IMG/VR virus record: IMGVR_UViG_3300038427_000657
Span: 62,001-126,000 of that record
DNA: 64,000 bases
Strand: one strand, 5' to 3'
Source of the DNA: a virus
The position numbers and the translations under genes are program-made. Shown here piece by piece: positions 1-64,000 of the stretch. Within the stretch, counting starts at the first letter, position 1. Each line of letters begins with the position of its first letter. The notes beneath the pieces were generated by a model. It ran no database searches. It was given only the letters and a program-made list of their open reading frames with translations, and had not been told where the DNA came from.

Positions 1-35
1 AAAAATCTAAGTTAACTGTAACTTGTTTCATAAAA

Positions 36-296
36 TCAAATTTTCACAAACTTTTTGAAATTCCACACATACGGCCAGAAAAATTCGTTTCTATCTTCAT
101 AAAGAGGAATAATAATAAGTCCACTTTGTTTTGTGCCCATATCGTCAGTTATTCCATTCTCAACAATAACAGCGACTTCAAATTCCGTTTTAGTTGTGAT
201 TTTCTTTGGAGTAGCAAAACCACAGGCTATATCGAAAGCATCTTTTTTGGATGCTGATTTTACTCTGTCACCAACTTTGAATTCATTATTTTTCAT
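36..296 (-). CDS. hypothetical protein, 86 aa
   Basis: Not recognised. The product begins with a short charged segment containing VGDRVKS (about residues 8-14), which resembles the first strand of small SH3/KOW-like barrels, but this is only a resemblance. It is the last gene of a unit that starts at the promoter at 600-627 and follows the 94-aa gene by 12 bases. No signal peptide or membrane segment is visible. The 35 bases beyond its stop hold nothing I can name. Confidence 0.65.
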   Translation of the reverse strand: MKNNEFKVGDRVKSASKKDAFDIACGFATPKKITTKTEFEVAVIVENGITDDMGTKQSGLIIIPLYEDRNEFFWPYVWNFKKFVKI

Positions 297-308
297 TACC
301 CCAATTTG

Positions 309-593
309 TTAAGCATAGTTAAAATTGATTTCACAAATGGGAGACTGCTTAGAAGTTACAGTAATTTCATATAACAATACCCAACTGTCCACTTCTTCAC
401 AACTTCTTGGCTCTTTTTCAAAATCTTTTCGGAGAAACTTCATAAGAGTTATGTCCCATTTCATGGCGTCATGAATTTTATCTTCATGGTCTTGGATAGA
501 TTTTGCAGCTTCTTCAAACGTATTGCCCGTGGCAATAGCCATGCCGCCGCAATAACCCCAAAATTTAGATGGTAAGAATACAAATAGTTTCAT
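309..593 (-). CDS. hypothetical protein, 94 aa
   Basis: Not recognised. A soluble, mixed-charge protein with a hydrophobic N-terminus (MKLFVFLPSKFWGY) and an acidic-basic middle region. The start is fixed by the promoter at 600-627: only 6 bases separate the -10 box from the ATG, so the mRNA is predicted to begin at or within a base of the start codon. The downstream 86-aa gene is probably cotranscribed. Confidence 0.7.
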   Translation of the reverse strand: MKLFVFLPSKFWGYCGGMAIATGNTFEEAAKSIQDHEDKIHDAMKWDITLMKFLRKDFEKEPRSCEEVDSWVLLYEITVTSKQSPICEINFNYA

Positions 594-599
594 GGTAAA

Positions 600-627
600 A
601 TTTTATCACACTTTTATAAAATGTCAA
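600..627 (-). promoter_or_regulatory. promoter for the 309-593 gene
   Basis: Reading the minus strand: -35 TTGACA, 16-bp spacer, extended -10 TGATAAAAT. The ATG follows 6 bases after the -10 box, which predicts a leaderless transcript. Confidence 0.8.
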
Positions 628-630
628 GCG

Positions 631-888
631 TCACTTGGTTTTCTCCAATGTTTTAATAGGAATAAGTTTTCCGTATATTCCGTTATAATTGTAACGGTTA
701 ATAAGAAGGAATCTAAAATATCCCCAGAATCGTTTATAGTTCATGTGATATTTTCTCCATAAATTTATTGCTATTTTTGTGCGGTGAACATTAGGAAGGT
801 CTTGTGAAAATATACGAGTAAAACCAACGAAAGCATTATATCCATCATTATGCTTCCGAATAGAGAAAGAGCGATAAGATGATTTCAT
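631..888 (-). CDS. hypothetical basic protein, 85 aa
   Basis: Not recognised. Strongly basic and rich in Arg, Tyr and Phe (for example RKYHMNYKRFWGYFRFLLINRYN), which would suit a nucleic-acid-binding protein, but no fold is identifiable. Its start overlaps the stop of the upstream 64-aa gene by the ATGA tetranucleotide, so translation is probably coupled. Its TGA stop lies just ahead of the downstream promoter. Confidence 0.6.
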   Translation of the reverse strand: MKSSYRSFSIRKHNDGYNAFVGFTRIFSQDLPNVHRTKIAINLWRKYHMNYKRFWGYFRFLLINRYNYNGIYGKLIPIKTLEKTK

Positions 889-1079
889 TCTATTTTAGAA
901 ATTAAATAAGAACAAAATGTTCCTGTTTTTAGAGAAACACTGAAATTATCAAAAATAAGACAATCATCATGAATAACAGAAAGTTTCCTCTGTTCATCCC
1001 TTGTGATTTTTCGGCCAATCAAGGAAGCCAACCTATTGTAGAGATTAGTCAATCCTAAAATTTCTTCTTGAGCGTTCAT
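885..1079 (-). CDS. hypothetical protein, 64 aa
   Basis: Not recognised. Small soluble protein with a predicted helical N-terminal half. It sits between a 34-aa membrane peptide and an 85-aa basic protein, overlapping the latter by four bases (ATGA), and belongs to the unit starting at the 2403-2430 promoter. Confidence 0.6.
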   Translation of the reverse strand: MNAQEEILGLTNLYNRLASLIGRKITRDEQRKLSVIHDDCLIFDNFSVSLKTGTFCSYLISKIE

Positions 1080-1083
1080 TTTG

Positions 1084-1188
1084 TTATTTTTTCTTTGAAC
1101 GTTCCTTTAAAGATTTATACATCGTAAGAATTAAAGCAGCAGGAATAAATCTTACTGCTGCCCATAACCATTGAAAGAAATTTTTCAT
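1084..1188 (-). CDS. small membrane peptide, 34 aa
   Basis: A short ORF encoding a Trp/Phe-rich amphipathic start (MKNFFQWLWAAVRF), one hydrophobic stretch (IPAALILTMY) and a Lys/Arg-rich tail ending SKKK. It starts within TAATG, sharing one base with the stop of the RNA ligase gene, a classic coupled arrangement. Function unknown; a single-pass membrane peptide is likely. Confidence 0.5.
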   Translation of the reverse strand: MKNFFQWLWAAVRFIPAALILTMYKSLKERSKKK

Positions 1189-2141
1189 TATTTCATTTGT
1201 GATTTAAGAAAATTCTTATACATTTCTACAGTCTTTTTAGAAATAGCTTTCTTTACCGCATCGGATTCTACAATTTCACCTTTTGCCTCACGCAATACAT
1301 CTTCGGTCATTGCTGAAATAATTTCTCGCATTTTCTCCATACAATGACCGGGAATCTTGTCAATAACGTGTTGTAATCTTGTTGCTGTTACCCACTCATT
1401 TGCAATGGCGTTTGCGTCTTCCAACATTTTCAGTTTTGACGGGTCAACGACAGGTCGGGGAGTGGCGGTTTCCTTAAACTCTTCGCCTTTGTGTTTACAA
1501 ATTACTCGTTCACCATTATTCATAGTAAGTTCAATTAAAGGCCGAAGAACAACGCCTTCACGTTTCTTTCCTTTGCCTGCCATGTAATCTTCAGCAGTAG
1601 TAACACCGTTTCTAACGGATTGAACGCTACATGCATCTCTTTGTTGGTCAACACCGCTCAATGATGTTTCAACAATTAAAATACCAAGGCCATTTATTGT
1701 AGCTTTTGCCAAAGAAACTTTGATATAATGAACAAATTCAAGGCCCAATTTCTTAGCAACCTGTTCAGCATCGGGAACATTCAACCAACAATCGCCAATC
1801 TGAACATCAAATACAATAAATTTGAGATTTGGACCGTAAGTATGCGACATTCCTTGACATTTACCACCATAGGCTTCACCGTAAACAGTAACGGATTTAT
1901 CACAAGGAATACCAAGGTTATTAAAGGCTTTCAGTAGTTCTGCCTCGTTGAATAGTGATAAGAACTTATTGTGGCTCTCACCACCAGCGAAAAAGGTCAG
2001 TCGACCCGTTGAAGTGGGCGTAACGGGTGGATTGAAATGGATATGCGCGCTTGTTCCGTGAATCTTTTCAAGCGCATAACATTCCTTGAACAGAAGAATC
2101 CACTGATTCTTGTAAAGATTTTCAATATGTGCGTAACCCAT
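1188..2141 (-). CDS. RNA/DNA ligase family protein (nucleotidyltransferase), 317 aa
   Basis: ATP-dependent ligase of the covalent nucleotidyltransferase superfamily. Motif I is EKIHGT (residues 25-30; Lys26 would carry the AMP), followed by a motif III-like stretch LKFIVFDVQIG, motif IV REGVVLRP and motif V with VICKHKGEEF. A helical C-terminal region (about 230-317) follows, as in Rnl2-like repair ligases. It would seal nicks or breaks in RNA, for instance in tRNAs cut by host defence nucleases. It is the first of three distinct ligases in the window. The substrate (RNA rather than DNA) is inferred from the family. Confidence 0.85.
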   Translation of the reverse strand: MGYAHIENLYKNQWILLFKECYALEKIHGTSAHIHFNPPVTPTSTGRLTFFAGGESHNKFLSLFNEAELLKAFNNLGIPCDKSVTVYGEAYGGKCQGMSHTYGPNLKFIVFDVQIGDCWLNVPDAEQVAKKLGLEFVHYIKVSLAKATINGLGILIVETSLSGVDQQRDACSVQSVRNGVTTAEDYMAGKGKKREGVVLRPLIELTMNNGERVICKHKGEEFKETATPRPVVDPSKLKMLEDANAIANEWVTATRLQHVIDKIPGHCMEKMREIISAMTEDVLREAKGEIVESDAVKKAISKKTVEMYKNFLKSQMK

Positions 2142-2147
2142 AAGTCA

Positions 2148-2396
2148 TTAAGCTACAACAAGTTTTAGCGGAAATTTATCAACAATTTCTACTGATGTAG
2201 GTCCTTTGCCAAGTTTCTTGTAGATTTCGCACTGACTTTTTGAAAATAAGAAGGCAACAACATCAACTTTTGTGCCTTTCTTCAATTTTGGTGTATCCAC
2301 AACTAACGTAGCATCGTAAAGTTGAATATCGCCGTATTCGCCAATATCATCCCAACCACTATGATTTATGGCTATTGAGTCTGTGATTGCGTTCAT
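2148..2396 (-). CDS. hypothetical protein, 82 aa
   Basis: Not recognised. Beta-rich sequence with GDIQLYDATLVVDTPKLKKG in the middle, no cysteines of note and no membrane segment. The start lies 6 bases after the -10 box of the promoter at 2403-2430, so the message should be leaderless. It heads a unit running through the RNA ligase to the 85-aa protein. Confidence 0.65.
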   Translation of the reverse strand: MNAITDSIAINHSGWDDIGEYGDIQLYDATLVVDTPKLKKGTKVDVVAFLFSKSQCEIYKKLGKGPTSVEIVDKFPLKLVVA

Positions 2397-2402
2397 GGTT
2401 AA

Positions 2403-2430
2403 AGTTTATCAGAAATATAGAAAAAGTCAA
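2403..2430 (-). promoter_or_regulatory. promoter for the 2396-631 unit
   Basis: -35 TTGACT, 16-bp spacer, extended -10 TGATAAACT on the minus strand; the ATG of the 82-aa gene follows after 6 bases. Confidence 0.78.
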
Positions 2431-2476
2431 GCCTCTTACTTTATTCTTTTATTTTCCAAATCCATGATGAAAATTA

Positions 2477-3967
2477 TTAATTTAATCGCAATCGGAAAAA
2501 CATAGATGGACCAGATATAGAATTAGTTACAGTATATTGACCTTCAATAATAGCAGGAGAATTAGTAGAAACGACATTCCATACTGCAGTTGGAGCCAAA
2601 CTTGGAGTAGATTCCAATATAAAGCTGCTTGAAACATTAGCTGCTGGTCCCCATGTCAAAATCACATAATTAGAAACATTTGTAATATTGAGAGTTAGTA
2701 ATACAGGTTGATATTGAATTGCCTCATATAATCTAAAAAACATTTGTTTGTTAACAGTTGGTAGAATTACAGTATAATTTCCATTAGTAATGGTTGGAGT
2801 ATTGGAAACAATGTTCCAGTGTGAAAGCAATAAGTTTGTGGTGGATTCCAATATGAAATTTGAAAAATTAGTTGACCACTCCAAAATTATATAATGATTG
2901 GAAATATTTATGGTAAGAGTTGGTGAAGAGACTAAATTGAGTAAAAATCCGTCACTTTGACCCGAAGGATTAGTGCCCCAGCCGATAATTTGTCCATTAT
3001 CATTGATAGCAATGGCATAGTGTAAATACCATCCAGAATTAGTTGAAATTAATGAATTAAGATTAAATAATTCACTACCACTGTATAAAAAGGCACTTGA
3101 TGTAGGTGTCACTCCGGATATGGGGATAGGATCTATATAGGAATATCCTACAATCTGATTTTTGTTATTAATACTATTTGCTATACTTACCCATCCACCT
3201 AATGTACCTATATCAACCATTTTATTACTATTAGAATTCCACCACAAAGCATGTGAAATGCCGGGAGGAACACTACAACCAACAATTTGATTTTCATCAT
3301 TGATACTATATGCTGTGCTACCGTTAAAAGGGACAGGAAAACTTAAATCTGTCATCCTATTACTATTAGATAAAAATGCATGTGAATTTCCACTTGAAGG
3401 AAAGGATTCACCAACTATTTTACCGCTATTATTAATACTATATGCTCTACTGTCAGTATCAGTGGGATTAATAAGTCCTAAATTAATCATCCCGCTTTTA
3501 CTACTCCATAAAAAAGCACGCATGAAAATGGGACCATTTGTTGTTCTTATTTGAGAATAGCCGACCACTTGGTTACTATTATTAATACCATCTGCTTGGC
3601 TATCCATATCAGAACCACCTAAAGTTCCCAAATCAATCATTCCGGAATTGCTGCTCCATAAGAAGGCATGAGTTATAGAGCCGTTCGGTGGTATATAACT
3701 ATAACCAACCACCGTTCCGTTATCATTAACACTACATGCTGTGCTACTATAAGGACTGCCGGGCAGACTCCCTAAATTAGTTATAGTGCCATCACTATAT
3801 CTTAAAAAAGCACTACCAGACATCTCACCAACAATTTGACCTTCATTATTAATAGCGTATGGTGCGCAAGGTCCTAAATCTACAATGTTATATAATTGAG
3901 CGGTGGAGAACTGAATACTTCCAAAAAGTGTTATTTGGAATATTATTCCGATAAACAATTTTTTCAT
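2477..3967 (-). CDS. secreted HAF-repeat protein, 496 aa
   Basis: Extracellular protein of the HAF-repeat family. A signal peptide covers about residues 1-23 (hydrophobic LFIGIIFQITLFGSI, then STAQ). From about residue 28 to 340 there are roughly six to seven repeats of the pattern YxIVDLG / AxxINNxGQIVG / AFLW, with DLGTLGG in two of them. Two similar C-terminal domains follow (about 345-415 and 418-496), each with LTxNISNxxVILxW, FILESTxxL, W(N)xVS and ending in FFRL. This tail is typical of secreted Verrucomicrobiota proteins, from my memory of that family. The ORF is translationally coupled (ATGA) to a 67-aa gene and lies in a phage operon, which is unusual for such a protein. It may act at the host surface or be carried as cargo. 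Confidence 0.85.
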   Translation of the reverse strand: MKKLFIGIIFQITLFGSIQFSTAQLYNIVDLGPCAPYAINNEGQIVGEMSGSAFLRYSDGTITNLGSLPGSPYSSTACSVNDNGTVVGYSYIPPNGSITHAFLWSSNSGMIDLGTLGGSDMDSQADGINNSNQVVGYSQIRTTNGPIFMRAFLWSSKSGMINLGLINPTDTDSRAYSINNSGKIVGESFPSSGNSHAFLSNSNRMTDLSFPVPFNGSTAYSINDENQIVGCSVPPGISHALWWNSNSNKMVDIGTLGGWVSIANSINNKNQIVGYSYIDPIPISGVTPTSSAFLYSGSELFNLNSLISTNSGWYLHYAIAINDNGQIIGWGTNPSGQSDGFLLNLVSSPTLTINISNHYIILEWSTNFSNFILESTTNLLLSHWNIVSNTPTITNGNYTVILPTVNKQMFFRLYEAIQYQPVLLTLNITNVSNYVILTWGPAANVSSSFILESTPSLAPTAVWNVVSTNSPAIIEGQYTVTNSISGPSMFFRLRLN

Positions 3968-4167
3968 AAATTTTTATTACAACTACATTTTTTATTTTCA
4001 TATTCTTTTTTCATGTATTCGACTTCACTATATCTAAAACCACCACGTTTGGCAATTTCTTCAAGTGATTGAATGTTACCAAATAAACAGTAATAAATTT
4101 TGTATATTTTTTCAGCTTCTTCCCATTCAATCGGTGGCCCGTCTATCATGGGGAATGCTTTGTTCAT
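3964..4167 (-). CDS. hypothetical protein, 67 aa
   Basis: Not recognised. Contains a helix-turn-helix-like sequence (SLEEIAKRGGFRYSEVEYMKKEYE, in pieces) around residues 35-58 and ends with CSCNKNL. It overlaps both neighbours by ATGA (a 52-aa gene upstream and the HAF protein downstream), so it is translated as part of the same operon. Confidence 0.6.
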   Translation of the reverse strand: MNKAFPMIDGPPIEWEEAEKIYKIYYCLFGNIQSLEEIAKRGGFRYSEVEYMKKEYENKKCSCNKNL

Positions 4168-4322
4168 GTAATTTCCATTAATTCTTCCAATGTTATTGGT
4201 TGTCTTGCTCCTTTGTTCTCACCTGTAAGATATTCGATTTGAACCCAAGTTCCATCTTTATCTTTAATATTAAGAGGTTCGACAATCTTTACTTCTTCAT
4301 TGTTGAATTTATATTTTTTCAT
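4164..4322 (-). CDS. hypothetical protein, 52 aa
   Basis: Small ORF, start MKKYKFNNEEVKIVEP, beta-rich, with a turn GENKGARQP resembling a small SH3-like barrel. Both ends overlap neighbouring genes by four bases (ATGA), strong support for a real gene despite its size. Function unknown. Confidence 0.6.
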   Translation of the reverse strand: MKKYKFNNEEVKIVEPLNIKDKDGTWVQIEYLTGENKGARQPITLEELMEIT

Positions 4323-4612
4323 AAATCATGAATCCTATTATTTTCAGAAAGCATTGAAGCCAACAATACTCTTGCTTGTGTCATAAAAACATTTGCTATC
4401 TGAGGATTGAGTTTATCTTCGTTAACCATTTTTTCTAAAATAATACTCAACTTGGTTAAATCAACACACTGACATAATGCGTAAGTATTACGTTTATAGT
4501 CAGTATCTCCTGATTTAGTTCCATGAATTCTGTCGTTGAACTTAGCAGGTTCAATGAATGGTGAAGATAATGTAAACATATTATTTAAGTTACGCGACCA
4601 AAATTTTTCCAA
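4319..4612 (-). CDS. hypothetical protein, 97 aa
   Basis: Not recognised. Helical protein with the segment CQCVDLTKLSIILEKMVNE and a C-terminal MTQARVLLASMLSENN helix. It overlaps the upstream 67-aa gene by 28 bases; an internal Met about ten residues in would remove the overlap. Member of the operon starting at 5602-5629. Confidence 0.6.
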   Translation of the reverse strand: MEKFWSRNLNNMFTLSSPFIEPAKFNDRIHGTKSGDTDYKRNTYALCQCVDLTKLSIILEKMVNEDKLNPQIANVFMTQARVLLASMLSENNRIHDL

Positions 4613-4788
4613 GTGGTTTCGTTACTATTAAATTTGTTCCATCCATTTTCAGCCGCTTCTGCAGGAGTTTCACCATGCCCACGCAATTCCCAAGTAAGCG
4701 CTTTTGAGTCGGTTGCTACAACAAATGATTCAAAACTTGTAGAGTTTCCACGATAAATCAACATTTGCCTGAAAATTTTCTTTTTCAT
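4585..4788 (-). CDS. hypothetical protein, 67 aa
   Basis: Not recognised. Contains LRGHGETPAEAAENGWNKF, a pattern seen in small phage proteins where a helix follows a glycine-containing loop. It overlaps the upstream 146-aa gene by ATGA and the downstream gene by 28 bases. Confidence 0.6.
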   Translation of the reverse strand: MKKKIFRQMLIYRGNSTSFESFVVATDSKALTWELRGHGETPAEAAENGWNKFNSNETTWKNFGRVT

Positions 4789-5225
4789 ATTTGTCCAATG
4801 TATTCGTCCAACGGATTATAATAGATTTTAGCTCGTTCAGCATACCGCCATTCCAATATCACCATTACATCAATAAAAGAAACTTCGCTTTGTTCTCTTG
4901 GGCTTTGTCTTGTGTGGTAATCAAGAATGGCTGCCGTTCTCAAAGCTGTATTGTCTTTATTTTCCTTTAATATTTTGGATAAATGTTCAGAAATAGCATA
5001 ATTGATAACAGAACTTCCCAAGTTGTACTCTCTTTCCACCAATGAAACGGTGAGAACCCCTTTTGCAAACAAAATTGAAAAATATTCTTCTTCAACAGAA
5101 CCACGCCATGAAGATATTTTTCCAAGTAAAGGGTGAATAATATGAGATTCTGTAACATCGCATACTATTCTGTCTTGGAGCATTGCGGCAATCAACGGCT
5201 GAACTATAATTTCAAATTTTACCAT
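4785..5225 (-). CDS. hypothetical protein, 146 aa
   Basis: Not recognised. A soluble alpha/beta protein, with no cysteine motif, signal peptide or membrane segment. Part of the seven- to eight-gene operon leading to the HAF-repeat protein. An alternative ORF inside it in another frame (4967-5158) is a shadow. Confidence 0.65.
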   Translation of the reverse strand: MVKFEIIVQPLIAAMLQDRIVCDVTESHIIHPLLGKISSWRGSVEEEYFSILFAKGVLTVSLVEREYNLGSSVINYAISEHLSKILKENKDNTALRTAAILDYHTRQSPREQSEVSFIDVMVILEWRYAERAKIYYNPLDEYIGQI

Positions 5226-5365
5226 CTGTATATCATTTTTTCCTGACGTTTACCACATATTGAACATTCACGGCATTGAAAGGAAGAACCGGCAAAATTT
5301 TCACGCCATTTACTCCAATTGTGGCGACAACCACCGAAAAGCCAAATGAATAATTTGCGTAACAC
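5219..5365 (-). CDS. small zinc-binding-like protein, about 48 aa
   Basis: Contains CRHNWSKW and then CRECSICGKRQ, the CxxC pairs of a small zinc ribbon like those common in phage proteins. An upstream-extended reading frame (to 5446) overlaps the preceding gene heavily, so I prefer a GTG at 5365, five bases after the TAA of the 72-aa gene. The start is uncertain. Function unknown. Confidence 0.5.
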   Translation of the reverse strand: MLRKLFIWLFGGCRHNWSKWRENFAGSSFQCRECSICGKRQEKMIYRW

Positions 5366-5369
5366 AAAA

Positions 5370-5588
5370 TTAGTTTCTGAATTTTTCTTTGATAAATTTT
5401 GTAAATCGTTTTCTGTCAATGAAGGCATCACCGTCAAAACCATCAAACATTATACCTTCATCAGATTGGCAAACATTTGCCATAAACTCTGTTTCTTCGG
5501 CACCTAACTTTTCAGCTTTTCCACACCCCATTATTTCAATATATTCAAACAAAGCGTCTATGATTTGTTTCGCAGTAATGTTTTTCAT
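5370..5588 (-). CDS. hypothetical protein, 72 aa
   Basis: Not recognised. Acidic protein with DGFDGDAFIDRKRFTKFIK near the C-terminus, somewhat reminiscent of a calcium-binding loop but without a full EF-hand. First gene of the operon driven by the promoter at 5602-5629, with 13 bases between the -10 box and ATG. Confidence 0.65.
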   Translation of the reverse strand: MKNITAKQIIDALFEYIEIMGCGKAEKLGAEETEFMANVCQSDEGIMFDGFDGDAFIDRKRFTKFIKEKFRN

Positions 5589-5601
5589 AGTGTTATCATT
5601 T

Positions 5602-5629
5602 ATAATACCACAATTTTATAAGAAGTCAA
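5602..5629 (-). promoter_or_regulatory. promoter for the 5588-2477 operon
   Basis: -35 TTGACT, 16-bp spacer, extended -10 TGGTATTAT. The TGA in the -35 box is also the stop codon of the GIY-YIG endonuclease gene. Confidence 0.8.
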
Positions 5630-6408
5630 GCCTCAACTAAAATCCATCCTTTAAGAATTTTTAATCGGCCATTTATTAAGGCATTCACACTACATTTTTT
5701 CAAGTCATATTTTCTCCTAAAATTGCGTCTGAGTCCTACAAATTCTTCGCCTGTAAGAATGTTCTTAAATTTCCTTGTTGTGAAATCAATATTAAAACAA
5801 TTATTCACATTTTCAAATCTTAGCTTTTGAGAAATGGACATCTTTTTTCTACTTTCTTTTGATGTTATTTTTCCTTTGTGAATTGACGATATTAGTTCTT
5901 TGGTTTCTTTTGTGTGAGTTTTTCCAAAAAAAGGATTATCTTTTCCGATTTGTTTTCCTATATGTGATAAAGATTGTTTGATTTTTTCTTCCTCCGTATA
6001 ATGTTTTCCAAAATTATAATTTTTTTCTCCTTTATGAGATTCACTCATTCTTTTTCTCATATCCTTACTGAAAATTAGATGACCATCATCATATTTTAAT
6101 AAATTATAACCACAACCATTATCAATTAGTGTGTTGTATTTATTTATGTAAAACGACTCTTCAAACAACAATTCGTTTTCAGTAGTATCATACAATTCTT
6201 TTACCAATTCAATTTTAAAATTTTCTTTTCCATATTTTTTAATGGATTTATTTATGAGGAAAGAATATTTTTCATTATTTGATGTTCGGATGTGTTCTTT
6301 AAACCTTTTTTCTACGGTGCGTGTAGTTATTCCAATATACTTTTTATTGTTTATTAGATTTGTTATCAAATAAATTCTTCCTATCTTTATAATAGATGTT
6401 TCTGGCAT
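5626..6408 (-). CDS. GIY-YIG homing endonuclease, about 260 aa
   Basis: Free-standing GIY-YIG nuclease. The N-terminal catalytic module has GRIYLITNLINNKKYIGIT with the conserved Arg (EKRFKEH) and a downstream Glu. The middle carries two to three NUMOD3-type DNA-binding repeats (GKDNPFFGKTHTKETKELIS and SHKGEKNYNFGKHYTEEEKIK). The ATG at 6408 is chosen over an upstream TTG. The gene lies between the terminator of the rIIB-like unit and a promoter whose -35 box supplies its stop codon, with no promoter of its own seen: a typical mobile-intruder position. Confidence 0.88.
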   Translation of the reverse strand: MPETSIIKIGRIYLITNLINNKKYIGITTRTVEKRFKEHIRTSNNEKYSFLINKSIKKYGKENFKIELVKELYDTTENELLFEESFYINKYNTLIDNGCGYNLLKYDDGHLIFSKDMRKRMSESHKGEKNYNFGKHYTEEEKIKQSLSHIGKQIGKDNPFFGKTHTKETKELISSIHKGKITSKESRKKMSISQKLRFENVNNCFNIDFTTRKFKNILTGEEFVGLRRNFRRKYDLKKCSVNALINGRLKILKGWILVEA

Positions 6409-6420
6409 ATTGATAAACAA

Positions 6421-6453
6421 AAGGGAGGCGTTCCACCCGAAATAGAACGCCTC
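6421..6453 (-). terminator. terminator after the rIIB-like gene
   Basis: Perfect 9-bp stem GAGGCGTTC / GAACGCCTC at 6425-6453 with an 11-base loop, followed on the minus strand by CCTTTTG. A second, imperfect hairpin (6467-6499) precedes it. On the plus strand the same stem is followed by TTGCTTTTTT, so it could act in both directions. Confidence 0.7.
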
Positions 6454-6515
6454 TTGCTTTTTTCCGACGACAACGTGGAACGCTAATTAGACGTGTCGTT
6501 TTTGTGAGAGGAAAT

Positions 6516-7526
6516 TTATTCTCTACCAGTTCTATATCCTGATAAGTAACCGTCTATCCATTCATTTGAGTATTTCTTGAATGTTCGCCCCTTGTCACAT
6601 TCATAGAAAAGGCGTTTTTGATGGCTTCTTCCATCCTTGACACCCTTGGAATTGCCCTTTGACCAGTCACTAACTTTATATAGATTACTCCAATCCGTTT
6701 CGCCTTCGATATTAAGAGTATCGGGGTCAGTAGCACCATCCGGGCGAACATAATTGCTATCATAAGTATCGTTAAGAACGTCACCACGAAGTTCACCTAC
6801 GATACGATAACGGGAAGCACGAAGTTTTTCATGCTCACAATTAGGAACCGAAACAACATATTCGGGTGAGAATTCAGCTACCATTACGTGCCCAGCACCA
6901 GCCCAACCTGTAGCATAATTCTTTGAACCAATATGAAGACCGGGACCACACGGTTGAGAATTATCAGCACAAACATAACACCTGTCCATCCAAACAGTAT
7001 CGCCAATTTGATTACGGATAGCGCCACGTTCGTTACGAATTCCTTCAATTAAAGGTTCGGAACCAGTATTAATTGAAAAATAATCAGTTCCAACGCCTTT
7101 GTATCCCAAAATGGTGCCGTTGTCAGTAAGGGGCATACCCTTGTTTTCCAAAAATGAGTATAAAGAAGCTACGGATTCGGGGTATTTGTTACGAAGTTTT
7201 GCTTCAAGAAAGAGAATCATGCTTTCCACAGGAAAACCACCGCGGAGATAAGATAGAATACGATTCACATCTTCACCGAAAAGTTTTACTCCACGGTAAA
7301 AAATGTTGTCGTTCTTAATAGTAATATCGCCGCACCCTTTTACGCCACTGCCAAATCGGCGAATTGATTCTTTGATTGAAATGGCGCCAATAAGAGATTG
7401 TTCATCGTTAGTTTTGATGGCAGCCTCAATTTTGGGCCAGTTTGGGTTATCTTTGGTTGCGGTAAGAACGCGGAAGTCAGAAGTGACAAGCGTTACAGAC
7501 CTTTTCGGGATAAATGTAATATTCAT
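6516..7526 (-). CDS. rIIB: rIIB-like protein, 336 aa
   Basis: Resembles the T4 rIIB family. Recognisable parts are the N-terminal region with SIRRFGSGVKG, the middle LENKGMPLTDNGTILGYKGV and the C-terminal CGPGLHIGSKNYATGW followed by MVAEFSPEYVVSVPN and KLRASRYRIVGE. rII proteins associate with the membrane and influence lysis timing and exclusion by defence systems in T4-like phages; the biochemical role remains unclear. It lies close to the rIIA-like gene, as in T4, but the two are separated by two small genes and have independent promoters here. An A/C-rich leader of about 20 bases precedes the ATG. Confidence 0.85.
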   Translation of the reverse strand: MNITFIPKRSVTLVTSDFRVLTATKDNPNWPKIEAAIKTNDEQSLIGAISIKESIRRFGSGVKGCGDITIKNDNIFYRGVKLFGEDVNRILSYLRGGFPVESMILFLEAKLRNKYPESVASLYSFLENKGMPLTDNGTILGYKGVGTDYFSINTGSEPLIEGIRNERGAIRNQIGDTVWMDRCYVCADNSQPCGPGLHIGSKNYATGWAGAGHVMVAEFSPEYVVSVPNCEHEKLRASRYRIVGELRGDVLNDTYDSNYVRPDGATDPDTLNIEGETDWSNLYKVSDWSKGNSKGVKDGRSHQKRLFYECDKGRTFKKYSNEWIDGYLSGYRTGRE

Positions 7527-7552
7527 AATCGGTTTTTTAGTTGACGGTATTT

Positions 7553-7580
7553 ATTATACACCTTTGTTATTATTTGTCAA
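7553..7580 (-). promoter_or_regulatory. promoter for the rIIB-like gene
   Basis: -35 TTGACA, 16-bp spacer, extended -10 TGTATAAT on the minus strand. It overlaps the end of the 50-aa membrane peptide gene, which reads through the -35 box as Leu-Asp. Confidence 0.82.
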
Positions 7581-7722
7581 GCGACGAATGGTTCATCAAC
7601 AGACTAATGATAATACCAATAACAATGACTACGCCGATGCCAACAGAAAATACAATAGGTTTAAATTCTCTTGGACACCACCAAGAATCTTGATACAAAA
7701 GTTTTTCAATTAAATTATCCAT
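7570..7722 (-). CDS. small membrane protein, 50 aa
   Basis: Single-pass membrane peptide: a Trp-rich N-terminal segment (LYQDSWWCPREF) and a strongly hydrophobic stretch IVFSVGIGVVIVIGIIISLL (about residues 21-40). Its reading frame continues through the -35 box of the rIIB promoter. The longer ORF reaching 8019 overlaps the 112-aa gene and is not preferred. It directly follows that gene and is probably cotranscribed. Confidence 0.6.
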   Translation of the reverse strand: MDNLIEKLLYQDSWWCPREFKPIVFSVGIGVVIVIGIIISLLMNHSSLDK

Positions 7723-7726
7723 ATTT

Positions 7727-8065
7727 TTATTTGTTAAATTTGATGTAGTTTTTGACAAAAGGCAAATGGTCATATTCATGAACATCGAATTCAGGAAAAC
7801 TTTCTTTAAATTCTTTAATGAGTTTTTCAACAAATTTCTTTCCATATAACACCCATCCAAGTTCAGACCACCCAACAATGATTTCATCATCGCCACGACA
7901 AGAAACGTGAACGCCGATATTGTGGCCTGTTTCACATTCTTGTGTAATCCAAATTTCTTTTTCAAACAAATCCAATCCAATGATGGGTTTACCGAAGTAA
8001 AGACCGCCAAACGAAACAATTTTATTTCGTTCTAAAAATTCTTGTATTTTGGATTTGCTTTTCAT
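7727..8065 (-). CDS. hypothetical protein, 112 aa
   Basis: Not recognised. Alpha/beta protein with the central segment CETGHNIGVHVSCRGDD and an amphipathic helix KKFVEKLIKEFKESFPEF. The start is fixed by the promoter at 8072-8099 (6 bases from the -10 box, so leaderless). Confidence 0.68.
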   Translation of the reverse strand: MKSKSKIQEFLERNKIVSFGGLYFGKPIIGLDLFEKEIWITQECETGHNIGVHVSCRGDDEIIVGWSELGWVLYGKKFVEKLIKEFKESFPEFDVHEYDHLPFVKNYIKFNK

Positions 8066-8071
8066 AATGGA

Positions 8072-8099
8072 AGTATATCACATTTTTATAAATTGTCAA
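8072..8099 (-). promoter_or_regulatory. promoter for the 8065-7570 unit
   Basis: -35 TTGACA, 16-bp spacer, extended -10 TGATATACT, ATG after 6 bases. The TGA of the -35 box is the stop codon of the rIIA-like gene. Confidence 0.84.
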
Positions 8100-10441
8100 G
8101 CATAAACATCAACCATGTTGATATAATTGGCCAATTCTTTTGCTAAATCAGAATTTAATGTATTACAACTATTTTGGTCACAATTGCCTATTACACACGT
8201 TTGAGCTACTCTGAACAAAAGAGGATATTTCTTTTTCATTTCTTCATTTAGTTTCTCAAAATATTTTGTGTTGTTTTCATCATATTTCCAACCCGGAATA
8301 TTAAGGAATGTAGGAATGTTTTTAGTATTCCAATATTTACCAAAGTCGGCAATTTCCTTGAAATATTTAGCTGCAATTCCGTTACCATCAACCAGTAAGA
8401 GAGCCAAAGTTTCAGCAGGGATAGTTCCTACACGATTATATTCAATATCACAATAGGCTGAAACTTTTTTGATAATATCTTTTGGTAATTTATCAATATT
8501 TTCCTTCACCCAATCAAAGAGATTTGTCCAACAACCTTCTTCAATCGCTTCTTTGAACCAAACAGAGTTGGCAGTTTTTGGATGAATACCATAAACTTTT
8601 GGTATGTTTTCACCAACTATTAGAGCTAAGTCATAGATAGCCTGCCAAAAATATCCACTTGAACCGTGTTCAATGTCTTTACCATCGTAGGTGAAGAAAT
8701 TTTTTGCATAAACTACATAAAAACCACCACCTTCAACTCCACGGGCATTAACATTTTCATAATTCCAAGATGGTTCAGAAACATAATTTGCAGTTCGCCG
8801 ATTTGTTATTTCCACAAATGGGCAATAAAGAGGTTGGGATTCACGGGGAGAACCAGTTCCACTTCCGCGAGGCGCTCTAATACTTTTCAAATATGATTTG
8901 ATTAACGGTTCATTTTGTGACACATAAGAAACAGGCACCGTGTCAAAATTGAAATGTTTGAAGAAAGCTGTCTTAACAGCTGAATTTGACAAATTAAGAA
9001 CATAAACCTGTGACACGTCTTTGTTGGATTTGTAAAGAAACCAACGAGCCAGACCTTTGGCTAAAGAATTTTTATCAGTATCTTGAATAATTACCACAGA
9101 TTTTGGTGAAGCGATTATTTGATTATTACTATAGCTTCTCCAACGCCTTCGGCTTCTCCTACTACAAGATTTAATGCCTGTTCTGTCATCGTCTTTAACA
9201 TAAGTATTTAATACAGGCATAGATTCACTACTGCTTCTGTATTGATTAGAGTCCAATTTACCATCGTTTTTATCCCACTCATGTAATTCTTCAAATAAGC
9301 CATTTTCAATAGTAATGCCTTTCCATTGAATACGGCCTTTTAAGATTCTTTCAAGTGTGCTGAGGTTGCCGCTATACATTGATTCTTTGTCAAATCCCTC
9401 TAATTCTCTTCGAAAAATACGATTGTAACGAATTTTCGCTTCCCAAATATTCGGAGCATCGGAAATTTTATCAGTAATGAGATTTAGAAGGCTCTCATAA
9501 ATAGATACAAGTTTCTCACTTAAAGCTTTTACCGTAGGTTCATTGTATTGAAGTGATTCACGGTTGGGCGTAAACGACAAGGTGCCATTACTAAAATAAA
9601 GTGTGGTAAGATTTTCTTGGAGAAAATCAAATATACCATGAATTTTTTGGTTAATTTCAGGTGGAATACTATTCTTAACCTGTTCCCAATCAATAGAATA
9701 GGGAACAAACCCCATAATAGCTTTTGATTCGCTATTACCATAACCAGAAGGGCGAATTGCCCAACCTTCCCCCGAAAGGAAAGGCTTGGTATCCATAATA
9801 TTGAATGATTCTTTTAAAGTATCTTCTTCAATATTATGAAAAACAGGACGAATATCCCAATATTTGAAGAATTCCATCGCTTCGTGAATGAATTTTGCGA
9901 TGTCCTTTTGCTGAATAGGAATAACAATTTCTATACCATCTACTTCACTGTTATCTTTTTGACCACGGAAAATAACATCAGCATATCCATTTTTCTGACC
10001 TGTAGCAACAATCTTTTCACCATTACAAATTGAAATGACGGTGTAGGCGTCACAATAAGCCATTGCTGATTTGCTACCTATACCCAAACAACCATTCGTA
10101 TCATTGGAACCGCGTTTTGTGCTTTTCCAATAGTGAAAATAAACGTCACATAATCTTTCAAATGAAAGACCTTTGCCAAAATCACGAATACGAAGTTCGG
10201 GAGACAATTGAGAAGGTAATGTAACTTCGATTGGTCTGCTATGGCAATTGGATTCAACGTGTGCATCCCGTGCATTAGTTGAATATTCTCTAATGGGAGC
10301 CAATTCCTTGTTTGAATAAAATCCATCGCGTGATTGCTCCAACATCACACGAATGGATTCTTCATCCATTTTACCCATGTCAATGCGAGCAATAGGAGTG
10401 GTTTGATGAACTACATCGGGACAATCTTTTACGGGTATCAT
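8096..10441 (-). CDS. rIIA: rIIA-like GHKL ATPase, 781 aa
   Basis: rIIA-like protein with an N-terminal GHKL (Hsp90/MutL-type) ATP-binding domain: N-box REYSTNARDA (residues 51-60, with Asn57), G1 box RDFGKGL (86-92) and G2-type GCLGIGSKSA (117-126). T4 rIIA (725 aa) is of similar length and is membrane-associated, acting with rIIB. The start lies downstream of a 39-base leader from the promoter at 10487-10514, A/C-rich and without a clear Shine-Dalgarno. The last codons are GTT TAT GCT TGA, where TGA is part of the next promoter's -35 box. Confidence 0.87.
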   Translation of the reverse strand: MIPVKDCPDVVHQTTPIARIDMGKMDEESIRVMLEQSRDGFYSNKELAPIREYSTNARDAHVESNCHSRPIEVTLPSQLSPELRIRDFGKGLSFERLCDVYFHYWKSTKRGSNDTNGCLGIGSKSAMAYCDAYTVISICNGEKIVATGQKNGYADVIFRGQKDNSEVDGIEIVIPIQQKDIAKFIHEAMEFFKYWDIRPVFHNIEEDTLKESFNIMDTKPFLSGEGWAIRPSGYGNSESKAIMGFVPYSIDWEQVKNSIPPEINQKIHGIFDFLQENLTTLYFSNGTLSFTPNRESLQYNEPTVKALSEKLVSIYESLLNLITDKISDAPNIWEAKIRYNRIFRRELEGFDKESMYSGNLSTLERILKGRIQWKGITIENGLFEELHEWDKNDGKLDSNQYRSSSESMPVLNTYVKDDDRTGIKSCSRRSRRRWRSYSNNQIIASPKSVVIIQDTDKNSLAKGLARWFLYKSNKDVSQVYVLNLSNSAVKTAFFKHFNFDTVPVSYVSQNEPLIKSYLKSIRAPRGSGTGSPRESQPLYCPFVEITNRRTANYVSEPSWNYENVNARGVEGGGFYVVYAKNFFTYDGKDIEHGSSGYFWQAIYDLALIVGENIPKVYGIHPKTANSVWFKEAIEEGCWTNLFDWVKENIDKLPKDIIKKVSAYCDIEYNRVGTIPAETLALLLVDGNGIAAKYFKEIADFGKYWNTKNIPTFLNIPGWKYDENNTKYFEKLNEEMKKKYPLLFRVAQTCVIGNCDQNSCNTLNSDLAKELANYINMVDVYA

Positions 10442-10486
10442 AATTAGCGTTCTTATTTGTTTGCGTTCTCTCTCAACAACACAAAC

Positions 10487-10514
10487 ATTCTACCATACTT
10501 TTATAGAAAGTCAA
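10487..10514 (-). promoter_or_regulatory. promoter for the rIIA-like gene
   Basis: -35 TTGACT, 16-bp spacer, extended -10 TGGTAGAAT; leader of about 39 bases to the rIIA-like ATG. Confidence 0.8.
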
Positions 10515-10539
10515 GCGTCACCGCTCTCCATTATTTTAA

Positions 10540-10743
10540 TTAACAAAAACGATTTGCTCTTCCACTTGCTTTTCGTTCTTCTGATGTCATTTTATTCCAA
10601 GCATCTAAAGATTCGGCATCTTCTCGCTTATATTGCGCTTCTTTGCGGAAAAACCAAATAGTAAACCAAACTCCAAAGGCAATCAGTCCAAATGCGATTA
10701 ATAATAGAGTGTAATAAATAATTAAAAAAATTGTGCTTAACAT
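10540..10743 (-). CDS. membrane protein, 67 aa
   Basis: One long N-terminal membrane segment (about residues 4-31, IFLIIYYTLLLIAFGLIAFGV), then a charged cytoplasmic tail containing WNKMTSEERKASGRANR. Function unknown. Cotranscribed with the 129-aa membrane protein from the promoter at 11166-11193. Confidence 0.65.
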   Translation of the reverse strand: MLSTIFLIIYYTLLLIAFGLIAFGVWFTIWFFRKEAQYKREDAESLDAWNKMTSEERKASGRANRFC

Positions 10744-10766
10744 AATTTTTATTCCAATTTTGTTGT

Positions 10767-11156
10767 TTAACTGTTCAGAATCATTTTACTTTTTTCAAGT
10801 GTTTGTTTCAAATCATCAATAGTTTCTGTAACATCTTCATTTCTACCCAAATCAAAACGAAGCATATTTCTTAAATGGCTAAGTCTGCTCTCAAATTTCC
10901 CTGCATCGGTGGGATTATCAAAATAAACGGTTACTTTCTTCTTATTTTCTTGCTGTGCTTTGATAAGAATTACATAACTTACCAACTGCCAGAGGATTAA
11001 GAGAGAAAAAAGAATTGAAGCAGTCTTAAAACTTAAAACAAAAAATGCTCCAATAGGCACCCCAAATTCAAAAAGCACTCGGGCAGCAAATGAATAGGCA
11101 AGAATGGAATATAAAACAAATTTGTTGTTGGCTAATTTTGTTAGTATGTTTTTCAT
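10767..11156 (-). CDS. membrane protein, 129 aa
   Basis: Two predicted membrane segments (about residues 12-34 and 38-67) followed by a soluble C-terminal part that contains VTVYFDNPTDAGKFESRLS and a helical end. Not recognised. Nine bases separate the -10 box from the ATG, so the mRNA leader is only about three bases. Confidence 0.65.
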   Translation of the reverse strand: MKNILTKLANNKFVLYSILAYSFAARVLFEFGVPIGAFFVLSFKTASILFSLLILWQLVSYVILIKAQQENKKKVTVYFDNPTDAGKFESRLSHLRNMLRFDLGRNEDVTETIDDLKQTLEKSKMILNS

Positions 11157-11165
11157 GATGAAGTT

Positions 11166-11193
11166 ATTATATCATCTTCATATTGATTGTCAA
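11166..11193 (-). promoter_or_regulatory. promoter for the 11156-10540 unit
   Basis: -35 TTGACA, 16-bp spacer, extended -10 TGATATAAT (perfect), ATG after 9 bases. Its -35 TGA is the stop of the radical SAM gene. Confidence 0.87.
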
Positions 11194-12212
11194 GCGATGG
11201 AAATAGATGCACCACTAAAAAAATGATATGATGATGGTATTGTTAATTCATTGATATTGTATGTCCAACCCGTGTAAACCTTGCCAGATGGAGAAATAAT
11301 GGTAGCACGACTGTAGGATTTACCATTTTTTCGTTCTTCGGTTTCAACTTTTCTTAGAAATTCAAAATTGGAATAAGTAAAACGAACAGGTTTCCCTTTA
11401 TATTTGTAAATCTCATAAAAATAATGGTCGCCAATTTTTTGTTGAACAAATTCAAAAGCCGGGTCATTTGATACTTCATTTACAATAGAAAAGAAGTCAA
11501 TGGCATGAGTGGTGCTAAAATCAATTTCTCTGACATATTCTTTGCTGGCGTCGAGTTTTGACATTCCACGGAAAGAAAATCCATCAGCTCTCATTGCTAT
11601 GAAGAAATCCATATATTTCTTTATTTCAGCAACGGAATCAATAAAACCTTTCATCATTACACATTGCATTGTGATATTACTGCCAATGACATAATCAGAC
11701 TTCTTACCAAAAATCATGTCAGCTTTTGTTTCACAATAATGATGACGTGAAAGATTAACCCTGATACCTTTCATTTCTTCAAGAATATCAGGGTTAACTC
11801 CGTTGGTATTTATATTGACACGCGAGAGGCCCCATCTTTTAATAGCAATTTGGTAAATCTCTCTTAATCTTTCAGGAAATAAAGTGGGCTCGCCGCCTGT
11901 AATTGATACGCTGGGTGTAATTCCTTGGCCAGTATATTGGTCAATAATAGAATCAAAAATTTTGCCTATAGGAGATTCAATTTCCTCATTGATAGTATGG
12001 TCGTTTTCTATACAAAATGGGCAAGAATAATTACAATTTTTACTAATGACAACTTGAACATTTATGTTTTTGTAGATATTAATGATTCTATACCCGAATA
12101 ACCTAATATTATACACATTGTAGTTGCGATAATATTCAAGCTCTTTCTTAAATGTTTCAATTTCGTTTTCTTTTGAAATTGGATAACGTCTTTCTTTATT
12201 AAACATTCTCAT
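11190..12212 (-). CDS. radical SAM protein, 340 aa
   Basis: Radical SAM enzyme: the 4Fe-4S-binding CxxxCxxC is CNYSCPFC (Cys60, Cys64, Cys67), followed by SITGGEPTLF (GGEP at 106-109) for SAM binding and a VNINTNG strand. The N-terminal 50 residues are an extra helical extension and the C-terminal 130 residues do not show a second iron-sulfur cluster motif. The domain order resembles radical SAM enzymes that modify nucleosides or small peptides, but the substrate cannot be read from the sequence. It is cotranscribed with a 212-aa unknown protein, a likely partner. Confidence 0.85.
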   Translation of the reverse strand: MRMFNKERRYPISKENEIETFKKELEYYRNYNVYNIRLFGYRIINIYKNINVQVVISKNCNYSCPFCIENDHTINEEIESPIGKIFDSIIDQYTGQGITPSVSITGGEPTLFPERLREIYQIAIKRWGLSRVNINTNGVNPDILEEMKGIRVNLSRHHYCETKADMIFGKKSDYVIGSNITMQCVMMKGFIDSVAEIKKYMDFFIAMRADGFSFRGMSKLDASKEYVREIDFSTTHAIDFFSIVNEVSNDPAFEFVQQKIGDHYFYEIYKYKGKPVRFTYSNFEFLRKVETEERKNGKSYSRATIISPSGKVYTGWTYNINELTIPSSYHFFSGASISIA

Positions 12213-12235
12213 GCGTGTTAGGCTTTAATGTAAAG

Positions 12236-12874
12236 TTATAATGGCCTAAAATGAAAAGAAAAGGGGGGTGGTACTTCATCCCTTATGGGAGTAGGGGTAA
12301 CAGAAAGAGAATCATCTACAACTCTGCGAAGTGGAGTTATAACTTCTGCAGGTGTATTACGAATATATTCAAACGCTCGGGATGTTATTGGTTCTCTCAA
12401 GTGACTAAGATATTGAACAGCAGTTTCTACACTAAATGGTATGCCTGTCTTTTCTTCAAAATTTGATAGAAGACCCGTCCAAATAACTGCATCAAAACAA
12501 TTAGTTTGTGCCCATGCTTTAATAGTATTGCAAGCAATTGGATGCTTTCTTCGTGCAAACTCACGTTCGGTATTATTGGTAATATTAACATATCCTATGC
12601 TATATATTAGTGTAATTCTTTCTACTGTTCTAAGATTAAAAATAGCATTGTTTAGATTAGTATAAGAACTAAGGGCGTAGTGTGTTGGAACATTTACACC
12701 GTTTTGCTCATCAATGACAAGTGTTAGACAACCGGCTCTTTCGCCTGACTGACTGATACGGGAAAATTCAAGGGGAAGTATTGGGCCACCTATATGCCAA
12801 TCCCCGTCAATTAACAAACCTCTTTGGACACCCGTTTGTATTAACGAACCCCAACTTAAAATAGCAATTCTCAT
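12236..12874 (-). CDS. conserved protein with 'ILSWGSLI' start, 212 aa
   Basis: Begins MRIAILSWGSLI and continues DGDWHIGGPILPLEFSRIS and AGCLTLVID. I recall a bacterial family of unknown function with this N-terminal pattern, whose YGSL/WGSL-like start recalls the gamma-glutamylcyclotransferase fold; that link is a guess. It overlaps the upstream 70-aa gene by ATGA and lies 23 bases ahead of the radical SAM gene, so the two may act together. Confidence 0.65.
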   Translation of the reverse strand: MRIAILSWGSLIQTGVQRGLLIDGDWHIGGPILPLEFSRISQSGERAGCLTLVIDEQNGVNVPTHYALSSYTNLNNAIFNLRTVERITLIYSIGYVNITNNTEREFARRKHPIACNTIKAWAQTNCFDAVIWTGLLSNFEEKTGIPFSVETAVQYLSHLREPITSRAFEYIRNTPAEVITPLRRVVDDSLSVTPTPIRDEVPPPFSFHFRPL

Positions 12875-13083
12875 GGAGATAAATGTTGTTGTTCAACTAA
12901 TGTTCTTATGGCAACGTGTAATTCATTCACTCGTTTTGTTACTGATTGATATTCATTAAATAATCTTATTGGAAGTTTTAATTTTGCAGAAGGTTTTTCG
13001 CCTCTTTTTATCTTTTCCAAATTGTAAACAGGATATGATTCATCTGCTGTTATGGCGACTGATATGTTGGTTCTTTTCTTCAT
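12871..13083 (-). CDS. hypothetical protein, 70 aa
   Basis: Not recognised. Basic N-terminus then a helical C-terminal half (RLFNEYQSVTKRVNELHVAI). It has a loose resemblance in layout to the 71-aa gene just upstream (both begin MKxxxxxxSIxxxAD/MKKRTNISVAITAD). First gene of the radical SAM unit. Confidence 0.6.
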   Translation of the reverse strand: MKKRTNISVAITADESYPVYNLEKIKRGEKPSAKLKLPIRLFNEYQSVTKRVNELHVAIRTLVEQQHLSP

Positions 13084-13102
13084 AATGGCTAAAGTTTACT
13101 AG

Positions 13103-13130
13103 AGTTTACTAGAGTTTTATAAAAAGTCAA
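13103..13130 (-). promoter_or_regulatory. promoter with duplicated -10 box
   Basis: -35 TTGACT, 16-bp spacer, -10 TAAACT. A 10-bp tandem copy (AGTTTACTAG on the plus strand, 13093-13112) gives a second -10 box ten bases downstream, at 13093-13098. Confidence 0.75.
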
Positions 13131-13134
13131 GCGT

Positions 13135-13350
13135 TCAAAGTTTTTCTTTTTGTTTAATACAACGAACCAATTCAGTGTATATACTGGATGGAATTTTATT
13201 TAGGAGAATATTAAATAGCTTTCTTCCATAATTTCTCAAATATTTGGAAGTATAATTAGGTAATTTTGGACTACCGGATTTGTCAACAGGATAAGCATTT
13301 ATATCTGCCGGCAACTTTATTGATACATATTTGATTTTCGGTCTTTTCAT
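13135..13350 (-). CDS. hypothetical basic protein, 71 aa
   Basis: Not recognised. Basic, with PNYTSKYLRNYGRKLFNILLNKI in the middle forming a likely amphipathic helix. Follows the 106-aa winged-helix-like gene after 9 bases; probably the same transcript. Confidence 0.6.
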   Translation of the reverse strand: MKRPKIKYVSIKLPADINAYPVDKSGSPKLPNYTSKYLRNYGRKLFNILLNKIPSSIYTELVRCIKQKEKL

Positions 13351-13359
13351 GACATATCA

Positions 13360-13680
13360 TTAAGAAAGACTAGCAAATTTTTTCCCGGCTTCCGTGACAC
13401 CATAAACTGGTTGAAATTCTTCATCATATTCAGTAATTTCAAGAAGCCCCTTTTCAACTAAACCTTGAGCAATTTTGTGATATTCTTCAAGTTGGATTTT
13501 TGTAACAATTTTCTCCGCTTTTTCACGGGGAATTTTTAAATCATCCATCGTCATTTCAATGGCTTCTTCTCTGCTTACACGTTTATTTCCATTGCCTACT
13601 TTGTCAATCTCCGACTTTGGAGCAGTAGCAACGTGATTTAAAAGCTCATCCACACTGCCTTTGAAAAATGTATTGAACAT
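13360..13680 (-). CDS. winged-helix-like small protein, 106 aa
   Basis: The C-terminal half (KIQLEEYHKIAQGLVEKGLLEIT ... PVYGVTEAGKKFAS, in pieces) has the helix-then-beta-wing pattern of a winged helix, ending in the typical LTxxG(K)-like strand VTEAGKKF. Possibly a transcription regulator; no family assigned. Start nine bases after a perfect -10 box. Confidence 0.62.
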   Translation of the reverse strand: MFNTFFKGSVDELLNHVATAPKSEIDKVGNGNKRVSREEAIEMTMDDLKIPREKAEKIVTKIQLEEYHKIAQGLVEKGLLEITEYDEEFQPVYGVTEAGKKFASLS

Positions 13681-13689
13681 ATTACTGTT

Positions 13690-13717
13690 ATTATAACCGA
13701 AGTATGGTAAAAGTCAA
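13690..13717 (-). promoter_or_regulatory. promoter for the 13680-13135 unit
   Basis: -35 TTGACT, 16-bp spacer, -10 TATAAT (perfect; the base triplet before it is GGT rather than TGN), ATG after 9 bases. Confidence 0.82.
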
Positions 13718-13738
13718 GCCTTACTTTGTTTGACAAAT

Positions 13739-14104
13739 TTACCAATAAATTAGCAAACTATTGTCAGACTCTCTTTCACTCTGAAATCCTCGTTTTTTAA
13801 GAGCTATTCTGATTTGTTTATCAGTTTTACAGGAATCAATGAAAGTAATTCTAACGGAGGTATGTTCTTCTGATGCTCTTTCTTTAATAGTTTTTAGAAT
13901 TTCTTCCAACCTATCTTTGAAAACCCTAGATTTGATGATTGATTGTTTTTCTACTTTTTCTGCATTTTTAGCAATATATGCAGCTTTGTTAGAGGTAAAT
14001 AAGAGACATTCTTTTATTTCTTCAACAATCAGAGGAAGCAAATAGAAACCAAAAGTAAGTCCTAAAGCAAATGTAAATAAATATTTAAAAATTATTACCA
14101 TCAT
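13739..14104 (-). CDS. membrane-anchored protein, about 121 aa
   Basis: N-terminal membrane segment (IIFKYLFTFALGLTFGFYLLPLI), then a helical region with KAAYIAKNAEKVEKQSIIK and a C-terminal soluble part. The ATGATG at 14104 is chosen because an earlier start would overlap the upstream gene by 44 bases; some 20 bases of overlap remain. Not recognised. Confidence 0.58.
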   Translation of the reverse strand: MMVIIFKYLFTFALGLTFGFYLLPLIVEEIKECLLFTSNKAAYIAKNAEKVEKQSIIKSRVFKDRLEEILKTIKERASEEHTSVRITFIDSCKTDKQIRIALKKRGFQSERESDNSLLIYW

Positions 14105-14330
14105 ATTTTTTATAAAAATTGGTAACAAAAGGTTTGACTATTTTAAAAACATCTTCTATTGTCATAAGAATAAGGAAAAAGAGAAAGGCAAAAATCACTT
14201 CACCCGATGTAACATAGACTATGCCTTCATTTGCCCAATGGAAGCCGTACCATCCAAGGGTAGTAATACACCCTAATACTATAGAGGGAATAACCGTAAG
14301 TTCGTAATATTTTTTTAGTAGATTTTTCAT
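14085..14330 (-). CDS. membrane protein, 81 aa
   Basis: Two hydrophobic segments (about residues 12-28, VIPSIVLGCITTLGWYGF, and 43-58, VIFAFLFFLILMTI), then a basic tail. Part of a run of four small genes, three with membrane segments, from the 14677-14704 promoter. Confidence 0.6.
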   Translation of the reverse strand: MKNLLKKYYELTVIPSIVLGCITTLGWYGFHWANEGIVYVTSGEVIFAFLFFLILMTIEDVFKIVKPFVTNFYKKYDGNNF

Positions 14331-14333
14331 ATT

Positions 14334-14471
14334 TTATAATCCCCATATAATAATTAAGGCAATAATGAACCAACCAATTCCTGATTGTCCTTGTGTCTGC
14401 CATAACATAACACTACACATCGCCGCTGCAGCAATTGTGGCTAATCCTCTACCAATATGGTTATTTTTCAT
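14334..14471 (-). CDS. small membrane protein, 45 aa
   Basis: Short ORF: GLATIAAAAMCSVMLW hydrophobic stretch, a polar turn QTQGQSG and a second membrane stretch WFIIALIIIWGL at the C-terminus. Tightly packed between the 61-aa zinc protein and the 81-aa membrane protein. Function unknown. Confidence 0.55.
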   Translation of the reverse strand: MKNNHIGRGLATIAAAAMCSVMLWQTQGQSGIGWFIIALIIIWGL

Positions 14472-14481
14472 AGTTTAATTC

Positions 14482-14667
14482 TCATTGATTCTTTTTAACA
14501 AATTCATTCCACTGATACCCACATATACCACATTCTAAATGCAAATGATTAGGATTACAAATAGTGCAAATATGTAATATCTTATTATCCTTCTGATTAT
14601 CACATCTAAATGGCTCAGTCCGCTGACACTTATACTTAGAAGTTGTGATTGGTAATTCTTGTGGCAT
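14482..14667 (-). CDS. zinc-ribbon-like protein, 61 aa
   Basis: Cys-rich: KCQRTEPFRC, then CTICNPNHLHLECGICGYQW, giving several CxxC pairs typical of a small zinc ribbon. Short leader from the promoter at 14677-14704 (nine bases between -10 box and ATG). Confidence 0.62.
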   Translation of the reverse strand: MPQELPITTSKYKCQRTEPFRCDNQKDNKILHICTICNPNHLHLECGICGYQWNEFVKKNQ

Positions 14668-14676
14668 ATTTAGTGA

Positions 14677-14704
14677 ATTCTACCACAACTATAAAAAAAG
14701 TCAA
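14677..14704 (-). promoter_or_regulatory. promoter for the 14667-13739 unit
   Basis: -35 TTGACT, 16-bp spacer, extended -10 TGGTAGAAT, ATG after 9 bases. The -35 TGA is the stop codon of the AAA+/M41 gene. Confidence 0.82.
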
Positions 14705-16635
14705 GCGTTGTGTTTTTTGCGTGGTTTGGAAAGTCTTTTTGAGTTAAGAAATTTCTTTGAAAGCTCTTCATAATCAAGCATTAGTTTTTCTCCACTTTTA
14801 ACTTCTTTCACAGAAATACCAAAATTCATTGCAATTTCTTCAAATTCTTTCGGAGAAATTTTACCTTTTTCCATAAGTGTTCCAAGAGCAGTTTGATAAA
14901 ATTTGAGATTTGTATGAAGAAGGCTTTTTGCTTGTTCTTTTGCTTCTTTTAACAATGATTCAGTAATTTGACCAATTTTTTCACGGTCAAAAATTTCAAA
15001 TTCATTGTCATTACTTTTAGATGTGATGGCGCCACAAAAATCGCCAAATCCATAACGACCAACATAACTCCAAGCTGCGCTAGTTGCATTTTCAATATCT
15101 TTTGCAGCACCTGCACTAGCAAATGTTTCACCAAATACTATTTCTTCTGCTGCTCTTCCAGCCATTCCTACCGTTAATTTTTTTAAAAGAGTTTCTTTGT
15201 TTTCCATCATTGCATGACGAAGGATAAATCCATTAGAATACGATGTGATTGAATCCGTGCAAATCTGTGCAGGAACAGTATTAAATAATAAAGTGTAAAC
15301 AACTGCGTGTCCCAATTCGTGAACTGCCACAACATGGCGTGAATCTTCATCAATTTTTTCACGGAGAGATTCCAGCACGGTAGGAATTTCTATAACGATT
15401 TTTTTCCTCTTAAATATACCAGTCATTTTATTACCGTGGCAAGTTACTCTCAATAAAGTAGCATCATCCAATAGGCAATTATAAATGTAATTAGGTAATA
15501 CAGATGAAAGAATATTGGTAATTGTTGAAAGCAATGGTCTAACGCCTTGTGTTGGGAATACACCATTCTTATAAATTGTCTCAAATACAGAATCATGAAA
15601 TTGAATTTTAATACCTTTGGTTGAAGTAACTAAATCACCAATTTGGTTGCATTTCATCTTAATAATTTGATAATAATTCTTTTTACTTAACGAAGGATAC
15701 AAAATGTGAGTATTACCAAAACGAGCAATTTGTTCGGGACGAAATCTCTTGGTTAGTGCGTTTTTAATATCCAAAACGGTAATTCTTTTACTATATTCAT
15801 GATACCAATCAGCATCTAAATCAACTTCGTCAACATCCTTTGCAATTTTATAAGCTTCATCCAAATTACCTGAAACTATAATAAGCAGTTTTTTGTATAT
15901 TTCACCCTCAAAAATTGTAGGGTTTTTAGAAAATCTTTCGTATAGGTCACAAATTTGGTCCTCACTATATTTCATGATTTCTTCAACAGAATCTTCCAAT
16001 TTAAAAAGACGTTTTACGCGACGAGCCAAAGAAACGCCAGTTTTGTATATTCTTTTACTTTCTTTAGCTTCTTTCTTTTTATCTTCTTTTTCATCATGGT
16101 AAACACGCTCATAATCAGCATAATATTTACTGTAAAGAAGTTCACTAAGGAGTTCAGTTTTCTTGCTTAAATCAGCATGAAACCTGCCATCACTTAATAA
16201 TGTCCATACATCTGAATAAGCTCTGTTTTCTGGAATTTGTTCACCTTGTTCTGTAATGGTTCTAAATTTTTGAAATTCATCCAAGAAAAGAATACATGGT
16301 TCTTCTGGGGAAAGTGAAGATTCTTCCATTTTTCCTTGAATAGTAATTGATGTAGAATCATTGCCATTCATTTCAATTTCAAGAAATCTATCCTGCATCC
16401 GAATGTAGGATACCATTTTACGAACCAAATCAGTTTTACCTACGCCAGTAAGCCCCCATAGGCATAGGATGGTGGGTCTAATTTGTAGTTCTGGAAAAAT
16501 ATACCAAACTTTTATACTTTCAATAACTTGGTCAACAACATCATCAAGACCAATGAAATCCTTTTTTAACTGTATTCTTAAATTATCTAACTCTTCTTGT
16601 TTCTTTTTGATTAAAGATAACGTTGCAGTGTCCAT
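14701..16635 (-). CDS. AAA+ ATPase fused to M41 (FtsH-type) zinc peptidase, 644 aa
   Basis: The N-terminal half is a Clp/HslU-type AAA+ module: Walker A GLTGVGKT (61-68), Walker B ILFLDE (115-120) and a ClpB-like sensor-2 segment GVFPTQGVRPL (358-368). An inserted charged helical region (about 170-235) interrupts it. The C-terminal part is an FtsH-type peptidase domain: HELGH (439-443, two zinc-binding His and the catalytic Glu), GMAGRAAEEIVFG, and AGAAKDIENAT with Asp513 as probable third zinc ligand. Unlike FtsH there is no N-terminal membrane anchor, and the ATPase is of Clp rather than FtsH type. It probably unfolds and degrades specific proteins in the cytoplasm. The last codons GCT TGA share the next promoter's -35 box. 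Confidence 0.87.
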   Translation of the reverse strand: MDTATLSLIKKKQEELDNLRIQLKKDFIGLDDVVDQVIESIKVWYIFPELQIRPTILCLWGLTGVGKTDLVRKMVSYIRMQDRFLEIEMNGNDSTSITIQGKMEESSLSPEEPCILFLDEFQKFRTITEQGEQIPENRAYSDVWTLLSDGRFHADLSKKTELLSELLYSKYYADYERVYHDEKEDKKKEAKESKRIYKTGVSLARRVKRLFKLEDSVEEIMKYSEDQICDLYERFSKNPTIFEGEIYKKLLIIVSGNLDEAYKIAKDVDEVDLDADWYHEYSKRITVLDIKNALTKRFRPEQIARFGNTHILYPSLSKKNYYQIIKMKCNQIGDLVTSTKGIKIQFHDSVFETIYKNGVFPTQGVRPLLSTITNILSSVLPNYIYNCLLDDATLLRVTCHGNKMTGIFKRKKIVIEIPTVLESLREKIDEDSRHVVAVHELGHAVVYTLLFNTVPAQICTDSITSYSNGFILRHAMMENKETLLKKLTVGMAGRAAEEIVFGETFASAGAAKDIENATSAAWSYVGRYGFGDFCGAITSKSNDNEFEIFDREKIGQITESLLKEAKEQAKSLLHTNLKFYQTALGTLMEKGKISPKEFEEIAMNFGISVKEVKSGEKLMLDYEELSKKFLNSKRLSKPRKKHNA

Positions 16636-16652
16636 ACTTTTAATATTGTCTG

Positions 16653-16838
16653 TTAGACCACTGACTTTTTCTTCTGAACTGTGAATAAACTTCCAGAATT
16701 AGTAATTTGGTAGTCATTGGTATCTATTATAATTTCAGTATTGAATTGATAATCAAGTTTAGGACTTACTGATATTGAATTTTCTTCATTTAGAAATTTT
16801 ATAATATTTTTACTATTTGCGTAAAGTTTTAGTGTCAT
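16653..16838 (-). CDS. hypothetical protein, 61 aa
   Basis: Not recognised. Beta-rich small protein preceding the AAA+/M41 gene by 17 bases, and so possibly its accessory or adaptor. The ATG is 6 bases after the -10 box (leaderless). Confidence 0.6.
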   Translation of the reverse strand: MTLKLYANSKNIIKFLNEENSISVSPKLDYQFNTEIIIDTNDYQITNSGSLFTVQKKKSVV

Positions 16839-16844
16839 AATAAT

Positions 16845-16873
16845 ATCCTATCATATAAAAATCCAAATGTCAA
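16845..16873 (-). promoter_or_regulatory. promoter for the 16838-14701 unit
   Basis: -35 TTGACA, 17-bp spacer, extended -10 TGATAGGAT, ATG after 6 bases. The TGA of the -35 box ends the 108-aa gene (TCT TGA). Confidence 0.75.
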
Positions 16874-17196
16874 GAAGTATGGATATTTGATAAACGTGAT
16901 AAAGGGCGTGGTAGATAGAGGGAGTGGCTAATATTCGATGACCAAGGCGGTAAATGAACAGTCATTTTAACTTCCGGTTTTGGATTGACTGATTGAAGGT
17001 GTATAACTAATGTATTCCCAAAATGACCAAAATTCCAATGTGTTGCATCAACTAAATAATCTTTTAAATCTCCATGTTCACACATTTCTACTTCTACAAT
17101 ATCACCAGCTTTTAATTTTTCATACGGTGAACCATCGTTAAATACTCTGATACTTTCTCCATGCTCATCTTTTATTATAATTTGCGCCTGAATCAT
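16870..17196 (-). CDS. hypothetical protein, 108 aa
   Basis: Not recognised. N-terminal two-thirds is beta-rich with YEKLKAGDIVEVEMCEHGDLKDYLVD, an SH3-like pattern; the C-terminal tail is Pro/Ser-rich. It is divergent from the plus-strand cluster that begins at 17309. A possible promoter (TTGACA at 17247-17252) has no convincing -10 box. Confidence 0.6.
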   Translation of the reverse strand: MIQAQIIIKDEHGESIRVFNDGSPYEKLKAGDIVEVEMCEHGDLKDYLVDATHWNFGHFGNTLVIHLQSVNPKPEVKMTVHLPPWSSNISHSLYLPRPLSRLSNIHTS

Positions 17197-17271
17197 GATT
17201 TTATTCTATTGTAAAAATGGTCATTTGTCCATTTTTTATATACATGTGTCAACCGTTTAGATTATAAAAAG

Positions 17272-17300
17272 TTGTGTAATTTTTGATTGTATGATAAAGT
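17272..17300 (+). promoter_or_regulatory. probable promoter for the 17.3-20.0 kb plus-strand cluster
   Basis: TTGTGT, 17-bp spacer, extended -10 TGATAAAGT; an ATG follows 8 bases later at 17309. Weaker -35 than the minus-strand promoters but the same geometry. Confidence 0.55.
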
Positions 17301-17308
17301 GTTATCCA

Positions 17309-17623
17309 ATGAAAAAAGAAAATTTGGAAAAAGAACTACAGACAGTTTTAAAAGAAGCTCAAGAATTTCAAGAAAAACTAGAACTCGATTTGGCAACGGT
17401 ATATTTCTTAGGAAAAGAGTCAGATAAACTCATGTCAAAATGGAATGACGCTACTTTACTTTATGACCAGAAAGAAGAAGTGAGCAAACAAATAATTGCC
17501 TTGCAAAAACGAATAGAATATGAGATAAAGATGCGTGAACACGATACTTCTAAAATACTGGCTTTGGATAACAAATTCAACCAGTTAAAAATGATTGCGG
17601 CAACAAATCAAACAGAAAATTAA
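17309..17623 (+). CDS. coiled-coil protein, about 104 aa
   Basis: Nearly all helix and rich in Glu/Lys/Gln (LEKELQTVLKEAQEFQEKLE and IALQKRIEYEIKMREHD), so a coiled coil is likely. The ATG at 17309 is preferred: the upstream in-frame ATG at 17291 lies inside the predicted -10 region. First gene of the plus-strand cluster. Not recognised. Confidence 0.62.
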   Translation: MKKENLEKELQTVLKEAQEFQEKLELDLATVYFLGKESDKLMSKWNDATLLYDQKEEVSKQIIALQKRIEYEIKMREHDTSKILALDNKFNQLKMIAATNQTEN

Positions 17624-17630
17624 TTATTAT

Positions 17631-17849
17631 ATGGAAGAATATGATGACAATATTGGAGATGATGAAGCTTTATATGTGCAAAATGGTGAATGGGCACTTA
17701 AAGAAGCTACTCAACTAATCAATAAATATAATTTGTGTAAAACTGCTCATGCAAAGAATAGACTTAGACTGCAACTTGAATATATTTTACAAAGAATAGC
17801 ATTTGAAAAAAAAGAAATTGGAAAATTATTGGGATATGATGAAGTTTAA
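17631..17849 (+). CDS. hypothetical protein, 72 aa
   Basis: Acidic N-terminus (MEEYDDNIGDDEALY) and a helical rest. The ATG at 17631 is preferred to the upstream TTG that would overlap the coiled-coil gene. Its 3' end overlaps the MazG-like gene's start by 14 bases, suggesting coupling. Confidence 0.6.
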   Translation: MEEYDDNIGDDEALYVQNGEWALKEATQLINKYNLCKTAHAKNRLRLQLEYILQRIAFEKKEIGKLLGYDEV

Positions 17850-18087
17850 TAATTTAGTTAGAGAAGAATTAAAAAGGGCTAGGCGGAAGCATGGTCCTAT
17901 ACTCTCTATCCATGAAGGGTATGCTGTAATTCTCGAAGAATTGGATGAAGCTTGGAATGAAGTTAAAAAACAAACAGAAGAACGTAATCTAAATAATCTT
18001 CTTAAAGAACTAATCCAAGTGTCTGCTATGGCACAAAAAATGGCCGAAGATGTTGTTATACCAAATCTAAAAAGAAGTGAAAAATAA
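17836..18087 (+). CDS. MazG-like nucleotide pyrophosphohydrolase, about 83 aa
   Basis: All-helical protein with the MazG-type acidic motif: AVILEELDEAWNEVKK and, in the second helix, ELIQVSAMAQKMAED. The E-x-x-E pattern binds magnesium in this family, which hydrolyses (d)NTPs to NMPs and can also degrade alarmone-like nucleotides. The chosen start is ATGATG at 17836, inside the end of the previous gene. Short members like this occur widely in phages. Confidence 0.72.
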   Translation: MMKFNNLVREELKRARRKHGPILSIHEGYAVILEELDEAWNEVKKQTEERNLNNLLKELIQVSAMAQKMAEDVVIPNLKRSEK

Positions 18088-18283
18088 AACAACAAATGTA
18101 AAATGTAGTAAGTGTGGTGCTAATAATACAATACCTACAGATATAACAGATAACGGTCTTTTTCAAAGATTCTATTATACTTGTTGGTATTGTGAATGGA
18201 ACTACGCATATATAAAATGTTTAGAAAAAGATGAACAAATCCCAAATATTTGTAGTAACTCCAACCCCAAAAGGATTGGATAA
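18077..18283 (+). CDS. small zinc-finger protein, 68 aa
   Basis: Two CxxC knuckles, CSKCGANNTIP and CWYCEWN, form a compact zinc ribbon. The start is a GTG that overlaps the MazG-like stop; the 3' end overlaps the phosphatase start by 53 bases. Function unknown. Confidence 0.58.
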   Translation: MKNKTTNVKCSKCGANNTIPTDITDNGLFQRFYYTCWYCEWNYAYIKCLEKDEQIPNICSNSNPKRIG

Positions 18284-18758
18284 CATTCTATCAGTTAAGC
18301 CAGAACTTATTAATCAATATTATTGTGCTGTTGTTAATGTATCAGACAGTGTAGGCGCTACTTTTAATTATCAAAAAGTAGGTATTCCTTCCTTTTGGTT
18401 TCCTATCAAAGAGATAGGTAGGTGGGATTATTCTCCTTTCTTTGGAACTTTGAGAGTTGTTAATGAATATTACAAGGGGGACAAACCTGTTCTAATTCAT
18501 TGCTATGCTGGACGTAACCGTTCTCCATCCATAGCTTATGCAATTCTTTTGGCTAAAGGATATACATCCGAAGAAGCAGAAGAATCTATTCAATATAAAG
18601 GAATATCCAAGCGTTTTCATGATAATATAGAAAAAAAATGTATTCCGCAAAATATTATCGATTTTCTGCGAAAAGCGGATGAAAAACGATTTAATACCAT
18701 ATCTTTAAAGGGGGTTTTGGAAAATATGGATTATTTATATAAAGAGTCATTACAATAA
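18231..18758 (+). CDS. dual-specificity/tyrosine phosphatase-like protein, 175 aa
   Basis: Has the Cys-dependent phosphatase signature HCYAGRNRS (His90, nucleophile Cys91, Arg97), preceded by the typical strand KPVLIH and followed by the helix SIAYAILLAKGYTSEEAEESI. A general-acid Asp is plausibly in GRWDYSPF (Asp66). It could dephosphorylate proteins, RNA 5' ends or nucleotides; phage members of this family are mostly uncharacterised. Confidence 0.8.
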   Translation: MNKSQIFVVTPTPKGLDNILSVKPELINQYYCAVVNVSDSVGATFNYQKVGIPSFWFPIKEIGRWDYSPFFGTLRVVNEYYKGDKPVLIHCYAGRNRSPSIAYAILLAKGYTSEEAEESIQYKGISKRFHDNIEKKCIPQNIIDFLRKADEKRFNTISLKGVLENMDYLYKESLQ

Positions 18759-18768
18759 TTAAAAGATT

Positions 18769-19074
18769 ATGGGAGAAAGTAGAGAAAAAAGACCAAGTGA
18801 AAAAATACTAGACAGTCTTTTTAGTATTTTCCGCTCATTGGATATTGAATTGTGGACTGGTGAAAAATATCGTGTTCAAGATGTTGAAGAAAATGTCAAT
18901 ATTGCTAAACAATATCTTGATGATTTATTAAGACAATTTAAATCAGAAGTCGGGTATGTGGATTCACAACTCACTACAAATCCCAATACAACACCTTGGG
19001 TTGACCCAACATTTAAGAAAAAAGAATGGTATGTTACTCCAATAGTTACAGAATCAGAAAAACTAACAAAGTAA
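18769..19074 (+). CDS. hypothetical protein, 101 aa
   Basis: Not recognised. Helical N-terminal two-thirds (EKILDSLFSIFRSLDIE, VNIAKQYLDDLLRQFKSEVG) and a Pro/Asn-rich tail. Preceded by a weak AAAAGA ribosome-binding sequence. Confidence 0.6.
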   Translation: MGESREKRPSEKILDSLFSIFRSLDIELWTGEKYRVQDVEENVNIAKQYLDDLLRQFKSEVGYVDSQLTTNPNTTPWVDPTFKKKEWYVTPIVTESEKLTK

Positions 19075-19101
19075 TTTGTTCTATAAAAGGAGATAACAAA
19101 T

Positions 19102-19365
19102 ATGGAAAATTATAAATTTAATTCTGAATGGACTTCTATTCAGGAAAGTCCTCCTGCATCAGGAGCTAGATATTTGGTTACTGATGGCGATGTTGTAGTT
19201 ATTGCTACATATCTTTTAGAACCTGATGGGAACAATGTTTGGATATTTAGCGGAATGGCATCAGAATCCGATGCTAAAAACTTCAAAGTTCAGGCATGGA
19301 TGGAATTACCTAAACCTATTAAACCACCGGTAGTAGTGATAGAAGAGAATAAAATAAATAATTAA
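19102..19365 (+). CDS. DUF551-like protein, 87 aa
   Basis: Pattern of the DUF551 family: an initial Trp region WTSIQESPPASGARYLVTDGD, a middle Trp strand NVWIFSG and the final WMELPKP (equivalent to the family's WMPLPEP). These small phage proteins have no established role. One of the few genes here with a strong Shine-Dalgarno (AAAGGAG, about 11 bases before the ATG). Confidence 0.68.
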   Translation: MENYKFNSEWTSIQESPPASGARYLVTDGDVVVIATYLLEPDGNNVWIFSGMASESDAKNFKVQAWMELPKPIKPPVVVIEENKINN

Positions 19366-19375
19366 AAGGATATTT

Positions 19376-19777
19376 ATGAGTTATGAACAAAGAATTACGA
19401 TTGCAAAGTTTTGTGGATGGAAAGACATTGAAGAATATCATTATCACGATGCAGATGGTATTGATGGTTTTCCTCCAAACTTTGTTGATGTTGAAGGATT
19501 TGGTAAGAAATTTTTTAGAAAAGAAATCCCCGATTATTTTTATGACCTCAATGCAATAAATGAGGCAATACTAAAGTTACCAGAAGGCAATATGGCATCA
19601 AGTAATCCTGCACATTATCCACATTGGATGTTTTGGACACATCTTTGTAAAATATTAGGAATACGCTTATTTAATAATGGAACATTTGTTGGTTCTCCAG
19701 ATGATTTATTTAAACTTACCACCGCTACTGCTACTCAAAGAGCCGAAGCTCTTCTACAAACTATTAAAACGATATGA
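19376..19777 (+). CDS. hypothetical protein, 133 aa
   Basis: Not recognised. Contains the His/Tyr-rich N-terminal WKDIEEYHYHDADG and a helical LNAINEAILKLPEG, a layout I have seen in small phage proteins of unknown role. The C-terminal repeat-like TTATATQRAEALLQTI is a helix. Preceded by AAAAGGAT as ribosome-binding site. Confidence 0.62.
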   Translation: MSYEQRITIAKFCGWKDIEEYHYHDADGIDGFPPNFVDVEGFGKKFFRKEIPDYFYDLNAINEAILKLPEGNMASSNPAHYPHWMFWTHLCKILGIRLFNNGTFVGSPDDLFKLTTATATQRAEALLQTIKTI

Positions 19778-19968
19778 AAAGAGAAACGATAATTGATGAT
19801 AAAGTTGCTTTAAGGGCATTTGTTATGCCTGATATGTTTCCTTTCTTACTTGAAGTTTATACAAAGGAAGGTAAAACCGAAGCTACTTTATTGGAAGATA
19901 TTAAAAAGGCCAGAGAATGTTACAAACAATTGGTTGGTATTGAAAAACAAAAAATTACCAAAGCTTAG
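19774..19968 (+). CDS. hypothetical protein, 64 aa
   Basis: Not recognised. Starts within the ATGA overlap with the 133-aa gene, and its stop (TAG) interlocks with the stop of the convergent 95-aa gene (four shared bases). Soluble, helical C-terminus. Confidence 0.6.
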   Translation: MKRETIIDDKVALRAFVMPDMFPFLLEVYTKEGKTEATLLEDIKKARECYKQLVGIEKQKITKA

Positions 19969-20252
19969 TATTGTCTTTTCCATATTAATCGCCTTTGTAA
20001 GAAATTCAACAAATCGCCCACATGTTTGAATTCAGAAGATGAATAGCCGGGAGCCATAGGAACATCAAAAATACAATAACCTTTTTTACACTTCCATCTT
20101 ACACGATGGACTTTCCTTACTTTGTCAAATTGAATCATACCTTCCAAAACAAAGTTTGAGAATTCTACAATCTCAAAACATTCGTATTCAATTACATCAT
20201 ATCCTTGCTTGCGAAGCATTCCTGCAAACATTGATGTGAGGGTATGTTGCAC
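19965..20252 (-). CDS. hypothetical protein, 95 aa
   Basis: Not recognised. Central beta-rich segment HRVRWKCKKGYCIFDVPMAP with a CxxxxxC pair. Last gene of the unit that begins with the T4 Rnl1-like ligase; convergent with, and overlapping by four bases, the plus-strand cluster. Confidence 0.6.
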   Translation of the reverse strand: MQHTLTSMFAGMLRKQGYDVIEYECFEIVEFSNFVLEGMIQFDKVRKVHRVRWKCKKGYCIFDVPMAPGYSSSEFKHVGDLLNFLQRRLIWKRQY

Positions 20253-20261
20253 AATATTAGA

Positions 20262-20462
20262 TTAATCTTCAATTTTCCATTTTTTGGAAAAATTAATAGC
20301 ACCAGCGTCTATCATATTTTGAATTTCTTTCAGCTTTCTATGATATTCCTTGTGAAAATATTCAGCATTTTGTCGTTCAAAATCAAAGGCACTTTTCAGG
20401 CAATAAATAACAACAAGTAGTGCCAAAATTATTAGGGATAATATGATGATTAGAATTATCAT
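20262..20462 (-). CDS. membrane protein, 66 aa
   Basis: N-terminal membrane segment IILIIILSLIILALLVVIYCL followed by a charged helical tail (FERQNAEYFHKEYHRKLKEI). Looks like a small type II membrane or spanin-like peptide, but there is no evidence for a lysis role. Confidence 0.6.
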   Translation of the reverse strand: MIILIIILSLIILALLVVIYCLKSAFDFERQNAEYFHKEYHRKLKEIQNMIDAGAINFSKKWKIED

Positions 20463-20475
20463 AATTTTGTATGTT

Positions 20476-21570
20476 CTAATTTTTTGTTACTTGATAAAGT
20501 AATTTTTTATAATCTTCATCACTTAATGTTTTACCATCCAATAACTTAAAAACATAAGACGAACGATTTGTTCCTTTTCCATACGATTGAAATGTAACCA
20601 CTGCTTGTAATTTACGAGTAGGATATTTGCTAAGTTCGTTTTTAACGAAATTAACCATACCTTCCTCAATTTTCAAAACTTCTTTCCAACCATCACAAAT
20701 ACGGGATATATCACCACGGATTTGAGTTGCCAATTCATGGTCAAATTGAGTGGACACTTTATCATAAAATTCAGTGTAAGTGGGTTTTCCAAAGTTGAAC
20801 CATACATCAATAACTTTATCAAATGAAGCCAATTCTGATTTCATGTGATGAAGGGTAAGATACCATGTAGATTTAATTTTATGAATTGATTGCCCACCAT
20901 CGGAATAAACACAAACGCCTTCTTTGTCTTTCCATTGGTCAACATTCAACAAAAGGTCTTCAATGGTGGTAAAGGTATAGGTGGTAGGACGCTTCATAAA
21001 ATTGTAAGAAGCGTATTCATCCAATTCTGATTGAGGAACTAATGAATAATCATTATGTTTTACAACACCTACTAAATACCAATCAGGTTGGTCGCCGTAA
21101 TTAAGAATAATTTTTTGAGTAGGTGATACCCATTCAAACAAATAAGAGACATTCCAAGTATTATCATTGTTTATAATATTCGGAAGAATAGTTTGCTTAA
21201 AAATTTCAAGCTCATGACCATTTTCAAGTTGAGTAGCGTCAACGGTGCCACGAGTTCTTAAAATATATTTACCTTTCCATTTTGAAACAATGAGTAATGA
21301 ACCATCAATTTTTTCAACGATGGTGGAATTTTTTAAAGAATTGGGTAAAGGAAAAACGTCAGGCGATTCACCCCAATTCGTAAATTTGTAAAAGCCTGCT
21401 GAAATAAGCTCACCATTGGAATCCCAAAGAGAGGAACGGAAAATTTTGTTGTCATGGTCCCATTTTGCGCCAATATGTTGAGGTTGAACCAAATAGACCA
21501 TTTCACCATTCAAAATACGCTCATGTACCATGAATTGCGTCAAGTCAATATATTGTAGGTCAACTTTCAT
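20476..21570 (-). CDS. T4 Rnl1-type RNA ligase, 364 aa
   Basis: Resembles T4 RNA ligase 1 (RnlA, 374 aa) in length and motif order. Motif I is VEKIDGSLLI with adenylated Lys87; downstream are LRTRGTVD, YLFEWVSPTQKIILNY (motif III/IIIa), EGVCVYSDG (IV) and IHKIKSTWYL (V, two lysines). Rnl1 seals the anticodon-loop breaks made by nucleases such as PrrC, after PNK heals the ends; a PNKP is encoded at 42009-42947. Start: ATG at 21570, 6 bases after the -10 box; an in-frame GTG just before it is unnecessary. Confidence 0.88.
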   Translation of the reverse strand: MKVDLQYIDLTQFMVHERILNGEMVYLVQPQHIGAKWDHDNKIFRSSLWDSNGELISAGFYKFTNWGESPDVFPLPNSLKNSTIVEKIDGSLLIVSKWKGKYILRTRGTVDATQLENGHELEIFKQTILPNIINNDNTWNVSYLFEWVSPTQKIILNYGDQPDWYLVGVVKHNDYSLVPQSELDEYASYNFMKRPTTYTFTTIEDLLLNVDQWKDKEGVCVYSDGGQSIHKIKSTWYLTLHHMKSELASFDKVIDVWFNFGKPTYTEFYDKVSTQFDHELATQIRGDISRICDGWKEVLKIEEGMVNFVKNELSKYPTRKLQAVVTFQSYGKGTNRSSYVFKLLDGKTLSDEDYKKLLYQVTKN

Positions 21571-21576
21571 CACAAA

Positions 21577-21604
21577 AGTCTATCATAATTCTATAATAAG
21601 TCAA
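21577..21604 (-). promoter_or_regulatory. promoter for the Rnl1-like unit
   Basis: -35 TTGACT, 16-bp spacer, extended -10 TGATAGACT; ATG 6 bases later. Confidence 0.8.
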
Positions 21605-21621
21605 GCCTCGTTTATTAACTA

Positions 21622-21948
21622 TTAGGCTTCGGGTTCTTCGCTTCCTTCAACACAATCATCTTCAACACAATCATCTTCTTCAACTAAATTTTTCAATAAT
21701 TCTAAATCTTCGTATTCTGATGGGTAAATTTTAACCATACATTCATTTAAATAAAGAACCATCGCTTTACAAGTATCCGATTCATTATTTTTTATCCACT
21801 CTTTAATCCACCTTTCAGCATCCACATATCTAAAACGAGTAGGAGATGTGCCAATATTATAGGTATAAGCATAACGTGCTACTTCTTCATACCTTTTGTC
21901 TGTCTTTACTTTTTGGAAGAAGTCAAATAATGAAGTAATTTTTTTCAT
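21622..21948 (-). CDS. hypothetical protein, 108 aa, paralogue of neighbour
   Basis: N-terminus ITSLFDFFQKVKTDKRYEEVARYA matches the 146-aa upstream product's VTSLADLAFKAKTNKYYKKLAIIA closely enough to suggest tandem duplication. A 15-bp direct repeat (21645-21674) encodes DDCVE twice near the acidic C-terminus. Function unknown. Confidence 0.62.
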   Translation of the reverse strand: MKKITSLFDFFQKVKTDKRYEEVARYAYTYNIGTSPTRFRYVDAERWIKEWIKNNESDTCKAMVLYLNECMVKIYPSEYEDLELLKNLVEEDDCVEDDCVEGSEEPEA

Positions 21949-21950
21949 AT

Positions 21951-22391
21951 TTACGTATGGTCGTCATAGTAGGGAATCCAATCGTAAGACCTCCATCGCC
22001 TATGTTGTTCTTCATATTCTCTTTCCATCATTTGTTCCCATTGTCGCCTTTGGCGGCGTTCACATTCTTCGTTTATCCGTTCATTAAATGATATGTTGTC
22101 TTTGTAAGGCATATCTTCTTTTTTTATATTTTTGAGTCGTTCAACTACAGGGTCAGGGTTTTCTTCTACTCTATTTCTAAGATTATTTATTGCATTGACT
22201 ACTGATAGACATGAATTTGGGTCATTGAAACGAGCTACTCTATATAAAGTATTTATAGCATATTCGTATGTCTTCTGTTCAAAATAACCGCCGAGATATT
22301 CAGCTGCAATAATAGCTAACTTTTTATAATACTTATTAGTTTTAGCTTTGAATGCTAGGTCAGCTAATGATGTTACTTTATCTATAGTCAT
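21951..22391 (-). CDS. hypothetical protein, 146 aa, paralogue of neighbour
   Basis: Shares its N-terminal about 30 residues with the downstream 108-aa product. The C-terminal part is Arg/Glu/Trp-rich (ERRQRRQWEQMMEREYEEQHRRW), suggesting a highly charged helix. Not recognised. Confidence 0.62.
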   Translation of the reverse strand: MTIDKVTSLADLAFKAKTNKYYKKLAIIAAEYLGGYFEQKTYEYAINTLYRVARFNDPNSCLSVVNAINNLRNRVEENPDPVVERLKNIKKEDMPYKDNISFNERINEECERRQRRQWEQMMEREYEEQHRRWRSYDWIPYYDDHT

Positions 22392-22863
22392 GATATTTCT
22401 TCATAAGTTCAAGTATGCCCAATGAAATATCTTTTTGAACGATTTCTTCTACTGATTCTTCGGGAGTGTGACCCGTGGTATTTATATCAATAAAGTTTTC
22501 TAAAGGAGGCTCATAATCAGAAACAGCAAAATTTTCTCTTTCTCTTACATCAGTTTTGTGAATATAAATTTCCCTCATATCCATTCTTGAATTTTTGAAT
22601 TCTTCTCTTACATTTCTATAAGGATTAACTGTAGCAATTATTATGTTAAATCCTTGGTCAACAAGATAAGTAATCAATCGTTGTAAAGCTCGTGTTTGTT
22701 CTTCTCTCCATTCTCTTGTAAAATGTTTAGGAGAGTATGAGTTACCAAAGATTTTACGCAAGTCATCCCCATCAAAATACAGACATTTTTCAATTTTTGC
22801 TTGTAGAAGCTTTGCCAAAGTACTCTTTCCGCAACCGGGTTGACCTATGAGCCAGTAAATCAT
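22378..22863 (-). CDS. CysC-like P-loop kinase, about 161 aa
   Basis: P-loop kinase resembling adenylylsulfate (APS) kinase: Walker A GQPGCGKST, then LYFDGDDLRKIFG, equivalent to CysC's DGDnlR loop, and FNIIIATVNPYRNVREEFK, equivalent to the lid region. Phage proteins like this may phosphorylate nucleosides, APS or other small substrates; the sequence alone does not decide. ATG at 22863 chosen, one base after the upstream stop (TAACATG). Confidence 0.72.
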   Translation of the reverse strand: MIYWLIGQPGCGKSTLAKLLQAKIEKCLYFDGDDLRKIFGNSYSPKHFTREWREEQTRALQRLITYLVDQGFNIIIATVNPYRNVREEFKNSRMDMREIYIHKTDVRERENFAVSDYEPPLENFIDINTTGHTPEESVEEIVQKDISLGILELMKKYHDYR

Positions 22864-22864
22864 G

Positions 22865-23209
22865 TTATTTCTTTTTTCTTTTAAATACAGAATCATCAAG
22901 AAGATATTTTTTCCAATAATAATAACTTCCTTTTGGGTAAAATCCTTTAGTAGTTTTTATAATTTCAGCAATTTTATCAACATTTACAATTTTATGTTGA
23001 CATATAAAATTAACATCATCTAACCATTTTACAATTTCTTTGGTTTCTTTGTATGAGTCAAAAGTGAGTAAATTTTTTGTGATAAGATGACCTGCATAAA
23101 TGCCTTTTGGATTCTTTTTGGTTTTCTTGCCGGTTATGAATGTCTCCCAAATGGGAACACGCCACATAACGAAATTGGAACGCCTACTAACGATGGTATA
23201 TTTTTTCAT
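22865..23209 (-). CDS. hypothetical protein, 114 aa
   Basis: Not recognised. Basic protein with FVMWRVPIWETFITGKKTKKNPKG and a long Lys-rich C-terminus. First gene of the unit with the CysC-like kinase; eight bases lie between the -10 box and ATG. Confidence 0.63.
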   Translation of the reverse strand: MKKYTIVSRRSNFVMWRVPIWETFITGKKTKKNPKGIYAGHLITKNLLTFDSYKETKEIVKWLDDVNFICQHKIVNVDKIAEIIKTTKGFYPKGSYYYWKKYLLDDSVFKRKKK

Positions 23210-23217
23210 TATAGGGC

Positions 23218-23246
23218 ACTATATCACTTTTTCTATATACTGTCAA
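23218..23246 (-). promoter_or_regulatory. promoter for the 23209-21622 unit
   Basis: -35 TTGACA, 17-bp spacer, extended -10 TGATATAGT on the minus strand. Confidence 0.78.
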
Positions 23247-23263
23247 GCCTTATAAAATAAGGC
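23247..23263. promoter_or_regulatory. palindrome between divergent genes
   Basis: Perfect inverted repeat GCCTTAT-AAA-ATAAGGC lying against the -35 box of the minus-strand promoter and about 35 bases ahead of the plus-strand 230-aa gene. Could be an operator or a short hairpin; unproven. Confidence 0.4.
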
Positions 23264-23297
23264 GTTTTCCGAAATATCTATGTATATATGATTAATT

Positions 23298-23990
23298 ATG
23301 GAAAACTATTCATTGGTAAGAATTCTTCAAAATGACCCAGATTTTGCTAGAGCATTGGCTAAAAAGAAAGAGGCGGTCAAGAAGGATAAACAAAACCTTT
23401 TAGATGCAGCAAAATTATACACAAAAAAATATCAAACAGAAATTCTTGAAGGAACTAAGCAACGTCAAAAATTACTTACAGATGGGAAAAAGAGGGGATT
23501 AACCGAAGAAGAAGTTTTCCAAGGTAATACTACTTTTTATCCTACAATTTACACACCTATTCTTAATTTCTTGTATTTTATGTTAAGAGAGGAAGAGATA
23601 AAGCAGACTACTAAAACCGCTGAAGAAGTGCTTAAAGACTATCTTGAAGAATTCGGATTTGAGATTAGCGATGAAACCAAATTGTATATCAAAGGAATAC
23701 TACATTCATTAGCAATAGAACAAAAACTTGATGAATTGGGTGATAGTGTATCTTTTGAGGATGTTATTACTGATGATGTTACTATTGAACCAGAAGAAAT
23801 CGGTAAATTTATTTATGGTTCTTTGACTACCGATGAATTTAAAAAGATTAAAAAATTGAAAGCCCTATCACGAAGCGGTAACGAAAAAGAAGCTTTTCTT
23901 GCATATCGTAAAGCTTTAGCATTGTGTAAAAAATATAATCTGGAATTTGACAAGATACCTTGTGATGTTAAACAAAATCTGGAACAATAA
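23298..23990 (+). CDS. hypothetical protein, 230 aa
   Basis: Not recognised. Helical, Lys/Glu-rich throughout: KKKEAVKKDKQNLLDAAKLY at the N-terminus and a C-terminal half with KIKKLKALSRSGNEKEAFLAYRKA. No membrane segment or catalytic motif. An isolated plus-strand gene, convergent with and overlapping the SLOG gene by 23 bases. No convincing promoter sequence was seen ahead of it. Confidence 0.68.
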   Translation: MENYSLVRILQNDPDFARALAKKKEAVKKDKQNLLDAAKLYTKKYQTEILEGTKQRQKLLTDGKKRGLTEEEVFQGNTTFYPTIYTPILNFLYFMLREEEIKQTTKTAEEVLKDYLEEFGFEISDETKLYIKGILHSLAIEQKLDELGDSVSFEDVITDDVTIEPEEIGKFIYGSLTTDEFKKIKKLKALSRSGNEKEAFLAYRKALALCKKYNLEFDKIPCDVKQNLEQ

Positions 23991-24315
23991 TTACAGGTTT
24001 GTTCATCGTGTAAGCGTGTTCAATGCTGTTTTTAGTTCCATGCGAGACGCAGTCCCAAAATGCAATAACCATATCTGAAGCAGCAATTATATCTTTGTTT
24101 CTAACAAAACCAGCAGCTTTTCCATACTTTTTCCAATTAGGTTTAAAAATTTGGGTGGGAATCCCTTCATCCTTAGCATATTTTTCAGCAAGAGAATCCG
24201 CACCCTTAGCACCACCAGAAATAATTAGACTTATGTTTGGATACAAGTTGTCCAATGATTTCTTTAATAAATCATAATCATTAAATGTTCGTGAACCAAC
24301 TACAGCAATTTTCAT
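23968..24315 (-). CDS. SLOG-family (YspA/DUF2493-like) protein, 115 aa
   Basis: Rossmann-like fold with VVGSRTFNDYDLLKKSLDNL at the start, the glycine loop IISGGAKGADSLAEKYA and AASDMVIAFWD plus SIEHAYTMNKPVIIV at the end. SLOG proteins bind nucleotides or nucleotide-derived ligands; members include DprA, LOG and sensors in NAD-consuming defence systems. The family assignment is good, the ligand unknown. Confidence 0.8.
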   Translation of the reverse strand: MKIAVVGSRTFNDYDLLKKSLDNLYPNISLIISGGAKGADSLAEKYAKDEGIPTQIFKPNWKKYGKAAGFVRNKDIIAASDMVIAFWDCVSHGTKNSIEHAYTMNKPVIIVPDFV

Positions 24316-24500
24316 GCTCTGTTTTTTCTTGTTTCACCCGTCATTCCACATACTTCACATATTTGCTGTTGGTAATGTTTTTTAGGTGTAGTTTTCCATT
24401 GGAATTTATGTCCAATGATAGCACATAAAAGTTTGTAGTATCCTTCTGTTATAATTTCAGTTGGAGGAGCTTCAACATTTTTGTCAGGTTTAATTTTCAT
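24312..24500 (-). CDS. small zinc-knuckle protein, 62 aa
   Basis: Ends with QQQICEVCGMTGETRKNR, a single CxxC that could pair with Cys/His earlier (LCAIIGHKFQW). Overlaps the SLOG gene by ATGA. Function unknown. Confidence 0.58.
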   Translation of the reverse strand: MKIKPDKNVEAPPTEIITEGYYKLLCAIIGHKFQWKTTPKKHYQQQICEVCGMTGETRKNRA

Positions 24501-24648
24501 AGTAATTTTTAATTTCTTTAAAGATAGTCAACATATACTGAATGTATTTTAATCGTTCATAGTAATCCAAACAAAAAAGTCTTTCAGCATAAAATCTTTT
24601 TTGAGGAAATTTTAACTTTCTAAATTTTTCTGTTATAAGCGAATTCAT
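24490..24648 (-). CDS. hypothetical basic protein, 52 aa
   Basis: Short ORF starting MNSLITEKFRKLKF, Tyr/Lys-rich and helical. It overlaps the upstream gene by ATGA and the downstream one by 11 bases, so it fits the operon precisely. Not recognised. Confidence 0.55.
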   Translation of the reverse strand: MNSLITEKFRKLKFPQKRFYAERLFCLDYYERLKYIQYMLTIFKEIKNYYEN

Positions 24649-25208
24649 CTTATTATTATTTCTTTAAATTTTTCTGCTTCTGCATCTGTTAGGTCTGCAC
24701 GTCCATCACACCATTTTCCACAACCGCCCTTCTCTTTACTACAAAATGAGCCAATATGACAACCATCCATTTCAACACCACAGATAGGGCAGTGTATTCC
24801 ATCGTCTTTTACCCAGTAGGATTTAGTTGGTTCTTTGGGGAATATTACTTCGTAGTTCACATTTAGTTCTGATTTTGTCAATACATCTGCCCATAGTTTA
24901 TGGTGAACATAAATCTCATAATCGGTAGATTTTTTATTCCCTTTACTCTTTGCTAACCAATAACTTGCATCTTCAAGATGTTCGCAAAGAGCATAGTTAA
25001 CTAAATTCTCAAAGACTGTTTTATAAACTTCATCATTTTCATTAAATGGAAATTCAAATTCCAATGTTACATTGACTTTTATATTTTTCATATGAATTAT
25101 TGTGGGGTCTTTTAATGTTTGAAAAAATGGTCGGTTTCCTTTTTTAAGTTCTTCTCTTAATTGTTCAGGAGAAGAATTATCCAAAAAATCTTTAAGCATT
25201 TTTCGCAT
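24645..25208 (-). CDS. hypothetical protein with C-terminal zinc ribbon, about 187 aa
   Basis: The N-terminal 120 residues are alpha/beta and not recognised. The C-terminal part has CPICGVEMDGCHIGSFC and GGCGKWCDGRADL, enough cysteines for one or two zinc sites. The ATG at 25208 (in TAACATG directly after the ligase stop) is preferred over an earlier start that would overlap the ligase gene by 35 bases. Confidence 0.65.
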   Translation of the reverse strand: MRKMLKDFLDNSSPEQLREELKKGNRPFFQTLKDPTIIHMKNIKVNVTLEFEFPFNENDEVYKTVFENLVNYALCEHLEDASYWLAKSKGNKKSTDYEIYVHHKLWADVLTKSELNVNYEVIFPKEPTKSYWVKDDGIHCPICGVEMDGCHIGSFCSKEKGGCGKWCDGRADLTDAEAEKFKEIIIR

Positions 25209-25209
25209 G

Positions 25210-25863
25210 TTATTCACCATACTTTTTTGCTTCTTCTTCACCAAATTTACCTTTAAGTAAATCTAAATACTTCCGTGTTTTGATTTTTGCCATCCAAATA
25301 TTACCGCGATGAGCACCGGTTCGTTCTGTTCCTTTACAAACGACGCCCTCAAATATTTTACGTTTACTAAATGTATCATATTTACCGTCACGAATATCGT
25401 AAATAAGTTGGTCGCTTAAATTGCCTTCATACATTATCGTTGGAATTTCAACTTTGACTTTGGCTGTAAGTCTGACAAATTCTTGAGGTAATAGAAATTT
25501 TCGGTTTTTATGACCAATCATTAAATCAAAGAGTATCAAATCTTTCGGGTCATCTTTTTCGTGATAACCAGCAAATGAATTATCCCCAAAGAATTCAAGG
25601 AAAGCAATTACTTCACGTTCATGAGGCCACATTTCTTCAATAAGGTCAATCAACTTGTCTTGATATTTGTTGTAAAAAATATCTACAGCTTCTCCTAAAA
25701 ATGGATGGCCTTTATCGAATAATTGGGTGCGACTACCGAAAAGACAGAACCCTTTTTTATTAGTATATTTTACTCTGATATTAGAACCGTCATATTTCTC
25801 AAAAGCAACACACGGAGCGTGCGGTGCTCTTGCTGATGGTAAGATGGTTGGATATTCTATCAC
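25210..25863 (-). CDS. RNA ligase family protein, 217 aa
   Basis: Compact ligase core with motif I FEKYDGSNIRV (Lys23 as AMP acceptor), LEFFGDNSFAGYH (motif III area), FEGVVCKG (IV) and WMAKIKTRKYL (V). There is no extra C-terminal domain, so it is a minimal nucleotidyltransferase. Starts with GTG. Third ligase in the window, and distinct from the Rnl1-like and Rnl2-like proteins in length and spacing of motifs. Confidence 0.82.
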   Translation of the reverse strand: MIEYPTILPSARAPHAPCVAFEKYDGSNIRVKYTNKKGFCLFGSRTQLFDKGHPFLGEAVDIFYNKYQDKLIDLIEEMWPHEREVIAFLEFFGDNSFAGYHEKDDPKDLILFDLMIGHKNRKFLLPQEFVRLTAKVKVEIPTIMYEGNLSDQLIYDIRDGKYDTFSKRKIFEGVVCKGTERTGAHRGNIWMAKIKTRKYLDLLKGKFGEEEAKKYGE

Positions 25864-25865
25864 AA

Positions 25866-26105
25866 TTATTTAATTTTTGTACATCTAGCTGATGGAAAAA
25901 GTTTCTTAGGATTGGTTTTTGTGCTTTTAGCTGCCCATCCACAATTATGATTTAATAAATTATTACAGCAACAATCGTTGGTTTCTCCTTTTAAATGAGG
26001 AACAGCATCAGAACAGAATGTGCGGGAATTGGGACCAGCAAATAAAATTTGAAAAATACAATATCCATTTTTTGCTGCGTTACAAATGTATTTTGTATTA
26101 TTCAT
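25866..26105 (-). CDS. Cys-rich small protein, 79 aa
   Basis: Ten cysteines spread along the length (CNAAKNGYC, FCSDAVPH, DCCCNNLLNHNCGW, RCTKI), arranged unlike a standard zinc ribbon. Possibly a multi-metal or disulfide-stabilised protein. Not recognised. Confidence 0.58.
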   Translation of the reverse strand: MNNTKYICNAAKNGYCIFQILFAGPNSRTFCSDAVPHLKGETNDCCCNNLLNHNCGWAAKSTKTNPKKLFPSARCTKIK

Positions 26106-26129
26106 GTTTTATTAAATCCATTTTATAGT

Positions 26130-26423
26130 CTATAGTCCAAAATGTTTTGTTACCAACCTTTTTCTCTTTTTCAATCCATATCTGGCTATTATCACCGTTA
26201 GTTTTGCTATATGAAATGTTGATGGATATTGAGACAGTCTAAAATTAGTGTAAGGAGAATAGAACCAATTTTGGCTATACCAACTATTCCACGAAGTATT
26301 GTTGTCTTCAAGAATGGATTGATATTCAAAAAAATCTTGCACGCCATTCAAAAACCATATAGCTGTTATTGAAACAATTAAAATGACGATACAGTATAAT
26401 GATATGATTTTTATATTTTCCAT
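26130..26423 (-). CDS. membrane-anchored protein, 97 aa
   Basis: N-terminal membrane segment IISLYCIVILIVSITAIWFL, then a Trp/Tyr-rich soluble region and a basic C-terminus (KKRKRLVTKHF). Not recognised. Next to a second small membrane protein. Confidence 0.58.
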   Translation of the reverse strand: MENIKIISLYCIVILIVSITAIWFLNGVQDFFEYQSILEDNNTSWNSWYSQNWFYSPYTNFRLSQYPSTFHIAKLTVIIARYGLKKRKRLVTKHFGL

Positions 26424-26432
26424 ATTCGTGAA

Positions 26433-26570
26433 TTAATCAATAGAAAAAAAGAAACGTTTGATTTTATATCCCATATACCAAATCAATGCTGCTACAATAC
26501 CTATAAACCAATGACCTGTTATCATTAGTAATAGGAAAACAATAAGATAACCTATATTCCATAATTTCAT
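26433..26570 (-). CDS. small membrane protein, 45 aa
   Basis: Two hydrophobic stretches: IGYLIVFLLLMITGHWFIGI and VAALIWYMGY, then a basic end KIKRFFFSID. Starts in an ATGA overlap with the SPOUT methyltransferase stop, which supports it as a real gene. Confidence 0.55.
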   Translation of the reverse strand: MKLWNIGYLIVFLLLMITGHWFIGIVAALIWYMGYKIKRFFFSID

Positions 26571-27178
26571 ATAAATGCTACTCCATTTCTATAACCAGCT
26601 TCTCTCCAAACGTCTTGGTTTGATTGTTCATCATCGCCAATGAATCCACGTTGTTCATTAAGTTCAGGTTTTTCGCCTGTTTGCATCCAGTGTTTAAACA
26701 TTCTGTCATAGAGAACTAAATAAACTGCTGCTGCCAGATTTGTGCAATGTTTTGTTGGTATGCTTACAAATCTATGACAAAATCTTCGAGTTACTTGGTC
26801 TATTGAGCCATCTTCTGGCCCAAAGACATAAATCGCTTTAGGAGGATGAATAAAGTCACATAGACATTCAGACCCCGGCAATAGTTCAATCGCAATTGGC
26901 GTAACTCCTTCACCCTTAAAATGTTCAAATGGATAATCAAACTGGCGAAGTTCAACATCCTTATAACCTTTCAACCGTTCTTCACGGGGGAGACGTTGCC
27001 CATCATCCAACCTAACACGGTTTCCTGTCCACCAAAGTTGTTTTGCTCCGAAGCACGAAGCTGCTCTAAGTACCGCACCAACGTTAGCAGAATACTTGGG
27101 ATTAACCAAAACAACCGCTGGGTACTGACCCAGCGGTTTTGCGTTTTTCCCGTAGATTTCAGGTTTTATTTGGGTCAC
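26567..27178 (-). CDS. TrmH/SpoU-type (SPOUT) RNA methyltransferase, 203 aa
   Basis: SPOUT-fold 2'-O-methyltransferase with all three family motifs: motif 1 NPKYSANVGAVLRAA, motif 2 YVFGPEDGSI and motif 3 IPTKHCTNLAAAVYLVLYDR. These build the trefoil-knot SAM site. The likely substrate is a tRNA or rRNA ribose; the closest bacterial analogues are TrmJ/TrmH/TrmL. It is unusual cargo for a phage. The start appears to be GTG. A perfect 9-bp palindrome lies in its first codons. Confidence 0.83.
   Translation of the reverse strand: MTQIKPEIYGKNAKPLGQYPAVVLVNPKYSANVGAVLRAASCFGAKQLWWTGNRVRLDDGQRLPREERLKGYKDVELRQFDYPFEHFKGEGVTPIAIELLPGSECLCDFIHPPKAIYVFGPEDGSIDQVTRRFCHRFVSIPTKHCTNLAAAVYLVLYDRMFKHWMQTGEKPELNEQRGFIGDDEQSNQDVWREAGYRNGVAFI
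27115..27136. other. perfect 9-bp hairpin within the SPOUT gene start
   Basis: CCGCTGGGT-ACTG-ACCCAGCGG with a four-base loop. On the plus strand it is followed by TTTTGCGTTTTT like a terminator, although no plus-strand gene reads into it; on the minus strand it forms in the early coding region of the methyltransferase mRNA. Confidence 0.55.
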
Positions 27179-27195
27179 GGTTGAATTACTTTTGT

Positions 27196-27759
27196 TTAGA
27201 ACGTTATACCGATACCAAATCTATATGGGATTTGAGAATTATCAACTCCCCGACTCAGCACATCATAACTTGCTCCAATATAGATAAAGGCATTGGCACC
27301 GACATAATATTCAAAGGAAGCTTCCGGACCTGTATGCCAAGCCGAAGTATCCGAATCATACGATAATCCAGCATACCATCCAGTGTTGAGCCACAAATCC
27401 TTGTAAATATCCCATGCATATTCAGGATAAATATCTGTTTCACCAGCAACAGAAGGTTGCCAAGACAAAACTTGCTCCACTCCAAACCAGACATTGGGAT
27501 ACTTCTTAATAGGGTCTGTAGAAAAGGTAGTATCCAAGCCAAATTGAGTTTGACTTGTCGTAGGATTAACGAATCCACCACCACCAATAGTAAGTTCGTA
27601 AGACTCTTTCGGAGTAGCATCATCCTTCATGCTCAAAGAGTTGGTGTTGAGTTTTGGAGTAGTAGTGGCGTCATTGGTGCTCACAGGATTTGTTTGAGCA
27701 GCGTTGAGGCCAATAATAGCCAATGTAAGAACTGCGAATGTAACAATTGTTTGTTTCAT
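27196..27759 (-). CDS. secreted protein, possible outer-membrane beta-barrel, 187 aa
   Basis: Signal peptide of about 20 residues (MKQTIVTFAVLTLAIIGLNAAQ), a Thr/Asn/Ser-rich linker, then alternating-hydrophobicity strands with aromatic residues, ending in YRFGIGITF with a terminal Phe. That pattern fits a small outer-membrane barrel. Long A/C-rich leader with no Shine-Dalgarno (AACAAAC repeats). Visibly GC-richer than the neighbours. Confidence 0.68.
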   Translation of the reverse strand: MKQTIVTFAVLTLAIIGLNAAQTNPVSTNDATTTPKLNTNSLSMKDDATPKESYELTIGGGGFVNPTTSQTQFGLDTTFSTDPIKKYPNVWFGVEQVLSWQPSVAGETDIYPEYAWDIYKDLWLNTGWYAGLSYDSDTSAWHTGPEASFEYYVGANAFIYIGASYDVLSRGVDNSQIPYRFGIGITF

Positions 27760-27821
27760 ATATTTAGTTTGTTGTATTAACTATTTGTTGTATTGTTTGT
27801 TGTTTTGATTGATTATTGTTA

Positions 27822-28904
27822 TTAGTCAGAATTCATAGGAATTACCGAGGCGAAGATAATCACTTTACCGAGAACCATGACTTCCTGTTTGGTAATGTTA
27901 TTACCATTCAAGTCAATCGTCACAGCCGATGCCAACGTATCACCATTTGCATTCATTGTGTCTTTATATTTCATCGTGCCACTCAAGCCGGGCACCGTAG
28001 CATCACTTGAGAAGAACGCTGATTCGTCAGTTGGAGCGGCAAAGGCGCTTGAAGCGTCAGGTGCCGGTTCATTAACACGAACATCGAATTCATATTGGCC
28101 AAGACCGTTGCTCTTGCGGTTTGGGTCTTCAACCCAACGAATTGTGCCGGTAACACGGTCAACTTTCACGATACCACCTTCGGCATACTGAACGGTGAAG
28201 TTGTTGAAGAACCAACAATTTTTGTCATAATCATAATACATTTGACCATTGACAGTTACGGGTTGATAAATTTGAACTGGTCCTTCGGCGATGACCACTT
28301 GGCGGAAGTCCATCTTGTCATAACGCTTTAATGCGACGGTCATAGGTTTACCATTCACAAGACGACTGATGTTGACTGTTTCACGAATGGTATCAGTCCA
28401 ATTTGAGGGACGAACAAGCGGCTTACCCGCGGCTTGCCCACTGAATTTACTTGTAAAACCACCAGCGTTACCCATCGGCAGAATGTCAACCACAAGAGAA
28501 CTTTTGTCGTAGTTATACACACCATCGGATGAAATCGGCACCATACCATACATGCGGCCAATATTTTTCGTCTGTGCTGGATTCTTTGGATTCACAACGT
28601 CACAAGCAACGTCATACTTCAACGAACGGGGTTGAGTGATGGCCTTGCTGAACATACCCTCAATAATCTGCGGGCGGTCAGTCATTTTGCCGTGGAATAC
28701 GGCGCTGTTTGCGACGTTGATATTAATATCATAAACGTCTTGGATGCCCTTCGTTCCCGGCGGATTCTGATGGGTGTTGAAGGTAATATTCATCGTTCCT
28801 TTGATGAACGAGGCGGCTGCTGCGGGTGTGTTGGTTTGAGCGGAGGCGCCTACACCAATGAACGTCAGGGCCATTACTGCGAGTGCTATTAGGTTCTTTT
28901 TCAT
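27822..28904 (-). CDS. secreted protein, 360 aa
   Basis: Signal peptide MKKNLIALAVMALTFIGVGASAQ; the start at 28904 is chosen because it begins a classic signal peptide, whereas the longer reading frame adds a non-homologous 37 residues. The mature part is beta-rich and uniform, with no catalytic motif. The leader upstream consists of A/C-rich AACA-type repeats. GC content is well above the window average. Not recognised. Confidence 0.72.
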   Translation of the reverse strand: MKKNLIALAVMALTFIGVGASAQTNTPAAAASFIKGTMNITFNTHQNPPGTKGIQDVYDININVANSAVFHGKMTDRPQIIEGMFSKAITQPRSLKYDVACDVVNPKNPAQTKNIGRMYGMVPISSDGVYNYDKSSLVVDILPMGNAGGFTSKFSGQAAGKPLVRPSNWTDTIRETVNISRLVNGKPMTVALKRYDKMDFRQVVIAEGPVQIYQPVTVNGQMYYDYDKNCWFFNNFTVQYAEGGIVKVDRVTGTIRWVEDPNRKSNGLGQYEFDVRVNEPAPDASSAFAAPTDESAFFSSDATVPGLSGTMKYKDTMNANGDTLASAVTIDLNGNNITKQEVMVLGKVIIFASVIPMNSD

Positions 28905-28959
28905 TTGTTTTTGTTTGTTTGTTTGTTTGTTATTTGTTTTGTTAATTGTTTGTTGATGA

Positions 28960-29109
28960 TTATTGCTGTTGAGTAGTATCAGTGGTAGTAGTGTCAACAG
29001 GATTACCATTTTCATCTGTCGCCGGTTGGGCGGTTGAACATCCCTTGAGGGCGAGTGCTACGATGATAATCAGTAACACGATGACTGATGCGATAATTTT
29101 GAATTTCAT
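28960..29109 (-). CDS. small lipoprotein, 49 aa
   Basis: Short ORF: MKFKIIASVIVLLIIIVALA, then LKGC as lipobox (Cys24) and a Thr/Asp/Gln-rich tail ending TTQQQ. The Lys before Gly is unusual for a lipobox. It lies between the two larger secreted/membrane genes and shares their A/C-rich leader style. Confidence 0.62.
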   Translation of the reverse strand: MKFKIIASVIVLLIIIVALALKGCSTAQPATDENGNPVDTTTTDTTQQQ

Positions 29110-29152
29110 AGTTTTGTTTGGTTTTAGTTGTTAATTGTTTTGTTAATTATTA

Positions 29153-29995
29153 TTAGTAACTTCTGCGACTGCGAGCAGATGATTTCACTGGCACAGGCAC
29201 AGGTTCCGCCTCGATGACATTATCGGAGTCAAATCCCAAATCAAGGGCCGGTAGGCTAGGTGCTTTTAGTTGAGCCGGTTGACGAGCTGGAGCAACTTCA
29301 ACGGTTGCCGGAGACTTGTCAGATGCTGAACCATCACCTTGCTCATCCAACAAACTCGTTTCAAGTTCAGCGAAAGCCGTATTCAAACCATCTTGAACGG
29401 TATTGAGAGCGGTATCCTGTAGTAACTTGGATTGAAAATCCTGACCAACATTGGCCAATTTGTTTGCCGCCGCCATGGTTTGGGCAATCTTCCAATCCGA
29501 ACGTTTTTCTTCAATCACTTCGGCGAAGTCAGCAAGATTTTTTTGGGCTTGTTTGTATTTGTTACCCCGTAGGGAAATTAACGCACTCAATTTTTGATAT
29601 TTATCAAGATATTGAGACGGTTTATCCGGATACTTTTCATCATGTTCTTGAATTTGAGCGTGAAGGTCTTGTAAAACGGCATAAGAAGCAGTGATGTTTT
29701 CACGAATCTTAGCCAAAGCATCCATACGGTCTTTATATTGATTTTCCAACATTTCGATTGGATTGGCCGCTGCCGCAGCTTTGAGGGCCTTCAATCGCCA
29801 GTTCGCAAGTGAAATGGCAAACCAAGGGACAATGACATTGACTGTAAATAGAGCAATTATGCCCACAACAATCAAACTGACAAGACCTTGGATGGTCGCA
29901 ATAGCGATAGGCGCGAAGAGGAATCCTGCGATACACAAGCCAACGACTTTGGCGATGTTTTCAATACGTTTATGTTTTTGTTCAATTTCGTTCAT
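29153..29995 (-). CDS. membrane protein with coiled coil, 280 aa
   Basis: Two membrane segments (about residues 15-35 and 36-62), then a long helical coiled-coil region (about 75-190) with heptad-like ALAKIRENITASYAVLQDL, and a disordered Pro/Ala/Ser C-terminus ending RSRRSY. The layout recalls PspA-like proteins but with N-terminal membrane anchors. First gene of the GC-rich secreted cluster, served by the promoter at 30031-30058. Confidence 0.7.
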   Translation of the reverse strand: MNEIEQKHKRIENIAKVVGLCIAGFLFAPIAIATIQGLVSLIVVGIIALFTVNVIVPWFAISLANWRLKALKAAAAANPIEMLENQYKDRMDALAKIRENITASYAVLQDLHAQIQEHDEKYPDKPSQYLDKYQKLSALISLRGNKYKQAQKNLADFAEVIEEKRSDWKIAQTMAAANKLANVGQDFQSKLLQDTALNTVQDGLNTAFAELETSLLDEQGDGSASDKSPATVEVAPARQPAQLKAPSLPALDLGFDSDNVIEAEPVPVPVKSSARSRRSY

Positions 29996-30030
29996 AATTT
30001 TGTTTTTTGTTTTTGTTTAATTGTCTCAAT

Positions 30031-30058
30031 AGTATATCACGTTTTTATAAAGTGTCAA
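30031..30058 (-). promoter_or_regulatory. promoter for the GC-rich secreted cluster
   Basis: -35 TTGACA, 16-bp spacer, extended -10 TGATATACT; leader of about 30 A/C-rich bases to the 29995 ATG. Confidence 0.82.
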
Positions 30059-30070
30059 GCGTTCTCTCTG

Positions 30071-30286
30071 CTAATCATCATAACCAGACCAATGACCTGT
30101 ATAAGTGTAAGTGTATTTTATAGCTTCCGGTTTGCATGAAAATACCAATTTTTTACAATGGGGGCAATAAAAATCCTCAAGAACTTCAGCAGCTAAAATA
30201 AATTCTTTGGTTAGTCCCGTTTCTTTTTTACATTCAGGACAAACTAAACTTGCTGGGCTGTTATCAGTAGTAGTTTCAGGGGGCAT
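30071..30286 (-). CDS. small zinc-ribbon-like protein, 71 aa
   Basis: CPECKKETGLT and YCPHCKKLVFSCK give two CxxC pairs about 26 residues apart, a typical zinc ribbon. Downstream of the ATP-grasp gene by 26 bases. Confidence 0.6.
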   Translation of the reverse strand: MPPETTTDNSPASLVCPECKKETGLTKEFILAAEVLEDFYCPHCKKLVFSCKPEAIKYTYTYTGHWSGYDD

Positions 30287-30312
30287 GATTATTTTAAGTT
30301 ATTGTTTCAGTC

Positions 30313-31203
30313 CTATACCACAATTGTAACAAGTGACTCAGTGGAGTTATTTTTTTCCACCATTTCGCTTTTTTTTTTAACTTCGTCACTTTTTTCCGGC
30401 GTTTTTTCTTTGCCATCGTTCTTTTTTGGCTCCGGTGTCTTTATTTCGGCGATGGCTACCGGAGCCTCTTCTTTTTTTGGTGGAAACTTTTCTCTGATAA
30501 GTTCTTCAAGAGCTTGTTGATAAAATTCACGAACAACACGATGGTCAACGGAAGCCGCTGAATTTAATTCAAGAAAATGCCACTTCTTTTTGAAAAATAA
30601 AACATCGGCAGCTCCACAGTCCAAACCAATTTTCTTAGCTGCCATCAAAGTTTGATGATGAAGGTCGCGAGAAATACTTTCACAAAAATTATATCCCCAA
30701 TTACTGCGACAAGGGTGTTCTTGTTCTTCATTACATTCCATTTTCACTCTGCGCCCACACAAAGTTTTTTTACCACAAAACCAAATTCTGTATTCCGCGT
30801 CAGTTTTAAGAAAACGAGTTCCATAAGTACCATAATCAATCTTAAATGGTCCTTTCATTACAGAAAATCCATTTCCAGCGGCATGTTCAATAGGCCTAAC
30901 AACTGCTAGAACATTTTTTGGAACACTTTTTTCATAAATGGTAGGAACATTGACTACCTGAGCCAATAATCTGATAGATTCATTCTTTTTACAATTCAAT
31001 TTAATACTGTCTGCTGGATTGAGAACTTGTTTAAAATCGGTTCTTTTACCATCTTTGGTATAAAGGTGAGAACTATTGCCCCAACGAATTATAACATCAT
31101 CATCATAACGGTAGGCATACTCCCCCATACGGGTAGTAGTGGGATAACCCAAACGACAAGCAGATTGATATTCACTATCTATAGTAAAAACTTTAACAGC
31201 CAT
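30313..31203 (-). CDS. ATP-grasp domain protein, 296 aa
   Basis: Reads as an ATP-grasp ligase of the type found in phage amidoligase clusters: an N-terminal region with YRYDDDVIIRWGNSS, then a glycine-containing loop RPIEHAAGNGFSVMKGPFK, and the C-terminal magnesium-site strand WHFLELNSAASVD (Glu-x-Asn). ATP-grasp enzymes join a carboxylate to an amine via an acyl phosphate. A disordered Lys/Glu-rich tail (from about residue 240) follows. It sits directly downstream of a class II glutamine amidotransferase, an obvious nitrogen source. Confidence 0.72.
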   Translation of the reverse strand: MAVKVFTIDSEYQSACRLGYPTTTRMGEYAYRYDDDVIIRWGNSSHLYTKDGKRTDFKQVLNPADSIKLNCKKNESIRLLAQVVNVPTIYEKSVPKNVLAVVRPIEHAAGNGFSVMKGPFKIDYGTYGTRFLKTDAEYRIWFCGKKTLCGRRVKMECNEEQEHPCRSNWGYNFCESISRDLHHQTLMAAKKIGLDCGAADVLFFKKKWHFLELNSAASVDHRVVREFYQQALEELIREKFPPKKEEAPVAIAEIKTPEPKKNDGKEKTPEKSDEVKKKSEMVEKNNSTESLVTIVV

Positions 31204-31250
31204 AAAATTTTCGGGTTAGTTTTTAATAATATTCTGTTTAGTTTTTATTT

Positions 31251-32030
31251 TTAATCACGACGAAGATGATGATTTGAAAAATATCTATCACTGCGCCAAT
31301 CTTCTCCAAGAACTCCATCCGTTGCTCTACTTCTGTTAGCTGAACTTAAATTTCCACCATAAGCAGAACAACTATTATTCCAACTATCTTCATTTGCCTT
31401 ATGTTTCAAATATTTGCCGTCCTTGTCAAAATGATACCATCCGTGAAGAGCTTCAATAGAACCACCATATTTTTGATAATCAAATTCAGATGCTAATAAA
31501 ACTCTTTCTTTGTCTAGAGCTTGGATTTCCAAATCTCCACTTGTTTTAACAACCCAAAGTTCTCCATTACGATGAAGGCCAATAAACACACCTGCAAAAT
31601 CAACCACTTCGGAGAATTTCTTTGGGCCAATAATATTCCAAAAATGTGCAGCAACTTCACTATCAGTATCACCTACCATTTTGACTTGTTTACTTAAAGC
31701 AAGTCGAACAAGGTTATATTCACTCCAAATTCCATTATGAATAAATGCCCACGGACCCACTATGAATGGATGGGTATTTTGTTTCACATTTTCACCATGA
31801 GAAGCTGACCGAAGGTGGGCGATAGTCCAACTATCACAAGGCATGTGAGATAAAAACGGTTTGGTTTTAATTATAGAACTGAATGATTTTGCCCATTTTT
31901 CCACAACGAACTGGCCATCATTAACATACGCAGACCCTGTGCCATCAATGTTTTTGTTTTCAAAATTAGCTAGAATTTCCAAAGCTTCTTTTCTTGGAAA
32001 TCCCGGCGGAAATGCAGCAACTCTACACAT
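31251..32030 (-). CDS. class II glutamine amidotransferase, 259 aa
   Basis: N-terminal nucleophile hydrolase: MCRVAAFPPG with Cys2 as the nucleophile, then IAHLRSASHGENVKQNTHPF and the strand WAFIHNGIW, which bind glutamine in this family. It would release ammonia from glutamine for a partner ligase. The start must be the ATG that puts Cys second. A short upstream ORF overlaps this start, and a GGAAA precedes it. Confidence 0.85.
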   Translation of the reverse strand: MCRVAAFPPGFPRKEALEILANFENKNIDGTGSAYVNDGQFVVEKWAKSFSSIIKTKPFLSHMPCDSWTIAHLRSASHGENVKQNTHPFIVGPWAFIHNGIWSEYNLVRLALSKQVKMVGDTDSEVAAHFWNIIGPKKFSEVVDFAGVFIGLHRNGELWVVKTSGDLEIQALDKERVLLASEFDYQKYGGSIEALHGWYHFDKDGKYLKHKANEDSWNNSCSAYGGNLSSANRSRATDGVLGEDWRSDRYFSNHHLRRD

Positions 32031-32073
32031 TTGTATTTTCCTTTGTGTTAGTGTTTATAGATGCATCATTCAT
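32023..32073 (-). other. leaderless upstream ORF, 16 codons
   Basis: ATG (seven bases after the -10 box) to TAG reads MNDASINTNTKENTNV, out of frame with the amidotransferase and ending eight bases inside its start. Could couple or attenuate translation; it is inference only. Confidence 0.35.
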
Positions 32074-32080
32074 GATTCAA

Positions 32081-32108
32081 AGTATATCATGTGTTTATAA
32101 AAAGTCAA
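32081..32108 (-). promoter_or_regulatory. promoter for the 32030-30071 unit
   Basis: -35 TTGACT, 16-bp spacer, extended -10 TGATATACT. Confidence 0.83.
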
Positions 32109-32118
32109 GCGTTCTATA

Positions 32119-32574
32119 TTATGCATTTCCGTTTGGTGAATTTTCTTGTGCGATAATTTTTTCGAGTTTTGGAATGTTTGAGAGTTTATATTTTTTCAAT
32201 TGCTCAATATCAAGTCGGTTTTCTAAACCATAAATAATAGTTGAAAGAACAGAAGAAGCTAATAACGGTTTGCCATTTCTGTTGACAACTGCTCTCAAAT
32301 CTTTTCTCAAACCAATACTAATCTTGCTTTTATCCTCAGAATTGGAATAAGTTTTGACCTCAACACCGTTAGATTTAAAAAACTCTACAAGAGCACTTAA
32401 TTTTTCTTCAAAGTTTTCATCAATGCCATCATAATAATATTCAATTATTATAGGTGGATTATCCGCTTGACGAAGACCATAAACAAAATATTTGTATTCA
32501 GTAACCAAATTGAATAATTTGGATTCCCTTCTAATCTTTGTCAGATTAAAATCTTTTTCTTTAAATTCAATCAT
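32119..32574 (-). CDS. hypothetical protein, 151 aa
   Basis: Not recognised. Alpha/beta protein with NPPIIIEYYYDGIDENFEEKLSALVEF (in pieces) and SKISIGLRKDLRAVV. It starts in a TAATG overlap with the COOH-NH2 ligase gene, so it is probably a dedicated partner of that enzyme. Confidence 0.65.
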   Translation of the reverse strand: MIEFKEKDFNLTKIRRESKLFNLVTEYKYFVYGLRQADNPPIIIEYYYDGIDENFEEKLSALVEFFKSNGVEVKTYSNSEDKSKISIGLRKDLRAVVNRNGKPLLASSVLSTIIYGLENRLDIEQLKKYKLSNIPKLEKIIAQENSPNGNA

Positions 32575-33428
32575 TATACCCTCTCATTGTTATATCGGTG
32601 CCAGATAATATCTATACCGATTTTGTTAGAAATACATGGTTTCATATCTACTATACCCCAAGATTCTTTCATATTTGTTTTTGGAAGCCAAGTTAGTTTG
32701 TTTTTTACAAGAAAATAAATTAAATCAATATAAGGTTTGTAAACTTGATACAAATACATTTTGGTAATATCTGCCCAAATTGCAGGAAATTGTTCAAGAA
32801 CTCGTTTTTGATTCATCTTAAAAAAATCATCCTTTACAGCAAATTTGTGCCACTCAAATTTTGGATTGTTCAAAACTTCATACATCACAGTTTTGCTCAA
32901 ACACAACATAGCAGCAGATACATAAGGTTCAGCAACCCAACTGCTCATCACACGATATTCAAATCCCCAATCTTGTTTTCTAAAATTACCCATATAACCA
33001 TATTCATCTGCTCTTCGTCTTAATCCATGCTCTCTCTTTTCCATAAGAATAGAAACAATGCCAACATAGTGGTCTAAAAAATTAACAGCTTGCTCATGAG
33101 TAATAAGACGTTTTGGAATACCAAAATGCACATGCCCACCAAAAGGATAGCCACCATACCATGTTCCAGCAACCCATCTAAATTTTAGGAATTGAGGTTC
33201 TTTAATAATTTGTCTTACAAGAATATCGTAAATATTGTTGACAACTTGAATAGGGTCTTTGGAAGGTGCAGGTCGTATTTCAAATGTTATTCCATTTCCA
33301 TCGGAACCAAATTCAATACCTTCTTCATTACTTACATAATCAGTTGACGTAATCATTTGCCCGTTACTTGTAGTGCAAGCAAATTCAGGGTCAGCCCCTA
33401 TAGTAAAATCTATTACTTTTTCATTCAT
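32574..33428 (-). CDS. phage COOH-NH2 ligase (amidoligase) family, 284 aa
   Basis: Member of the glutamine-synthetase-fold COOH-NH2 ligase family: IGADPEF near the N-terminus (residues about 10-16), ITFEIRPAP, then GGHVHFGIP and a C-terminal region with FEYRVMSSW. These enzymes form amide bonds using ATP and are typically encoded beside ATP-grasp and class II amidotransferase genes in phages, exactly as here. Substrate unknown: peptide, protein side chain or cell-wall amine are all possible. Confidence 0.83.
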   Translation of the reverse strand: MNEKVIDFTIGADPEFACTTSNGQMITSTDYVSNEEGIEFGSDGNGITFEIRPAPSKDPIQVVNNIYDILVRQIIKEPQFLKFRWVAGTWYGGYPFGGHVHFGIPKRLITHEQAVNFLDHYVGIVSILMEKREHGLRRRADEYGYMGNFRKQDWGFEYRVMSSWVAEPYVSAAMLCLSKTVMYEVLNNPKFEWHKFAVKDDFFKMNQKRVLEQFPAIWADITKMYLYQVYKPYIDLIYFLVKNKLTWLPKTNMKESWGIVDMKPCISNKIGIDIIWHRYNNERV

Positions 33429-33433
33429 TGGAA

Positions 33434-33694
33434 TTATTGAGCAACAAATCTATCGGGAGTAACGCTCATCATAGGTATAACAATGTGAGGCTGAGAACCG
33501 CTAAGTTGAATAACACCATTAACAGGTGACCAAAAAATTTCATTTTTATCAAGTTCAAAGTATTCAGCTACTTTTTTTGGAAGTCTAATAGTAATAAATT
33601 TCTTACCAATAGTTACAGGAGTGGAATGAAATTTACCAGCCACAAAAATTTTAGGTTTACAAACTTTTTTAGTTTTTTTCTTGGAAGTAGGCAT
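33434..33694 (-). CDS. AbrB/SpoVT-like small DNA-binding protein, 86 aa
   Basis: The strand KFITIRLPKKVAEYFELDKNE resembles the swapped-hairpin barrel of AbrB/SpoVT-type transition regulators (the VTIPxxVxxxLGL pattern). Likely a local regulator. First gene of the 33717-33744 promoter unit, upstream of the COOH-NH2 ligase. Confidence 0.6.
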   Translation of the reverse strand: MPTSKKKTKKVCKPKIFVAGKFHSTPVTIGKKFITIRLPKKVAEYFELDKNEIFWSPVNGVIQLSGSQPHIVIPMMSVTPDRFVAQ

Positions 33695-33716
33695 AATATT
33701 TTTTAATTATAGAATA

Positions 33717-33744
33717 ATTGTATCATGGATTTATAAAAAGTCAA
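33717..33744 (-). promoter_or_regulatory. promoter for the 33694-32119 unit
   Basis: -35 TTGACT, 16-bp spacer, extended -10 TGATACAAT. Confidence 0.78.
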
Positions 33745-33747
33745 TTG

Positions 33748-34740
33748 TTATTTTTCGTTGAAAATGCGAATCAATGCTTCTTCTCTGCTTATACCCAAGG
33801 TTGTCTGGAAATTTTTAATATCTGCTTCAACAGCAGCATTAAACCATCCGTATTCACATGTATCGCCTTCTGAAAATGTTTTTTCTTCATCTTCTTTCAC
33901 TTCTTCAATATCAATTACATTACCTGCATCATCAACTGTTTGCCGGCCATCTGTGAGTAATAATTGTTTTCTGTTTTGGGGAGTTGAAGCATCTACTCCG
34001 CAACCTTGAGAGCCATTTGTGTCAATAGTAACGATAGGTGGAACATTTTGTCTCCAAAATTCCAAATAACTATCATCACCACTATCATCAGTAGTATCCC
34101 AATGTTTTCTGAAATTAAAACTATGAGAATAATTTCTTTCTGTATTATTTCTGTTGGGGGAATATGAATGAGAGTTGTAATTAGTAGTAGGTTTATAAAC
34201 ACCATATCTAAAAGTAGTGTTGGAGTACCACACCCCCTCATCCCAAGTGCCCCCACTTTCATTAAAAATATAAGTGGCACCATTTCCATCCATTATAGCA
34301 AGTTTATCTGTGCCTATGGATACAGTAATGAGATAATTCAATGCTCCATTGTTAATAGGAACTCCATAATTTTTAACCAATGGTTCTAACACTAATTTGA
34401 CAAAATGACCGGTATCGGAAAGCCCATCGATAGAACATTTGATAGGAAGAATACCGTTATGAACGAGAGCTAGCTTGTTGTCATTAAACAGAAATGGATG
34501 ACAATTTGTTGCATCAACTTTACCATGTGTTGCTTTTCGGAAATGAATTAAACAATGATATTGTTTAACTGCTTCATATTGTTTAATAACTTCATCAATA
34601 TTGAATATTCCTTTTCTTAAATGAAGAACACCATTATTTGCCCATGCCAAACCAGCTCCGTCAGGATGATTTTCAAAACCATTCCTCAAATGCTTTTGTG
34701 GAACTTCAACATTAGCTGGTTTGTAAATTGCTAAACACAT
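33748..34740 (-). CDS. second class II glutamine amidotransferase, 330 aa
   Basis: Begins MCLAIYKP with Cys2 as nucleophile, then NHPDGAGLAWAN, CLIHFRKATHGKVDATNCHPF and LALVHNGILP, the glutamine-site motifs. The start at 34740 is chosen because Cys must be second; the frame extends upstream but those residues are not expected. The C-terminal half is low-complexity, Ser/Asn/Arg-rich. Overlapping control with the upstream amidoligase: only four bases separate the two genes. Confidence 0.83.
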   Translation of the reverse strand: MCLAIYKPANVEVPQKHLRNGFENHPDGAGLAWANNGVLHLRKGIFNIDEVIKQYEAVKQYHCLIHFRKATHGKVDATNCHPFLFNDNKLALVHNGILPIKCSIDGLSDTGHFVKLVLEPLVKNYGVPINNGALNYLITVSIGTDKLAIMDGNGATYIFNESGGTWDEGVWYSNTTFRYGVYKPTTNYNSHSYSPNRNNTERNYSHSFNFRKHWDTTDDSGDDSYLEFWRQNVPPIVTIDTNGSQGCGVDASTPQNRKQLLLTDGRQTVDDAGNVIDIEEVKEDEEKTFSEGDTCEYGWFNAAVEADIKNFQTTLGISREEALIRIFNEK

Positions 34741-34744
34741 AATT

Positions 34745-36178
34745 TCATCTTTGTGTTGGTTCTGCTCCAGCTTCAACATCGAAGCCAAATTTTTTGATTA
34801 ATTTCATTTCTTGTTCTGTGAATTTTGTTTCTTTCCCCGAAAATCTAGCACATATAAATGCGTAAAGATGAGGATAATCTTTATTTCTAAGTTTGACATA
34901 ATTCACAAAATTATCCCAATTACGACAATAGGTAATACCATAATTACCTACCATACAAAATTGAATAAGAGCATCACAAAATTCTATTGCCTTAAAAAAT
35001 GATTCTCGTTTGAGTGTTCCTTTGAAAATTCTAAATTCAATAGTATCATGATTGACAAGATTAACAGCTTCATATCTGTCACTGCGAGACAGTGTTCCGA
35101 TGCGTTTAACTGTTCCGTATTTCTTTTTGCAAATACAGGAATAGTTACATGACCTTCTGCCAGCAATTGTTTCAATATGTGGTTGATTATTTTCATCATT
35201 CACGAATACCACAATTTTTGCTATAGTGAGAAGTGATAGAGGTTTCTTTGAACAGTGGATATGAAGACCACAATTACCTCTTTCACTGTTAAACGAAACC
35301 AAGTTATCAGGTAAATTGTCAAAAAATTTATTCCAGCGAACAAGGTGTTCTTCCTTGGATGCTGGCTGTGTGCAAATTTCAAAGCCGCAACTTAAACTGC
35401 CATCTTCTTTCACAATAGCAAAATCGCCAAATAAATCAATAACTTTTTGAGCTTTCACACCACGTTCCTCTTTGCTTTTATTTTGAACTTCAACTTCTAG
35501 TTCTATACCGTAATAATGAGGCGGCTTACCTTGAAACTCAATTTTAGGTTTTTCTTCGTATGTGGTTATTGGGCCATAATAATTGAAACATTTATCGCAT
35601 ACTGAATATTTCCCCCTGATTTTGTGAGTTATTTTGTCTTTTTGGAAAGTGTTATTACACATAGGGCAAATCTTAAAAGATTTGTCAAAACATATCTTGC
35701 AGTAAATATTTTCCTTGTAAGTAAGAAAGTCTTGCCTGTTAAAGAATTTATGACAACAAGAACATTCTCTATAATTTACAGTAAAACAACGAAGACAAAC
35801 GTTAGTTATGTTTAGGTCATTCTTTTCAGATATGCGATTTACTTCTTTTGATTCATTTTTATTATAAAGTTTATTACAACAAACACAAGTAATATAATGT
35901 TCTTTTGCACATTTGTCACATACCAAAGATTTATCTCCCATTATTTGAAATGAAGAATGAGCATCTAACTTTGTATGACAGCAGTTGCATTCTCCCGTCA
36001 ATGTTCCGTTAAGGATATTATCTCTTCTACAAGCTGGGCAATCACAAGGCATTATATTCTCTTCTTTGATAAAAGTTTTTTCAGACGTATTTTCAGCCCG
36101 AATATAGTTGTCAGAACTTTCTGGCATTGGTATTGGTTCGGTGAAAATTGATGTTGAATTTGGGTCTATGGTCGGCAT
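34745..36178 (-). CDS. amidoligase with N-terminal zinc fingers, 477 aa
   Basis: Residues about 42-205 hold a run of CxxC knuckles of LIM/RING-like spacing (CPACRRDN, CNCCHTKL, CDKCAKEH, CVCCNKLY, CLRCF, CSCCHKFF, CKICFDKS, CPMCNNTF, CDKCFNYY). The rest is an amidoligase domain: YYGIELEVEVQ, VKEDGSLSCGFEICTQPAS, GNCGLHIHC and IEFRIFKGTLKRESF. It would condense an amine with a carboxylate using ATP; the zinc fingers may dock a protein or nucleic-acid substrate. Confidence 0.85.
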   Translation of the reverse strand: MPTIDPNSTSIFTEPIPMPESSDNYIRAENTSEKTFIKEENIMPCDCPACRRDNILNGTLTGECNCCHTKLDAHSSFQIMGDKSLVCDKCAKEHYITCVCCNKLYNKNESKEVNRISEKNDLNITNVCLRCFTVNYRECSCCHKFFNRQDFLTYKENIYCKICFDKSFKICPMCNNTFQKDKITHKIRGKYSVCDKCFNYYGPITTYEEKPKIEFQGKPPHYYGIELEVEVQNKSKEERGVKAQKVIDLFGDFAIVKEDGSLSCGFEICTQPASKEEHLVRWNKFFDNLPDNLVSFNSERGNCGLHIHCSKKPLSLLTIAKIVVFVNDENNQPHIETIAGRRSCNYSCICKKKYGTVKRIGTLSRSDRYEAVNLVNHDTIEFRIFKGTLKRESFFKAIEFCDALIQFCMVGNYGITYCRNWDNFVNYVKLRNKDYPHLYAFICARFSGKETKFTEQEMKLIKKFGFDVEAGAEPTQR

Positions 36179-36207
36179 TTTAATTGCTTTTCATTATTGA
36201 GCTTATA

Positions 36208-36235
36208 TTATAACACGTAGATATAAAATGTCAAG
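36208..36235 (-). promoter_or_regulatory. promoter for the zinc-finger amidoligase unit
   Basis: -35 TTGACA, 16-bp spacer, -10 TATAAT (perfect), leader of about 28 bases. Confidence 0.82.
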
Positions 36236-36306
36236 AACTGTAATAATCTCATTTAGAATCCTTATTCATTGTTAAAATTATACACACAGAAATAATCTAT
36301 CTTTTA

Positions 36307-36996
36307 TTAGATGTTGAACGTTCTAATAAATGGTGAATTTCTATTACAAGATAAATTAAAAAGTTTTTCAATTCTCTTTACAAATGTAGAAATGGTAACA
36401 AATCTTTTTGTGTAATTTTTATTACCAAAACCACGAATTTCAATACGGGATGATTTATTTGTTCCATTACCGAAATGACACAAAGTTACACACCAATATT
36501 TGTCATTTACAATATCAACCATAGATTCAACCATAGACTTGAATAGACGAACTTTGGAAGGCGATTTTTTTTGAGTTGCTTTTAACACAGTTTGGCAATA
36601 ACGATTATTTTCTCTATTAAATTTTTTCAAAATTTGGTTCCATAATTTTGAAGAAATAAATGGAAGGGGATTAAAATTTTTCATTTTAGTTTTATCTGCT
36701 GAAGAAATATTGACATGAAGGCCACAGGATGTATTAGTATTACCGTATTTATTGACAATATTAAACACTGTTTTTAGTACTTCCATTGATTCTTTGGGAG
36801 GTAGTGGTGCTGTTCTGATTTCCGTGGAATGATAACTATAGCCACAACCTGTAATACTACCATCCTCACCAATAATAATTTTTTTCTTCAATCCATAGAT
36901 TTCTTTACAAAATTGAGTGAACTTGCTACTTCGGATACGACATTCTACTTCAAATCCTAACCGAATGTCAGTATCGTTAGTGAAAATAGCTTTCAT
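36307..36996 (-). CDS. amidoligase family protein, 229 aa
   Basis: Minimal amidoligase domain: LGFEVECRI, EDGSITGCGYSYHSTEIRTAP, NTSCGLHVNIS and SRIEIRGFGNKNYTKRF. Same fold as the C-terminal part of the 477-aa protein but without zinc fingers, so the two are paralogues acting in one system. Two amidoligases, a COOH-NH2 ligase, an ATP-grasp protein and two glutaminases lie within 7 kb. Confidence 0.82.
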   Translation of the reverse strand: MKAIFTNDTDIRLGFEVECRIRSSKFTQFCKEIYGLKKKIIIGEDGSITGCGYSYHSTEIRTAPLPPKESMEVLKTVFNIVNKYGNTNTSCGLHVNISSADKTKMKNFNPLPFISSKLWNQILKKFNRENNRYCQTVLKATQKKSPSKVRLFKSMVESMVDIVNDKYWCVTLCHFGNGTNKSSRIEIRGFGNKNYTKRFVTISTFVKRIEKLFNLSCNRNSPFIRTFNI

Positions 36997-37002
36997 AAAA
37001 AG

Positions 37003-37281
37003 TTAAGTAGTTTTTTGCCCTAGCCACCAATTAAGTTTACTACCAAATCCCTTTGCTTTGTCATAACATTTGCCGCGGAAAATATCTTTGTAATGATTAT
37101 AAATTGTGAGCTTCACATTTTCAGGAAGAATCTTTAATTTATCAAGAAAATTAGACAATTGCTTATCTGTTAATCCTTTTTGGTGAGCATATTCAGCAAT
37201 TCTCCATTCAGGTGAACCTTTGAGAAATAAATCAGATGCTACAATAGCAATTTCTTTCTCTCTTTGATTCAATTTTTTCAT
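37003..37281 (-). CDS. hypothetical protein, 92 aa
   Basis: Not recognised. Helical, with KGLTDKQLSNFLDKLKILPENVK; C-terminal basic region KCYDKAKGFGSKLNWWLG. Located between the amidoligase gene and a terminator whose T-tract touches its ATG. How it is expressed is unclear: by read-through or an unseen promoter. Confidence 0.6.
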   Translation of the reverse strand: MKKLNQREKEIAIVASDLFLKGSPEWRIAEYAHQKGLTDKQLSNFLDKLKILPENVKLTIYNHYKDIFRGKCYDKAKGFGSKLNWWLGQKTT

Positions 37282-37310
37282 AAAAAACAGGGGCGATTTT
37301 ACTCGCCCCT
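37282..37310 (-). terminator. intrinsic terminator after the 199-aa gene
   Basis: Stem AGGGGCGA / TCGCCCCT with a six-base loop (37289-37310), followed on the minus strand by G and six T (37287-37282). The T-tract abuts the next gene's ATG. Confidence 0.82.
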
Positions 37311-37352
37311 ATTTTGTTGTTTGTTTTGTTGTTGTTGACCTAAATTGTGAAA

Positions 37353-37952
37353 TTATTGCTGGTCAACCGTGTAAGTGGAATAGCAGTCAGTCGTTCCGGG
37401 AGTTACCACATAGCCGCTGATACCAGCCACGATACCTTCCAAATCCTTGCAAGTCACGCCGTTGATTTTGAGAGCACTCTGAATTTGTTTAAGAGTCACT
37501 GGTGTTCCTTTTGACAAATATGCTTCAATTCGTTGAACTAAAGGGCTTTGCGTAGGATTGGGAGCATTAACGGATGGCGGAGTGGAGGCTGGAACACCTG
37601 CTGAGGGAGTAGTGGGTGTTGAAAATTCAAATACACGGAAAGGACCACTCATGTCCACATTTGTCAATCCGAGATTGGCAAGTGTGCCGTCATTTTCAAG
37701 ACTTTCAATAATTGCCTTCACATCTTCATTTTTCACCCAATACTTGATACCAGACTGACTGTTAGGATTGGGATTCTCCAAACCGGGTAGAGTAAATTCA
37801 CCGGCATTAACTGCTTCCCGAATTTCAGTGGTTACATCGTGAATGGAAAAACCACCCTTAACTTTGAGTTCCTTCACCGCATTAATCACTGCTTCCTTGA
37901 GTGTAAGTGAAGGCGTTGTTGCTACTGCTGTGCTATCTGCGCTTGTTTTCAT
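37353..37952 (-). CDS. hypothetical two-domain protein, 199 aa
   Basis: Two helical domains, about 1-98 (FSIHDVTTEIREAVNAGEF ... VKAIIESLENDGTLANLGL) and 140-199 (LVQRIEAYLSKGTPVTLKQI ... TCKDLEGIVAGISGYV), separated by a Pro/Thr-rich linker; both end in beta strands like winged helices. GC-richer than most genes. Long A/C-rich leader from the 38009-38036 promoter, and a clean terminator behind: a single-gene unit, possibly highly expressed. Confidence 0.68.
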   Translation of the reverse strand: MKTSADSTAVATTPSLTLKEAVINAVKELKVKGGFSIHDVTTEIREAVNAGEFTLPGLENPNPNSQSGIKYWVKNEDVKAIIESLENDGTLANLGLTNVDMSGPFRVFEFSTPTTPSAGVPASTPPSVNAPNPTQSPLVQRIEAYLSKGTPVTLKQIQSALKINGVTCKDLEGIVAGISGYVVTPGTTDCYSTYTVDQQ

Positions 37953-38008
37953 ACTATTTTTTTGTTTTTCTTATTGATTTGTTTGGACTGTTATTTAAGT
38001 CTGGAGAA

Positions 38009-38036
38009 ATTATATCAGTGTTTTTTTAATTGTCAA
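38009..38036 (-). promoter_or_regulatory. promoter for the 199-aa gene
   Basis: -35 TTGACA, 16-bp spacer, extended -10 TGATATAAT (perfect). Its -35 TGA is the stop codon of the 59-aa gene. Confidence 0.86.
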
Positions 38037-38212
38037 GCATCTAACAAATGAGGATGAATAATTTTTATGGCTTTACAAAGAGAACGTCTTGCTAAATAAA
38101 TTTTTTTCTTAGTTAATGCTGGCCAATTACATTGAACCATTGCTAAAATGCGATTAGCATCAAATAAAGCATCATTTATTTTTTCAATTTGTATTTTACT
38201 TAGTGATTTCAT
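38033..38212 (-). CDS. hypothetical basic protein, 59 aa
   Basis: Short helical, basic protein (MKSLSKIQIEKINDALFDAN ... KKKIYLARRSLCKAI). It starts three bases after the PARP stop and its own stop TGA lies inside the -35 box of the next promoter. Probably cotranslated with the PARP. Confidence 0.6.
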   Translation of the reverse strand: MKSLSKIQIEKINDALFDANRILAMVQCNWPALTKKKIYLARRSLCKAIKIIHPHLLDA

Positions 38213-38215
38213 AAT

Positions 38216-39493
38216 TTATTTACATTCAAGAAGATGTGTAATGTTTACACGATTGTTAGCGTAAACAATCAATTCGTCATGATTAAGGCCGGTATTTGCC
38301 ACAGTTGCCCAAATACTATCATAACCTAATGGTGGGCGCGAACAATTTCCGTAACCTCTAGGATAATGAATTTTACCCATAGCAAATTTACAAATAAACA
38401 ACCAACCAGCTTCACCTGTTGATTGTCCCCATCTTCCATAAGTGTATCCCAACGATTTACTTGAGTTAATAGCTCCGTAAACACCATTACCCCACATTTT
38501 ACCGGCAATAGCTGCGGTTGAAGGCGGACTGGTTCTAAGGCCACTTTTTAGAATACTTAAACAATTTGCTTCAGATGTTCCATGAAAAACTTCCTTTGGA
38601 TTATCAGAAATAAATGCGTTGTCCATTTCGTGAACTTTGATTTTGAATATATTACGAACTTTGATGCGATCATATCCGTGCATCCTGTTCTTGGAAGTTT
38701 CAAACCAACGTTCAAGGCGATTTGCATCGGGACCATTTTCAACATCAAGGTCAACTTTGAAAACTTGTTCAATAGTTGTTTTGTTGTCAGTTTTCTTTGA
38801 AGTATCAGCTTTTGGTTTAGTAATGGCTGCGTAAGATGCTTCAAGAGCATCAAGAATATCGTTTTGTTTCTGAATAGCAGTAACGTCAGGAAGAATTCTT
38901 CTAACATCAAATTTCATACCTATACTTTGAGGAACTAAGCGAAGATAATCACTGACAAGCTTATCAAGTTGGTCATTATATCTGCTATTTTTGACAAATG
39001 GAACTGTATCTGCTAATAAACTTCTTGCCTCAATAATTGCATCAGGAGTTACGATTCCCAAGGGAGTTTGGAATAATCCTGTAGTATCATTTAAAGTAAT
39101 ATTTGTGGTTGATGTAATTTTATGAACATTTGATTTGACAAGACGTTCAATTAATTTATCAAGAATAGGACTACCTGAACTTCTGATAATTTGAGATTTG
39201 GCAATTTCATGAAGATTACTAACTGCAACGGTAGGTGGTCTGGCAGATGCGACGGGTGTTGATGCATCAATGACTTTAGCTTCTGTATAACCTTTTGCTA
39301 ATTTTTCCCCGATTTTCTTTTCCATGAAAGACTTGCCTACACCAGAAAAAGTCTTTGATTGAGGGTCATTGCCCACTCTTGCCCATTTTGTAACCACATC
39401 GTCATTATCATAAAGAATAACTTCCCACCATTTATTATGATTGGCTTGAGCTTCTGCCCAAATGAATTTCTTTGATTCAATAATGTTTGCCAT
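38216..39493 (-). CDS. WGR-domain poly(ADP-ribose) polymerase-like protein, 425 aa
   Basis: Domain order matches small PARPs. The N-terminal WGR domain is at about 10-75 (KWWEVILYDNDDVVTKWARVGN), the helical regulatory domain about 95-225 and the catalytic ADP-ribosyltransferase domain about 240-425. The H-Y-E triad is visible: His304 in VFHGTSEANCLSILKSGL, Tyr350 in SSKSLGYTYG and Glu407 in HDELIVYANNRVN. PARPs transfer ADP-ribose from NAD+ to proteins or nucleic acids, with WGR sensing DNA breaks. Start nine bases after a perfect -10 box. Chain length (poly versus mono) cannot be judged. Confidence 0.92.
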   Translation of the reverse strand: MANIIESKKFIWAEAQANHNKWWEVILYDNDDVVTKWARVGNDPQSKTFSGVGKSFMEKKIGEKLAKGYTEAKVIDASTPVASARPPTVAVSNLHEIAKSQIIRSSGSPILDKLIERLVKSNVHKITSTTNITLNDTTGLFQTPLGIVTPDAIIEARSLLADTVPFVKNSRYNDQLDKLVSDYLRLVPQSIGMKFDVRRILPDVTAIQKQNDILDALEASYAAITKPKADTSKKTDNKTTIEQVFKVDLDVENGPDANRLERWFETSKNRMHGYDRIKVRNIFKIKVHEMDNAFISDNPKEVFHGTSEANCLSILKSGLRTSPPSTAAIAGKMWGNGVYGAINSSKSLGYTYGRWGQSTGEAGWLFICKFAMGKIHYPRGYGNCSRPPLGYDSIWATVANTGLNHDELIVYANNRVNITHLLECK

Positions 39494-39502
39494 ATTTTTT
39501 TT

Positions 39503-39530
39503 ATTATATCACGATTTTAGAAAAAGTCAA
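39503..39530 (-). promoter_or_regulatory. promoter for the PARP gene
   Basis: -35 TTGACT, 16-bp spacer, extended -10 TGATATAAT (perfect); ATG 9 bases later. The -35 TGA is the stop of the 90-aa gene. Confidence 0.87.
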
Positions 39531-39799
39531 GCTTTCTTCAATGGGCACCACTTGGGAATAGTCGTCTCTTTTTTTATCATATAAGGACGACAAGCACACG
39601 TAATTGGTTTGAACGGTTGTGTATCTACTTTGTAAATTGAATTGGGTTTTACCTTTTGTTTTGCCAATTTACAAACCGCTGCTACATCATCGTCACAAAA
39701 CCAATCATGAGGGTCTGGGTCTGGAATAATAAGACAATTCGGACAGTTTATATTGACACAAGTTTTAAGAGTAGTAGTAGTTTCAGTTTTAGTTTTCAT
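39527..39799 (-). CDS. Cys-rich small protein, 90 aa
   Basis: Nine cysteines: CVNINCPNC, FCDDDVAAVC, CAC and WCPL. Ends AAG AAA GCT TGA with the TGA in a promoter. Not recognised; a zinc-binding role is possible. Last gene of the pncB operon. Confidence 0.58.
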   Translation of the reverse strand: MKTKTETTTTLKTCVNINCPNCLIIPDPDPHDWFCDDDVAAVCKLAKQKVKPNSIYKVDTQPFKPITCACRPYMIKKETTIPKWCPLKKA

Positions 39800-39807
39800 A
39801 ATAAATT

Positions 39808-40356
39808 TTATACATAGTTAAAATCTTCATAGTTGAATTCTTTAGTGTGTGGTGGAAGTTTTAAGTGAATATTAAGTTTATATCCTTTTTCCAAAAATTC
39901 TTTGTTATTGGCATTTTTCCAATAATAAAAAGTTTCTTCACTTATAATATCGTGGTAATCACTGTAAATATCATCTAATGTTTTCTGAAAACAAACATAA
40001 TCATGTTTCATCCCAGCTAACCAAAGACACCTAAGAATTCTTGTGATTCTCAAAAAATTGTGATTTTTCATCGTAATCCAATAATCATTTTTCTCATAAA
40101 ACCAAATCATTCGGGCAAGAGACGTTTGAATGGCACTTTGAATGATAGGGTCTTTTTTTATTATTTCTATATCTTCTTCGGTTAAAACGGGTGTATTTGG
40201 ATGGCGTTTACTAGGAATATCCGTAGGAAACATCCATTGAATTATATCGTTACTTTGACTAAGTTTATAATCTGGCAAACTTTGCATTTCAAATAATGTT
40301 CTGCCTCTATTATCCTTTGATTCATCGCGGAGAAATTTTATGATATGTGAGGGCAT
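39808..40356 (-). CDS. OGFr-domain protein, 182 aa
   Basis: Matches the conserved N-terminal region of opioid growth factor receptor-like proteins: NDIIQWMFPTDIPSKRHPNTP (in part), PVLTEEDIEII, SLARMIWFY and NHNFLRITRILRCLWLAG. In animals this region belongs to a growth regulator, but the domain is also found in bacteria and phages with unknown function. Overlaps the YopX gene's 3' end by 19 bases. Confidence 0.8.
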   Translation of the reverse strand: MPSHIIKFLRDESKDNRGRTLFEMQSLPDYKLSQSNDIIQWMFPTDIPSKRHPNTPVLTEEDIEIIKKDPIIQSAIQTSLARMIWFYEKNDYWITMKNHNFLRITRILRCLWLAGMKHDYVCFQKTLDDIYSDYHDIISEETFYYWKNANNKEFLEKGYKLNIHLKLPPHTKEFNYEDFNYV

Positions 40357-40736
40357 ATTATATCAGGATTTTCAAAAATATTACCAATAATTTTGTAAAG
40401 ATAATCTTTACAAAGATGATTATTATGAAAGTCGTATAATCTTTTTCTTACTTTTACACGAAATCCAAATCCACAAAAAATAATATTTCCTTTACATATT
40501 CTAGTAGAATAAGGAGGCCCATCTTCTTGTTCAATCCATTCTACTATATCCCCTTCAAAAATTTCTTTATCACATCTATCTTTTAATCCCGTGAATAATT
40601 GAACTACTGAATTTTGGGGATTAAGTGAGTTTTCACAAATCAATTCTCCCCTAACTGAAATACCCAAAAAATCACGGGGATTACCCCATTTATTTAAAAG
40701 TTTATCCCATACTCTGAATTTTATAGTTCTGTTCAT
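40338..40736 (-). CDS. YopX-family protein, 132 aa
   Basis: Clear YopX/phage protein pattern: IKFRVWDKLLNKWG at the start, LFTGLKDRCDKEIFEGDIV in the middle (the family's QYTGLKDKNGKEIYEGDIV) and IIGNIFENPDI at the end. The family is widespread in phages and its role is unknown. Overlaps the prs stop by ATGA. Confidence 0.85.
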   Translation of the reverse strand: MNRTIKFRVWDKLLNKWGNPRDFLGISVRGELICENSLNPQNSVVQLFTGLKDRCDKEIFEGDIVEWIEQEDGPPYSTRICKGNIIFCGFGFRVKVRKRLYDFHNNHLCKDYLYKIIGNIFENPDIICPHIS

Positions 40737-41728
40737 GTGAATAATTCGCTGACACTTTCATTATTGTGAATGTTTTTGATGGCTGTAGCAAATAAAGGTG
40801 AAACATCCACTATAATTATTTTATTCTCACAACTATAAATTACAGCATTTTTACCATAACCAGAATCATCACCGTATAATTCCCATTTTTTATCAAAATT
40901 AACAGAGTTAGATACAAAAAGTTTCTCAATCAAACCGTTTTTGAATGCATCAATGAGTCGCTGATAACCTGTATCGGTAAAACATCCGTGTGAAATAGCA
41001 CAATAAATTTTTACTGCGCCTTCTTCTTTACAAGCAGTTGCCGCTTCAACCAATGTTCCGGCTGATTCGGTAAGGTCATCAACAATAAGAACTTTCTTAC
41101 CTTTAACATCACCAATGAAATGTTTTACTTCAACCGAAGTTTCGTTGGTTCGTTTTTTTGAAATAATTACCAAATCAGTTTTTAGAGCAGTAGCATATTC
41201 TTCTGCACGTTTTACTGCTCCAACATCAGGACTTACCACAGCTTTTATTCCAATGTCTTTTATAACATTTATAAGAGCTGGTCTGAAAGATAATTGGTCG
41301 ACAGGCAAATTAGTAAAACCAACTATTTGAGGGGAATGAAGGTCCATCGTAAGAATACGATTAACACCAGATGCCTTTAATAAATCCATTACTAATCTAG
41401 CAGAAATAGGAACACGGCTTTTATCTTTCCTATCCTGTCTAGCATAACCGAAATAGGGAATAACAGCAGTAATGCGCCCAGCCGAAGCCCGGCGTGCGGC
41501 ATCACACATCACCAAAAGTTCCATAAGGTTGTCATTGACTGGTAATGAAGTGGATTGAATCAAAAAGACATCATTACCACGAATATTTTCCTTAAATTGA
41601 CAATATCTTTCACCACTTGGAAACGTTTTTAAATCAATCCTTCCTACAGGAATTGACAAACAACTGTTTCTCGAAAGGCAGATTTTTTCAACTAACGGTT
41701 TATTGGAACTACCTGAAAATATTTTCAT
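40733..41728 (-). CDS. prs: ribose-phosphate pyrophosphokinase (PRPP synthetase), 331 aa
   Basis: Converts ribose-5-phosphate plus ATP to PRPP. Recognised by VPISARLVMDLLKASGVNRI, LTMDLHSPQIVGF, AVVSPDVGAVKRAEEYA and the PRPP-binding loop LIVDDLTESAGTLVEAA; length fits the bacterial enzyme (about 315 aa) plus a short tail. In this operon it directly feeds the nicotinate phosphoribosyltransferase, which consumes PRPP. Confidence 0.9.
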   Translation of the reverse strand: MKIFSGSSNKPLVEKICLSRNSCLSIPVGRIDLKTFPSGERYCQFKENIRGNDVFLIQSTSLPVNDNLMELLVMCDAARRASAGRITAVIPYFGYARQDRKDKSRVPISARLVMDLLKASGVNRILTMDLHSPQIVGFTNLPVDQLSFRPALINVIKDIGIKAVVSPDVGAVKRAEEYATALKTDLVIISKKRTNETSVEVKHFIGDVKGKKVLIVDDLTESAGTLVEAATACKEEGAVKIYCAISHGCFTDTGYQRLIDAFKNGLIEKLFVSNSVNFDKKWELYGDDSGYGKNAVIYSCENKIIIVDVSPLFATAIKNIHNNESVSELFT

Positions 41729-41731
41729 AAT

Positions 41732-42007
41732 TTATTCTTTTTCATCATCATCATCATCTATACCCAAATCTGCTTCTTCACCACCAAATTCTTCAAGAGC
41801 TTGTTGAATGGTAAATGAAGTTCCATATTCAAAATTAATATTATCGAGAGATGAAATAAAATCATTATATGCTTCAGCAAACATCGAATAAGCTTCTTTA
41901 TATTTTTTTTCTAATCGAAGTCGTTGTTGGATAATCTTTAGCATCCAAGGTGGATATACTTCTTTACCAATCTTTCCAATTTTCGATTGTTTAGATTTTG
42001 CTTTCAT
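41732..42007 (-). CDS. hypothetical protein, 91 aa
   Basis: Not recognised. Lys-rich N-terminus, helical middle (QRLRLEKKYKEAYSMFAEAY) and a strongly acidic C-terminus ending DDDDEKE. Lies between PNKP and prs, one base after the PNKP stop. Confidence 0.6.
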   Translation of the reverse strand: MKAKSKQSKIGKIGKEVYPPWMLKIIQQRLRLEKKYKEAYSMFAEAYNDFISSLDNINFEYGTSFTIQQALEEFGGEEADLGIDDDDDEKE

Positions 42008-42008
42008 G

Positions 42009-42947
42009 TTATTTACAAAATTCGCTTATATGAGCAAATTTAAATCCACATCGTTCTGCAAATGTTCTGTCAGTTGTTTGGTCGCCCACCATAATACAAT
42101 CAGAGGGGCACAGTTTGTATTTTTCAATAAAAATTGCTCCCATACCGACATGCGGTTTTCTACAATAGCAAGATACAGGAGGAATACTGTGTTGGCAATA
42201 TAAAAAGTCAACTTTGATACCAAGTTGCCGGTTCGTTTCCTCAAAACATTGAACTGCCATATCCTCTGAAATAATTCCTTTGGCAATGCCTGATTGATTT
42301 GATGCTCCAAGAATAATAAATCCATTATCTTCTGCTTCTTTCACAATATTGGTCATTTTAGGATTTACTTTAATTTCTGAAAGTTTCGTTGGATAATCAT
42401 ATTCTCCAAGACTTTCACGAAGAACACCATCATAATCCAAAATAATAGCTTTATGCTTGTATTGAGCCGGCCAAATTCTTTTGAAAGGAACTTCAATTAT
42501 TTCATCAAACCCTTCTTCGGTTGTAGGTGGTTGAAATATTTTTCTGTAATGAAAAAGAGCTGCTGGTGGAAAAGCATTTGGGTCTTTCAATTTCTTAAAA
42601 TCGTCTGGGCCGGGAAGTATTCCATATTTCCTAATCATCCGAAGGCAAACATTTAATTGTGCTTCTTCAAGAGAAGTAGTCAACCAATGACAGGTGATTT
42701 TGGCTCGTAATTGTTTTGCCAATTTAATGATAGAAGAACGGCTTTCTCTTGTTGGATAGGTATTATCAAGAACAACCTTTTCAACGCCATTAACAAGAGC
42801 ATCTTCTACTATTTCTGTTTGGCCTTTAATACTACCACCTGTCATATCACGGTTAATTCTTTGATAATCGTCTTTGACAAATTGTTCAACCAATGTGCTT
42901 TTACCAGCAGCATTGATACCCATTACTATGATAATGTGTTTACTCAC
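42009..42947 (-). CDS. polynucleotide kinase-phosphatase (PNKP), 312 aa
   Basis: Two catalytic halves: an N-terminal P-loop kinase with GINAAGKST (residues 10-18) and VVLDNTYPTRESR, and a C-terminal HAD phosphatase with ILDYDGVLRES (Asp171, Asp173), ILGASNQSGIA and CRKPHVGMGAIF ... MVGDQTTDRTFAERCG. It phosphorylates 5'-OH and removes 3' or 2',3'-cyclic phosphates, healing ends for an RNA ligase. Translation starts at a GTG that overlaps the pncB stop by GTGA. Same overall order as T4 PNK. Confidence 0.87.
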   Translation of the reverse strand: MSKHIIIVMGINAAGKSTLVEQFVKDDYQRINRDMTGGSIKGQTEIVEDALVNGVEKVVLDNTYPTRESRSSIIKLAKQLRAKITCHWLTTSLEEAQLNVCLRMIRKYGILPGPDDFKKLKDPNAFPPAALFHYRKIFQPPTTEEGFDEIIEVPFKRIWPAQYKHKAIILDYDGVLRESLGEYDYPTKLSEIKVNPKMTNIVKEAEDNGFIILGASNQSGIAKGIISEDMAVQCFEETNRQLGIKVDFLYCQHSIPPVSCYCRKPHVGMGAIFIEKYKLCPSDCIMVGDQTTDRTFAERCGFKFAHISEFCK

Positions 42948-44107
42948 AGAATTCCCAACTGTTTTTTAACTGATTGAATTGATTCTGACTTTCCTGTATG
43001 TTTTCCTTCATCATCAGAAAGTTTTACTACATCAACCCATCCTTTACCAAAATTAGCCCGTGTCATTTTAATAACCATATTAAGAGGCTTGACACCAACA
43101 TCGTTGGTAAGATTTGTTCCAATACCACCAACAGGTTGAGCTACACTTTGAAAAGTTTTTGCTAATTCAATGTATTTTTCAACATTAAGATTATCTGAAA
43201 ATACAAATCGTTTATTGGTTGTCAAAATTCCCAAATTTTGATAATGTTTTAACATTCTATATCCCCATTCTTTGGGATTTCCACTGTCTTGACGAACTCC
43301 ATCAAATAGTTTTGCTTCAAACATTTCAAAATCATTTAAAAACATTTCGGTAGTAAATGTATCAGTTAATGCTACACCAAGAGCACCACCAAAATGTTCA
43401 CTCCAGAGTTTTACCCACATTTTATTAGCCATTCTGACTCCATATAAAGCTGACATAGCCATTATACATTCATGAGCATAAGTTCCTTGTGGAGTGACAC
43501 CATGCTTCATTGCTAAATGAGGATTACTTGTTCCAAGAAATCCCTTGTAGTTTTTCATTATTTCTACAACTCTGTCTTGGACTTCATACGAATAACGTCT
43601 GCGTGTTCCAAAATCAATCCAATAACATCCGTTATTTGAAAGTTTTTTGGCTTTCTCAATTATTCTAAGATACCAGAGATTTATTTTTTCTTGGTTAGTT
43701 ATTAGAAAATATAATTCAGAAATAATAGCCATGAGTTTGACTTCCCAAAAAATGGTGCGATACCAAGGCCCACGGATTTTAACTTTGAGATCGCCACCTT
43801 CTTGGCTAATTTGAACTTCATCAGGATACATCGTGTAACCTAATAACCATTCAGCGTAAGTAGGACGAATATAAGGAATGGTTTTGAGCCATCTTTCTTC
43901 TTTTTTGGTCAAACGGAGCCAAGTTAATTCATGGATTTGGTGATTTAATTCTTCGGCAAATCCTTCGGGAAAAGGCGTTTTTCCACGGTTGATAAATTCG
44001 TATTCAACTTCAGCATTTGGGAAGTTGTGAAATACCACACTGCCCATAGTGAGCTTATACCAATCGTCATCCAACATCGAAATAATTATAGGTCTGTCAA
44101 CAATCAT
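42944..44107 (-). CDS. pncB: nicotinate phosphoribosyltransferase, 387 aa
   Basis: NAPRTase of the PncB type (E. coli PncB is 400 aa; the longer NAMPT family is about 490). Motifs: LTMGSVVFHNFP near the N-terminus, FGTRRRYSYEVQ (166-177), FLGTSNPHLAMKHGV (190-204), and GTYAHECIM (208-216) with the probable phosphorylated His212, then VRQDSGNP. It makes nicotinate mononucleotide from nicotinic acid and PRPP, using ATP hydrolysis. First gene of a seven-gene operon (pncB, PNKP, 91 aa, prs, YopX, OGFr, Cys-rich). Leaderless start. Confidence 0.92.
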   Translation of the reverse strand: MIVDRPIIISMLDDDWYKLTMGSVVFHNFPNAEVEYEFINRGKTPFPEGFAEELNHQIHELTWLRLTKKEERWLKTIPYIRPTYAEWLLGYTMYPDEVQISQEGGDLKVKIRGPWYRTIFWEVKLMAIISELYFLITNQEKINLWYLRIIEKAKKLSNNGCYWIDFGTRRRYSYEVQDRVVEIMKNYKGFLGTSNPHLAMKHGVTPQGTYAHECIMAMSALYGVRMANKMWVKLWSEHFGGALGVALTDTFTTEMFLNDFEMFEAKLFDGVRQDSGNPKEWGYRMLKHYQNLGILTTNKRFVFSDNLNVEKYIELAKTFQSVAQPVGGIGTNLTNDVGVKPLNMVIKMTRANFGKGWVDVVKLSDDEGKHTGKSESIQSVKKQLGIL

Positions 44108-44113
44108 AGTGAC

Positions 44114-44141
44114 AGTATATCAGAGGATTATAAAAAGTCAA
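44114..44141 (-). promoter_or_regulatory. promoter for the pncB-prs operon
   Basis: -35 TTGACT, 16-bp spacer, extended -10 TGATATACT; pncB ATG exactly 6 bases downstream. Confidence 0.85.
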
Positions 44142-44165
44142 GCGTAACGGAATAAGTAGAAGAAA

Positions 44166-44633
44166 TTAATCCCCATCTCCGCCGCCACCTGCATCACCGC
44201 CATCGGCATCAACATCGCCACCAACTTCTGCGGGTTCAGTTCCGATTTCAATGCCTTCCATTTCATCCAAGTTGTCTATTTCTGATTCACCAAGGTCTGT
44301 AGTATCAACTTCTTCATCTCCAAGGTCTTCCAGAGCTTCTTTGGTAGCTTTAAGCAATTCTTTCGGTAAAGTTGTAGATTTCAACCATTTTAGTGAAGAA
44401 AAGGAACGGGTTGCTATGGGTGAAGATGCGTATGAATATGCATTGGTATTTATCACTATTACATACCAATACATTAAATTGGTTGAAGTATCAGTATGAA
44501 GGAGTTTGTAACAATGAATCGTCTCTTTTGCTGGCAATTTGTGGCGATTTATATCACAACCACTGAAAATGACCGTCATAAGAGCAAGAAATGCTAGGAA
44601 CAATAGGATTAGTATAGTACGTTTTGTTTTCAT
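44166..44633 (-). CDS. lipoprotein, 155 aa
   Basis: Signal peptide ILILLFLAFLALMTVIFSGC with a standard lipobox FSGC (Cys26). The mature part is beta-rich, then very acidic with a Gly/Asp-rich end (DADGGDAGGGGDGD). Cotranscribed with the methyltransferase gene. Role unknown; perhaps exclusion at the cell envelope. Confidence 0.72.
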   Translation of the reverse strand: MKTKRTILILLFLAFLALMTVIFSGCDINRHKLPAKETIHCYKLLHTDTSTNLMYWYVIVINTNAYSYASSPIATRSFSSLKWLKSTTLPKELLKATKEALEDLGDEEVDTTDLGESEIDNLDEMEGIEIGTEPAEVGGDVDADGGDAGGGGDGD

Positions 44634-44634
44634 A

Positions 44635-45414
44635 TTAATTTCGTTTTAGAATTAGTTTTATGTGTGTCGGGTCTTTGATTTCAATACCTGTGTCATCTTT
44701 GACGGTTTGTAAAATGTAAGGAAGAATATAATGTTCGTGAAATATTACATCATATTCTTTTGGTATCTTTGCTAATAAATTTTCTCTTGATACTGGCAGG
44801 TAGTTCTCTCTTACCTCTCTATCCCAGTTTGGTTCAAGGTATTTGTATTTTAGCAAAAAATGGATTAACTGGCGGTTACTTTCAATACTACCCCAAATAC
44901 TTTCAAAATCATTTAGAACTTTTTTGTCAAGGAATTTATGATAGATTTTCTTTACGTCATTAACATTTGAAGGCCTATCAATAGAACGGCTTGGAACCAT
45001 ATCCCGAATGACAACGTATTCAAAGCCAGTGTCAAACACTTTCTTCCAAAAATCATCAATTTCTGCCTTGCTGAAATAATGACAAATTTCATGGATAACC
45101 GAACTTAAAATAAGAGCAGCTTTTGCCCAATGTGGAATTTGCTGTTCGACAAACTTCCAGTCGTTTGTAATTCTAATAGCTGCAGTAGAATTTTTTCTTA
45201 TTTCAGTTATCATTTTAACATTACTATCATATCCAATACCACAAATGTTTCCTTTTAACGATTGAATATGATTAAGGAGAGAACCATCACCACAACCGAA
45301 ATCAACGAAAATATCGGGATTTATTTTGTCAATGAAGAATAGCTTATCAATTATTGAAAGTTCCATACGGCCATTGTAGGTCGCATAATCTTTGATTGGT
45401 TGTAATTCATTCAT
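44635..45414 (-). CDS. class I SAM-dependent methyltransferase, 259 aa
   Basis: SAM-binding motif I IFVDFGCGDGSLLNHI (about residues 35-50), followed by GIGYDSNVKMI (motif II acidic residue) and the ILSSVIHEICHYF segment. Resembles class I small-molecule or protein methyltransferases; the C-terminal 100 residues are a substrate-binding extension. Substrate unknown. Confidence 0.75.
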   Translation of the reverse strand: MNELQPIKDYATYNGRMELSIIDKLFFIDKINPDIFVDFGCGDGSLLNHIQSLKGNICGIGYDSNVKMITEIRKNSTAAIRITNDWKFVEQQIPHWAKAALILSSVIHEICHYFSKAEIDDFWKKVFDTGFEYVVIRDMVPSRSIDRPSNVNDVKKIYHKFLDKKVLNDFESIWGSIESNRQLIHFLLKYKYLEPNWDREVRENYLPVSRENLLAKIPKEYDVIFHEHYILPYILQTVKDDTGIEIKDPTHIKLILKRN

Positions 45415-45423
45415 CGTAACAAT

Positions 45424-45451
45424 ATTTTACCACAAGGATATAAAAAGTCAA
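45424..45451 (-). promoter_or_regulatory. promoter for the methyltransferase-lipoprotein unit
   Basis: -35 TTGACT, 16-bp spacer, extended -10 TGGTAAAAT, ATG after 9 bases. Confidence 0.82.
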
Positions 45452-45456
45452 GCGTA

Positions 45457-47184
45457 TTACTTTCTTTTAATTTGATGAATAGTGTTACCATTGATAAAGA
45501 AAACTCCATCGGGTGTAGAAAACAGTTTCATTGAATTATCAAAAGGAGCATCCTTCAATACTTCTACATGCTGATTATTGACAAACATTTCCAAATCGCC
45601 ATCTTCATTAAGTAATAGACATACTCCGTTTTCCATGACCGCGAAATTTATAGTATTCACGGTTACATCTTCTACTTTGCGAACGTCAAAATCACTATAA
45701 TCTTTTTTGAATACAATTATGAATTTGTCATATTTACCATTCTTTTCTGCTATAATTACAGTAACGGTTTTTTCAGATTTAGCATCTACCACTCTATATC
45801 CATCTAATTGAGGAATATGTTTGCTAAAACAACCATCTTCTTTGTATGGTAATGTTAATAGATAATTACCTAATAAATTTTGAATAGCACATCCTTCATA
45901 AACGGTAGTAGCATAGACCGAAACGTTTTCTATTTCATTTACACGATGAATAATTCTATCACCCATTGCGGTAAATTTGTTTTTTACCAACTTACCATTA
46001 CCACTCATGGTATAGACACAGTTATTTCTTACAAAAATATCTTTGCTGGCAATAGTTCCAACTTCTCTTTGCCTGTTTAATTCAGTAAAAGTGACTTTAG
46101 TGCCAGATAAACTAGCAACAATGATAGTCCCATCTGAAGCCGGACAAAGGAGAGTTTTTCTTACTTTTTCACAACCACTCATGAGTTCTTTATCATCACA
46201 ATAAATCTTCTTGGTTGTAACAACGTGATTCAAGCCCATTGATTGAATAACACTTACAATGTTTTCACTATAAGCAGCTACTTGGATAACATCAATTTGA
46301 TTGTTACCTTTAATAGTAACAATAGCAGCCGGAACTGTAAGAGGCGCTAGACTATCTGGTAAGGGTGGAACACTTCGTTCATTTCTAAGAAATATTGCCT
46401 CATACCAATCATAGTGTCTTTTAGGTATTACGTTGAAACTATTGACACTCGGGGGAACTTTTACACCACGATGGAAAACACTGATACCATCATCCATTTG
46501 TTTCTGTTTGTCTTTAGGTTTATAATGTGGATGTCCGCCCCTAAACGGATGAATATTAGTATATAACCAAAAACTTAATATGCCCCACGAAAACCAATCT
46601 GAAAGAATGTCAGGATTATATATAAGTTTTCCATTGACGTGTGTTGACACTCTCCTATCTCTTACACTATCCATAATGGCGGTGGCCTTAAAGCTTGGAG
46701 TTGCATAACTGTCAACATCAATAAAATACGGTGTCAAGACTGTTGGGGTGAGATTCACCAACACATTAAGCTCATTAAAATCAACAATCAAACAATGAGC
46801 GCCGTGAATGTCATTGGTAGTCAACTGCAATTGTTTAACCAATTCTGCAATCATTTGCGGGTCAATATTGTTGTCTTGTTTAAAGGTGCGGGTAAATAAT
46901 TTTAATAAAGGTTCAACATTATCAATATAATTGGCTATATAACCTAATGGGTCACCAGAACTTGCATCAAAAATCAAATCTTGTGGAACTACCACGTGCG
47001 GGTCAGTAATGAGTGATAATTCTTGTATCTTTCTTAAAGGTAGTGTTTTGTGAGAATCATGATAAATCTTGAAAACTTTTCCACCGTTGACATAAATGGA
47101 TGCTTCACCACCAGCCGCTTTATAATATTTGTCAGTAAGAGTAAATATTCCGCCCCTACTTCCTATTTTGACTTTTTTATTCAT
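45457..47184 (-). CDS. protein kinase-like protein of the vWA/PP2C triad, 575 aa
   Basis: N-terminal protein-kinase-like domain (about 20-280): VFKIY (Lys39), the catalytic loop VDFNELNVLV (Asp135, Asn140) and FIDVDSY (Asp156/Asp158) in place of DFG, then the conserved SDWFSWGILSFWLYTNIHPF segment. This variant sequence is characteristic of kinases found next to PP2C phosphatases and TerY-like vWA proteins. The C-terminal 290 residues are beta-rich repeats and probably a propeller or ligand-sensing domain. It lies in the operon of pncA, vWA and PP2C. Confidence 0.78.
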   Translation of the reverse strand: MNKKVKIGSRGGIFTLTDKYYKAAGGEASIYVNGGKVFKIYHDSHKTLPLRKIQELSLITDPHVVVPQDLIFDASSGDPLGYIANYIDNVEPLLKLFTRTFKQDNNIDPQMIAELVKQLQLTTNDIHGAHCLIVDFNELNVLVNLTPTVLTPYFIDVDSYATPSFKATAIMDSVRDRRVSTHVNGKLIYNPDILSDWFSWGILSFWLYTNIHPFRGGHPHYKPKDKQKQMDDGISVFHRGVKVPPSVNSFNVIPKRHYDWYEAIFLRNERSVPPLPDSLAPLTVPAAIVTIKGNNQIDVIQVAAYSENIVSVIQSMGLNHVVTTKKIYCDDKELMSGCEKVRKTLLCPASDGTIIVASLSGTKVTFTELNRQREVGTIASKDIFVRNNCVYTMSGNGKLVKNKFTAMGDRIIHRVNEIENVSVYATTVYEGCAIQNLLGNYLLTLPYKEDGCFSKHIPQLDGYRVVDAKSEKTVTVIIAEKNGKYDKFIIVFKKDYSDFDVRKVEDVTVNTINFAVMENGVCLLLNEDGDLEMFVNNQHVEVLKDAPFDNSMKLFSTPDGVFFINGNTIHQIKRK

Positions 47185-47187
47185 CCG

Positions 47188-47409
47188 TTATAGTCCCTGT
47201 AATTTATCTTTGTATCTTTCATGGGCGTTATCAATCATTGAACCCCAGCAATCGGCCAACGCATCACTGTAAATTTTTAGTATTTCATCTTGTGTGAATT
47301 TATATCCACATTCATCACATTCTTCACTCCAGTCAACCATGTGTTCACCCACATCAACTTCAGCAGTGATTTGTTCATCACATTTTGGACAATGAAAGGA
47401 GTAATACAT
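47188..47409 (-). CDS. small zinc-ribbon protein, 73 aa
   Basis: FHCPKCDEQITAEV and ECDECGYKFTQDEI form a two-knuckle zinc ribbon, followed by a helical tail. Sits between the kinase and the 98-aa gene in the triad operon. Confidence 0.6.
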   Translation of the reverse strand: MYYSFHCPKCDEQITAEVDVGEHMVDWSEECDECGYKFTQDEILKIYSDALADCWGSMIDNAHERYKDKLQGL

Positions 47410-47410
47410 A

Positions 47411-47707
47411 TTATTTCATTTTCTTTCTAGATTTATGAGGTTCATATTTTTTATTTGTTACGTTGATATAATCTTCTTTACTTCGTTGCCAAATATCATC
47501 ACGTCCTTTTACAGCAAAAGACAATGAACCACAACCTGAATTGACAGATTCTATAGTGTCAAATGCAATATATTTTAATTTTCTTGGTAAATAAATTAAA
47601 GCATCATCGTTATCACCAAGACAAATTATTTTAGCATTTAAAATGATTGTTCCATAGGAAAGACAATCAATATCTTCGTTTTTACTTATTCTATATTTAA
47701 TTTTCAT
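47411..47707 (-). CDS. hypothetical protein, 98 aa
   Basis: Not recognised. Beta-rich, with ALIYLPRKLKYIAFDTIESV and a very basic end (KSRKKMK). Overlaps the PP2C stop by ATGA; a possible accessory of the triad. Confidence 0.6.
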   Translation of the reverse strand: MKIKYRISKNEDIDCLSYGTIILNAKIICLGDNDDALIYLPRKLKYIAFDTIESVNSGCGSLSFAVKGRDDIWQRSKEDYINVTNKKYEPHKSRKKMK

Positions 47708-48522
47708 ACAACAATTGCTGCCATTGAAATGTCATCATAATGACTGATTTGGGTTTTAATCCATTGTCTTTTCAAAAATGAAAGTCTTCTCTGAACAAAA
47801 ACACCGGGTGTGGTTTTAAAGTCAATAAAGTAGCGGGCGATAGCTTCCCAAGGAATTGTAGAACCATCAGCAGTGGTAAAACTGTTGACACCATCTGAAC
47901 AAATAGCTATAATATCATTTTCTTCAACCAACCCTTTAAATGTAACAGGTTCAAATGGTTTAACATAAGTTTCATTTTCAATTACGTCACCTGATTGGCT
48001 GTCTGAGGTTTCACCTGTATATATGGAAATATCCAATATTTTTTTGGAACCTAAAACTGTTTTTTCGTATTCCCATAAGCGAAGTTTATCAAGATAGTAG
48101 GAAAGATATGCTGGACAATTACCTTCAAAATTTACGTGGACGAGACGAATATTTGTGGCGGTTTTATGAAAGAAAACTCCATCACCATACATGTGAACTG
48201 TAAATTTCTTATCTTTCACCCATGCAACTAACAAAGTAGAATCCAAAGAATGAGGATGAAGCGGAATTGTGTCACCAATATGTTCAAGATTTCTAATAGT
48301 AACTTTACCAAACAAATCATAATTCATATCACTGCCACCAATTGATAACGTTCGCTTTGCTGACAAAGCTAATGCTCTTGCTCCAAAATCCACGTCAGGA
48401 CTTGAGGAACAACCATCACAGACAATAGCATAAGAACTGTTACTGTCAATCGCATTACTTAAAGCATAATCTTCACAAATTGTATGTCCATGTCCGATGG
48501 AAAAATAGTGGTCGGCGTTCAT
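47704..48522 (-). CDS. PP2C-type serine/threonine phosphatase, 272 aa
   Basis: Metal-dependent phosphatase: CEDYALSN (metal Asp18), VCDGCSS (Asp36, Gly37), AICSDGVNSF and the terminal HYDDISMAAIVV. Removes phosphate from Ser/Thr residues, presumably reversing the kinase encoded downstream. The ATG at 48522 is preferred; the frame extends to a GTG at 48567 but those 15 codons coincide with a perfect hairpin. Confidence 0.86.
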   Translation of the reverse strand: MNADHYFSIGHGHTICEDYALSNAIDSNSSYAIVCDGCSSSPDVDFGARALALSAKRTLSIGGSDMNYDLFGKVTIRNLEHIGDTIPLHPHSLDSTLLVAWVKDKKFTVHMYGDGVFFHKTATNIRLVHVNFEGNCPAYLSYYLDKLRLWEYEKTVLGSKKILDISIYTGETSDSQSGDVIENETYVKPFEPVTFKGLVEENDIIAICSDGVNSFTTADGSTIPWEAIARYFIDFKTTPGVFVQRRLSFLKRQWIKTQISHYDDISMAAIVV

Positions 48523-48538
48523 ATGATTATTAGAAGTG

Positions 48539-48563
48539 GGGAAGGGAATTACATTCCCTTCCC
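48539..48563. promoter_or_regulatory. 10- to 11-bp hairpin ahead of the PP2C gene
   Basis: GGGAAGGGAA / TTCCCTTCCC with a short loop, between the vWA and PP2C genes. The bases after it on the minus strand are not U-rich, so it may be a processing or translational element rather than a terminator. Confidence 0.55.
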
Positions 48564-48590
48564 TCACAGTGATTATGCACTTGATATTTA

Positions 48591-49340
48591 TTAAAACTTA
48601 AAGGAACTAATCGGTTGGCTTGGAGCACCGCTACCCAATGCTGAACTTGTCGAACTGATTGATTGACTGACGAAGGCTGCCAATTTGGCAATTTTTCCGG
48701 GGGTAGCTTTGCCTATCGAAACATATTGTGTTATTCCAGCCTTCGTAACCATATCCTGCAAATAAGCATCAAGGTTGGTATCATCCGTGGTGACACCAAC
48801 AAGGATAAGGGTAATACTTTCAAGATTTTCACTCTTGCGGGCTTCTTCAAGGGATTTCTTAATTTGTGCCGCATCGTAAATGTTACCGCTGTTGTTTTGA
48901 CTATCTGTAACCACCACTATAATGGCGTTGACAAGAAAGTTTTGACTGGTCAATTGTTTTCCATAAGTCGAAGTAGCTTGAATACTTTCATCAACTGCGT
49001 CGAATAGAGCTGTCATACCGCCAATACTCAAAATATTGTCGTAATCATGCTCTTGAATAGAACCCAACAACTTAAAACCGTGAAGTTCTTTCAGGTTGTC
49101 GTTGAATTGGGTAAGTCGAAGCATAAGGTTATCCTTACGCGGGGACTTCTCCATTGCTTTTAAAATTGTCTTGATAGCTTGCTCCAAATTAGCAGCAAAG
49201 CCAGACACGGAACCACTGGCATCTTCAACAATCGTTGCCAAGGTGTATTCAGCCGCCCCAAGTTTGTTAATCTTGGTAGCGCTGAATTTGTAATTAGAAC
49301 CCGCGTTTAGCATTTCTAGGTCTTTATCCATTAAGCTCAT
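48591..49340 (-). CDS. TerY-like vWA-domain protein, 249 aa
   Basis: von Willebrand factor A domain with the metal-binding MIDAS motif DASGS (residues 40-44), GGMTALFDAVDESI (the conserved Thr) and IIVVVTDSQNN (Asp). Single-domain TerY-like vWA proteins cluster with a PP2C phosphatase and a kinase as the TerY-P triad of tellurite/stress-response islands. Here all three are present. GC-richer, with an A/C-rich leader. Confidence 0.83.
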   Translation of the reverse strand: MSLMDKDLEMLNAGSNYKFSATKINKLGAAEYTLATIVEDASGSVSGFAANLEQAIKTILKAMEKSPRKDNLMLRLTQFNDNLKELHGFKLLGSIQEHDYDNILSIGGMTALFDAVDESIQATSTYGKQLTSQNFLVNAIIVVVTDSQNNSGNIYDAAQIKKSLEEARKSENLESITLILVGVTTDDTNLDAYLQDMVTKAGITQYVSIGKATPGKIAKLAAFVSQSISSTSSALGSGAPSQPISSFKF

Positions 49341-49373
49341 AGTTTTATTTTTCTATTTGTTAATTGTTATAGT

Positions 49374-50186
49374 TTACCAATCTTTCGAGGTAGTGAGCTT
49401 CATGCCCTTGTTAGCCATTTCAAGAACGAAGTCTCGTCCAAGTTTTTCAAATCCACCCACATTAGAAGATGTATCTTTCAATAGGGTGAATTTTTTAACA
49501 TTATCCACACCGAATTGTTTGGCTACATCGTAAATTGTGTTAGCAACACAATGACTTAATGCTTCGCCGGTGATAAGAATTTCATCAGCCTCAGTTAAAG
49601 CATCAATCAAATTGGTGTTCAACTTGGTGCTAGGGTCATTATCATCCGGCACGTCAGCTTGAACACCGCTATAGTGTTCTGTGAAAAAGTTGGAACCTTT
49701 GGCAACAAAGTTCACTCTGTCAAAACCATTTTCCCATTCATAGAGAGCCTTTGCAACCGAAGGAACAATACTATGCCCCCAAGTTCCAATTAAACAGTGG
49801 GGTGGCCAAATACACAAAACATATCGTTTGTTTTTGGCAAGTGTTTCAACATAAGTCTGTGCTCTTGCCTGCCACCGTGGATTAAATGTTCTCCATACAC
49901 CGTTTTTTACATCGTCAACAGTAATAACAGTAAACGGATTTGGATGTTCACCTTTGGAATTAACCCAAAAAATAGGGTGAGCAATATGAACCAATTGGTG
50001 AGAATCAAGGGTACAGTGAATTTGCTCAATTCTTTTCCCGTTTTTTGTAATAAATGTGGCTAACCGTTCCATATCGGTATCAGCGCCACCGACAACCAAT
50101 GCCCCCTTTTCCCCACCGGGGCCATTTGGGATGCAGAAATCATTCTGCGGGTCAATCATCAATAGATGGATTTTTCTTGCACTCAT
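49374..50186 (-). CDS. pncA: nicotinamidase-like amidohydrolase, 270 aa
   Basis: Isochorismatase/nicotinamidase fold with the catalytic triad visible: Asp12 in IDPQNDF, Lys163 in VAKGSN and nucleophile Cys213 in GEALSHCVANT. The metal-site Asp61/His63/His67 or His70 lies in TLDSHQLVHIAH and the characteristic WPPHCLIGTWG (127-137). It would deamidate nicotinamide to nicotinic acid, the first step of the Preiss-Handler route. At 270 aa it is longer than the typical 180-210 residues. First gene of the operon containing the vWA-PP2C-kinase triad. Confidence 0.87.
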   Translation of the reverse strand: MSARKIHLLMIDPQNDFCIPNGPGGEKGALVVGGADTDMERLATFITKNGKRIEQIHCTLDSHQLVHIAHPIFWVNSKGEHPNPFTVITVDDVKNGVWRTFNPRWQARAQTYVETLAKNKRYVLCIWPPHCLIGTWGHSIVPSVAKALYEWENGFDRVNFVAKGSNFFTEHYSGVQADVPDDNDPSTKLNTNLIDALTEADEILITGEALSHCVANTIYDVAKQFGVDNVKKFTLLKDTSSNVGGFEKLGRDFVLEMANKGMKLTTSKDW

Positions 50187-50231
50187 AGTTTTATTTTTTC
50201 CTTTTTGTCTGTTTGTTGTTAACTGTGACAG

Positions 50232-50260
50232 ATCATATCAGACTTTTTCTAATCTGTCAA
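50232..50260 (-). promoter_or_regulatory. promoter for the pncA-triad operon
   Basis: -35 TTGACA, 17-bp spacer, extended -10 TGATATGAT. The stop codon TGA of the Nudix gene lies just before the -10 box. Leader of about 40 bases containing AACAACAAACAG and AAGGAA. Confidence 0.75.
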
Positions 50261-50672
50261 ATCGCATCTTTAACTGTCCGATAATTTCTTTTAGACCGGG
50301 CATTAAATCCAATTTCAACGCTTCATCACAAGTCATCAATATCCAATCGCCTGTTTTTTCATTTTCAATTCTCAAGGGAATTTCTGTTTCATTTAATTCA
50401 ATTAAATAAACAAAACAAACGTCTGTAGTTGGGTCATCAAAAATAGCGTCCACGTATTCCAATCTTTTTGTGTCAATTTCAAGACCCGTTTCTTCGGTAA
50501 CTTCTCTGATACCACTCTCTACTGGATTTTCTCCAATCTCCAATTTACCACCTGCAAATTGCCATCTACCAGAAAAATTTATAGTATTTTTTCTTTGTGA
50601 CATATAGATGCAGTTTCTAAAGAGTAAGCCGACTGTCACTGTATGTCTTACTGTATGCCTTGTGTATTTCAT
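50238..50672 (-). CDS. Nudix hydrolase, 144 aa
   Basis: Complete Nudix box GGKLEIGENPVESGIREVTEETGLEI (split: GGKLEIGENPVES and GIREVTEETGLEI), with all catalytic glutamates present, preceded by WQFAGGK. Hydrolyses nucleoside diphosphate-X compounds: NADH, ADP-ribose, NTPs or mRNA caps. Starts one base after the nadM stop, so cotranslation with the NMN adenylyltransferase is likely, pointing to NAD-related substrates. Confidence 0.85.
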   Translation of the reverse strand: MKYTRHTVRHTVTVGLLFRNCIYMSQRKNTINFSGRWQFAGGKLEIGENPVESGIREVTEETGLEIDTKRLEYVDAIFDDPTTDVCFVYLIELNETEIPLRIENEKTGDWILMTCDEALKLDLMPGLKEIIGQLKMRFDRLEKV

Positions 50673-50673
50673 A

Positions 50674-51600
50674 TTAAATTCTATTCAATATTTTATCAAC
50701 GACAAGTCCTTTTAACATTCTAAAAAGGACACGGTGTTCTTCAATGAACATATCTTCTCTTAAAGCTTGTAAAGTCACCCATTCCACTTCAGCAATATCA
50801 TCATCTGCTGTGGGAGTTCCTGAAACATAATCACAAATAAAGAAGATTGTTTTGATTTTATTTCTTTCATTCTCAAAGCGCCAATCTCTTATTCGAGAGC
50901 TTCCAATATATTGAAAGTTATCACATTCCAAATGAGTTTCCTCATTTGTTTCCCTTTTAGCATCATCTTCATAAGATTCTGAATCAGGATGAGCAAAACC
51001 ACCAACAAATCTAAGCAATTTCTGGTTAGATTTACGGCAAAGAAGAACACGAGTATTATCTCTATCAAGAATTGCTATGTCAACCGTAGGGAGAGCACTA
51101 GGCCATTGATTCTCAACAGCCCAAATAACGCCCTCCCGAAATTGTGGAGTAGCCTTTGATTTGATTCCTACATTCTTTCTGATTTCTTTGCCTGAAATAT
51201 ATTTGTTAGGAACCAACTCTTCTGTAGGGTATTTTCCATGATAATGTGGAATAAAACTATCACGGCTTCCATAGAGAACTACTTTTTGATTGGGGCCAAT
51301 TTGTGAGGTAATTATTCTATCTAATTCCTTACTCCAAAGTTCATCGTTTCCAACGTCTTTGATATAAAGAACTTCAACGGTAGGAAACTCCTTTTCTACC
51401 ATTGCTTTACGTGTGGGAAAATCAAGAGGATTATTGTAGGTGCATTTACATGCATCAGCAGCTAGACCAAGAATAACAAACACTCTAGGATGAATGCTTA
51501 AAACTCTTTGAATAAGAGCTTTATGTTCTTCATGAAGTTCTGGAACCTGAAAGCGAGCGACGATTGCGCCTACTTCTGCTGTTTCATTTACTGTTTTCAT
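50674..51600 (-). CDS. nadM: bifunctional NMN adenylyltransferase/Nudix hydrolase, 308 aa
   Basis: NadM-Nudix fusion like those of phage KVP40 and Synechocystis. The N-terminal adenylyltransferase has VARFQVPELHEEHKALI (His23 and His26 in place of HxGH) and the SGKEIRKN end motif (ISGKEIR). The C-terminal Nudix domain (about 172-308) has RETNEETHLE (Arg216, Glu217, Glu220, Glu221) within a slightly atypical box. First half makes NAD+/NaAD from mononucleotide plus ATP; second half cleaves ADP-ribose to AMP and ribose-5-phosphate. The 69-base leader contains a hairpin. Confidence 0.9.
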   Translation of the reverse strand: MKTVNETAEVGAIVARFQVPELHEEHKALIQRVLSIHPRVFVILGLAADACKCTYNNPLDFPTRKAMVEKEFPTVEVLYIKDVGNDELWSKELDRIITSQIGPNQKVVLYGSRDSFIPHYHGKYPTEELVPNKYISGKEIRKNVGIKSKATPQFREGVIWAVENQWPSALPTVDIAILDRDNTRVLLCRKSNQKLLRFVGGFAHPDSESYEDDAKRETNEETHLECDNFQYIGSSRIRDWRFENERNKIKTIFFICDYVSGTPTADDDIAEVEWVTLQALREDMFIEEHRVLFRMLKGLVVDKILNRI

Positions 51601-51632
51601 AAAACGTTATCTAAATCACGTATTTATTTTAA

Positions 51633-51667
51633 TCGGACACCGTATTATATCTTGGTGTTTCATCCGA
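51633..51667 (-). promoter_or_regulatory. structured leader of the nadM mRNA
   Basis: The sequence pairs TCGGA/TCCGA and CACC/GGTG around an AT-rich loop, near the predicted 5' end of the nadM transcript. Could be a regulatory hairpin; no riboswitch class is recognised. Confidence 0.35.
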
Positions 51668-51675
51668 CATTATTA

Positions 51676-51703
51676 ACTATATCACAATCTTTGAAAATGG
51701 CAA
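51676..51703 (-). promoter_or_regulatory. promoter for nadM and the Nudix gene
   Basis: -35 TTGCCA, 16-bp spacer, extended -10 TGATATAGT; leader about 69 bases. Confidence 0.68.
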
Positions 51704-51748
51704 TTTTATTTCACGGTGAATAAATATATAAAGCTTTTCATAACTTAA

Positions 51749-52219
51749 TTAAATGTAATCATATTCATCATCATGTTCAGTTTTCTTTAAACTTATCTCC
51801 AAATCTACTTTAAGTAAAGCTTTGTTTAATTTAAAAAGAATATGTCTAAGACCGGGAACTAAATCTAAAACAACTGCAGCATTCATTTTAAATAATTTCC
51901 AATCCGAACGGTCTGTTACACCATTATTATTGGTAGGAACTTCGTGTTCTTTAAGATGAACAAGATAAACGAAGTAAAATTCATCGGCTGCATCTATGGT
52001 AATTGAACCAATGTAATGAAGCTTACTCCCTGCGATTATTAGCCCTGTTTGGTCTTGTGCAATTCTAATAGAAGCTGTATGCCCATTTTCGCCTTGTTTC
52101 ATTGCACCATTGACAAATTGCCACTTTTTAGGAAAGAGAGGGGTGTCAATTCGTCTGGATAGATAAATGCCTCTGTCTTTGACAAGACCAACTGCTACGC
52201 CGTATGTTGTGGTGCCCAT
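51749..52219 (-). CDS. degenerate Nudix-fold protein, about 156 aa
   Basis: Nudix fold with a damaged catalytic box: GAMKQGENGHTASIRIAQDQTGLI (split: GAMKQGENGHTAS and IRIAQDQTGLI) has Ile and Asp-Gln where the active enzymes have Glu and Glu-Glu. Otherwise it parallels the 144-aa Nudix protein (WQFVNGAMK, DAADEFYFVYLV, DLVPGLRHILFKL). It may be a non-catalytic nucleotide binder. The ATG at 52219 is used because the earlier ATG lies inside the promoter. Confidence 0.75.
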   Translation of the reverse strand: MGTTTYGVAVGLVKDRGIYLSRRIDTPLFPKKWQFVNGAMKQGENGHTASIRIAQDQTGLIIAGSKLHYIGSITIDAADEFYFVYLVHLKEHEVPTNNNGVTDRSDWKLFKMNAAVVLDLVPGLRHILFKLNKALLKVDLEISLKKTEHDDEYDYI

Positions 52220-52238
52220 AATTTTTAATCGCTTAAAA

Positions 52239-52266
52239 AGCATATCACCATTTTATATTTTGTCAA
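52239..52266 (-). promoter_or_regulatory. promoter for the degenerate Nudix gene
   Basis: -35 TTGACA, 16-bp spacer, extended -10 TGATATGCT. Confidence 0.78.
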
Positions 52267-52284
52267 GCGATGAATTAAAATATG

Positions 52285-52312
52285 TTGTCAAGTAACAATT
52301 TTATGAGATAAT
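52285..52312 (+). promoter_or_regulatory. promoter for the dCMP deaminase gene
   Basis: Plus strand: -35 TTGTCA, 16-bp spacer, extended -10 TGAGATAAT; ATG 9 bases later. Divergent from the 52239-52266 promoter. Confidence 0.72.
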
Positions 52313-52321
52313 ATGTTAAAT

Positions 52322-52882
52322 ATGGAATTATCACAAAAATATCTTGATTCAATTGGCCCTGAATTTAAAGATTACATACCGCCATCTTGGGATGTATTAT
52401 TCATGAAAATGGTTTATCTTGCTTCAACAAAAAGCAAAGATACTAAAACAAAAATAGGAGCGGTTATTGTTGGTCCAGACCACGAACCAATTAGTTTCGG
52501 ATTTAATGGATTACCAAGAAAAGTAAATGACCATGTACCTGAAAGATATGAACGACCAAAAAAATATTTGTTTTTTGAACACGCAGAGAGAAATGCAATC
52601 ATTTCTGTAGCTAGAATGGGTGGTTCAAGTTTAAAAGGCTGCATAATGTTCACTCATGGTTTGCCTTGTGCTGATTGTGGAAGAGCAGTAATTCAATCAG
52701 GTATAACAACGGTTGTAACTCACGAACCTTGGGAGTTGATTTTTGCCCATCTTTATGACACATGGAAAGATTCGTGTTATGCAACTTATGAAATGTTTAA
52801 AGAAGCTGGAATAGAAACTAGAACTGTTAAAGAATTTCTTGGTGTTCAAGGATTTATAAATGGAAAAATCATCAATGTATAA
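52322..52882 (+). CDS. deoxycytidylate (dCMP) deaminase, 186 aa
   Basis: Zinc-dependent deaminase: HAE (residues 87-89, EHAERNAI) and PCADC (115-119), with TKIGAVIVGPDHEPISFGFNGLP at the N-terminus, match the phage T4 dCMP deaminase family. It converts dCMP to dUMP to feed thymidylate synthesis. The start is placed at 52322 because the promoter overlaps the ATG at 52313. One of the few plus-strand genes. Confidence 0.88.
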   Translation: MELSQKYLDSIGPEFKDYIPPSWDVLFMKMVYLASTKSKDTKTKIGAVIVGPDHEPISFGFNGLPRKVNDHVPERYERPKKYLFFEHAERNAIISVARMGGSSLKGCIMFTHGLPCADCGRAVIQSGITTVVTHEPWELIFAHLYDTWKDSCYATYEMFKEAGIETRTVKEFLGVQGFINGKIINV

Positions 52883-52886
52883 AAAA

Positions 52887-52915
52887 TTGACAATTTTTAG
52901 ATTTTGGTCAATATA
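52887..52915 (+). promoter_or_regulatory. possible promoter for the Hsp20 gene
   Basis: TTGACA at 52887, then an AT-rich -10 area (AATATA at 52910-52915, 17-bp spacing). The leader to 53000 is about 80 bases. Weaker than the others. Confidence 0.4.
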
Positions 52916-52999
52916 TATGACTGAAAATAGCCTAAGTCTCTTGTGAGAATAGGCACCAAATAATAGATACACAGTATTATTAAATGAAAGGATATAAAT

Positions 53000-53479
53000 A
53001 TGAGTTCATTAGTTCACTACAATCGAAGAAATCCAGCCCTTTACAACATGGATGAATTTCTAACACCATTCTCATCACTCTTCAATGATATTTATAATAG
53101 TCTATCAGACGGCTCTGAATGGCTAAATCTTAAATTATTGGATAAGACTTCTTATCCAAGAGTTGATATTGTTGAGGAAGATGATAAGATTATCATCACT
53201 GCAGAAATACCGGGTCTGACAAAGGACCAAATTTCTGTTGAATTGGTTGATGGTATTCTTCGTATCAAAGGAGAAAAGAGGGAAGAATCGGAAGATAAGT
53301 CAAAGAAATATATCTACCGAGAGTTAAAGCATTCTTCATTCTGTCGTTCTTTTGTTGTCGGGGACCATATTGATAAGGAAACCATAGGTGCATCATTTGA
53401 AAATGGTGTCTTGAAGGTTACTTTGAAGAAGACCGTTCCAACGCCGAAGGTAGAACCAAAGAAAATTGAAGTCAAGTAA
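53000..53479 (+). CDS. Hsp20 small heat-shock protein, 159 aa
   Basis: Alpha-crystallin domain: YPRVDIVEEDDKIIITAEIPG, VELVDGILRIKGEKREE, YIYRELKHSSFCRSF and FENGVLKVTLKK, with a variable N-terminus and a short Lys/Pro tail containing the family's I-x-V-like end (KIEVK). Binds unfolded proteins; also common in cyanophages and other large phages, perhaps for structural-protein assembly. Good ribosome-binding site AAAGGAT before the ATG. Confidence 0.88.
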   Translation: MSSLVHYNRRNPALYNMDEFLTPFSSLFNDIYNSLSDGSEWLNLKLLDKTSYPRVDIVEEDDKIIITAEIPGLTKDQISVELVDGILRIKGEKREESEDKSKKYIYRELKHSSFCRSFVVGDHIDKETIGASFENGVLKVTLKKTVPTPKVEPKKIEVK

Positions 53480-53494
53480 GCGTTTGGAAGAAAT

Positions 53495-53530
53495 AAAAGA
53501 GAGCCAGTTAGAAATGATTGACTCTCTTTT
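53495..53530. terminator. bidirectional terminator between convergent genes
   Basis: Stem AAAAGAGAG / CTCTCTTTT with an 18-base loop; followed by a T-run on the plus strand and an A/T-rich run on the minus. Lies exactly between the Hsp20 and the 489-aa gene. Confidence 0.78.
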
Positions 53531-54999
53531 TATGCGAGTTGTTTGTTTTCAATATATAGTTCCAATTCTCTAGCACTATTCTCTAAAAATAATAATTCTT
53601 CACCCAAAATGTGTTCAAATGTAAATCCGTGAGCACTTACATCTTTTCCATTTATTGAAATTATTTCCGGAACACCCCACTCTTTGAATCTTCTAGCTGC
53701 GTCAGAGGAAAATTTATAATTTTTCAACATAAATTGAATATCCGCTGCAGAAAGGTCTTTCTGTTCGAATGGCACAAATTCATTTTCTTTACTATAAAAA
53801 GATGTAAATACGAAAGGCCTTTTACCGGGGGTAATATTTTTGGATATTAAAGCATTATATAAACGACCAGAATATCTGACTTTCATCCTTATTCCAAACA
53901 ATCCTTCGGTTAAAAGATTTTCTGGCAATCTATTATGTGGAGAACTTAACATTATTACTTTAAAATTTTCTCCATGTTTCATTTGTATTTCTAAAGGTAA
54001 TATTTCATCTTTTACGAGTGCGGTTGCTTCTTCTTTTGTTAAGTTGAAAGACCCTCTTTTTATTATTTTTTCACCTTCTCTTGAGAAAAAGACAAGTGTG
54101 TACGGTTTTACTTTAAAACCTTTCCTTTTTATTAGTGCAGCAGGTAGTATTTCACCATAATATTCAACTGCTAACTTTAGACCACCAAACAAAGCTTCAT
54201 TCAGCGAAAATTCTTCCATAATTTTTTGGGGATGGTGATTTCTCCAATATTCATTTGCCTTTCCTGATATAGCTATTTTAACACCACCTTCTTTCCACCA
54301 TTTATCATATTCAGCTTCACGATAAAATCTAGCATACAAATCAAAATATTCCTTTCTTATCCATTTTGCTAATTGAAGTTTAGCCTCTACAGATGCTTTT
54401 ACTTCTTTGGAGAGGTTGTCCCATATATTTTTTGTAACTCCAAATTTTTCATGGTCTTCTTCCCACCATTCCATAAAATATACTGCTGGTACGGGATGAT
54501 TCGGGTCATTATTTTTTATGTAAATCATCCTATTATTCTGTAAAATCATTACGGTGTATTCTTTATCTGTTTCTGAAGCAATAGGTTTCAGTGAACCATT
54601 TAGATAATTTTTAATGTCTTTTATTCTGTCCATTCTTGATATTGAGTCAGCTTCATTTAATATTTCATTATTCTTTTTTGTGTAAAAAGCTTCACGGATA
54701 GAATCTTTAACAATATGCTTAAAATCTGACGATTTAAATGAGAAGTAATTTTCCTTATATACATTTTTGTGACCTTCTACTTTTATTCCTTTTTCATTTA
54801 ACCAATTTTCAACTGCAATTTTTTCTTCGGGAGAGGGTTTAGTTGACCAAAATACTAATTTGGTTTCACTAACGTAACGCCAACGATTGTAATTCCCTGT
54901 AGGTTTGTGGTAAAATGCTAAAAATGGAGAATTTGGTCTTGATGCTTGAACTATACCATTGCTAACTATACCAACGTAATTTTTCATCTGACTTTTCAT
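53530..54999 (-). CDS. hypothetical protein with internal duplication, 489 aa
   Basis: Not recognised. The C-terminal half has two related units of about 65 residues: LNEALFGGLKLAVEYYGEILPAALI... with YTLVFFSREGEKIIKRG, and LTEGLFGIRMKVRYSGRLYNALI... with FVFTSFYSKENEFVPFE. The duplication reading is mine. Three sites resemble T4-type prohead-protease cuts (LNEA twice, LTEG once), which raises the possibility of a processed virion protein, but no structural genes surround it. Probably expressed from the tRNA promoter. Confidence 0.72.
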   Translation of the reverse strand: MKSQMKNYVGIVSNGIVQASRPNSPFLAFYHKPTGNYNRWRYVSETKLVFWSTKPSPEEKIAVENWLNEKGIKVEGHKNVYKENYFSFKSSDFKHIVKDSIREAFYTKKNNEILNEADSISRMDRIKDIKNYLNGSLKPIASETDKEYTVMILQNNRMIYIKNNDPNHPVPAVYFMEWWEEDHEKFGVTKNIWDNLSKEVKASVEAKLQLAKWIRKEYFDLYARFYREAEYDKWWKEGGVKIAISGKANEYWRNHHPQKIMEEFSLNEALFGGLKLAVEYYGEILPAALIKRKGFKVKPYTLVFFSREGEKIIKRGSFNLTKEEATALVKDEILPLEIQMKHGENFKVIMLSSPHNRLPENLLTEGLFGIRMKVRYSGRLYNALISKNITPGKRPFVFTSFYSKENEFVPFEQKDLSAADIQFMLKNYKFSSDAARRFKEWGVPEIISINGKDVSAHGFTFEHILGEELLFLENSARELELYIENKQLA

Positions 55000-55014
55000 T
55001 GGTAATAAGTATTA

Positions 55015-55521
55015 TCAATAGAGTTGAATGACTCTTTTGATTTTGTTTTTTGTTGTTTTACTTCTACAATTTGTTGGTAATTGTGAATTACAGTTGGGAC
55101 AAACAAATCTTAAATTCTCTATTCTATGGTCATTATGAACGCCATTTTTATGGTCTAAAACTAACACTAATTTTTTACTTTTCCAAAAGGGTTCTTGACC
55201 ACAAACAGAACAAACATATTTAATTAAACTATATCTTAGAATATATTTCTTGATACTTTGTCTATCCATTATGGAATTTTCACAGAAATATTTAATAGTA
55301 GCTTCTTTTGATACTAAAAATTTTCCTTTACTCCAAAGACATCCTTGACCATCCCTTATGTGAGAATAATCTATATTATCTTTTAGCATTCTTTCTTTTA
55401 AATTAACGGTGGTGGTACCGGGTTTTAGTCCAAGTTGTCTTAAGATTTCGGTATAGGAATGAGAAGATTTAACAATTTCTTCCAATGATTCTTTAGAAAT
55501 TTTCCAAATAATACTTTTCAT
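55015..55521 (-). CDS. HNH homing endonuclease, 168 aa
   Basis: HNH nuclease motif: CSVCGQEPFW, then LVLDHKNGVHNDHRIENLRFVCPNCNSQLPT (split; catalytic His in DHKNG, zinc knuckles CSVC/CPNC). An N-terminal helix-turn-helix-like segment (EEIVKSSHSYTEILRQLG) would bind DNA. ATG at 55521 preferred. Located directly beside the tRNA genes, a common site for homing endonucleases. Confidence 0.85.
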   Translation of the reverse strand: MKSIIWKISKESLEEIVKSSHSYTEILRQLGLKPGTTTVNLKERMLKDNIDYSHIRDGQGCLWSKGKFLVSKEATIKYFCENSIMDRQSIKKYILRYSLIKYVCSVCGQEPFWKSKKLVLVLDHKNGVHNDHRIENLRFVCPNCNSQLPTNCRSKTTKNKIKRVIQLY

Positions 55522-55574
55522 AAGGATAAATATCATTTGTATTGGCAAAAAAGTATGAAAACTTTGCGTAAATA

Positions 55575-55652
55575 TGGTGATGCTGGTCGGGCTTGAACCG
55601 ACATAAATCCAATTACAGTTACTTGTTTAGGAAACAAGGCTGATACAGCATC
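55575..55652 (-). tRNA. tRNA-like gene, apparent tRNA-Arg (CCU) lacking a D arm
   Basis: Perfect 7-bp acceptor (GATGCTG/CAGCATC), perfect 5-bp T stem (GTCGG/CCGAC) with TTCAAGC loop, discriminator A and an encoded CCA. An anticodon arm CTTGT-TTCCTAA-ACAAG gives CCU (Arg). But only 7 bases lie between acceptor and anticodon stem, so no D arm can form, and 19 unpaired-looking bases fill the variable region. Either a genuine odd tRNA, a decoy or a decayed gene. Confidence 0.55.
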
Positions 55653-55657
55653 GAAAG

Positions 55658-55735
55658 TGGTACTGCTGGCGGGATTCGAACCCACTAAATCCAGTTTAGA
55701 AGACTGGTGCCTAATCCGATTCGTGCCTCAGCAGC
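55658..55735 (-). tRNA. tRNA-Arg (anticodon UCU)
   Basis: Acceptor GCTGCTG/CAGCAGT (one G-U), anticodon stem CCAGT/ACTGG with loop CTTCTAA giving UCU (reads AGA/AGG), T stem GTGGG/CCCGC, discriminator A and encoded CCA. The D arm pairs over only 2 bp, weaker than usual, though the GG of its loop is present. AGA is a frequent codon in AT-rich phage genes, so this tRNA would help translation. Confidence 0.8.
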
Positions 55736-55752
55736 GTTAATATCAGTATATA

Positions 55753-55780
55753 AGTATATACGAGGTTGAGAAAAAGTCAA
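55753..55780 (-). promoter_or_regulatory. promoter for the tRNA genes
   Basis: -35 TTGACT, 16-bp spacer, -10 TATACT; tRNA-Arg begins about 10 bases after the predicted start. Confidence 0.8.
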
Positions 55781-55783
55781 GCC

Positions 55784-56275
55784 TTATCTTGGCCCATCCA
55801 TATCCATGCTTCCCCAAACTTTTATATGTTCCTTAAATACATATTTGGAATATTCTGCTTCTGATATTTTCTTTAAAGCTCTCAGAGAAGTTGAACTTAT
55901 ATGCTCAAATTTCTTGTCACAAATGAAAAATACTGTTTTAAGAGGGGGATACATTCCTTTAATAAATTCAAGTTGATTCTGCTCATATTGAAGGTCATCA
56001 CCATTTCTAAGACCACGAATAAGGAAAATTTCATCTCCGTAAGATGTTAATTCAGTCAAATAATCTGAAAGTAATCCTTCAAAAACAACCACCTTTGCAC
56101 CTTTCAAAATTGGATTACCGGTAGGAAATTCTTCTTTTGTATCATTTTTTATTGGATTTTGACCGATAGCTATAATTACTTCATCAAACACTTCTTGAGC
56201 TTGGTGTAGAATGTTTGCATGTCCACAATGAAAAGGATTAAAACTTCCAGCATATACACCAATTTTTTTACTCAT
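55784..56275 (-). CDS. CoaD-like adenylyltransferase, 163 aa
   Basis: Nucleotidyltransferase with GSFNPFHCGHAN (the HxGH adenylyl-transfer motif), LIRGLRNGDDLQYEQNQLEF and ISSTSLRAL, the last two typical of phosphopantetheine adenylyltransferase (CoaD, about 160 aa). It would make dephospho-CoA from phosphopantetheine and ATP; a nicotinate-mononucleotide role cannot be excluded because the GSFNP start is also NadD-like. Confidence 0.78.
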   Translation of the reverse strand: MSKKIGVYAGSFNPFHCGHANILHQAQEVFDEVIIAIGQNPIKNDTKEEFPTGNPILKGAKVVVFEGLLSDYLTELTSYGDEIFLIRGLRNGDDLQYEQNQLEFIKGMYPPLKTVFFICDKKFEHISSTSLRALKKISEAEYSKYVFKEHIKVWGSMDMDGPR

Positions 56276-56447
56276 ATTTTTTTAATTTTTGGTTAGCTAA
56301 ATGTAACTCTCCATCTAAAGCATCATTTTTAGATTCCAAAACTTTTACTTCACGTTGAAGTATTTTGTTCTCTTTCTCAAGAACTTGATTCTCCCTCTTG
56401 AGTCGTCTGATTTCCTTCAATAATTGGTCTTCCGTTTTTGTTTTCAT
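56268..56447 (-). CDS. coiled-coil protein, 59 aa
   Basis: Almost pure heptad helix: LLKEIRRLKRENQVLEKENK followed by ILQREVKVLESKNDAL. It overlaps the CoaD-like start by 8 bases and, upstream, the zinc-ribbon gene by 71 bases in a different frame. Probably a dimerising structural peptide. Confidence 0.6.
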   Translation of the reverse strand: MKTKTEDQLLKEIRRLKRENQVLEKENKILQREVKVLESKNDALDGELHLANQKLKKYE

Positions 56448-56595
56448 TTACTTTTATTCTTCTACCATCAATAATATTCCATCCACGCTTTTTAGCATGT
56501 ATTGGGCAATACCATACAGATTCATGATCTTCATCAAGAATCAATGCGCCACAATCATGACAGTAATGCAATCCCGGCGCTTCTGTAATTCTCAT
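56377..56595 (-). CDS. small zinc-ribbon protein, 72 aa
   Basis: YCHDCGALILDEDHESVWYC (CxxC and C), then PIHAKKRGW, with a Gly/Ser/Thr/Gln-rich tail. Nine bases between the -10 box and ATG. The tail overlaps the coiled-coil gene. Confidence 0.6.
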   Translation of the reverse strand: MRITEAPGLHYCHDCGALILDEDHESVWYCPIHAKKRGWNIIDGRRIKVNENKNGRPIIEGNQTTQEGESSS

Positions 56596-56604
56596 AACTA
56601 TATT

Positions 56605-56632
56605 ATTTTATCACCAAGTTATAAATTGTCAA
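56605..56632 (-). promoter_or_regulatory. promoter for the 56595-55784 unit
   Basis: -35 TTGACA, 16-bp spacer, extended -10 TGATAAAAT. Confidence 0.8.
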
Positions 56633-56635
56633 GTA

Positions 56636-57388
56636 TTATGTTTTGAGAGTACATTTGAGATTTCCACAAACAGGACAAGATTTACCAATGGGTTTTATAT
56701 CATTGGCAATACCATATTTTTTCAATTCTTTATGAGAAAGTTGACGTTTTAAGACAATTTTAACATGGGGAAAATCTTTCCAAATATAATAATACCTTGG
56801 TTTGTCAAAAGAACCAATCAAACGTTCTCTTGGTCCTCTTTGTTCATAAAGATTATCGTAGAAAGAATTTTCTATAATTTTGCCTTTCACTTCATACCAA
56901 ATACCATCAAATTTAAGTAATTGGTGATAGTCACCTAATATACGAAAAGTTTTGGCTTCTTCTTCCTCTTGTATTTTTCTATAATTTACTTTCTTTGGTT
57001 TGTAATGACAAAGAATTTTGGTTTTGGGATGAACATAAAACATTTCTGAATAAGAATAATAACTTTCATTACATCTTTCAATTGGTCGTTCATTGCCACC
57101 AAAACCTTTGGCAAAATACCAAACTTTACCATCTTTTATAAAAGTATTGAGAATAACAGAACAACTAATTTGTTCTTGAGTTCTATATTGACGGGGAATC
57201 CATTCCAAGTGAACAAATTCAGAAAACACCCTGTCCCAAGGTTTGCCAATTCTTGAGGTTAAGAAGCGATAAACCTTTTTCCAAGGATAATCTTTTCCAT
57301 GTTCATACCAATTGCTACGGGAGCGAAATTTGGCATGATTAGGAAGGTCGTCAACAACTTCTGGATGTTCGTAAATGAGATTTTTCAT
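56636..57388 (-). CDS. conserved hypothetical protein with C-terminal CxxC, 250 aa
   Basis: Contains VYRFLTSRIGKPWDRVFSEFVH, a pattern (YRFLxSxxGxPWxKVYSE) I recall in hypothetical proteins of environmental bacteria and phages. Ends SCPVCGNLKC, a zinc knuckle. The rest is alpha/beta and charged. Alone under its own promoter. Role unknown. Confidence 0.68.
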   Translation of the reverse strand: MKNLIYEHPEVVDDLPNHAKFRSRSNWYEHGKDYPWKKVYRFLTSRIGKPWDRVFSEFVHLEWIPRQYRTQEQISCSVILNTFIKDGKVWYFAKGFGGNERPIERCNESYYSYSEMFYVHPKTKILCHYKPKKVNYRKIQEEEEAKTFRILGDYHQLLKFDGIWYEVKGKIIENSFYDNLYEQRGPRERLIGSFDKPRYYYIWKDFPHVKIVLKRQLSHKELKKYGIANDIKPIGKSCPVCGNLKCTLKT

Positions 57389-57399
57389 TACGAATAAAT

Positions 57400-57427
57400 A
57401 TTATATCAGAATTGTATAAGAAGTCAA
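57400..57427 (-). promoter_or_regulatory. promoter for the 250-aa gene
   Basis: -35 TTGACT, 16-bp spacer, extended -10 TGATATAAT (perfect). The -35 TGA is the stop codon of nadE. Confidence 0.86.
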
Positions 57428-59514
57428 GCGTTACTTCCACCAAGAACAATCGGTTTTTTGACAAATACTATGAGTTCTTCTAGTTCTTCCTCATATCCAC
57501 CTGTAAGAATTGGTGTTCTACACCATGTTCGGGGGTCAAGATTATGGTCGTCCATGTGGAAACTCAAAGCATATCGTTCACGTTTCCATTGGTTCCTTGA
57601 AAACAACTTAAAGAATTTGGTAATATCTTTGATTAATTGATTGTTATCATAATCAATCGAAATCCTCAATGATTGATAGATTTCAAGAGGCGTGTAACGG
57701 TTTTTTACAACCATCGTTTCAATCTTGTGTAATAACCAATAAGGCATTAAGTCATCTTCATCGGTCTGTTTGTAGCTTGCTGGACGAAGTTCAGCCGTAG
57801 GCTGTTGTTCAACAATAGCATACATCTCCGTTGTTGGGCCAATGTTTCTTGGACCGGTATAGGCAACCCAAGCTAAAAATTCACGGATATAAACCTTTGG
57901 TAATCCAGCGATAGGTGCTACACTTCCTGCGGTGTCACCATCCATTGTTGCGTAACCAACTGCCGCTTCTGACATATTGCTTGTCGTCAATAATAGAGTT
58001 CCCTTCATATTGGCAATCATCCAAATGCCGGGAGCGCGAACACGAGCTTGAAGATTCTGTAAAACAATATCATTTTCTTCAAAGGTCAATTCACTTCCCT
58101 TGACAATTTTACCTAGATTCTTATAATTCTTTACCATCGGTTCAACGTCAAATTCATAATGAGGAATATTTAGAGCTTTCGCCAATCCCTTAGCGGCGTT
58201 TCTTGTAATTTCTCCACTCTGAGCTGTTGATTGATAAGCGGTAGTAATTAAAGATTTAGTAATTCTGCGAATAAATTCATTTTCTGTTTTAGCATTGACG
58301 ATATTAAAAATTCCATCATTTTTAACGTGAGGACAATATTTTTCAATAAATCCCACCACTCCCAATTCTTTTACTCCAAGATGAATTCCCATAGCACAAA
58401 GATATATCACCATTGCCGAATCGGCTCCACCACTTAACGAAATAGTAAAACCTTTCGTGTGACTCTTTCTCATGTAATCCATCAAAGCTAACCCAAGAGC
58501 ACGAACACATTCTTCATGTTTTACAAAGCCGGTAGAAAATTTATCTATTTCCCATTCCTCTTGTTCTGGACTGGTCGTAAGTTGTTCTGTAATAGTAGGA
58601 TACCTGAAATCAACCTTAACACAACCTTGATTGTATTGTTCAATATTTGGTTGAAAACTTGCTGTGCGAACTTGTGAAGTTCGTGTATTATCAACATCAA
58701 TAACTGCTGTGGTTAATAAAACATTCTTATAAGTAAAACGTTTTCCAATAGCTACCAAAGAACCACCTGTAGCAATTAAAGCTCCACCGTCATAAATTGC
58801 CCGTCCGGCTTCATTACCAACAAGATTAGCATAAACGTATGTAGCTCCAAATGCTCGTGAACCGTCAACAACGAAATTTTTTCGTGTGTTTAGTTTATTA
58901 AAAGAAAAGTGTGAGGCACTAGGATTGAGATAAATATCAACTCCCTTGGTAGCCAAAACTGTTCCCGGTCTATTGGCAACCCAAGCATCTTCACAAATTT
59001 CATATCCGATTTTGATGCCTCCAATATTAAAATGAATATCACCAATAGGAAAATCTCCACCAAGTTCAGGAATATTTATAATTTGGACTATACCAGATGG
59101 CCAAGGTTTATACCAACGATTTTCGTAATGAATACCATCACCAGCCAAGTGTTGTTTACAAGTAAATCCTACAACTTTTCCATAGACTACAGTGGCAACA
59201 GTATTGTAAAGAGTGTTATTGAATCTTACAGGTAACCCAATACAAACAATTAAGTTGTCACATAAACGATTATATCCATTTGTATTAGGAGTGTTTATAA
59301 TCTCTTTCAATTTTATCATCGCTCTATGAGAAACATCAGAGCAGAAAAGGTCATCTTCCATTCCATAGCCTGTGATGGTCGCTTCAGGAAGGCAAAGAAT
59401 AGTAACATTTTCATTTTTAGCTGTTTTAATTGCTTCAAGAATATTAGCCATATTCCCCTTCCAATCACGGGGAGTTTGATTCAATACCGCAGCAGCAACT
59501 TTAATCAGCTTCAT
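57424..59514 (-). CDS. nadE: glutamine-dependent NAD+ synthetase, 696 aa
   Basis: Two-domain NadE. The N-terminal nitrilase-fold glutaminase has the catalytic triad Glu44 (CLPEATITGYG), Lys120 (GFTCKQHLAGDG) and Cys174 (GYEICEDAW). The C-terminal synthetase domain has the ATP-pyrophosphatase P-loop SLSGGADSAMV (SGGADS at 361-366), LLTTSNMSEAAVGYATMDGDTAGSVAPIAGLPK and AELRPASYKQTDEDDLMPY. Catalyses the last step, NaAD to NAD+, using ammonia from glutamine. Full length for the glutamine-dependent form, leaderless start (6 bases from the -10 box). The phage thus has its own complete NAD+ route. Confidence 0.93.
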   Translation of the reverse strand: MKLIKVAAAVLNQTPRDWKGNMANILEAIKTAKNENVTILCLPEATITGYGMEDDLFCSDVSHRAMIKLKEIINTPNTNGYNRLCDNLIVCIGLPVRFNNTLYNTVATVVYGKVVGFTCKQHLAGDGIHYENRWYKPWPSGIVQIINIPELGGDFPIGDIHFNIGGIKIGYEICEDAWVANRPGTVLATKGVDIYLNPSASHFSFNKLNTRKNFVVDGSRAFGATYVYANLVGNEAGRAIYDGGALIATGGSLVAIGKRFTYKNVLLTTAVIDVDNTRTSQVRTASFQPNIEQYNQGCVKVDFRYPTITEQLTTSPEQEEWEIDKFSTGFVKHEECVRALGLALMDYMRKSHTKGFTISLSGGADSAMVIYLCAMGIHLGVKELGVVGFIEKYCPHVKNDGIFNIVNAKTENEFIRRITKSLITTAYQSTAQSGEITRNAAKGLAKALNIPHYEFDVEPMVKNYKNLGKIVKGSELTFEENDIVLQNLQARVRAPGIWMIANMKGTLLLTTSNMSEAAVGYATMDGDTAGSVAPIAGLPKVYIREFLAWVAYTGPRNIGPTTEMYAIVEQQPTAELRPASYKQTDEDDLMPYWLLHKIETMVVKNRYTPLEIYQSLRISIDYDNNQLIKDITKFFKLFSRNQWKRERYALSFHMDDHNLDPRTWCRTPILTGGYEEELEELIVFVKKPIVLGGSNA

Positions 59515-59520
59515 AAAGAA

Positions 59521-59548
59521 AGGATATCAGAGTTATTATATTTGTCAA
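59521..59548 (-). promoter_or_regulatory. promoter for nadE
   Basis: -35 TTGACA, 16-bp spacer, extended -10 TGATATCCT, ATG after 6 bases. The -35 TGA is the stop of the 114-aa gene. Confidence 0.8.
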
Positions 59549-59889
59549 GCCTCACCGATTTTAAGTCCTTCAATATGAAGTGGCTTCAATTTGATTAACA
59601 TTTCCCAATTAAGGTCAGGAATACCACATTCTATTTCAAAAGGAATCGGAGGCAGAATTTCTACTCCATTCTCATCATAGATTCCCGGTTTTAAATTGTT
59701 TTTAATAATTATTGGTGGAGAATCTATGATATTTTGTAATCTATTTTTCCACCATTTTTGAGAGCGCAGTTGTCCATTAAATTGAATTTTACTCCATAAT
59801 TTATCACATAAAATCCAAACAATCAAACCGATTTCACTACCACGAAATCCTATTATTTTGCCAGTAGAGTCAGTGCGATAAGATTGCAT
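59545..59889 (-). CDS. hypothetical protein, 114 aa
   Basis: Not recognised. Mixed alpha/beta, with WSKIQFNGQLRSQKWWKNRLQNIID and a hydrophobic C-terminus. Overlaps the DUF3307-like gene by 37 bases. Ends GGT GAG GCT TGA, where TGA is part of nadE's promoter. Confidence 0.6.
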   Translation of the reverse strand: MQSYRTDSTGKIIGFRGSEIGLIVWILCDKLWSKIQFNGQLRSQKWWKNRLQNIIDSPPIIIKNNLKPGIYDENGVEILPPIPFEIECGIPDLNWEMLIKLKPLHIEGLKIGEA

Positions 59890-60320
59890 ATTAAATGTAA
59901 AAGGTTATCTTGAACAATATACAACCAAATCGTAATGAAAAAATGTCTTGGTTGTCCATAACGTTTGATTATATGTTCATTCAATTGATATGAATTATAA
60001 GGACTATCATCATAATAACCTGTGGAATCACATAGTCTGAATGGTGGATATTTACCTGTTGGAAAATGATTTTTCCACCAAATCATTTTTCTAAGAATTA
60101 TATGCCATCTGTCAAGTATAAAATGTGTTACACCGATGAAAAGTAAAGCTTTCCAAGAGAACGTCAAAAATAAAAAACAAGACGTGTAAATAATAACATG
60201 AACAAAGCAGTTCCAAGATTTTTTACTTTTGTTCATTGCCATCCAGTCCGTTTGTAACCAAAAATCAGGAACAAAATGACAAAGAAGAAACATTATTGGA
60301 TAATAAAGATAGTTTTCCAT
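59853..60320 (-). CDS. DUF3307-like membrane protein, 155 aa
   Basis: Several membrane helices with HFVPDFWLQTDWMAMNKSKKS near the N-terminus and FIGVTHFILDRWHI in the middle, the features of DUF3307 proteins (HxxxDFxxQ, THxxxD). The C-terminal hydrophobic helix ends LICNLIALTLLAK. Family found in phages and bacteria, function unknown. Confidence 0.76.
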   Translation of the reverse strand: MENYLYYPIMFLLCHFVPDFWLQTDWMAMNKSKKSWNCFVHVIIYTSCFLFLTFSWKALLFIGVTHFILDRWHIILRKMIWWKNHFPTGKYPPFRLCDSTGYYDDSPYNSYQLNEHIIKRYGQPRHFFITIWLYIVQDNLLHLICNLIALTLLAK

Positions 60321-60324
60321 AATT

Positions 60325-61182
60325 TTATATTGATGAAGTTGGTGTACTGATTGTATTATCCATTAATGTTTCAGTCTCTTCTACAACAAATATTGGAGTT
60401 ATAGGATTAGTAGTAACATTAGCATTGATATAATTAGAATAAACAAAACCGCCATTAATTCCTACCGTTGCTGGTTCTTGTGGAGGTATTACAAAGTCAT
60501 CAACATGAGTACATCTACCACTATCAACAGAAATTGGTTCGGGCACCGGCCTTGGGTAATGATAATCTTCACTCATTATTTCTTTGGGAGATAATTTAGA
60601 ATTTTTTGCAACATTAAGCATCAATTCATCAAAACGCTTTTGCTGGTCAAATGGAATCTTAAATCCTTTTGCAAGATACTTTTTTAAATGGAAAGCTGTA
60701 GCAGTAGTATCACGAACATCATTAAACCTTATTGCTCTATTTTTTAAATCATCAAAGGCAGTGTCACCTGTATAAAGTCGTTGTCCATCAAAGCCAAATT
60801 GACAAACAGTAAAATCAAATCCACTAAGCAATTCTTCAATACTATTACAAAGTCTGAATGAAATAAGTTGAACAGGGATTGTCTTATTATAACCCCTTTC
60901 ACAAATATGAAATCCAAACGTGATGTTGTATTTGTTTTGTTTTTCGGTTACAATATGATAAACATACGGAATGCTTTTAAATTTTCTTGCATATTCTTCA
61001 TATTGAGATATGTCTTTGAAAAAGAAATCTATATCGCAATCAAGAGGTATATTCTCTATGGCTTTCCACACAGAGCCACCAGCCAACCAAGGACCCTTTT
61101 CTTCCAGCTTTGGTAAGTGTTTCAATATTCTGAATAACTCAGAATCTTGGTTTACGAAATTATGAAATTCTTCAACTCTCAC
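60325..61182 (-). CDS. nucleotidyltransferase-like protein, 285 aa
   Basis: N-terminal polymerase-beta-like fold: WLAGGSVWKAI followed by LDCDIDFFFKD (Asp-x-Asp metal site), with FTVCQFGFDGQRLYTG later and a C-terminal extension. Possibly transfers nucleotides to RNA or protein; phage members are uncharacterised. Starts with GTG, 6 bases after the -10 box, a leaderless GTG start. Confidence 0.68.
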   Translation of the reverse strand: MRVEEFHNFVNQDSELFRILKHLPKLEEKGPWLAGGSVWKAIENIPLDCDIDFFFKDISQYEEYARKFKSIPYVYHIVTEKQNKYNITFGFHICERGYNKTIPVQLISFRLCNSIEELLSGFDFTVCQFGFDGQRLYTGDTAFDDLKNRAIRFNDVRDTTATAFHLKKYLAKGFKIPFDQQKRFDELMLNVAKNSKLSPKEIMSEDYHYPRPVPEPISVDSGRCTHVDDFVIPPQEPATVGINGGFVYSNYINANVTTNPITPIFVVEETETLMDNTISTPTSSI

Positions 61183-61188
61183 AATAAA

Positions 61189-61216
61189 ATTATACCACGA
61201 TTTTATAGAATGTCAA
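61189..61216 (-). promoter_or_regulatory. promoter for the 61182-59545 unit
   Basis: -35 TTGACA, 16-bp spacer, extended -10 TGGTATAAT. The upstream ASCH gene's last codons and TAA run through the -35 box. Confidence 0.84.
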
Positions 61217-61562
61217 TATCGAATATTCCTAATCGACCCTTACAAGGGTAGAATGGTAAAACTTTCGCATTTTTTAAAACAAACCCATAAGGTCCTTCAA
61301 ACCATTTATTGTTACTTTCGGTAACACAATCAATAATTTCCACTTCTCCAATGATACCACCAAGGTAGGTAGAAAGACCAGTAATTATAGATTGGGGAAT
61401 ATTCCATTTTTTTGCTAATTCTAATCCTCTTTTATCAAATTTTTTAGAAGCATGGATAAGAATTTTCCCACGATATTTCGTTGACCAAGACCTGTTTTCT
61501 ATATCTTTTACACCTGCAACAACAATTCCAGCCCAAGGTTGTTTAAGACTAATAGCTTTCAT
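61203..61562 (-). CDS. ASCH-domain protein, 119 aa
   Basis: ASCH fold: MKAISLKQPWAGIVVAGVKDIENRSW, GKILIHASKKFD, GGIIGEVEIID and GPYGFVLKNAKVLPFYPCKG (split for length). ASCH domains bind nucleic acids or modified nucleosides. The ATG at 61562 gives the canonical family start and is preceded by GGAAAG; the longer frame upstream is not needed. Confidence 0.83.
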   Translation of the reverse strand: MKAISLKQPWAGIVVAGVKDIENRSWSTKYRGKILIHASKKFDKRGLELAKKWNIPQSIITGLSTYLGGIIGEVEIIDCVTESNNKWFEGPYGFVLKNAKVLPFYPCKGRLGIFDIDIL

Positions 61563-61630
61563 ATTTTTCTTTCCAGTGATGTTCTCTGTGACAATTCGCA
61601 CATAACAAAAATCTTCAACAGAAACATCTA

Positions 61631-61945
61631 TTACATATTTTTCTTTATTCCCTCTTTAAATGCTTTCAAACATTCCTTGTAGATTTTTCGGTTAGCATAT
61701 TTTTTAGGTAAAGTCATATTAGATATAGAAACTAAAATGTCATCAAGCATTTCTTTACAAAGAACTTTCGCAAGTTCTAAATCACTATTTCCAAATGCAT
61801 CTAAATTATTTCTGTTCATCATCTTATTTTGAAGAACTTTTCTCATTCTTTGGATTATAAGCTTTGTAGCATTAATTGCTTCTTTTCTTTGCCATTTCTC
61901 CTTACCATCAATTATAATAACACCCTTATTACTTTTATTTTTCAT
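61631..61945 (-). CDS. hypothetical protein, 104 aa
   Basis: Not recognised. Lys-rich, mostly helical (LIIQRMRKVLQNKMMNRNN, LELAKVLCKEMLDDILVSI). Overlaps the upstream 87-aa gene by ATGA. Confidence 0.62.
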   Translation of the reverse strand: MKNKSNKGVIIIDGKEKWQRKEAINATKLIIQRMRKVLQNKMMNRNNLDAFGNSDLELAKVLCKEMLDDILVSISNMTLPKKYANRKIYKECLKAFKEGIKKNM

Positions 61946-62205
61946 ATTAATCCTAAATTTCCTTCACAAGCATAACAACATCTTATATCATATTCGTATC
62001 CCCGTATGTCATATCTTACGTAGTGTTTACATGATTTAACTAACAGTTTTTCTTTTTTAGAAAGTTCTTCTATTTGTGACCTTATAGCAGATATTTTTTT
62101 GCGAAGCTTTTCAGACTCTTCAATTTCTTCTTTAGTTGCTTCTCTCCATGTGGAACCAACTTTTTGTGGTATTTCTACGAATAATAATTTTTTAGTTGTT
62201 TTCAT
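61942..62205 (-). CDS. hypothetical protein with CxxC tail, 87 aa
   Basis: Helical coiled-coil middle (KEEIEESEKLRKKISAIRSQ) and a C-terminal CCYACEG plus an earlier Cys-His (CKHY): a possible zinc site. Overlaps the HNH gene by 14 bases. Not recognised. Confidence 0.58.
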   Translation of the reverse strand: MKTTKKLLFVEIPQKVGSTWREATKEEIEESEKLRKKISAIRSQIEELSKKEKLLVKSCKHYVRYDIRGYEYDIRCCYACEGNLGLI

Positions 62206-62725
62206 TTATTTGATATTCTGCTACATGTTTACACATTTCAATAAATTTCTCTTGAGGTAAATCCCATTTCATCGTATTAAGGTCTTTATGAACCCACTGA
62301 ACGTTGTTAATTTCATATCCTTTAGAACTATCAATTCTATCAAGAGAGGCGGTATTATCTTTTGACGCTATAAAACCTATGTCCAATCCTGATAACTTAC
62401 ATTTTTTGTTTTGTTTTACGTATAAATTCCAAACTTGTTCTATTTTTATATTAAATGGTATATTTCTATTTCTTGCGCCTGTTTTAACACTATTCCAATA
62501 AGTTCTTGAAATTTCTTTATATCCTCTCCACCCTTTATGTTCTTGATTTTTTAATCCGTGATATGGTTTTAAGTGGTCTAATTTATGTATATTCAAGTAA
62601 TTGGCCACTGATTTATGGTCGCATCCAACTTCTTTTGATATTTTATTTAGAGATTTTTTATTTACTATATGTTCTTTATATAAAAACTCTTTTGTTAAAA
62701 TTGATTTTAATCTTATTTTTATCAT
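62192..62725 (-). CDS. HNH-type homing endonuclease, 177 aa
   Basis: Contains KCKLSGLDIGF and TASLDRIDSSKGYEINNVQW, the HNH/NUMOD-associated core, and an N-terminal helix-turn-helix (LNKISKEVGCDHKSVANYLNIH). Likely a mobile intruder gene, inserted in a run of small operon genes. Confidence 0.82.
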   Translation of the reverse strand: MIKIRLKSILTKEFLYKEHIVNKKSLNKISKEVGCDHKSVANYLNIHKLDHLKPYHGLKNQEHKGWRGYKEISRTYWNSVKTGARNRNIPFNIKIEQVWNLYVKQNKKCKLSGLDIGFIASKDNTASLDRIDSSKGYEINNVQWVHKDLNTMKWDLPQEKFIEMCKHVAEYQINENN

Positions 62726-62775
62726 GTTATTCCCTTTCCAAGTAATAAATATAACTTGGTTTGGGAAAACGTTAT

Positions 62776-63324
62776 TTATTTTTCGGCGGTATAAGCTTCG
62801 TTGAGTTTCTTTTGACGTTCTTCTTCTTTATCTTCATGAACCCTTTTCCAAATTTTAACTAATTCATCATCATCGTTGACTTGAAAATCTTCGGGATTAC
62901 GAACATGTTTTTTACAAGTGGTTACTAGCCATCCTTTTGTATTTCTACCAACTTCTTCATCCATTCTACCACATTCTTCACAAATATTATGAGAAAGACT
63001 TTCAGTAAAGTCAACCATTCCTCTAACGTAATCATCACCACCACTGTAATAAAATCTAAGACCTGAAAATTTTTCTTTGACTTGAAGGGCTACAACCTGT
63101 GGAATTTTTCCAAGTTTTACTGCCCATTCATACCCTTCATCAACACATTTATTACGTTCATCAATACGGTATTGAATACTACTACAAAGAGTATTTATCA
63201 AATAAAACCAACCTTCATTCACAGCAAGACCCCAACACATACATGTTTCAGTCATTGGTTTGTGTCTGTTAGCAAAAATTTTTGGATATTTTTGACAAAG
63301 ATATTTATCTAATAATGAATGCAT
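62776..63324 (-). CDS. hypothetical protein, 182 aa
   Basis: Not recognised. Contains CMCWGLAVNEGWFYLINTLCS, then a middle segment VALQVKEKFSGLRFYYSGGDDYVRG and CEECGRMDEEVGRNTKGWLVTTCKKH, a zinc-ribbon-like Cys quartet. Similar proteins occur in other phages, from memory, but without assigned role. Confidence 0.65.
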   Translation of the reverse strand: MHSLLDKYLCQKYPKIFANRHKPMTETCMCWGLAVNEGWFYLINTLCSSIQYRIDERNKCVDEGYEWAVKLGKIPQVVALQVKEKFSGLRFYYSGGDDYVRGMVDFTESLSHNICEECGRMDEEVGRNTKGWLVTTCKKHVRNPEDFQVNDDDELVKIWKRVHEDKEEERQKKLNEAYTAEK

Positions 63325-63332
63325 AGTATAAT

Positions 63333-63536
63333 TTACTGGTGAGAGTGATATGATGCTCCAGTATCTTCACTTCCTTCTACATGAACGTCATTTTTTTCTA
63401 AGTGAATTTTAATGATATTAGCAATACTCTTTTTCAATTCTTGAGAATCAAGTTCCATATTGGTTGTAAATCCATAATTTTCAAGAAGATTCAGAATATC
63501 TTCAGCTACTTGTTCGTAAGATATGATATTATCCAT
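63333..63536 (-). CDS. hypothetical protein, 67 aa
   Basis: Not recognised. Acidic, helical, ends with GASYHSHQ. Leaderless start: 6 bases from the -10 box. Confidence 0.6.
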   Translation of the reverse strand: MDNIISYEQVAEDILNLLENYGFTTNMELDSQELKKSIANIIKIHLEKNDVHVEGSEDTGASYHSHQ

Positions 63537-63542
63537 GATAAA

Positions 63543-63572
63543 ATTATATCACTACTCTACACACGGCGTCAA
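63543..63572 (-). promoter_or_regulatory. promoter for the 63536-61203 unit
   Basis: TTGACG, 18-bp spacer, extended -10 TGATATAAT; ATG 6 bases later. Confidence 0.7.
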
Positions 63573-63576
63573 CTTA

Positions 63577-64000
63577 TTATAAACTACTATTTTGATGATG
63601 GTCACCAGTTTCAAATATGGTTTTTTTATCCATTATATCCAACACTTCCTGAGTTGATAAAGGCTTAGCATAGCCATCCCATCCAACATCAAGAATTTTA
63701 GCATTAAGATTATCTGCCTGTGAGAATGGAAGACCATAATGAGAATGACCACAAATCATGTTAGCCCCGTGTTTAACATAATTCCAAACGTAAATAGGAT
63801 AATGACAAACCGAAAAATAATGGCCGTCAACAATAATTTCAGCATAGTTTCCAAGAAATATTATGCTCTTATATCTAAAGGGATATACTTCAATGTCATT
63901 AATTAGAGTACCATTTGAAAATCCATCATCTAATTCTAAATATTTTTTAGAAATTTCTCTTTGATAAATTTTCCACAGGGGATTATTGTGATTGCCCCAA
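63577..64000 (-). CDS. calcineurin-like metallophosphatase (5' end outside window)
   Basis: The reading frame is open from the window edge (64000) to its stop at 63577. Visible motifs: GNHNNPLWKIYQRE (GNHD-type metal site), VDGHYFSVCHYPIYVWN (the family's catalytic His region) and GANMICGHSHYG, followed by LDVGWDGYAKPLS. It hydrolyses phosphodiesters or phosphomonoesters with two metals. Only the C-terminal about 140 residues are present; the N-terminal DxH motif lies beyond the edge. Confidence 0.82.
   Translation of the reverse strand, partial: WGNHNNPLWKIYQREISKKYLELDDGFSNGTLINDIEVYPFRYKSIIFLGNYAEIIVDGHYFSVCHYPIYVWNYVKHGANMICGHSHYGLPFSQADNLNAKILDVGWDGYAKPLSTQEVLDIMDKKTIFETGDHHQNSSL

What the first reader, a model, noticed from the sequence alone, without database searches (positions are those of the whole stretch)
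40733..59514. A complete phage-encoded Preiss-Handler route from nicotinamide to NAD+
Nicotinamidase (49374-50186), nicotinate phosphoribosyltransferase (42944-44107), PRPP synthetase (40733-41728), an NMN/NaMN adenylyltransferase-Nudix fusion (50674-51600) and a glutamine-dependent NAD synthetase (57424-59514) together cover every step of NAD+ salvage through the deamidated branch. Known phage NAD+ pathways (KVP40 and the NARP1/NARP2 anti-defence routes) work through nicotinamide or ADP-ribose; a full deamidating set in one phage looks different. It could refill NAD+ after host NAD-depleting immunity (Thoeris, TIR, SIR2 systems). The motifs are seen; the anti-defence role is inferred.
Basis: partly seen in the sequence, partly recalled or inferred. 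Interest (0 to 1): 0.92.

Follow-up and report, generated by a model that had tools for sequence, protein, structure and literature searches.

The report
Huge-phage NAD+ salvage with kinase module
A large bacterial virus carries its own set of enzymes to rebuild the coenzyme NAD+ from nicotinamide by way of nicotinic acid, sitting beside a protein kinase, a phosphatase and a VWA-domain protein in a gene block that distant bacteria and other large phages also carry, which suggests a shared, regulated NAD+-recycling system.

Summary
All five ORFs lie at the stated coordinates and are open. PncB, PRPP synthetase and glutamine-dependent NadE are clear by profile. The divergent nicotinamidase keeps the expected catalytic and metal residues, and its predicted fold matches nicotinamidases best. 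The adenylyltransferase-Nudix protein matches solved NadM structures best. No NAMPT/NadV N-domain was found in 20 phage records, so the set looks like a deamidating route, unlike KVP40/NARP2. It is not confined to one phage: PncA, PncB and a NadE co-occur in 9 of these 20 (selected) records.

VWA, PP2C and kinase genes lie near PncA in 13 of 15 phage loci, and a gene of this triad starts within 400 bp after PncA in 21 of 71 testable bacterial loci. A Zambryskibacteria contig holds relatives of eight phage genes on one strand: PncB-PRPS-NadE-NadM-PncA-VWA-PP2C-kinase. The phage also encodes a PARP1-like protein 1.2 kb from the set.

Best reading: a regulated NAD+ salvage module, exchanged between bacteria and large phages, recycling nicotinamide released by host NADases and perhaps the phage PARP. 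Untested: enzyme activity, NaMN versus NMN as adenylyltransferase substrate, kinase targets, any anti-defence role.

The parts
38216..39493 (-). PARP: WGR + PARP regulatory + PARP catalytic domains, 425 aa; putative NAD+ consumer that would release nicotinamide
   Evidence: Pfam PARP 1.4e-20 over residues 258-425; PARP_reg 24.8 bits (cut-off 26.8) and WGR 23.1 bits (cut-off 22); human PARP1 E 2.7e-16, HGT and GNGVY segments aligned; the ELIVY segment aligns only in a second, weak piece of 1.4 bits (the H-Y-E triad is recalled)
40733..41728 (-). PRPP synthetase (PRPS)
   Evidence: NF002320 347.9 bits, cut-off 297
42009..42947 (-). Polynucleotide kinase/phosphatase-like (AAA_33 + HAD); overlaps PncB by 4 bp
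42944..44107 (-). Nicotinate phosphoribosyltransferase (PncB)
   Evidence: TIGR01514 389.8 bits, cut-off 269.55; 2im5 E 2.4e-78
44635..45414 (-). Methyltransferase-like protein in the same gene run
   Evidence: Methyltransf_25 E 1.2e-4, 23.1 bits, cut-off 27
45457..47184 (-). YegI-like protein kinase, 575 aa
   Evidence: no Pfam match and no PDB match; family profile hits E. coli YegI at 57.6 bits; D135, N137, N140, D156 in 25 of 25 filled rows, K39 in 96%
47704..48567 (-). PP2C-type phosphatase
   Evidence: PP2C_2 E 3.8e-8, 33.6 bits, cut-off 24; D51, G52, D278, D279 in 100% of filled rows, D225 in 97%
48591..49340 (-). VWA-domain protein with a DxSxS motif
   Evidence: VWA E 2.9e-6, 28 bits, cut-off 23.8; D40, S44, T110, D146 in 27 of 27 rows
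49374..50186 (-). Nicotinamidase (PncA), divergent family
50238..50672 (-). Stand-alone Nudix hydrolase
   Evidence: NUDIX E 4e-14
50674..51600 (-). NadM-type nucleotidyltransferase fused to Nudix
51749..52243 (-). Third Nudix-domain protein
   Evidence: NUDIX E 3.2e-7
57424..59514 (-). Glutamine-dependent NAD+ synthetase (NadE)
   Evidence: CN_hydrolase + NAD_synthase; 3ilv E 2.2e-162, glutaminase E/K/C positions aligned (roles recalled)

Best explanation
A large phage carries a deamidating NAD+ salvage route: PncA turns nicotinamide into nicotinate, PncB joins nicotinate to PRPP supplied by its own PRPP synthetase to make NaMN, the NadM-type enzyme adenylylates it, and NadE amidates to give NAD+. 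The route is physically and evolutionarily tied to a kinase-PP2C-VWA triad of the E. coli YegI/PphC kind, forming a module that exists in bacteria (complete in one Zambryskibacteria contig) and has passed between bacteria and large phages more than once. In infection it most likely recycles the nicotinamide freed by host NAD+-cleaving enzymes and by the phage's own PARP-like protein, with the triad tuning salvage by reversible phosphorylation. Shown: gene content, intact catalytic residues, predicted folds, recurring neighbourhood. Inferred: activity, substrate order at the last two steps, triad targets, direction and purpose in infection.
For: Five enzymes identified. NAMPT_N in 0 of 20 phage records. 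PncA 16/20, PncB 13/20, NAD_synthase 15/20 of the same records; all three in 9/20 (G000, G001, G002, G006, G008, G010, G013, W01, W02). All three triad genes near PncA in 13 of 15 phage loci. In bacteria a triad gene starts under 400 bp downstream of PncA on the same strand in 21 of 71 loci with 1 kb of room, and all three are present in 11 of 80. Zambryskibacteria L264: eight same-strand genes with gaps of -4 to 146 bp, each matching its phage counterpart at E 2.8e-17 or better, flanked by BacA, a sigma-70 factor and zinc carboxypeptidases. Its genome gave no NadD (TIGR00482) and no NAMPT_N match but has the NadM relative. Triad active-site residues conserved. PncA tree: starred branches force at least 4 phage/bacterium changes.
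Against: No activity data. The 20 records were chosen through hits to PncA, PncB or NadE, so the co-occurrence rates are not unbiased; G000 and G001 carry identical genes; several records are fragments. No random-locus control was run for the bacterial neighbourhoods. The 231-kb record G004 has PncA, PncB and the triad but no NAD_synthase match. The phage NadE proteins are of different types: the window's NadE as query finds 12 of 20, the family 15 of 20, several being short single-domain forms. The NadM query matches both domains in only 6 of 20 records. Of 12 triad-bearing bacterial genomes only the Zambryskibacteria one has a two-domain NadM relative, and 6 have NadD above cut-off. Two of 15 phage PncA loci lack the triad, and so do 58 of 80 bacterial loci as labelled, including every row of the Spirochaete clade. 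Only 17 of 80 bacterial loci show another NAD-route gene, two of them (L135, L192) by short or partial NadM hits that may be just Nudix. YegL similarity is not convincing (5.1 bits). Relatives of NadM are named NMN adenylyltransferases.
Confidence: 0.68

Rival explanations
1. Francisella-type order: NadE amidates NaMN to NMN first and the NadM-type enzyme then adenylylates NMN to NAD+. Inputs and output are the same; the last two steps are swapped.
For: The phage protein's closest solved relatives are named NMN adenylyltransferases (2qjt/2r5w, 2qjo). Columns D82 and W89 are invariant in 6 of 6 phage rows and the 2qjo alignment shows a D and a W there. That such a route exists in Francisella is cited in PMC11097641 (passage seen; the original paper was not held).
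Against: The phage NadE is closest to a glutamine-dependent NAD+ synthetase (3ilv), not to the short ammonia type. In the Zambryskibacteria homologue the W is replaced in the pairwise alignment. No specificity residue was tested, and the meaning of D82 and W89 is recalled only.
Confidence: 0.2
2. Anti-defence system: its main selective purpose is to refill NAD+ after TIR, SIR2 or Thoeris depletion.
For: NARP1 and NARP2 set the precedent (PMC12774641 passages; PMC12028318 passages). Nicotinamide is the product of such NADases (PMC12774641 passage). A 2026 paper suggests the same for pncB/nadM/nadD/nadE in Xanthomonas phage X1 (PMC13384950 passages).
Against: Host unknown, no assay. PADLOC models gave only one hit, to a Nudix domain, among 10 proteins (it is a defence library, not one of counter-defence). 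Relatives of the module lie in bacterial contigs, where it need not be a counter-defence.
Confidence: 0.3
3. Plain metabolic support: large genomes and long infections need NAD+, and the phage's own PARP-like protein consumes it, so the set simply keeps the pool full.
For: PARP-like gene in the same gene run and matched in 8 of 20 records, all of which also have PncA. It aligns with human PARP1.
Against: Eight PncA-bearing records gave no PARP match (some are fragments), and in three of the eight positive records only part of the protein matched. None of the 80 bacterial PncA loci showed a PARP hit.
Confidence: 0.4
4. The PncA-VWA-PP2C-kinase block is a separate signalling system in which the nicotinamidase-like protein is a sensor or acts on another amide, and its nearness to PncB/NadE/NadM is incidental.
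For: Six Competibacter-group loci show PncA-PP2C with no PncB or NadE hit nearby. PncA is under the Pfam and NCBIfam cut-offs.
Against: Catalytic and metal residues kept in 11 of 11 rows; the best structural matches are nicotinamidases; PncB directly follows PncA in some loci without the triad (L176, L189, L191).
Confidence: 0.15
5. Bacterial DNA misbinned as a virus.
For: All eight module genes have bacterial relatives.
Against: The record also encodes rIIA and phage-family DNA polymerase, helicase and ligase proteins (no capsid or terminase was sought). Related blocks recur in GenBank uncultured-phage records of 462-595 kb.
Confidence: 0.02

Closest known systems
KVP40-type NadV-NadM salvage / NARP2
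   Same: Phage-encoded NAD+ rebuilding from nicotinamide; NadM-Nudix fusion; PRPP used
   Different: No NadV (NAMPT_N) found; nicotinamide would be deamidated first, with PncA, PncB and NadE
NARP1 (Adps + Namat)
   Same: Likely the same substrate source, nicotinamide from NADases
   Different: NARP1 rebuilds from ADP-ribose in two steps with a Nampt-like ligase (PMC12774641 passages); no NAMPT_N domain was found here, and the PRPS scores as an ordinary ribose-phosphate diphosphokinase
Xanthomonas phage X1, Agrobacterium phage Atu_ph07, Sinorhizobium phage Phosso
   Same: Annotated pncB plus nadE (X1's list also has nadM, nadD and NAMPT)
   Different: No pncA in X1's list (passage) and no PncA match in Atu_ph07 or Phosso; the triad was not sought in these three
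Bacterial Preiss-Handler pathway (pncA-pncB-nadD-nadE)
   Same: Same conversions (pathway knowledge recalled)
   Different: Here in a phage, with a NadM-Nudix protein in place of NadD and with PRPS in the set
E. coli YegI-PphC-YegL, and the TerY-P triad (name and make-up recalled)
   Same: Kinase, PP2C and VWA genes together; kinase homologous to YegI (57.6 bits), PP2C weakly to PphC (17.5 bits)
   Different: Linked here to nicotinamidase and NAD+ genes, which the 9-kb E. coli neighbourhood is not; the profile match to YegI covers only the kinase domain

Membership tests
Deamidating (Preiss-Handler) NAD+ salvage | Nicotinamidase present with intact catalytic site | tested here: met
   sequence and fold only:
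Deamidating (Preiss-Handler) NAD+ salvage | Nicotinate phosphoribosyltransferase present | tested here: met
Deamidating (Preiss-Handler) NAD+ salvage | Adenylyltransferase that accepts NaMN | not testable with these tools
   NadM-type enzyme present; substrate unknown
Deamidating (Preiss-Handler) NAD+ salvage | NAD+ synthetase with amidotransferase and synthetase domains | tested here: met
NARP2 / KVP40 NadV-NadM | NAMPT/NadV present | tested here: not met
   NAMPT_N 0 of 20 records; the family rang in 2 of 14 control genomes; one NAPRTase-family gene in G000, the PncB. Limits: completeness of the records is not known and no phage NadV was run as a positive control
NARP2 / KVP40 NadV-NadM | NadM-Nudix fusion present | tested here: met
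NARP1 | Nampt-like Namat present | tested here: not met
   NAMPT_N 0 of 20, same limits; whether that domain model detects Namat was not tested
NARP1 | Adps-type ADP-ribose pyrophosphate synthetase | tested here: inconclusive
   PRPS is above the ribose-phosphate diphosphokinase cut-off; no Adps was compared
YegI/PphC/YegL-type triad | Kinase homologous to YegI | tested here: met
   57.6 bits
YegI/PphC/YegL-type triad | PP2C homologous to PphC | tested here: met
   weakly: 17.5 bits in a comparison with three proteins
YegI/PphC/YegL-type triad | VWA homologous to YegL | tested here: inconclusive
   5.1 bits; VWA domain by Pfam
TerY-P triad (tellurium-resistance associated) | Linkage to ter genes | not tested
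   family recalled; no ter gene was sought

The most novel reading that the evidence does not exclude
The salvage enzymes and the kinase-PP2C-VWA triad are one system: a phosphorylation-controlled NAD+ homeostasis device, found in scattered bacterial phyla, in which nicotinamide or NAD+ level is sensed and salvage switched on, and which large phages have taken up repeatedly to hold NAD+ during infection while running their own PARP.
Probability: 0.33. Interest if true: 0.82.

Novelty: new variant of a known kind. Interest (0 to 1): 0.65.

Why it matters
Phage NAD+ rebuilding has been described through NadV/NadM/NadR and NARP1. A recurrent deamidating version in large phages would widen that list, can be tested by five-enzyme reconstitution, and would change which host metabolites (nicotinate, glutamine, PRPP) set the outcome of NAD-depleting immunity. 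The linked kinase-phosphatase-VWA genes give a concrete guess, NAD+ salvage, for what this kind of bacterial signalling triad may regulate.

Tried and rejected
Rejected: chance resemblance of PncA to the isochorismatase fold (profile, residues and fold favour nicotinamidase). Rejected: CoaD-like gene 55784-56275 as the NaMN adenylyltransferase; it scores best as pantetheine-phosphate adenylyltransferase (TIGR01510 92.1 bits, cut-off 103.3). Rejected: bacterial contamination. Not settled: NaMN versus NMN preference; host; whether phages without a full-length NadM match use another enzyme (the PF01467 search gave matches in 16 of 20 records that I did not sort into families). PADLOC gave nothing useful. 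VIA-align for the NadM model was filled by Nudix rows, so only Foldseek bears on its first domain; the model has mean pLDDT 75.4 and pTM 0.45, so the placing of its two domains is not reliable.

Literature: 10 searches. No listed title or abstract start describes nicotinamidase together with VWA, PP2C and kinase genes, or a phage pncA-pncB-nadE set, but several lists were capped (20 of 309, 15 of 531, 12 of 45, 20 of 30, 12 of 26) and the library lacks most subscription papers. The NARP paper (Osterman 2024), the KVP40 paper and the Francisella paper were not held and are known to me only second-hand. Passages were read of PMC13384950, PMC11097641, PMC12028318, PMC13292451, PMC12774641, PMC9503650 (also its outline), PMC7824862 and PMC6102473; no paper was read whole. 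In PMC7162821 (huge phages) a term search found no 'nicotin' and no 'NAD' in the main text. PMC13232231 (phage RyR-domain proteins and NAD+ synthesis) was seen in the listing only.

Rows dropped before counts: of the 16 PncA loci, L004, L006, L008 and L013 (same genes as L005, the window, L007 and L014) and L017 (cut by the contig end). G013 was left out of the 15 because its PncA and its PP2C and kinase lie in different fetched stretches of one contig. Of 112 bacterial relatives only the best 80 were given by the tool. The residue counts include a few repeats of one contig.

Full report
WHAT IS THERE. The window is bases 62001-126000 of a 189,152-base virus record; completeness is not given, so it may be a fragment. 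The record also encodes rIIA and proteins of phage DNA polymerase, helicase and ligase families (capsid and terminase were not sought), so it is taken as a large tailed phage. Another IMG/VR record of 365,299 bases carries PncA, PncB, NadE, NadM and PARP at 100% protein identity and is taken as the same virus.

THE FIVE ENZYMES. PRPP synthetase, PncB and NadE are secure. PRPS scores 347.9 bits against NF002320 (cut-off 297) and PncB 389.8 bits against TIGR01514 (cut-off 269.55). NadE has the glutaminase and synthetase domains, and its glutaminase E, K and C positions align with those of 3ilv (E 2.2e-162; roles recalled). PncA is divergent: it is under the Pfam and NCBIfam cut-offs, but in 11 phage rows D12, D61, H63, H70, H130, K163 and C213 are invariant, matching the recalled catalytic triad and metal ligands of nicotinamidases. 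A profile finds yeast Pnc1 at 3.6e-13, and the predicted structure (mean pLDDT 87.7) is closest to nicotinamidases: the first 16 VIA-align rows are nicotinamidases/pyrazinamidases at Z 18.5-22.8, the next an isochorismatase-like hydrolase at 18.0; the top 7 (19.8 or more) stand clear of it. Foldseek's first 20 rows are nicotinamidases too. The adenylyltransferase-Nudix fusion is seen by Pfam only as Nudix, but its family profile and Foldseek (top six rows) point to NadM. Its two HxxH histidines and the Nudix-box R, E, E, E are kept in 6 of 6 rows.

IT LOOKS LIKE A DEAMIDATING ROUTE, AND IT RECURS. I searched 20 phage records (14 IMG/VR, 6 GenBank), chosen because they hit PncA, PncB or NadE. 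PncA was found in 16 of 20, PncB in 13 of 20, NAD_synthase in 15 of 20 (12 of 20 with the window's NadE as query), the NadM query in 8 of 20 with two of these matching one domain only, PARP in 8 of 20, three of them partial, and NAMPT_N in 0 of 20. PncA, PncB and a NadE occur together in 9 of 20: G000, G001 (same virus), G002, G006, G008, G010, G013, LR756511 and LR756500. With the adenylyltransferase domain of this NadM type as well, 5 of 20 (G000, G001, G002, G013, LR756500). The NadE proteins differ in type, several being short single-domain forms, so the sets were probably put together more than once. The 231-kb record G004 has PncA, PncB and the triad but no NadE match. The 2022 survey of viral NAD+ systems names NadV, NadM and NadR as the principal phage enzymes and says every NadM phage has NadV (PMC9503650, passages). 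These records depart from that. Pieces are already public: PncB and NadE are annotated in Atu_ph07 and Phosso, and Xanthomonas phage X1 is listed with pncB, nadM, nadD, nadE and NAMPT (PMC13384950, passages).

Between PncA and PncB lie a VWA protein, a PP2C phosphatase and a protein that Pfam does not recognise but whose family profile hits the E. coli kinase YegI at 57.6 bits. Of 15 phage PncA loci examined (12 from IMG/VR including the window, plus 3 GenBank records; dropped rows are told under Tried and rejected), 13 carry all three genes in the fetched stretch. In 12 of these the three follow PncA on its strand in the order VWA, PP2C, kinase, in some with other genes between and over as much as about 12 kb (L256); in one (L011/G004) they precede it. 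The two without are G006 and G008, which have PncA-PncB-NadE clusters instead. Active-site residues are kept across phage and bacterial rows. E. coli YegI, PphC and YegL are the nearest named set, though the VWA-YegL match is not convincing (5.1 bits).

IT IS SHARED WITH BACTERIA. A scan of a collection of one genome for each of 84,980 species found 112 stretches encoding a relative of PncA, of which the tool kept the best 80. Of 71 with at least 1 kb downstream, 21 have a triad gene starting within 400 bp on the same strand; all three genes are present in 11 of 80; another NAD-route gene lies in 17 of 80, two of these by short or partial NadM hits. No random-locus control was run; the evidence is the repeated order and strand. 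58 of 80 loci, including every row of the Spirochaete clade, were labelled as lacking the triad, some because the contig ends. One Armatimonadota contig with the triad is 1.36 Mb long, longer than any phage I know of. A Zambryskibacteria contig holds PncB-PRPS-NadE-NadM-PncA-VWA-PP2C-kinase on one strand with gaps of -4 to 146 bp; each matches its phage counterpart at 26-46% identity, and neighbours include BacA, a sigma-70 factor and zinc carboxypeptidases. In that genome no NadD and no NAMPT_N match was found while the NadM relative is present (completeness unknown; the two stop codons reported are explained by a match running past the end of a 301-aa open frame). This argues that this NadM type can work with PncB and NadE. 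It is the exception, though: of 12 triad-bearing bacterial genomes searched it alone has a two-domain NadM relative, and 6 have NadD above cut-off. In the PncA tree (95 rows, quick method) phage rows do not form one clade: the best tree needs 8 changes and starred branches force at least 4, so genes have moved between bacteria and phages more than once.

HOW IT PROBABLY WORKS. Nicotinamide is released whenever NAD+ is cleaved, by host NADases or by ADP-ribosylating enzymes. The phage has its own candidate of the latter sort, a WGR-PARP protein 1.2 kb from PRPS that aligns with human PARP1. PncA removes the amide, PncB and PRPS make NaMN, NadM and NadE finish NAD+. The order of the last two steps is open, because named NadM relatives are NMN adenylyltransferases. 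The gene run is tight, with several 4-bp overlaps, consistent with co-expression. That the triad regulates salvage is an inference from linkage alone.

VERDICT. Observation confirmed; interpretation partly supported. Known kind: phage NAD+ rebuilding. New here, as far as 10 literature searches with capped lists could tell: a recurrent deamidating version without detected NadV in large phages, and its tie to a kinase-PP2C-VWA triad in phages and bacteria. The anti-defence role is plausible and untested.

Noticed in passing
window 31251-36996 (-): Two class-II glutamine amidotransferase-like genes and two Amidoligase_2 genes in one run; possibly a peptide- or protein-tagging system
   Followed up: no
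window 1188-2141 and 42009-42947 (-): RNA ligase and a polynucleotide kinase/phosphatase-like gene: a possible nucleic-acid repair pair
   Followed up: no
window 14701-16635 (-): AAA ATPase with ClpB_D2-small and Peptidase_M41 matches, an unusual FtsH-like combination
   Followed up: no
window 55784-56275 (-): CoaD-like pantetheine-phosphate adenylyltransferase, just under the curated cut-off, near NadE
   Followed up: partly
window 45457-47184 (-): The C-terminal half of the kinase-like protein has no detected family but bacterial homologues align over nearly the whole length
   Followed up: partly
L264:8913-9818 (-): The Zambryskibacteria NadM relative seems to have a degenerate Nudix box compared with the phage protein, and Pfam finds no Nudix domain in it
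   Followed up: no
L176, L189, L191, L125: Bacterial loci without the triad where PncB follows PncA on the same strand, within about 100 bp in the first three and about 1 kb in L125; independent support for the nicotinamidase assignment
   Followed up: partly
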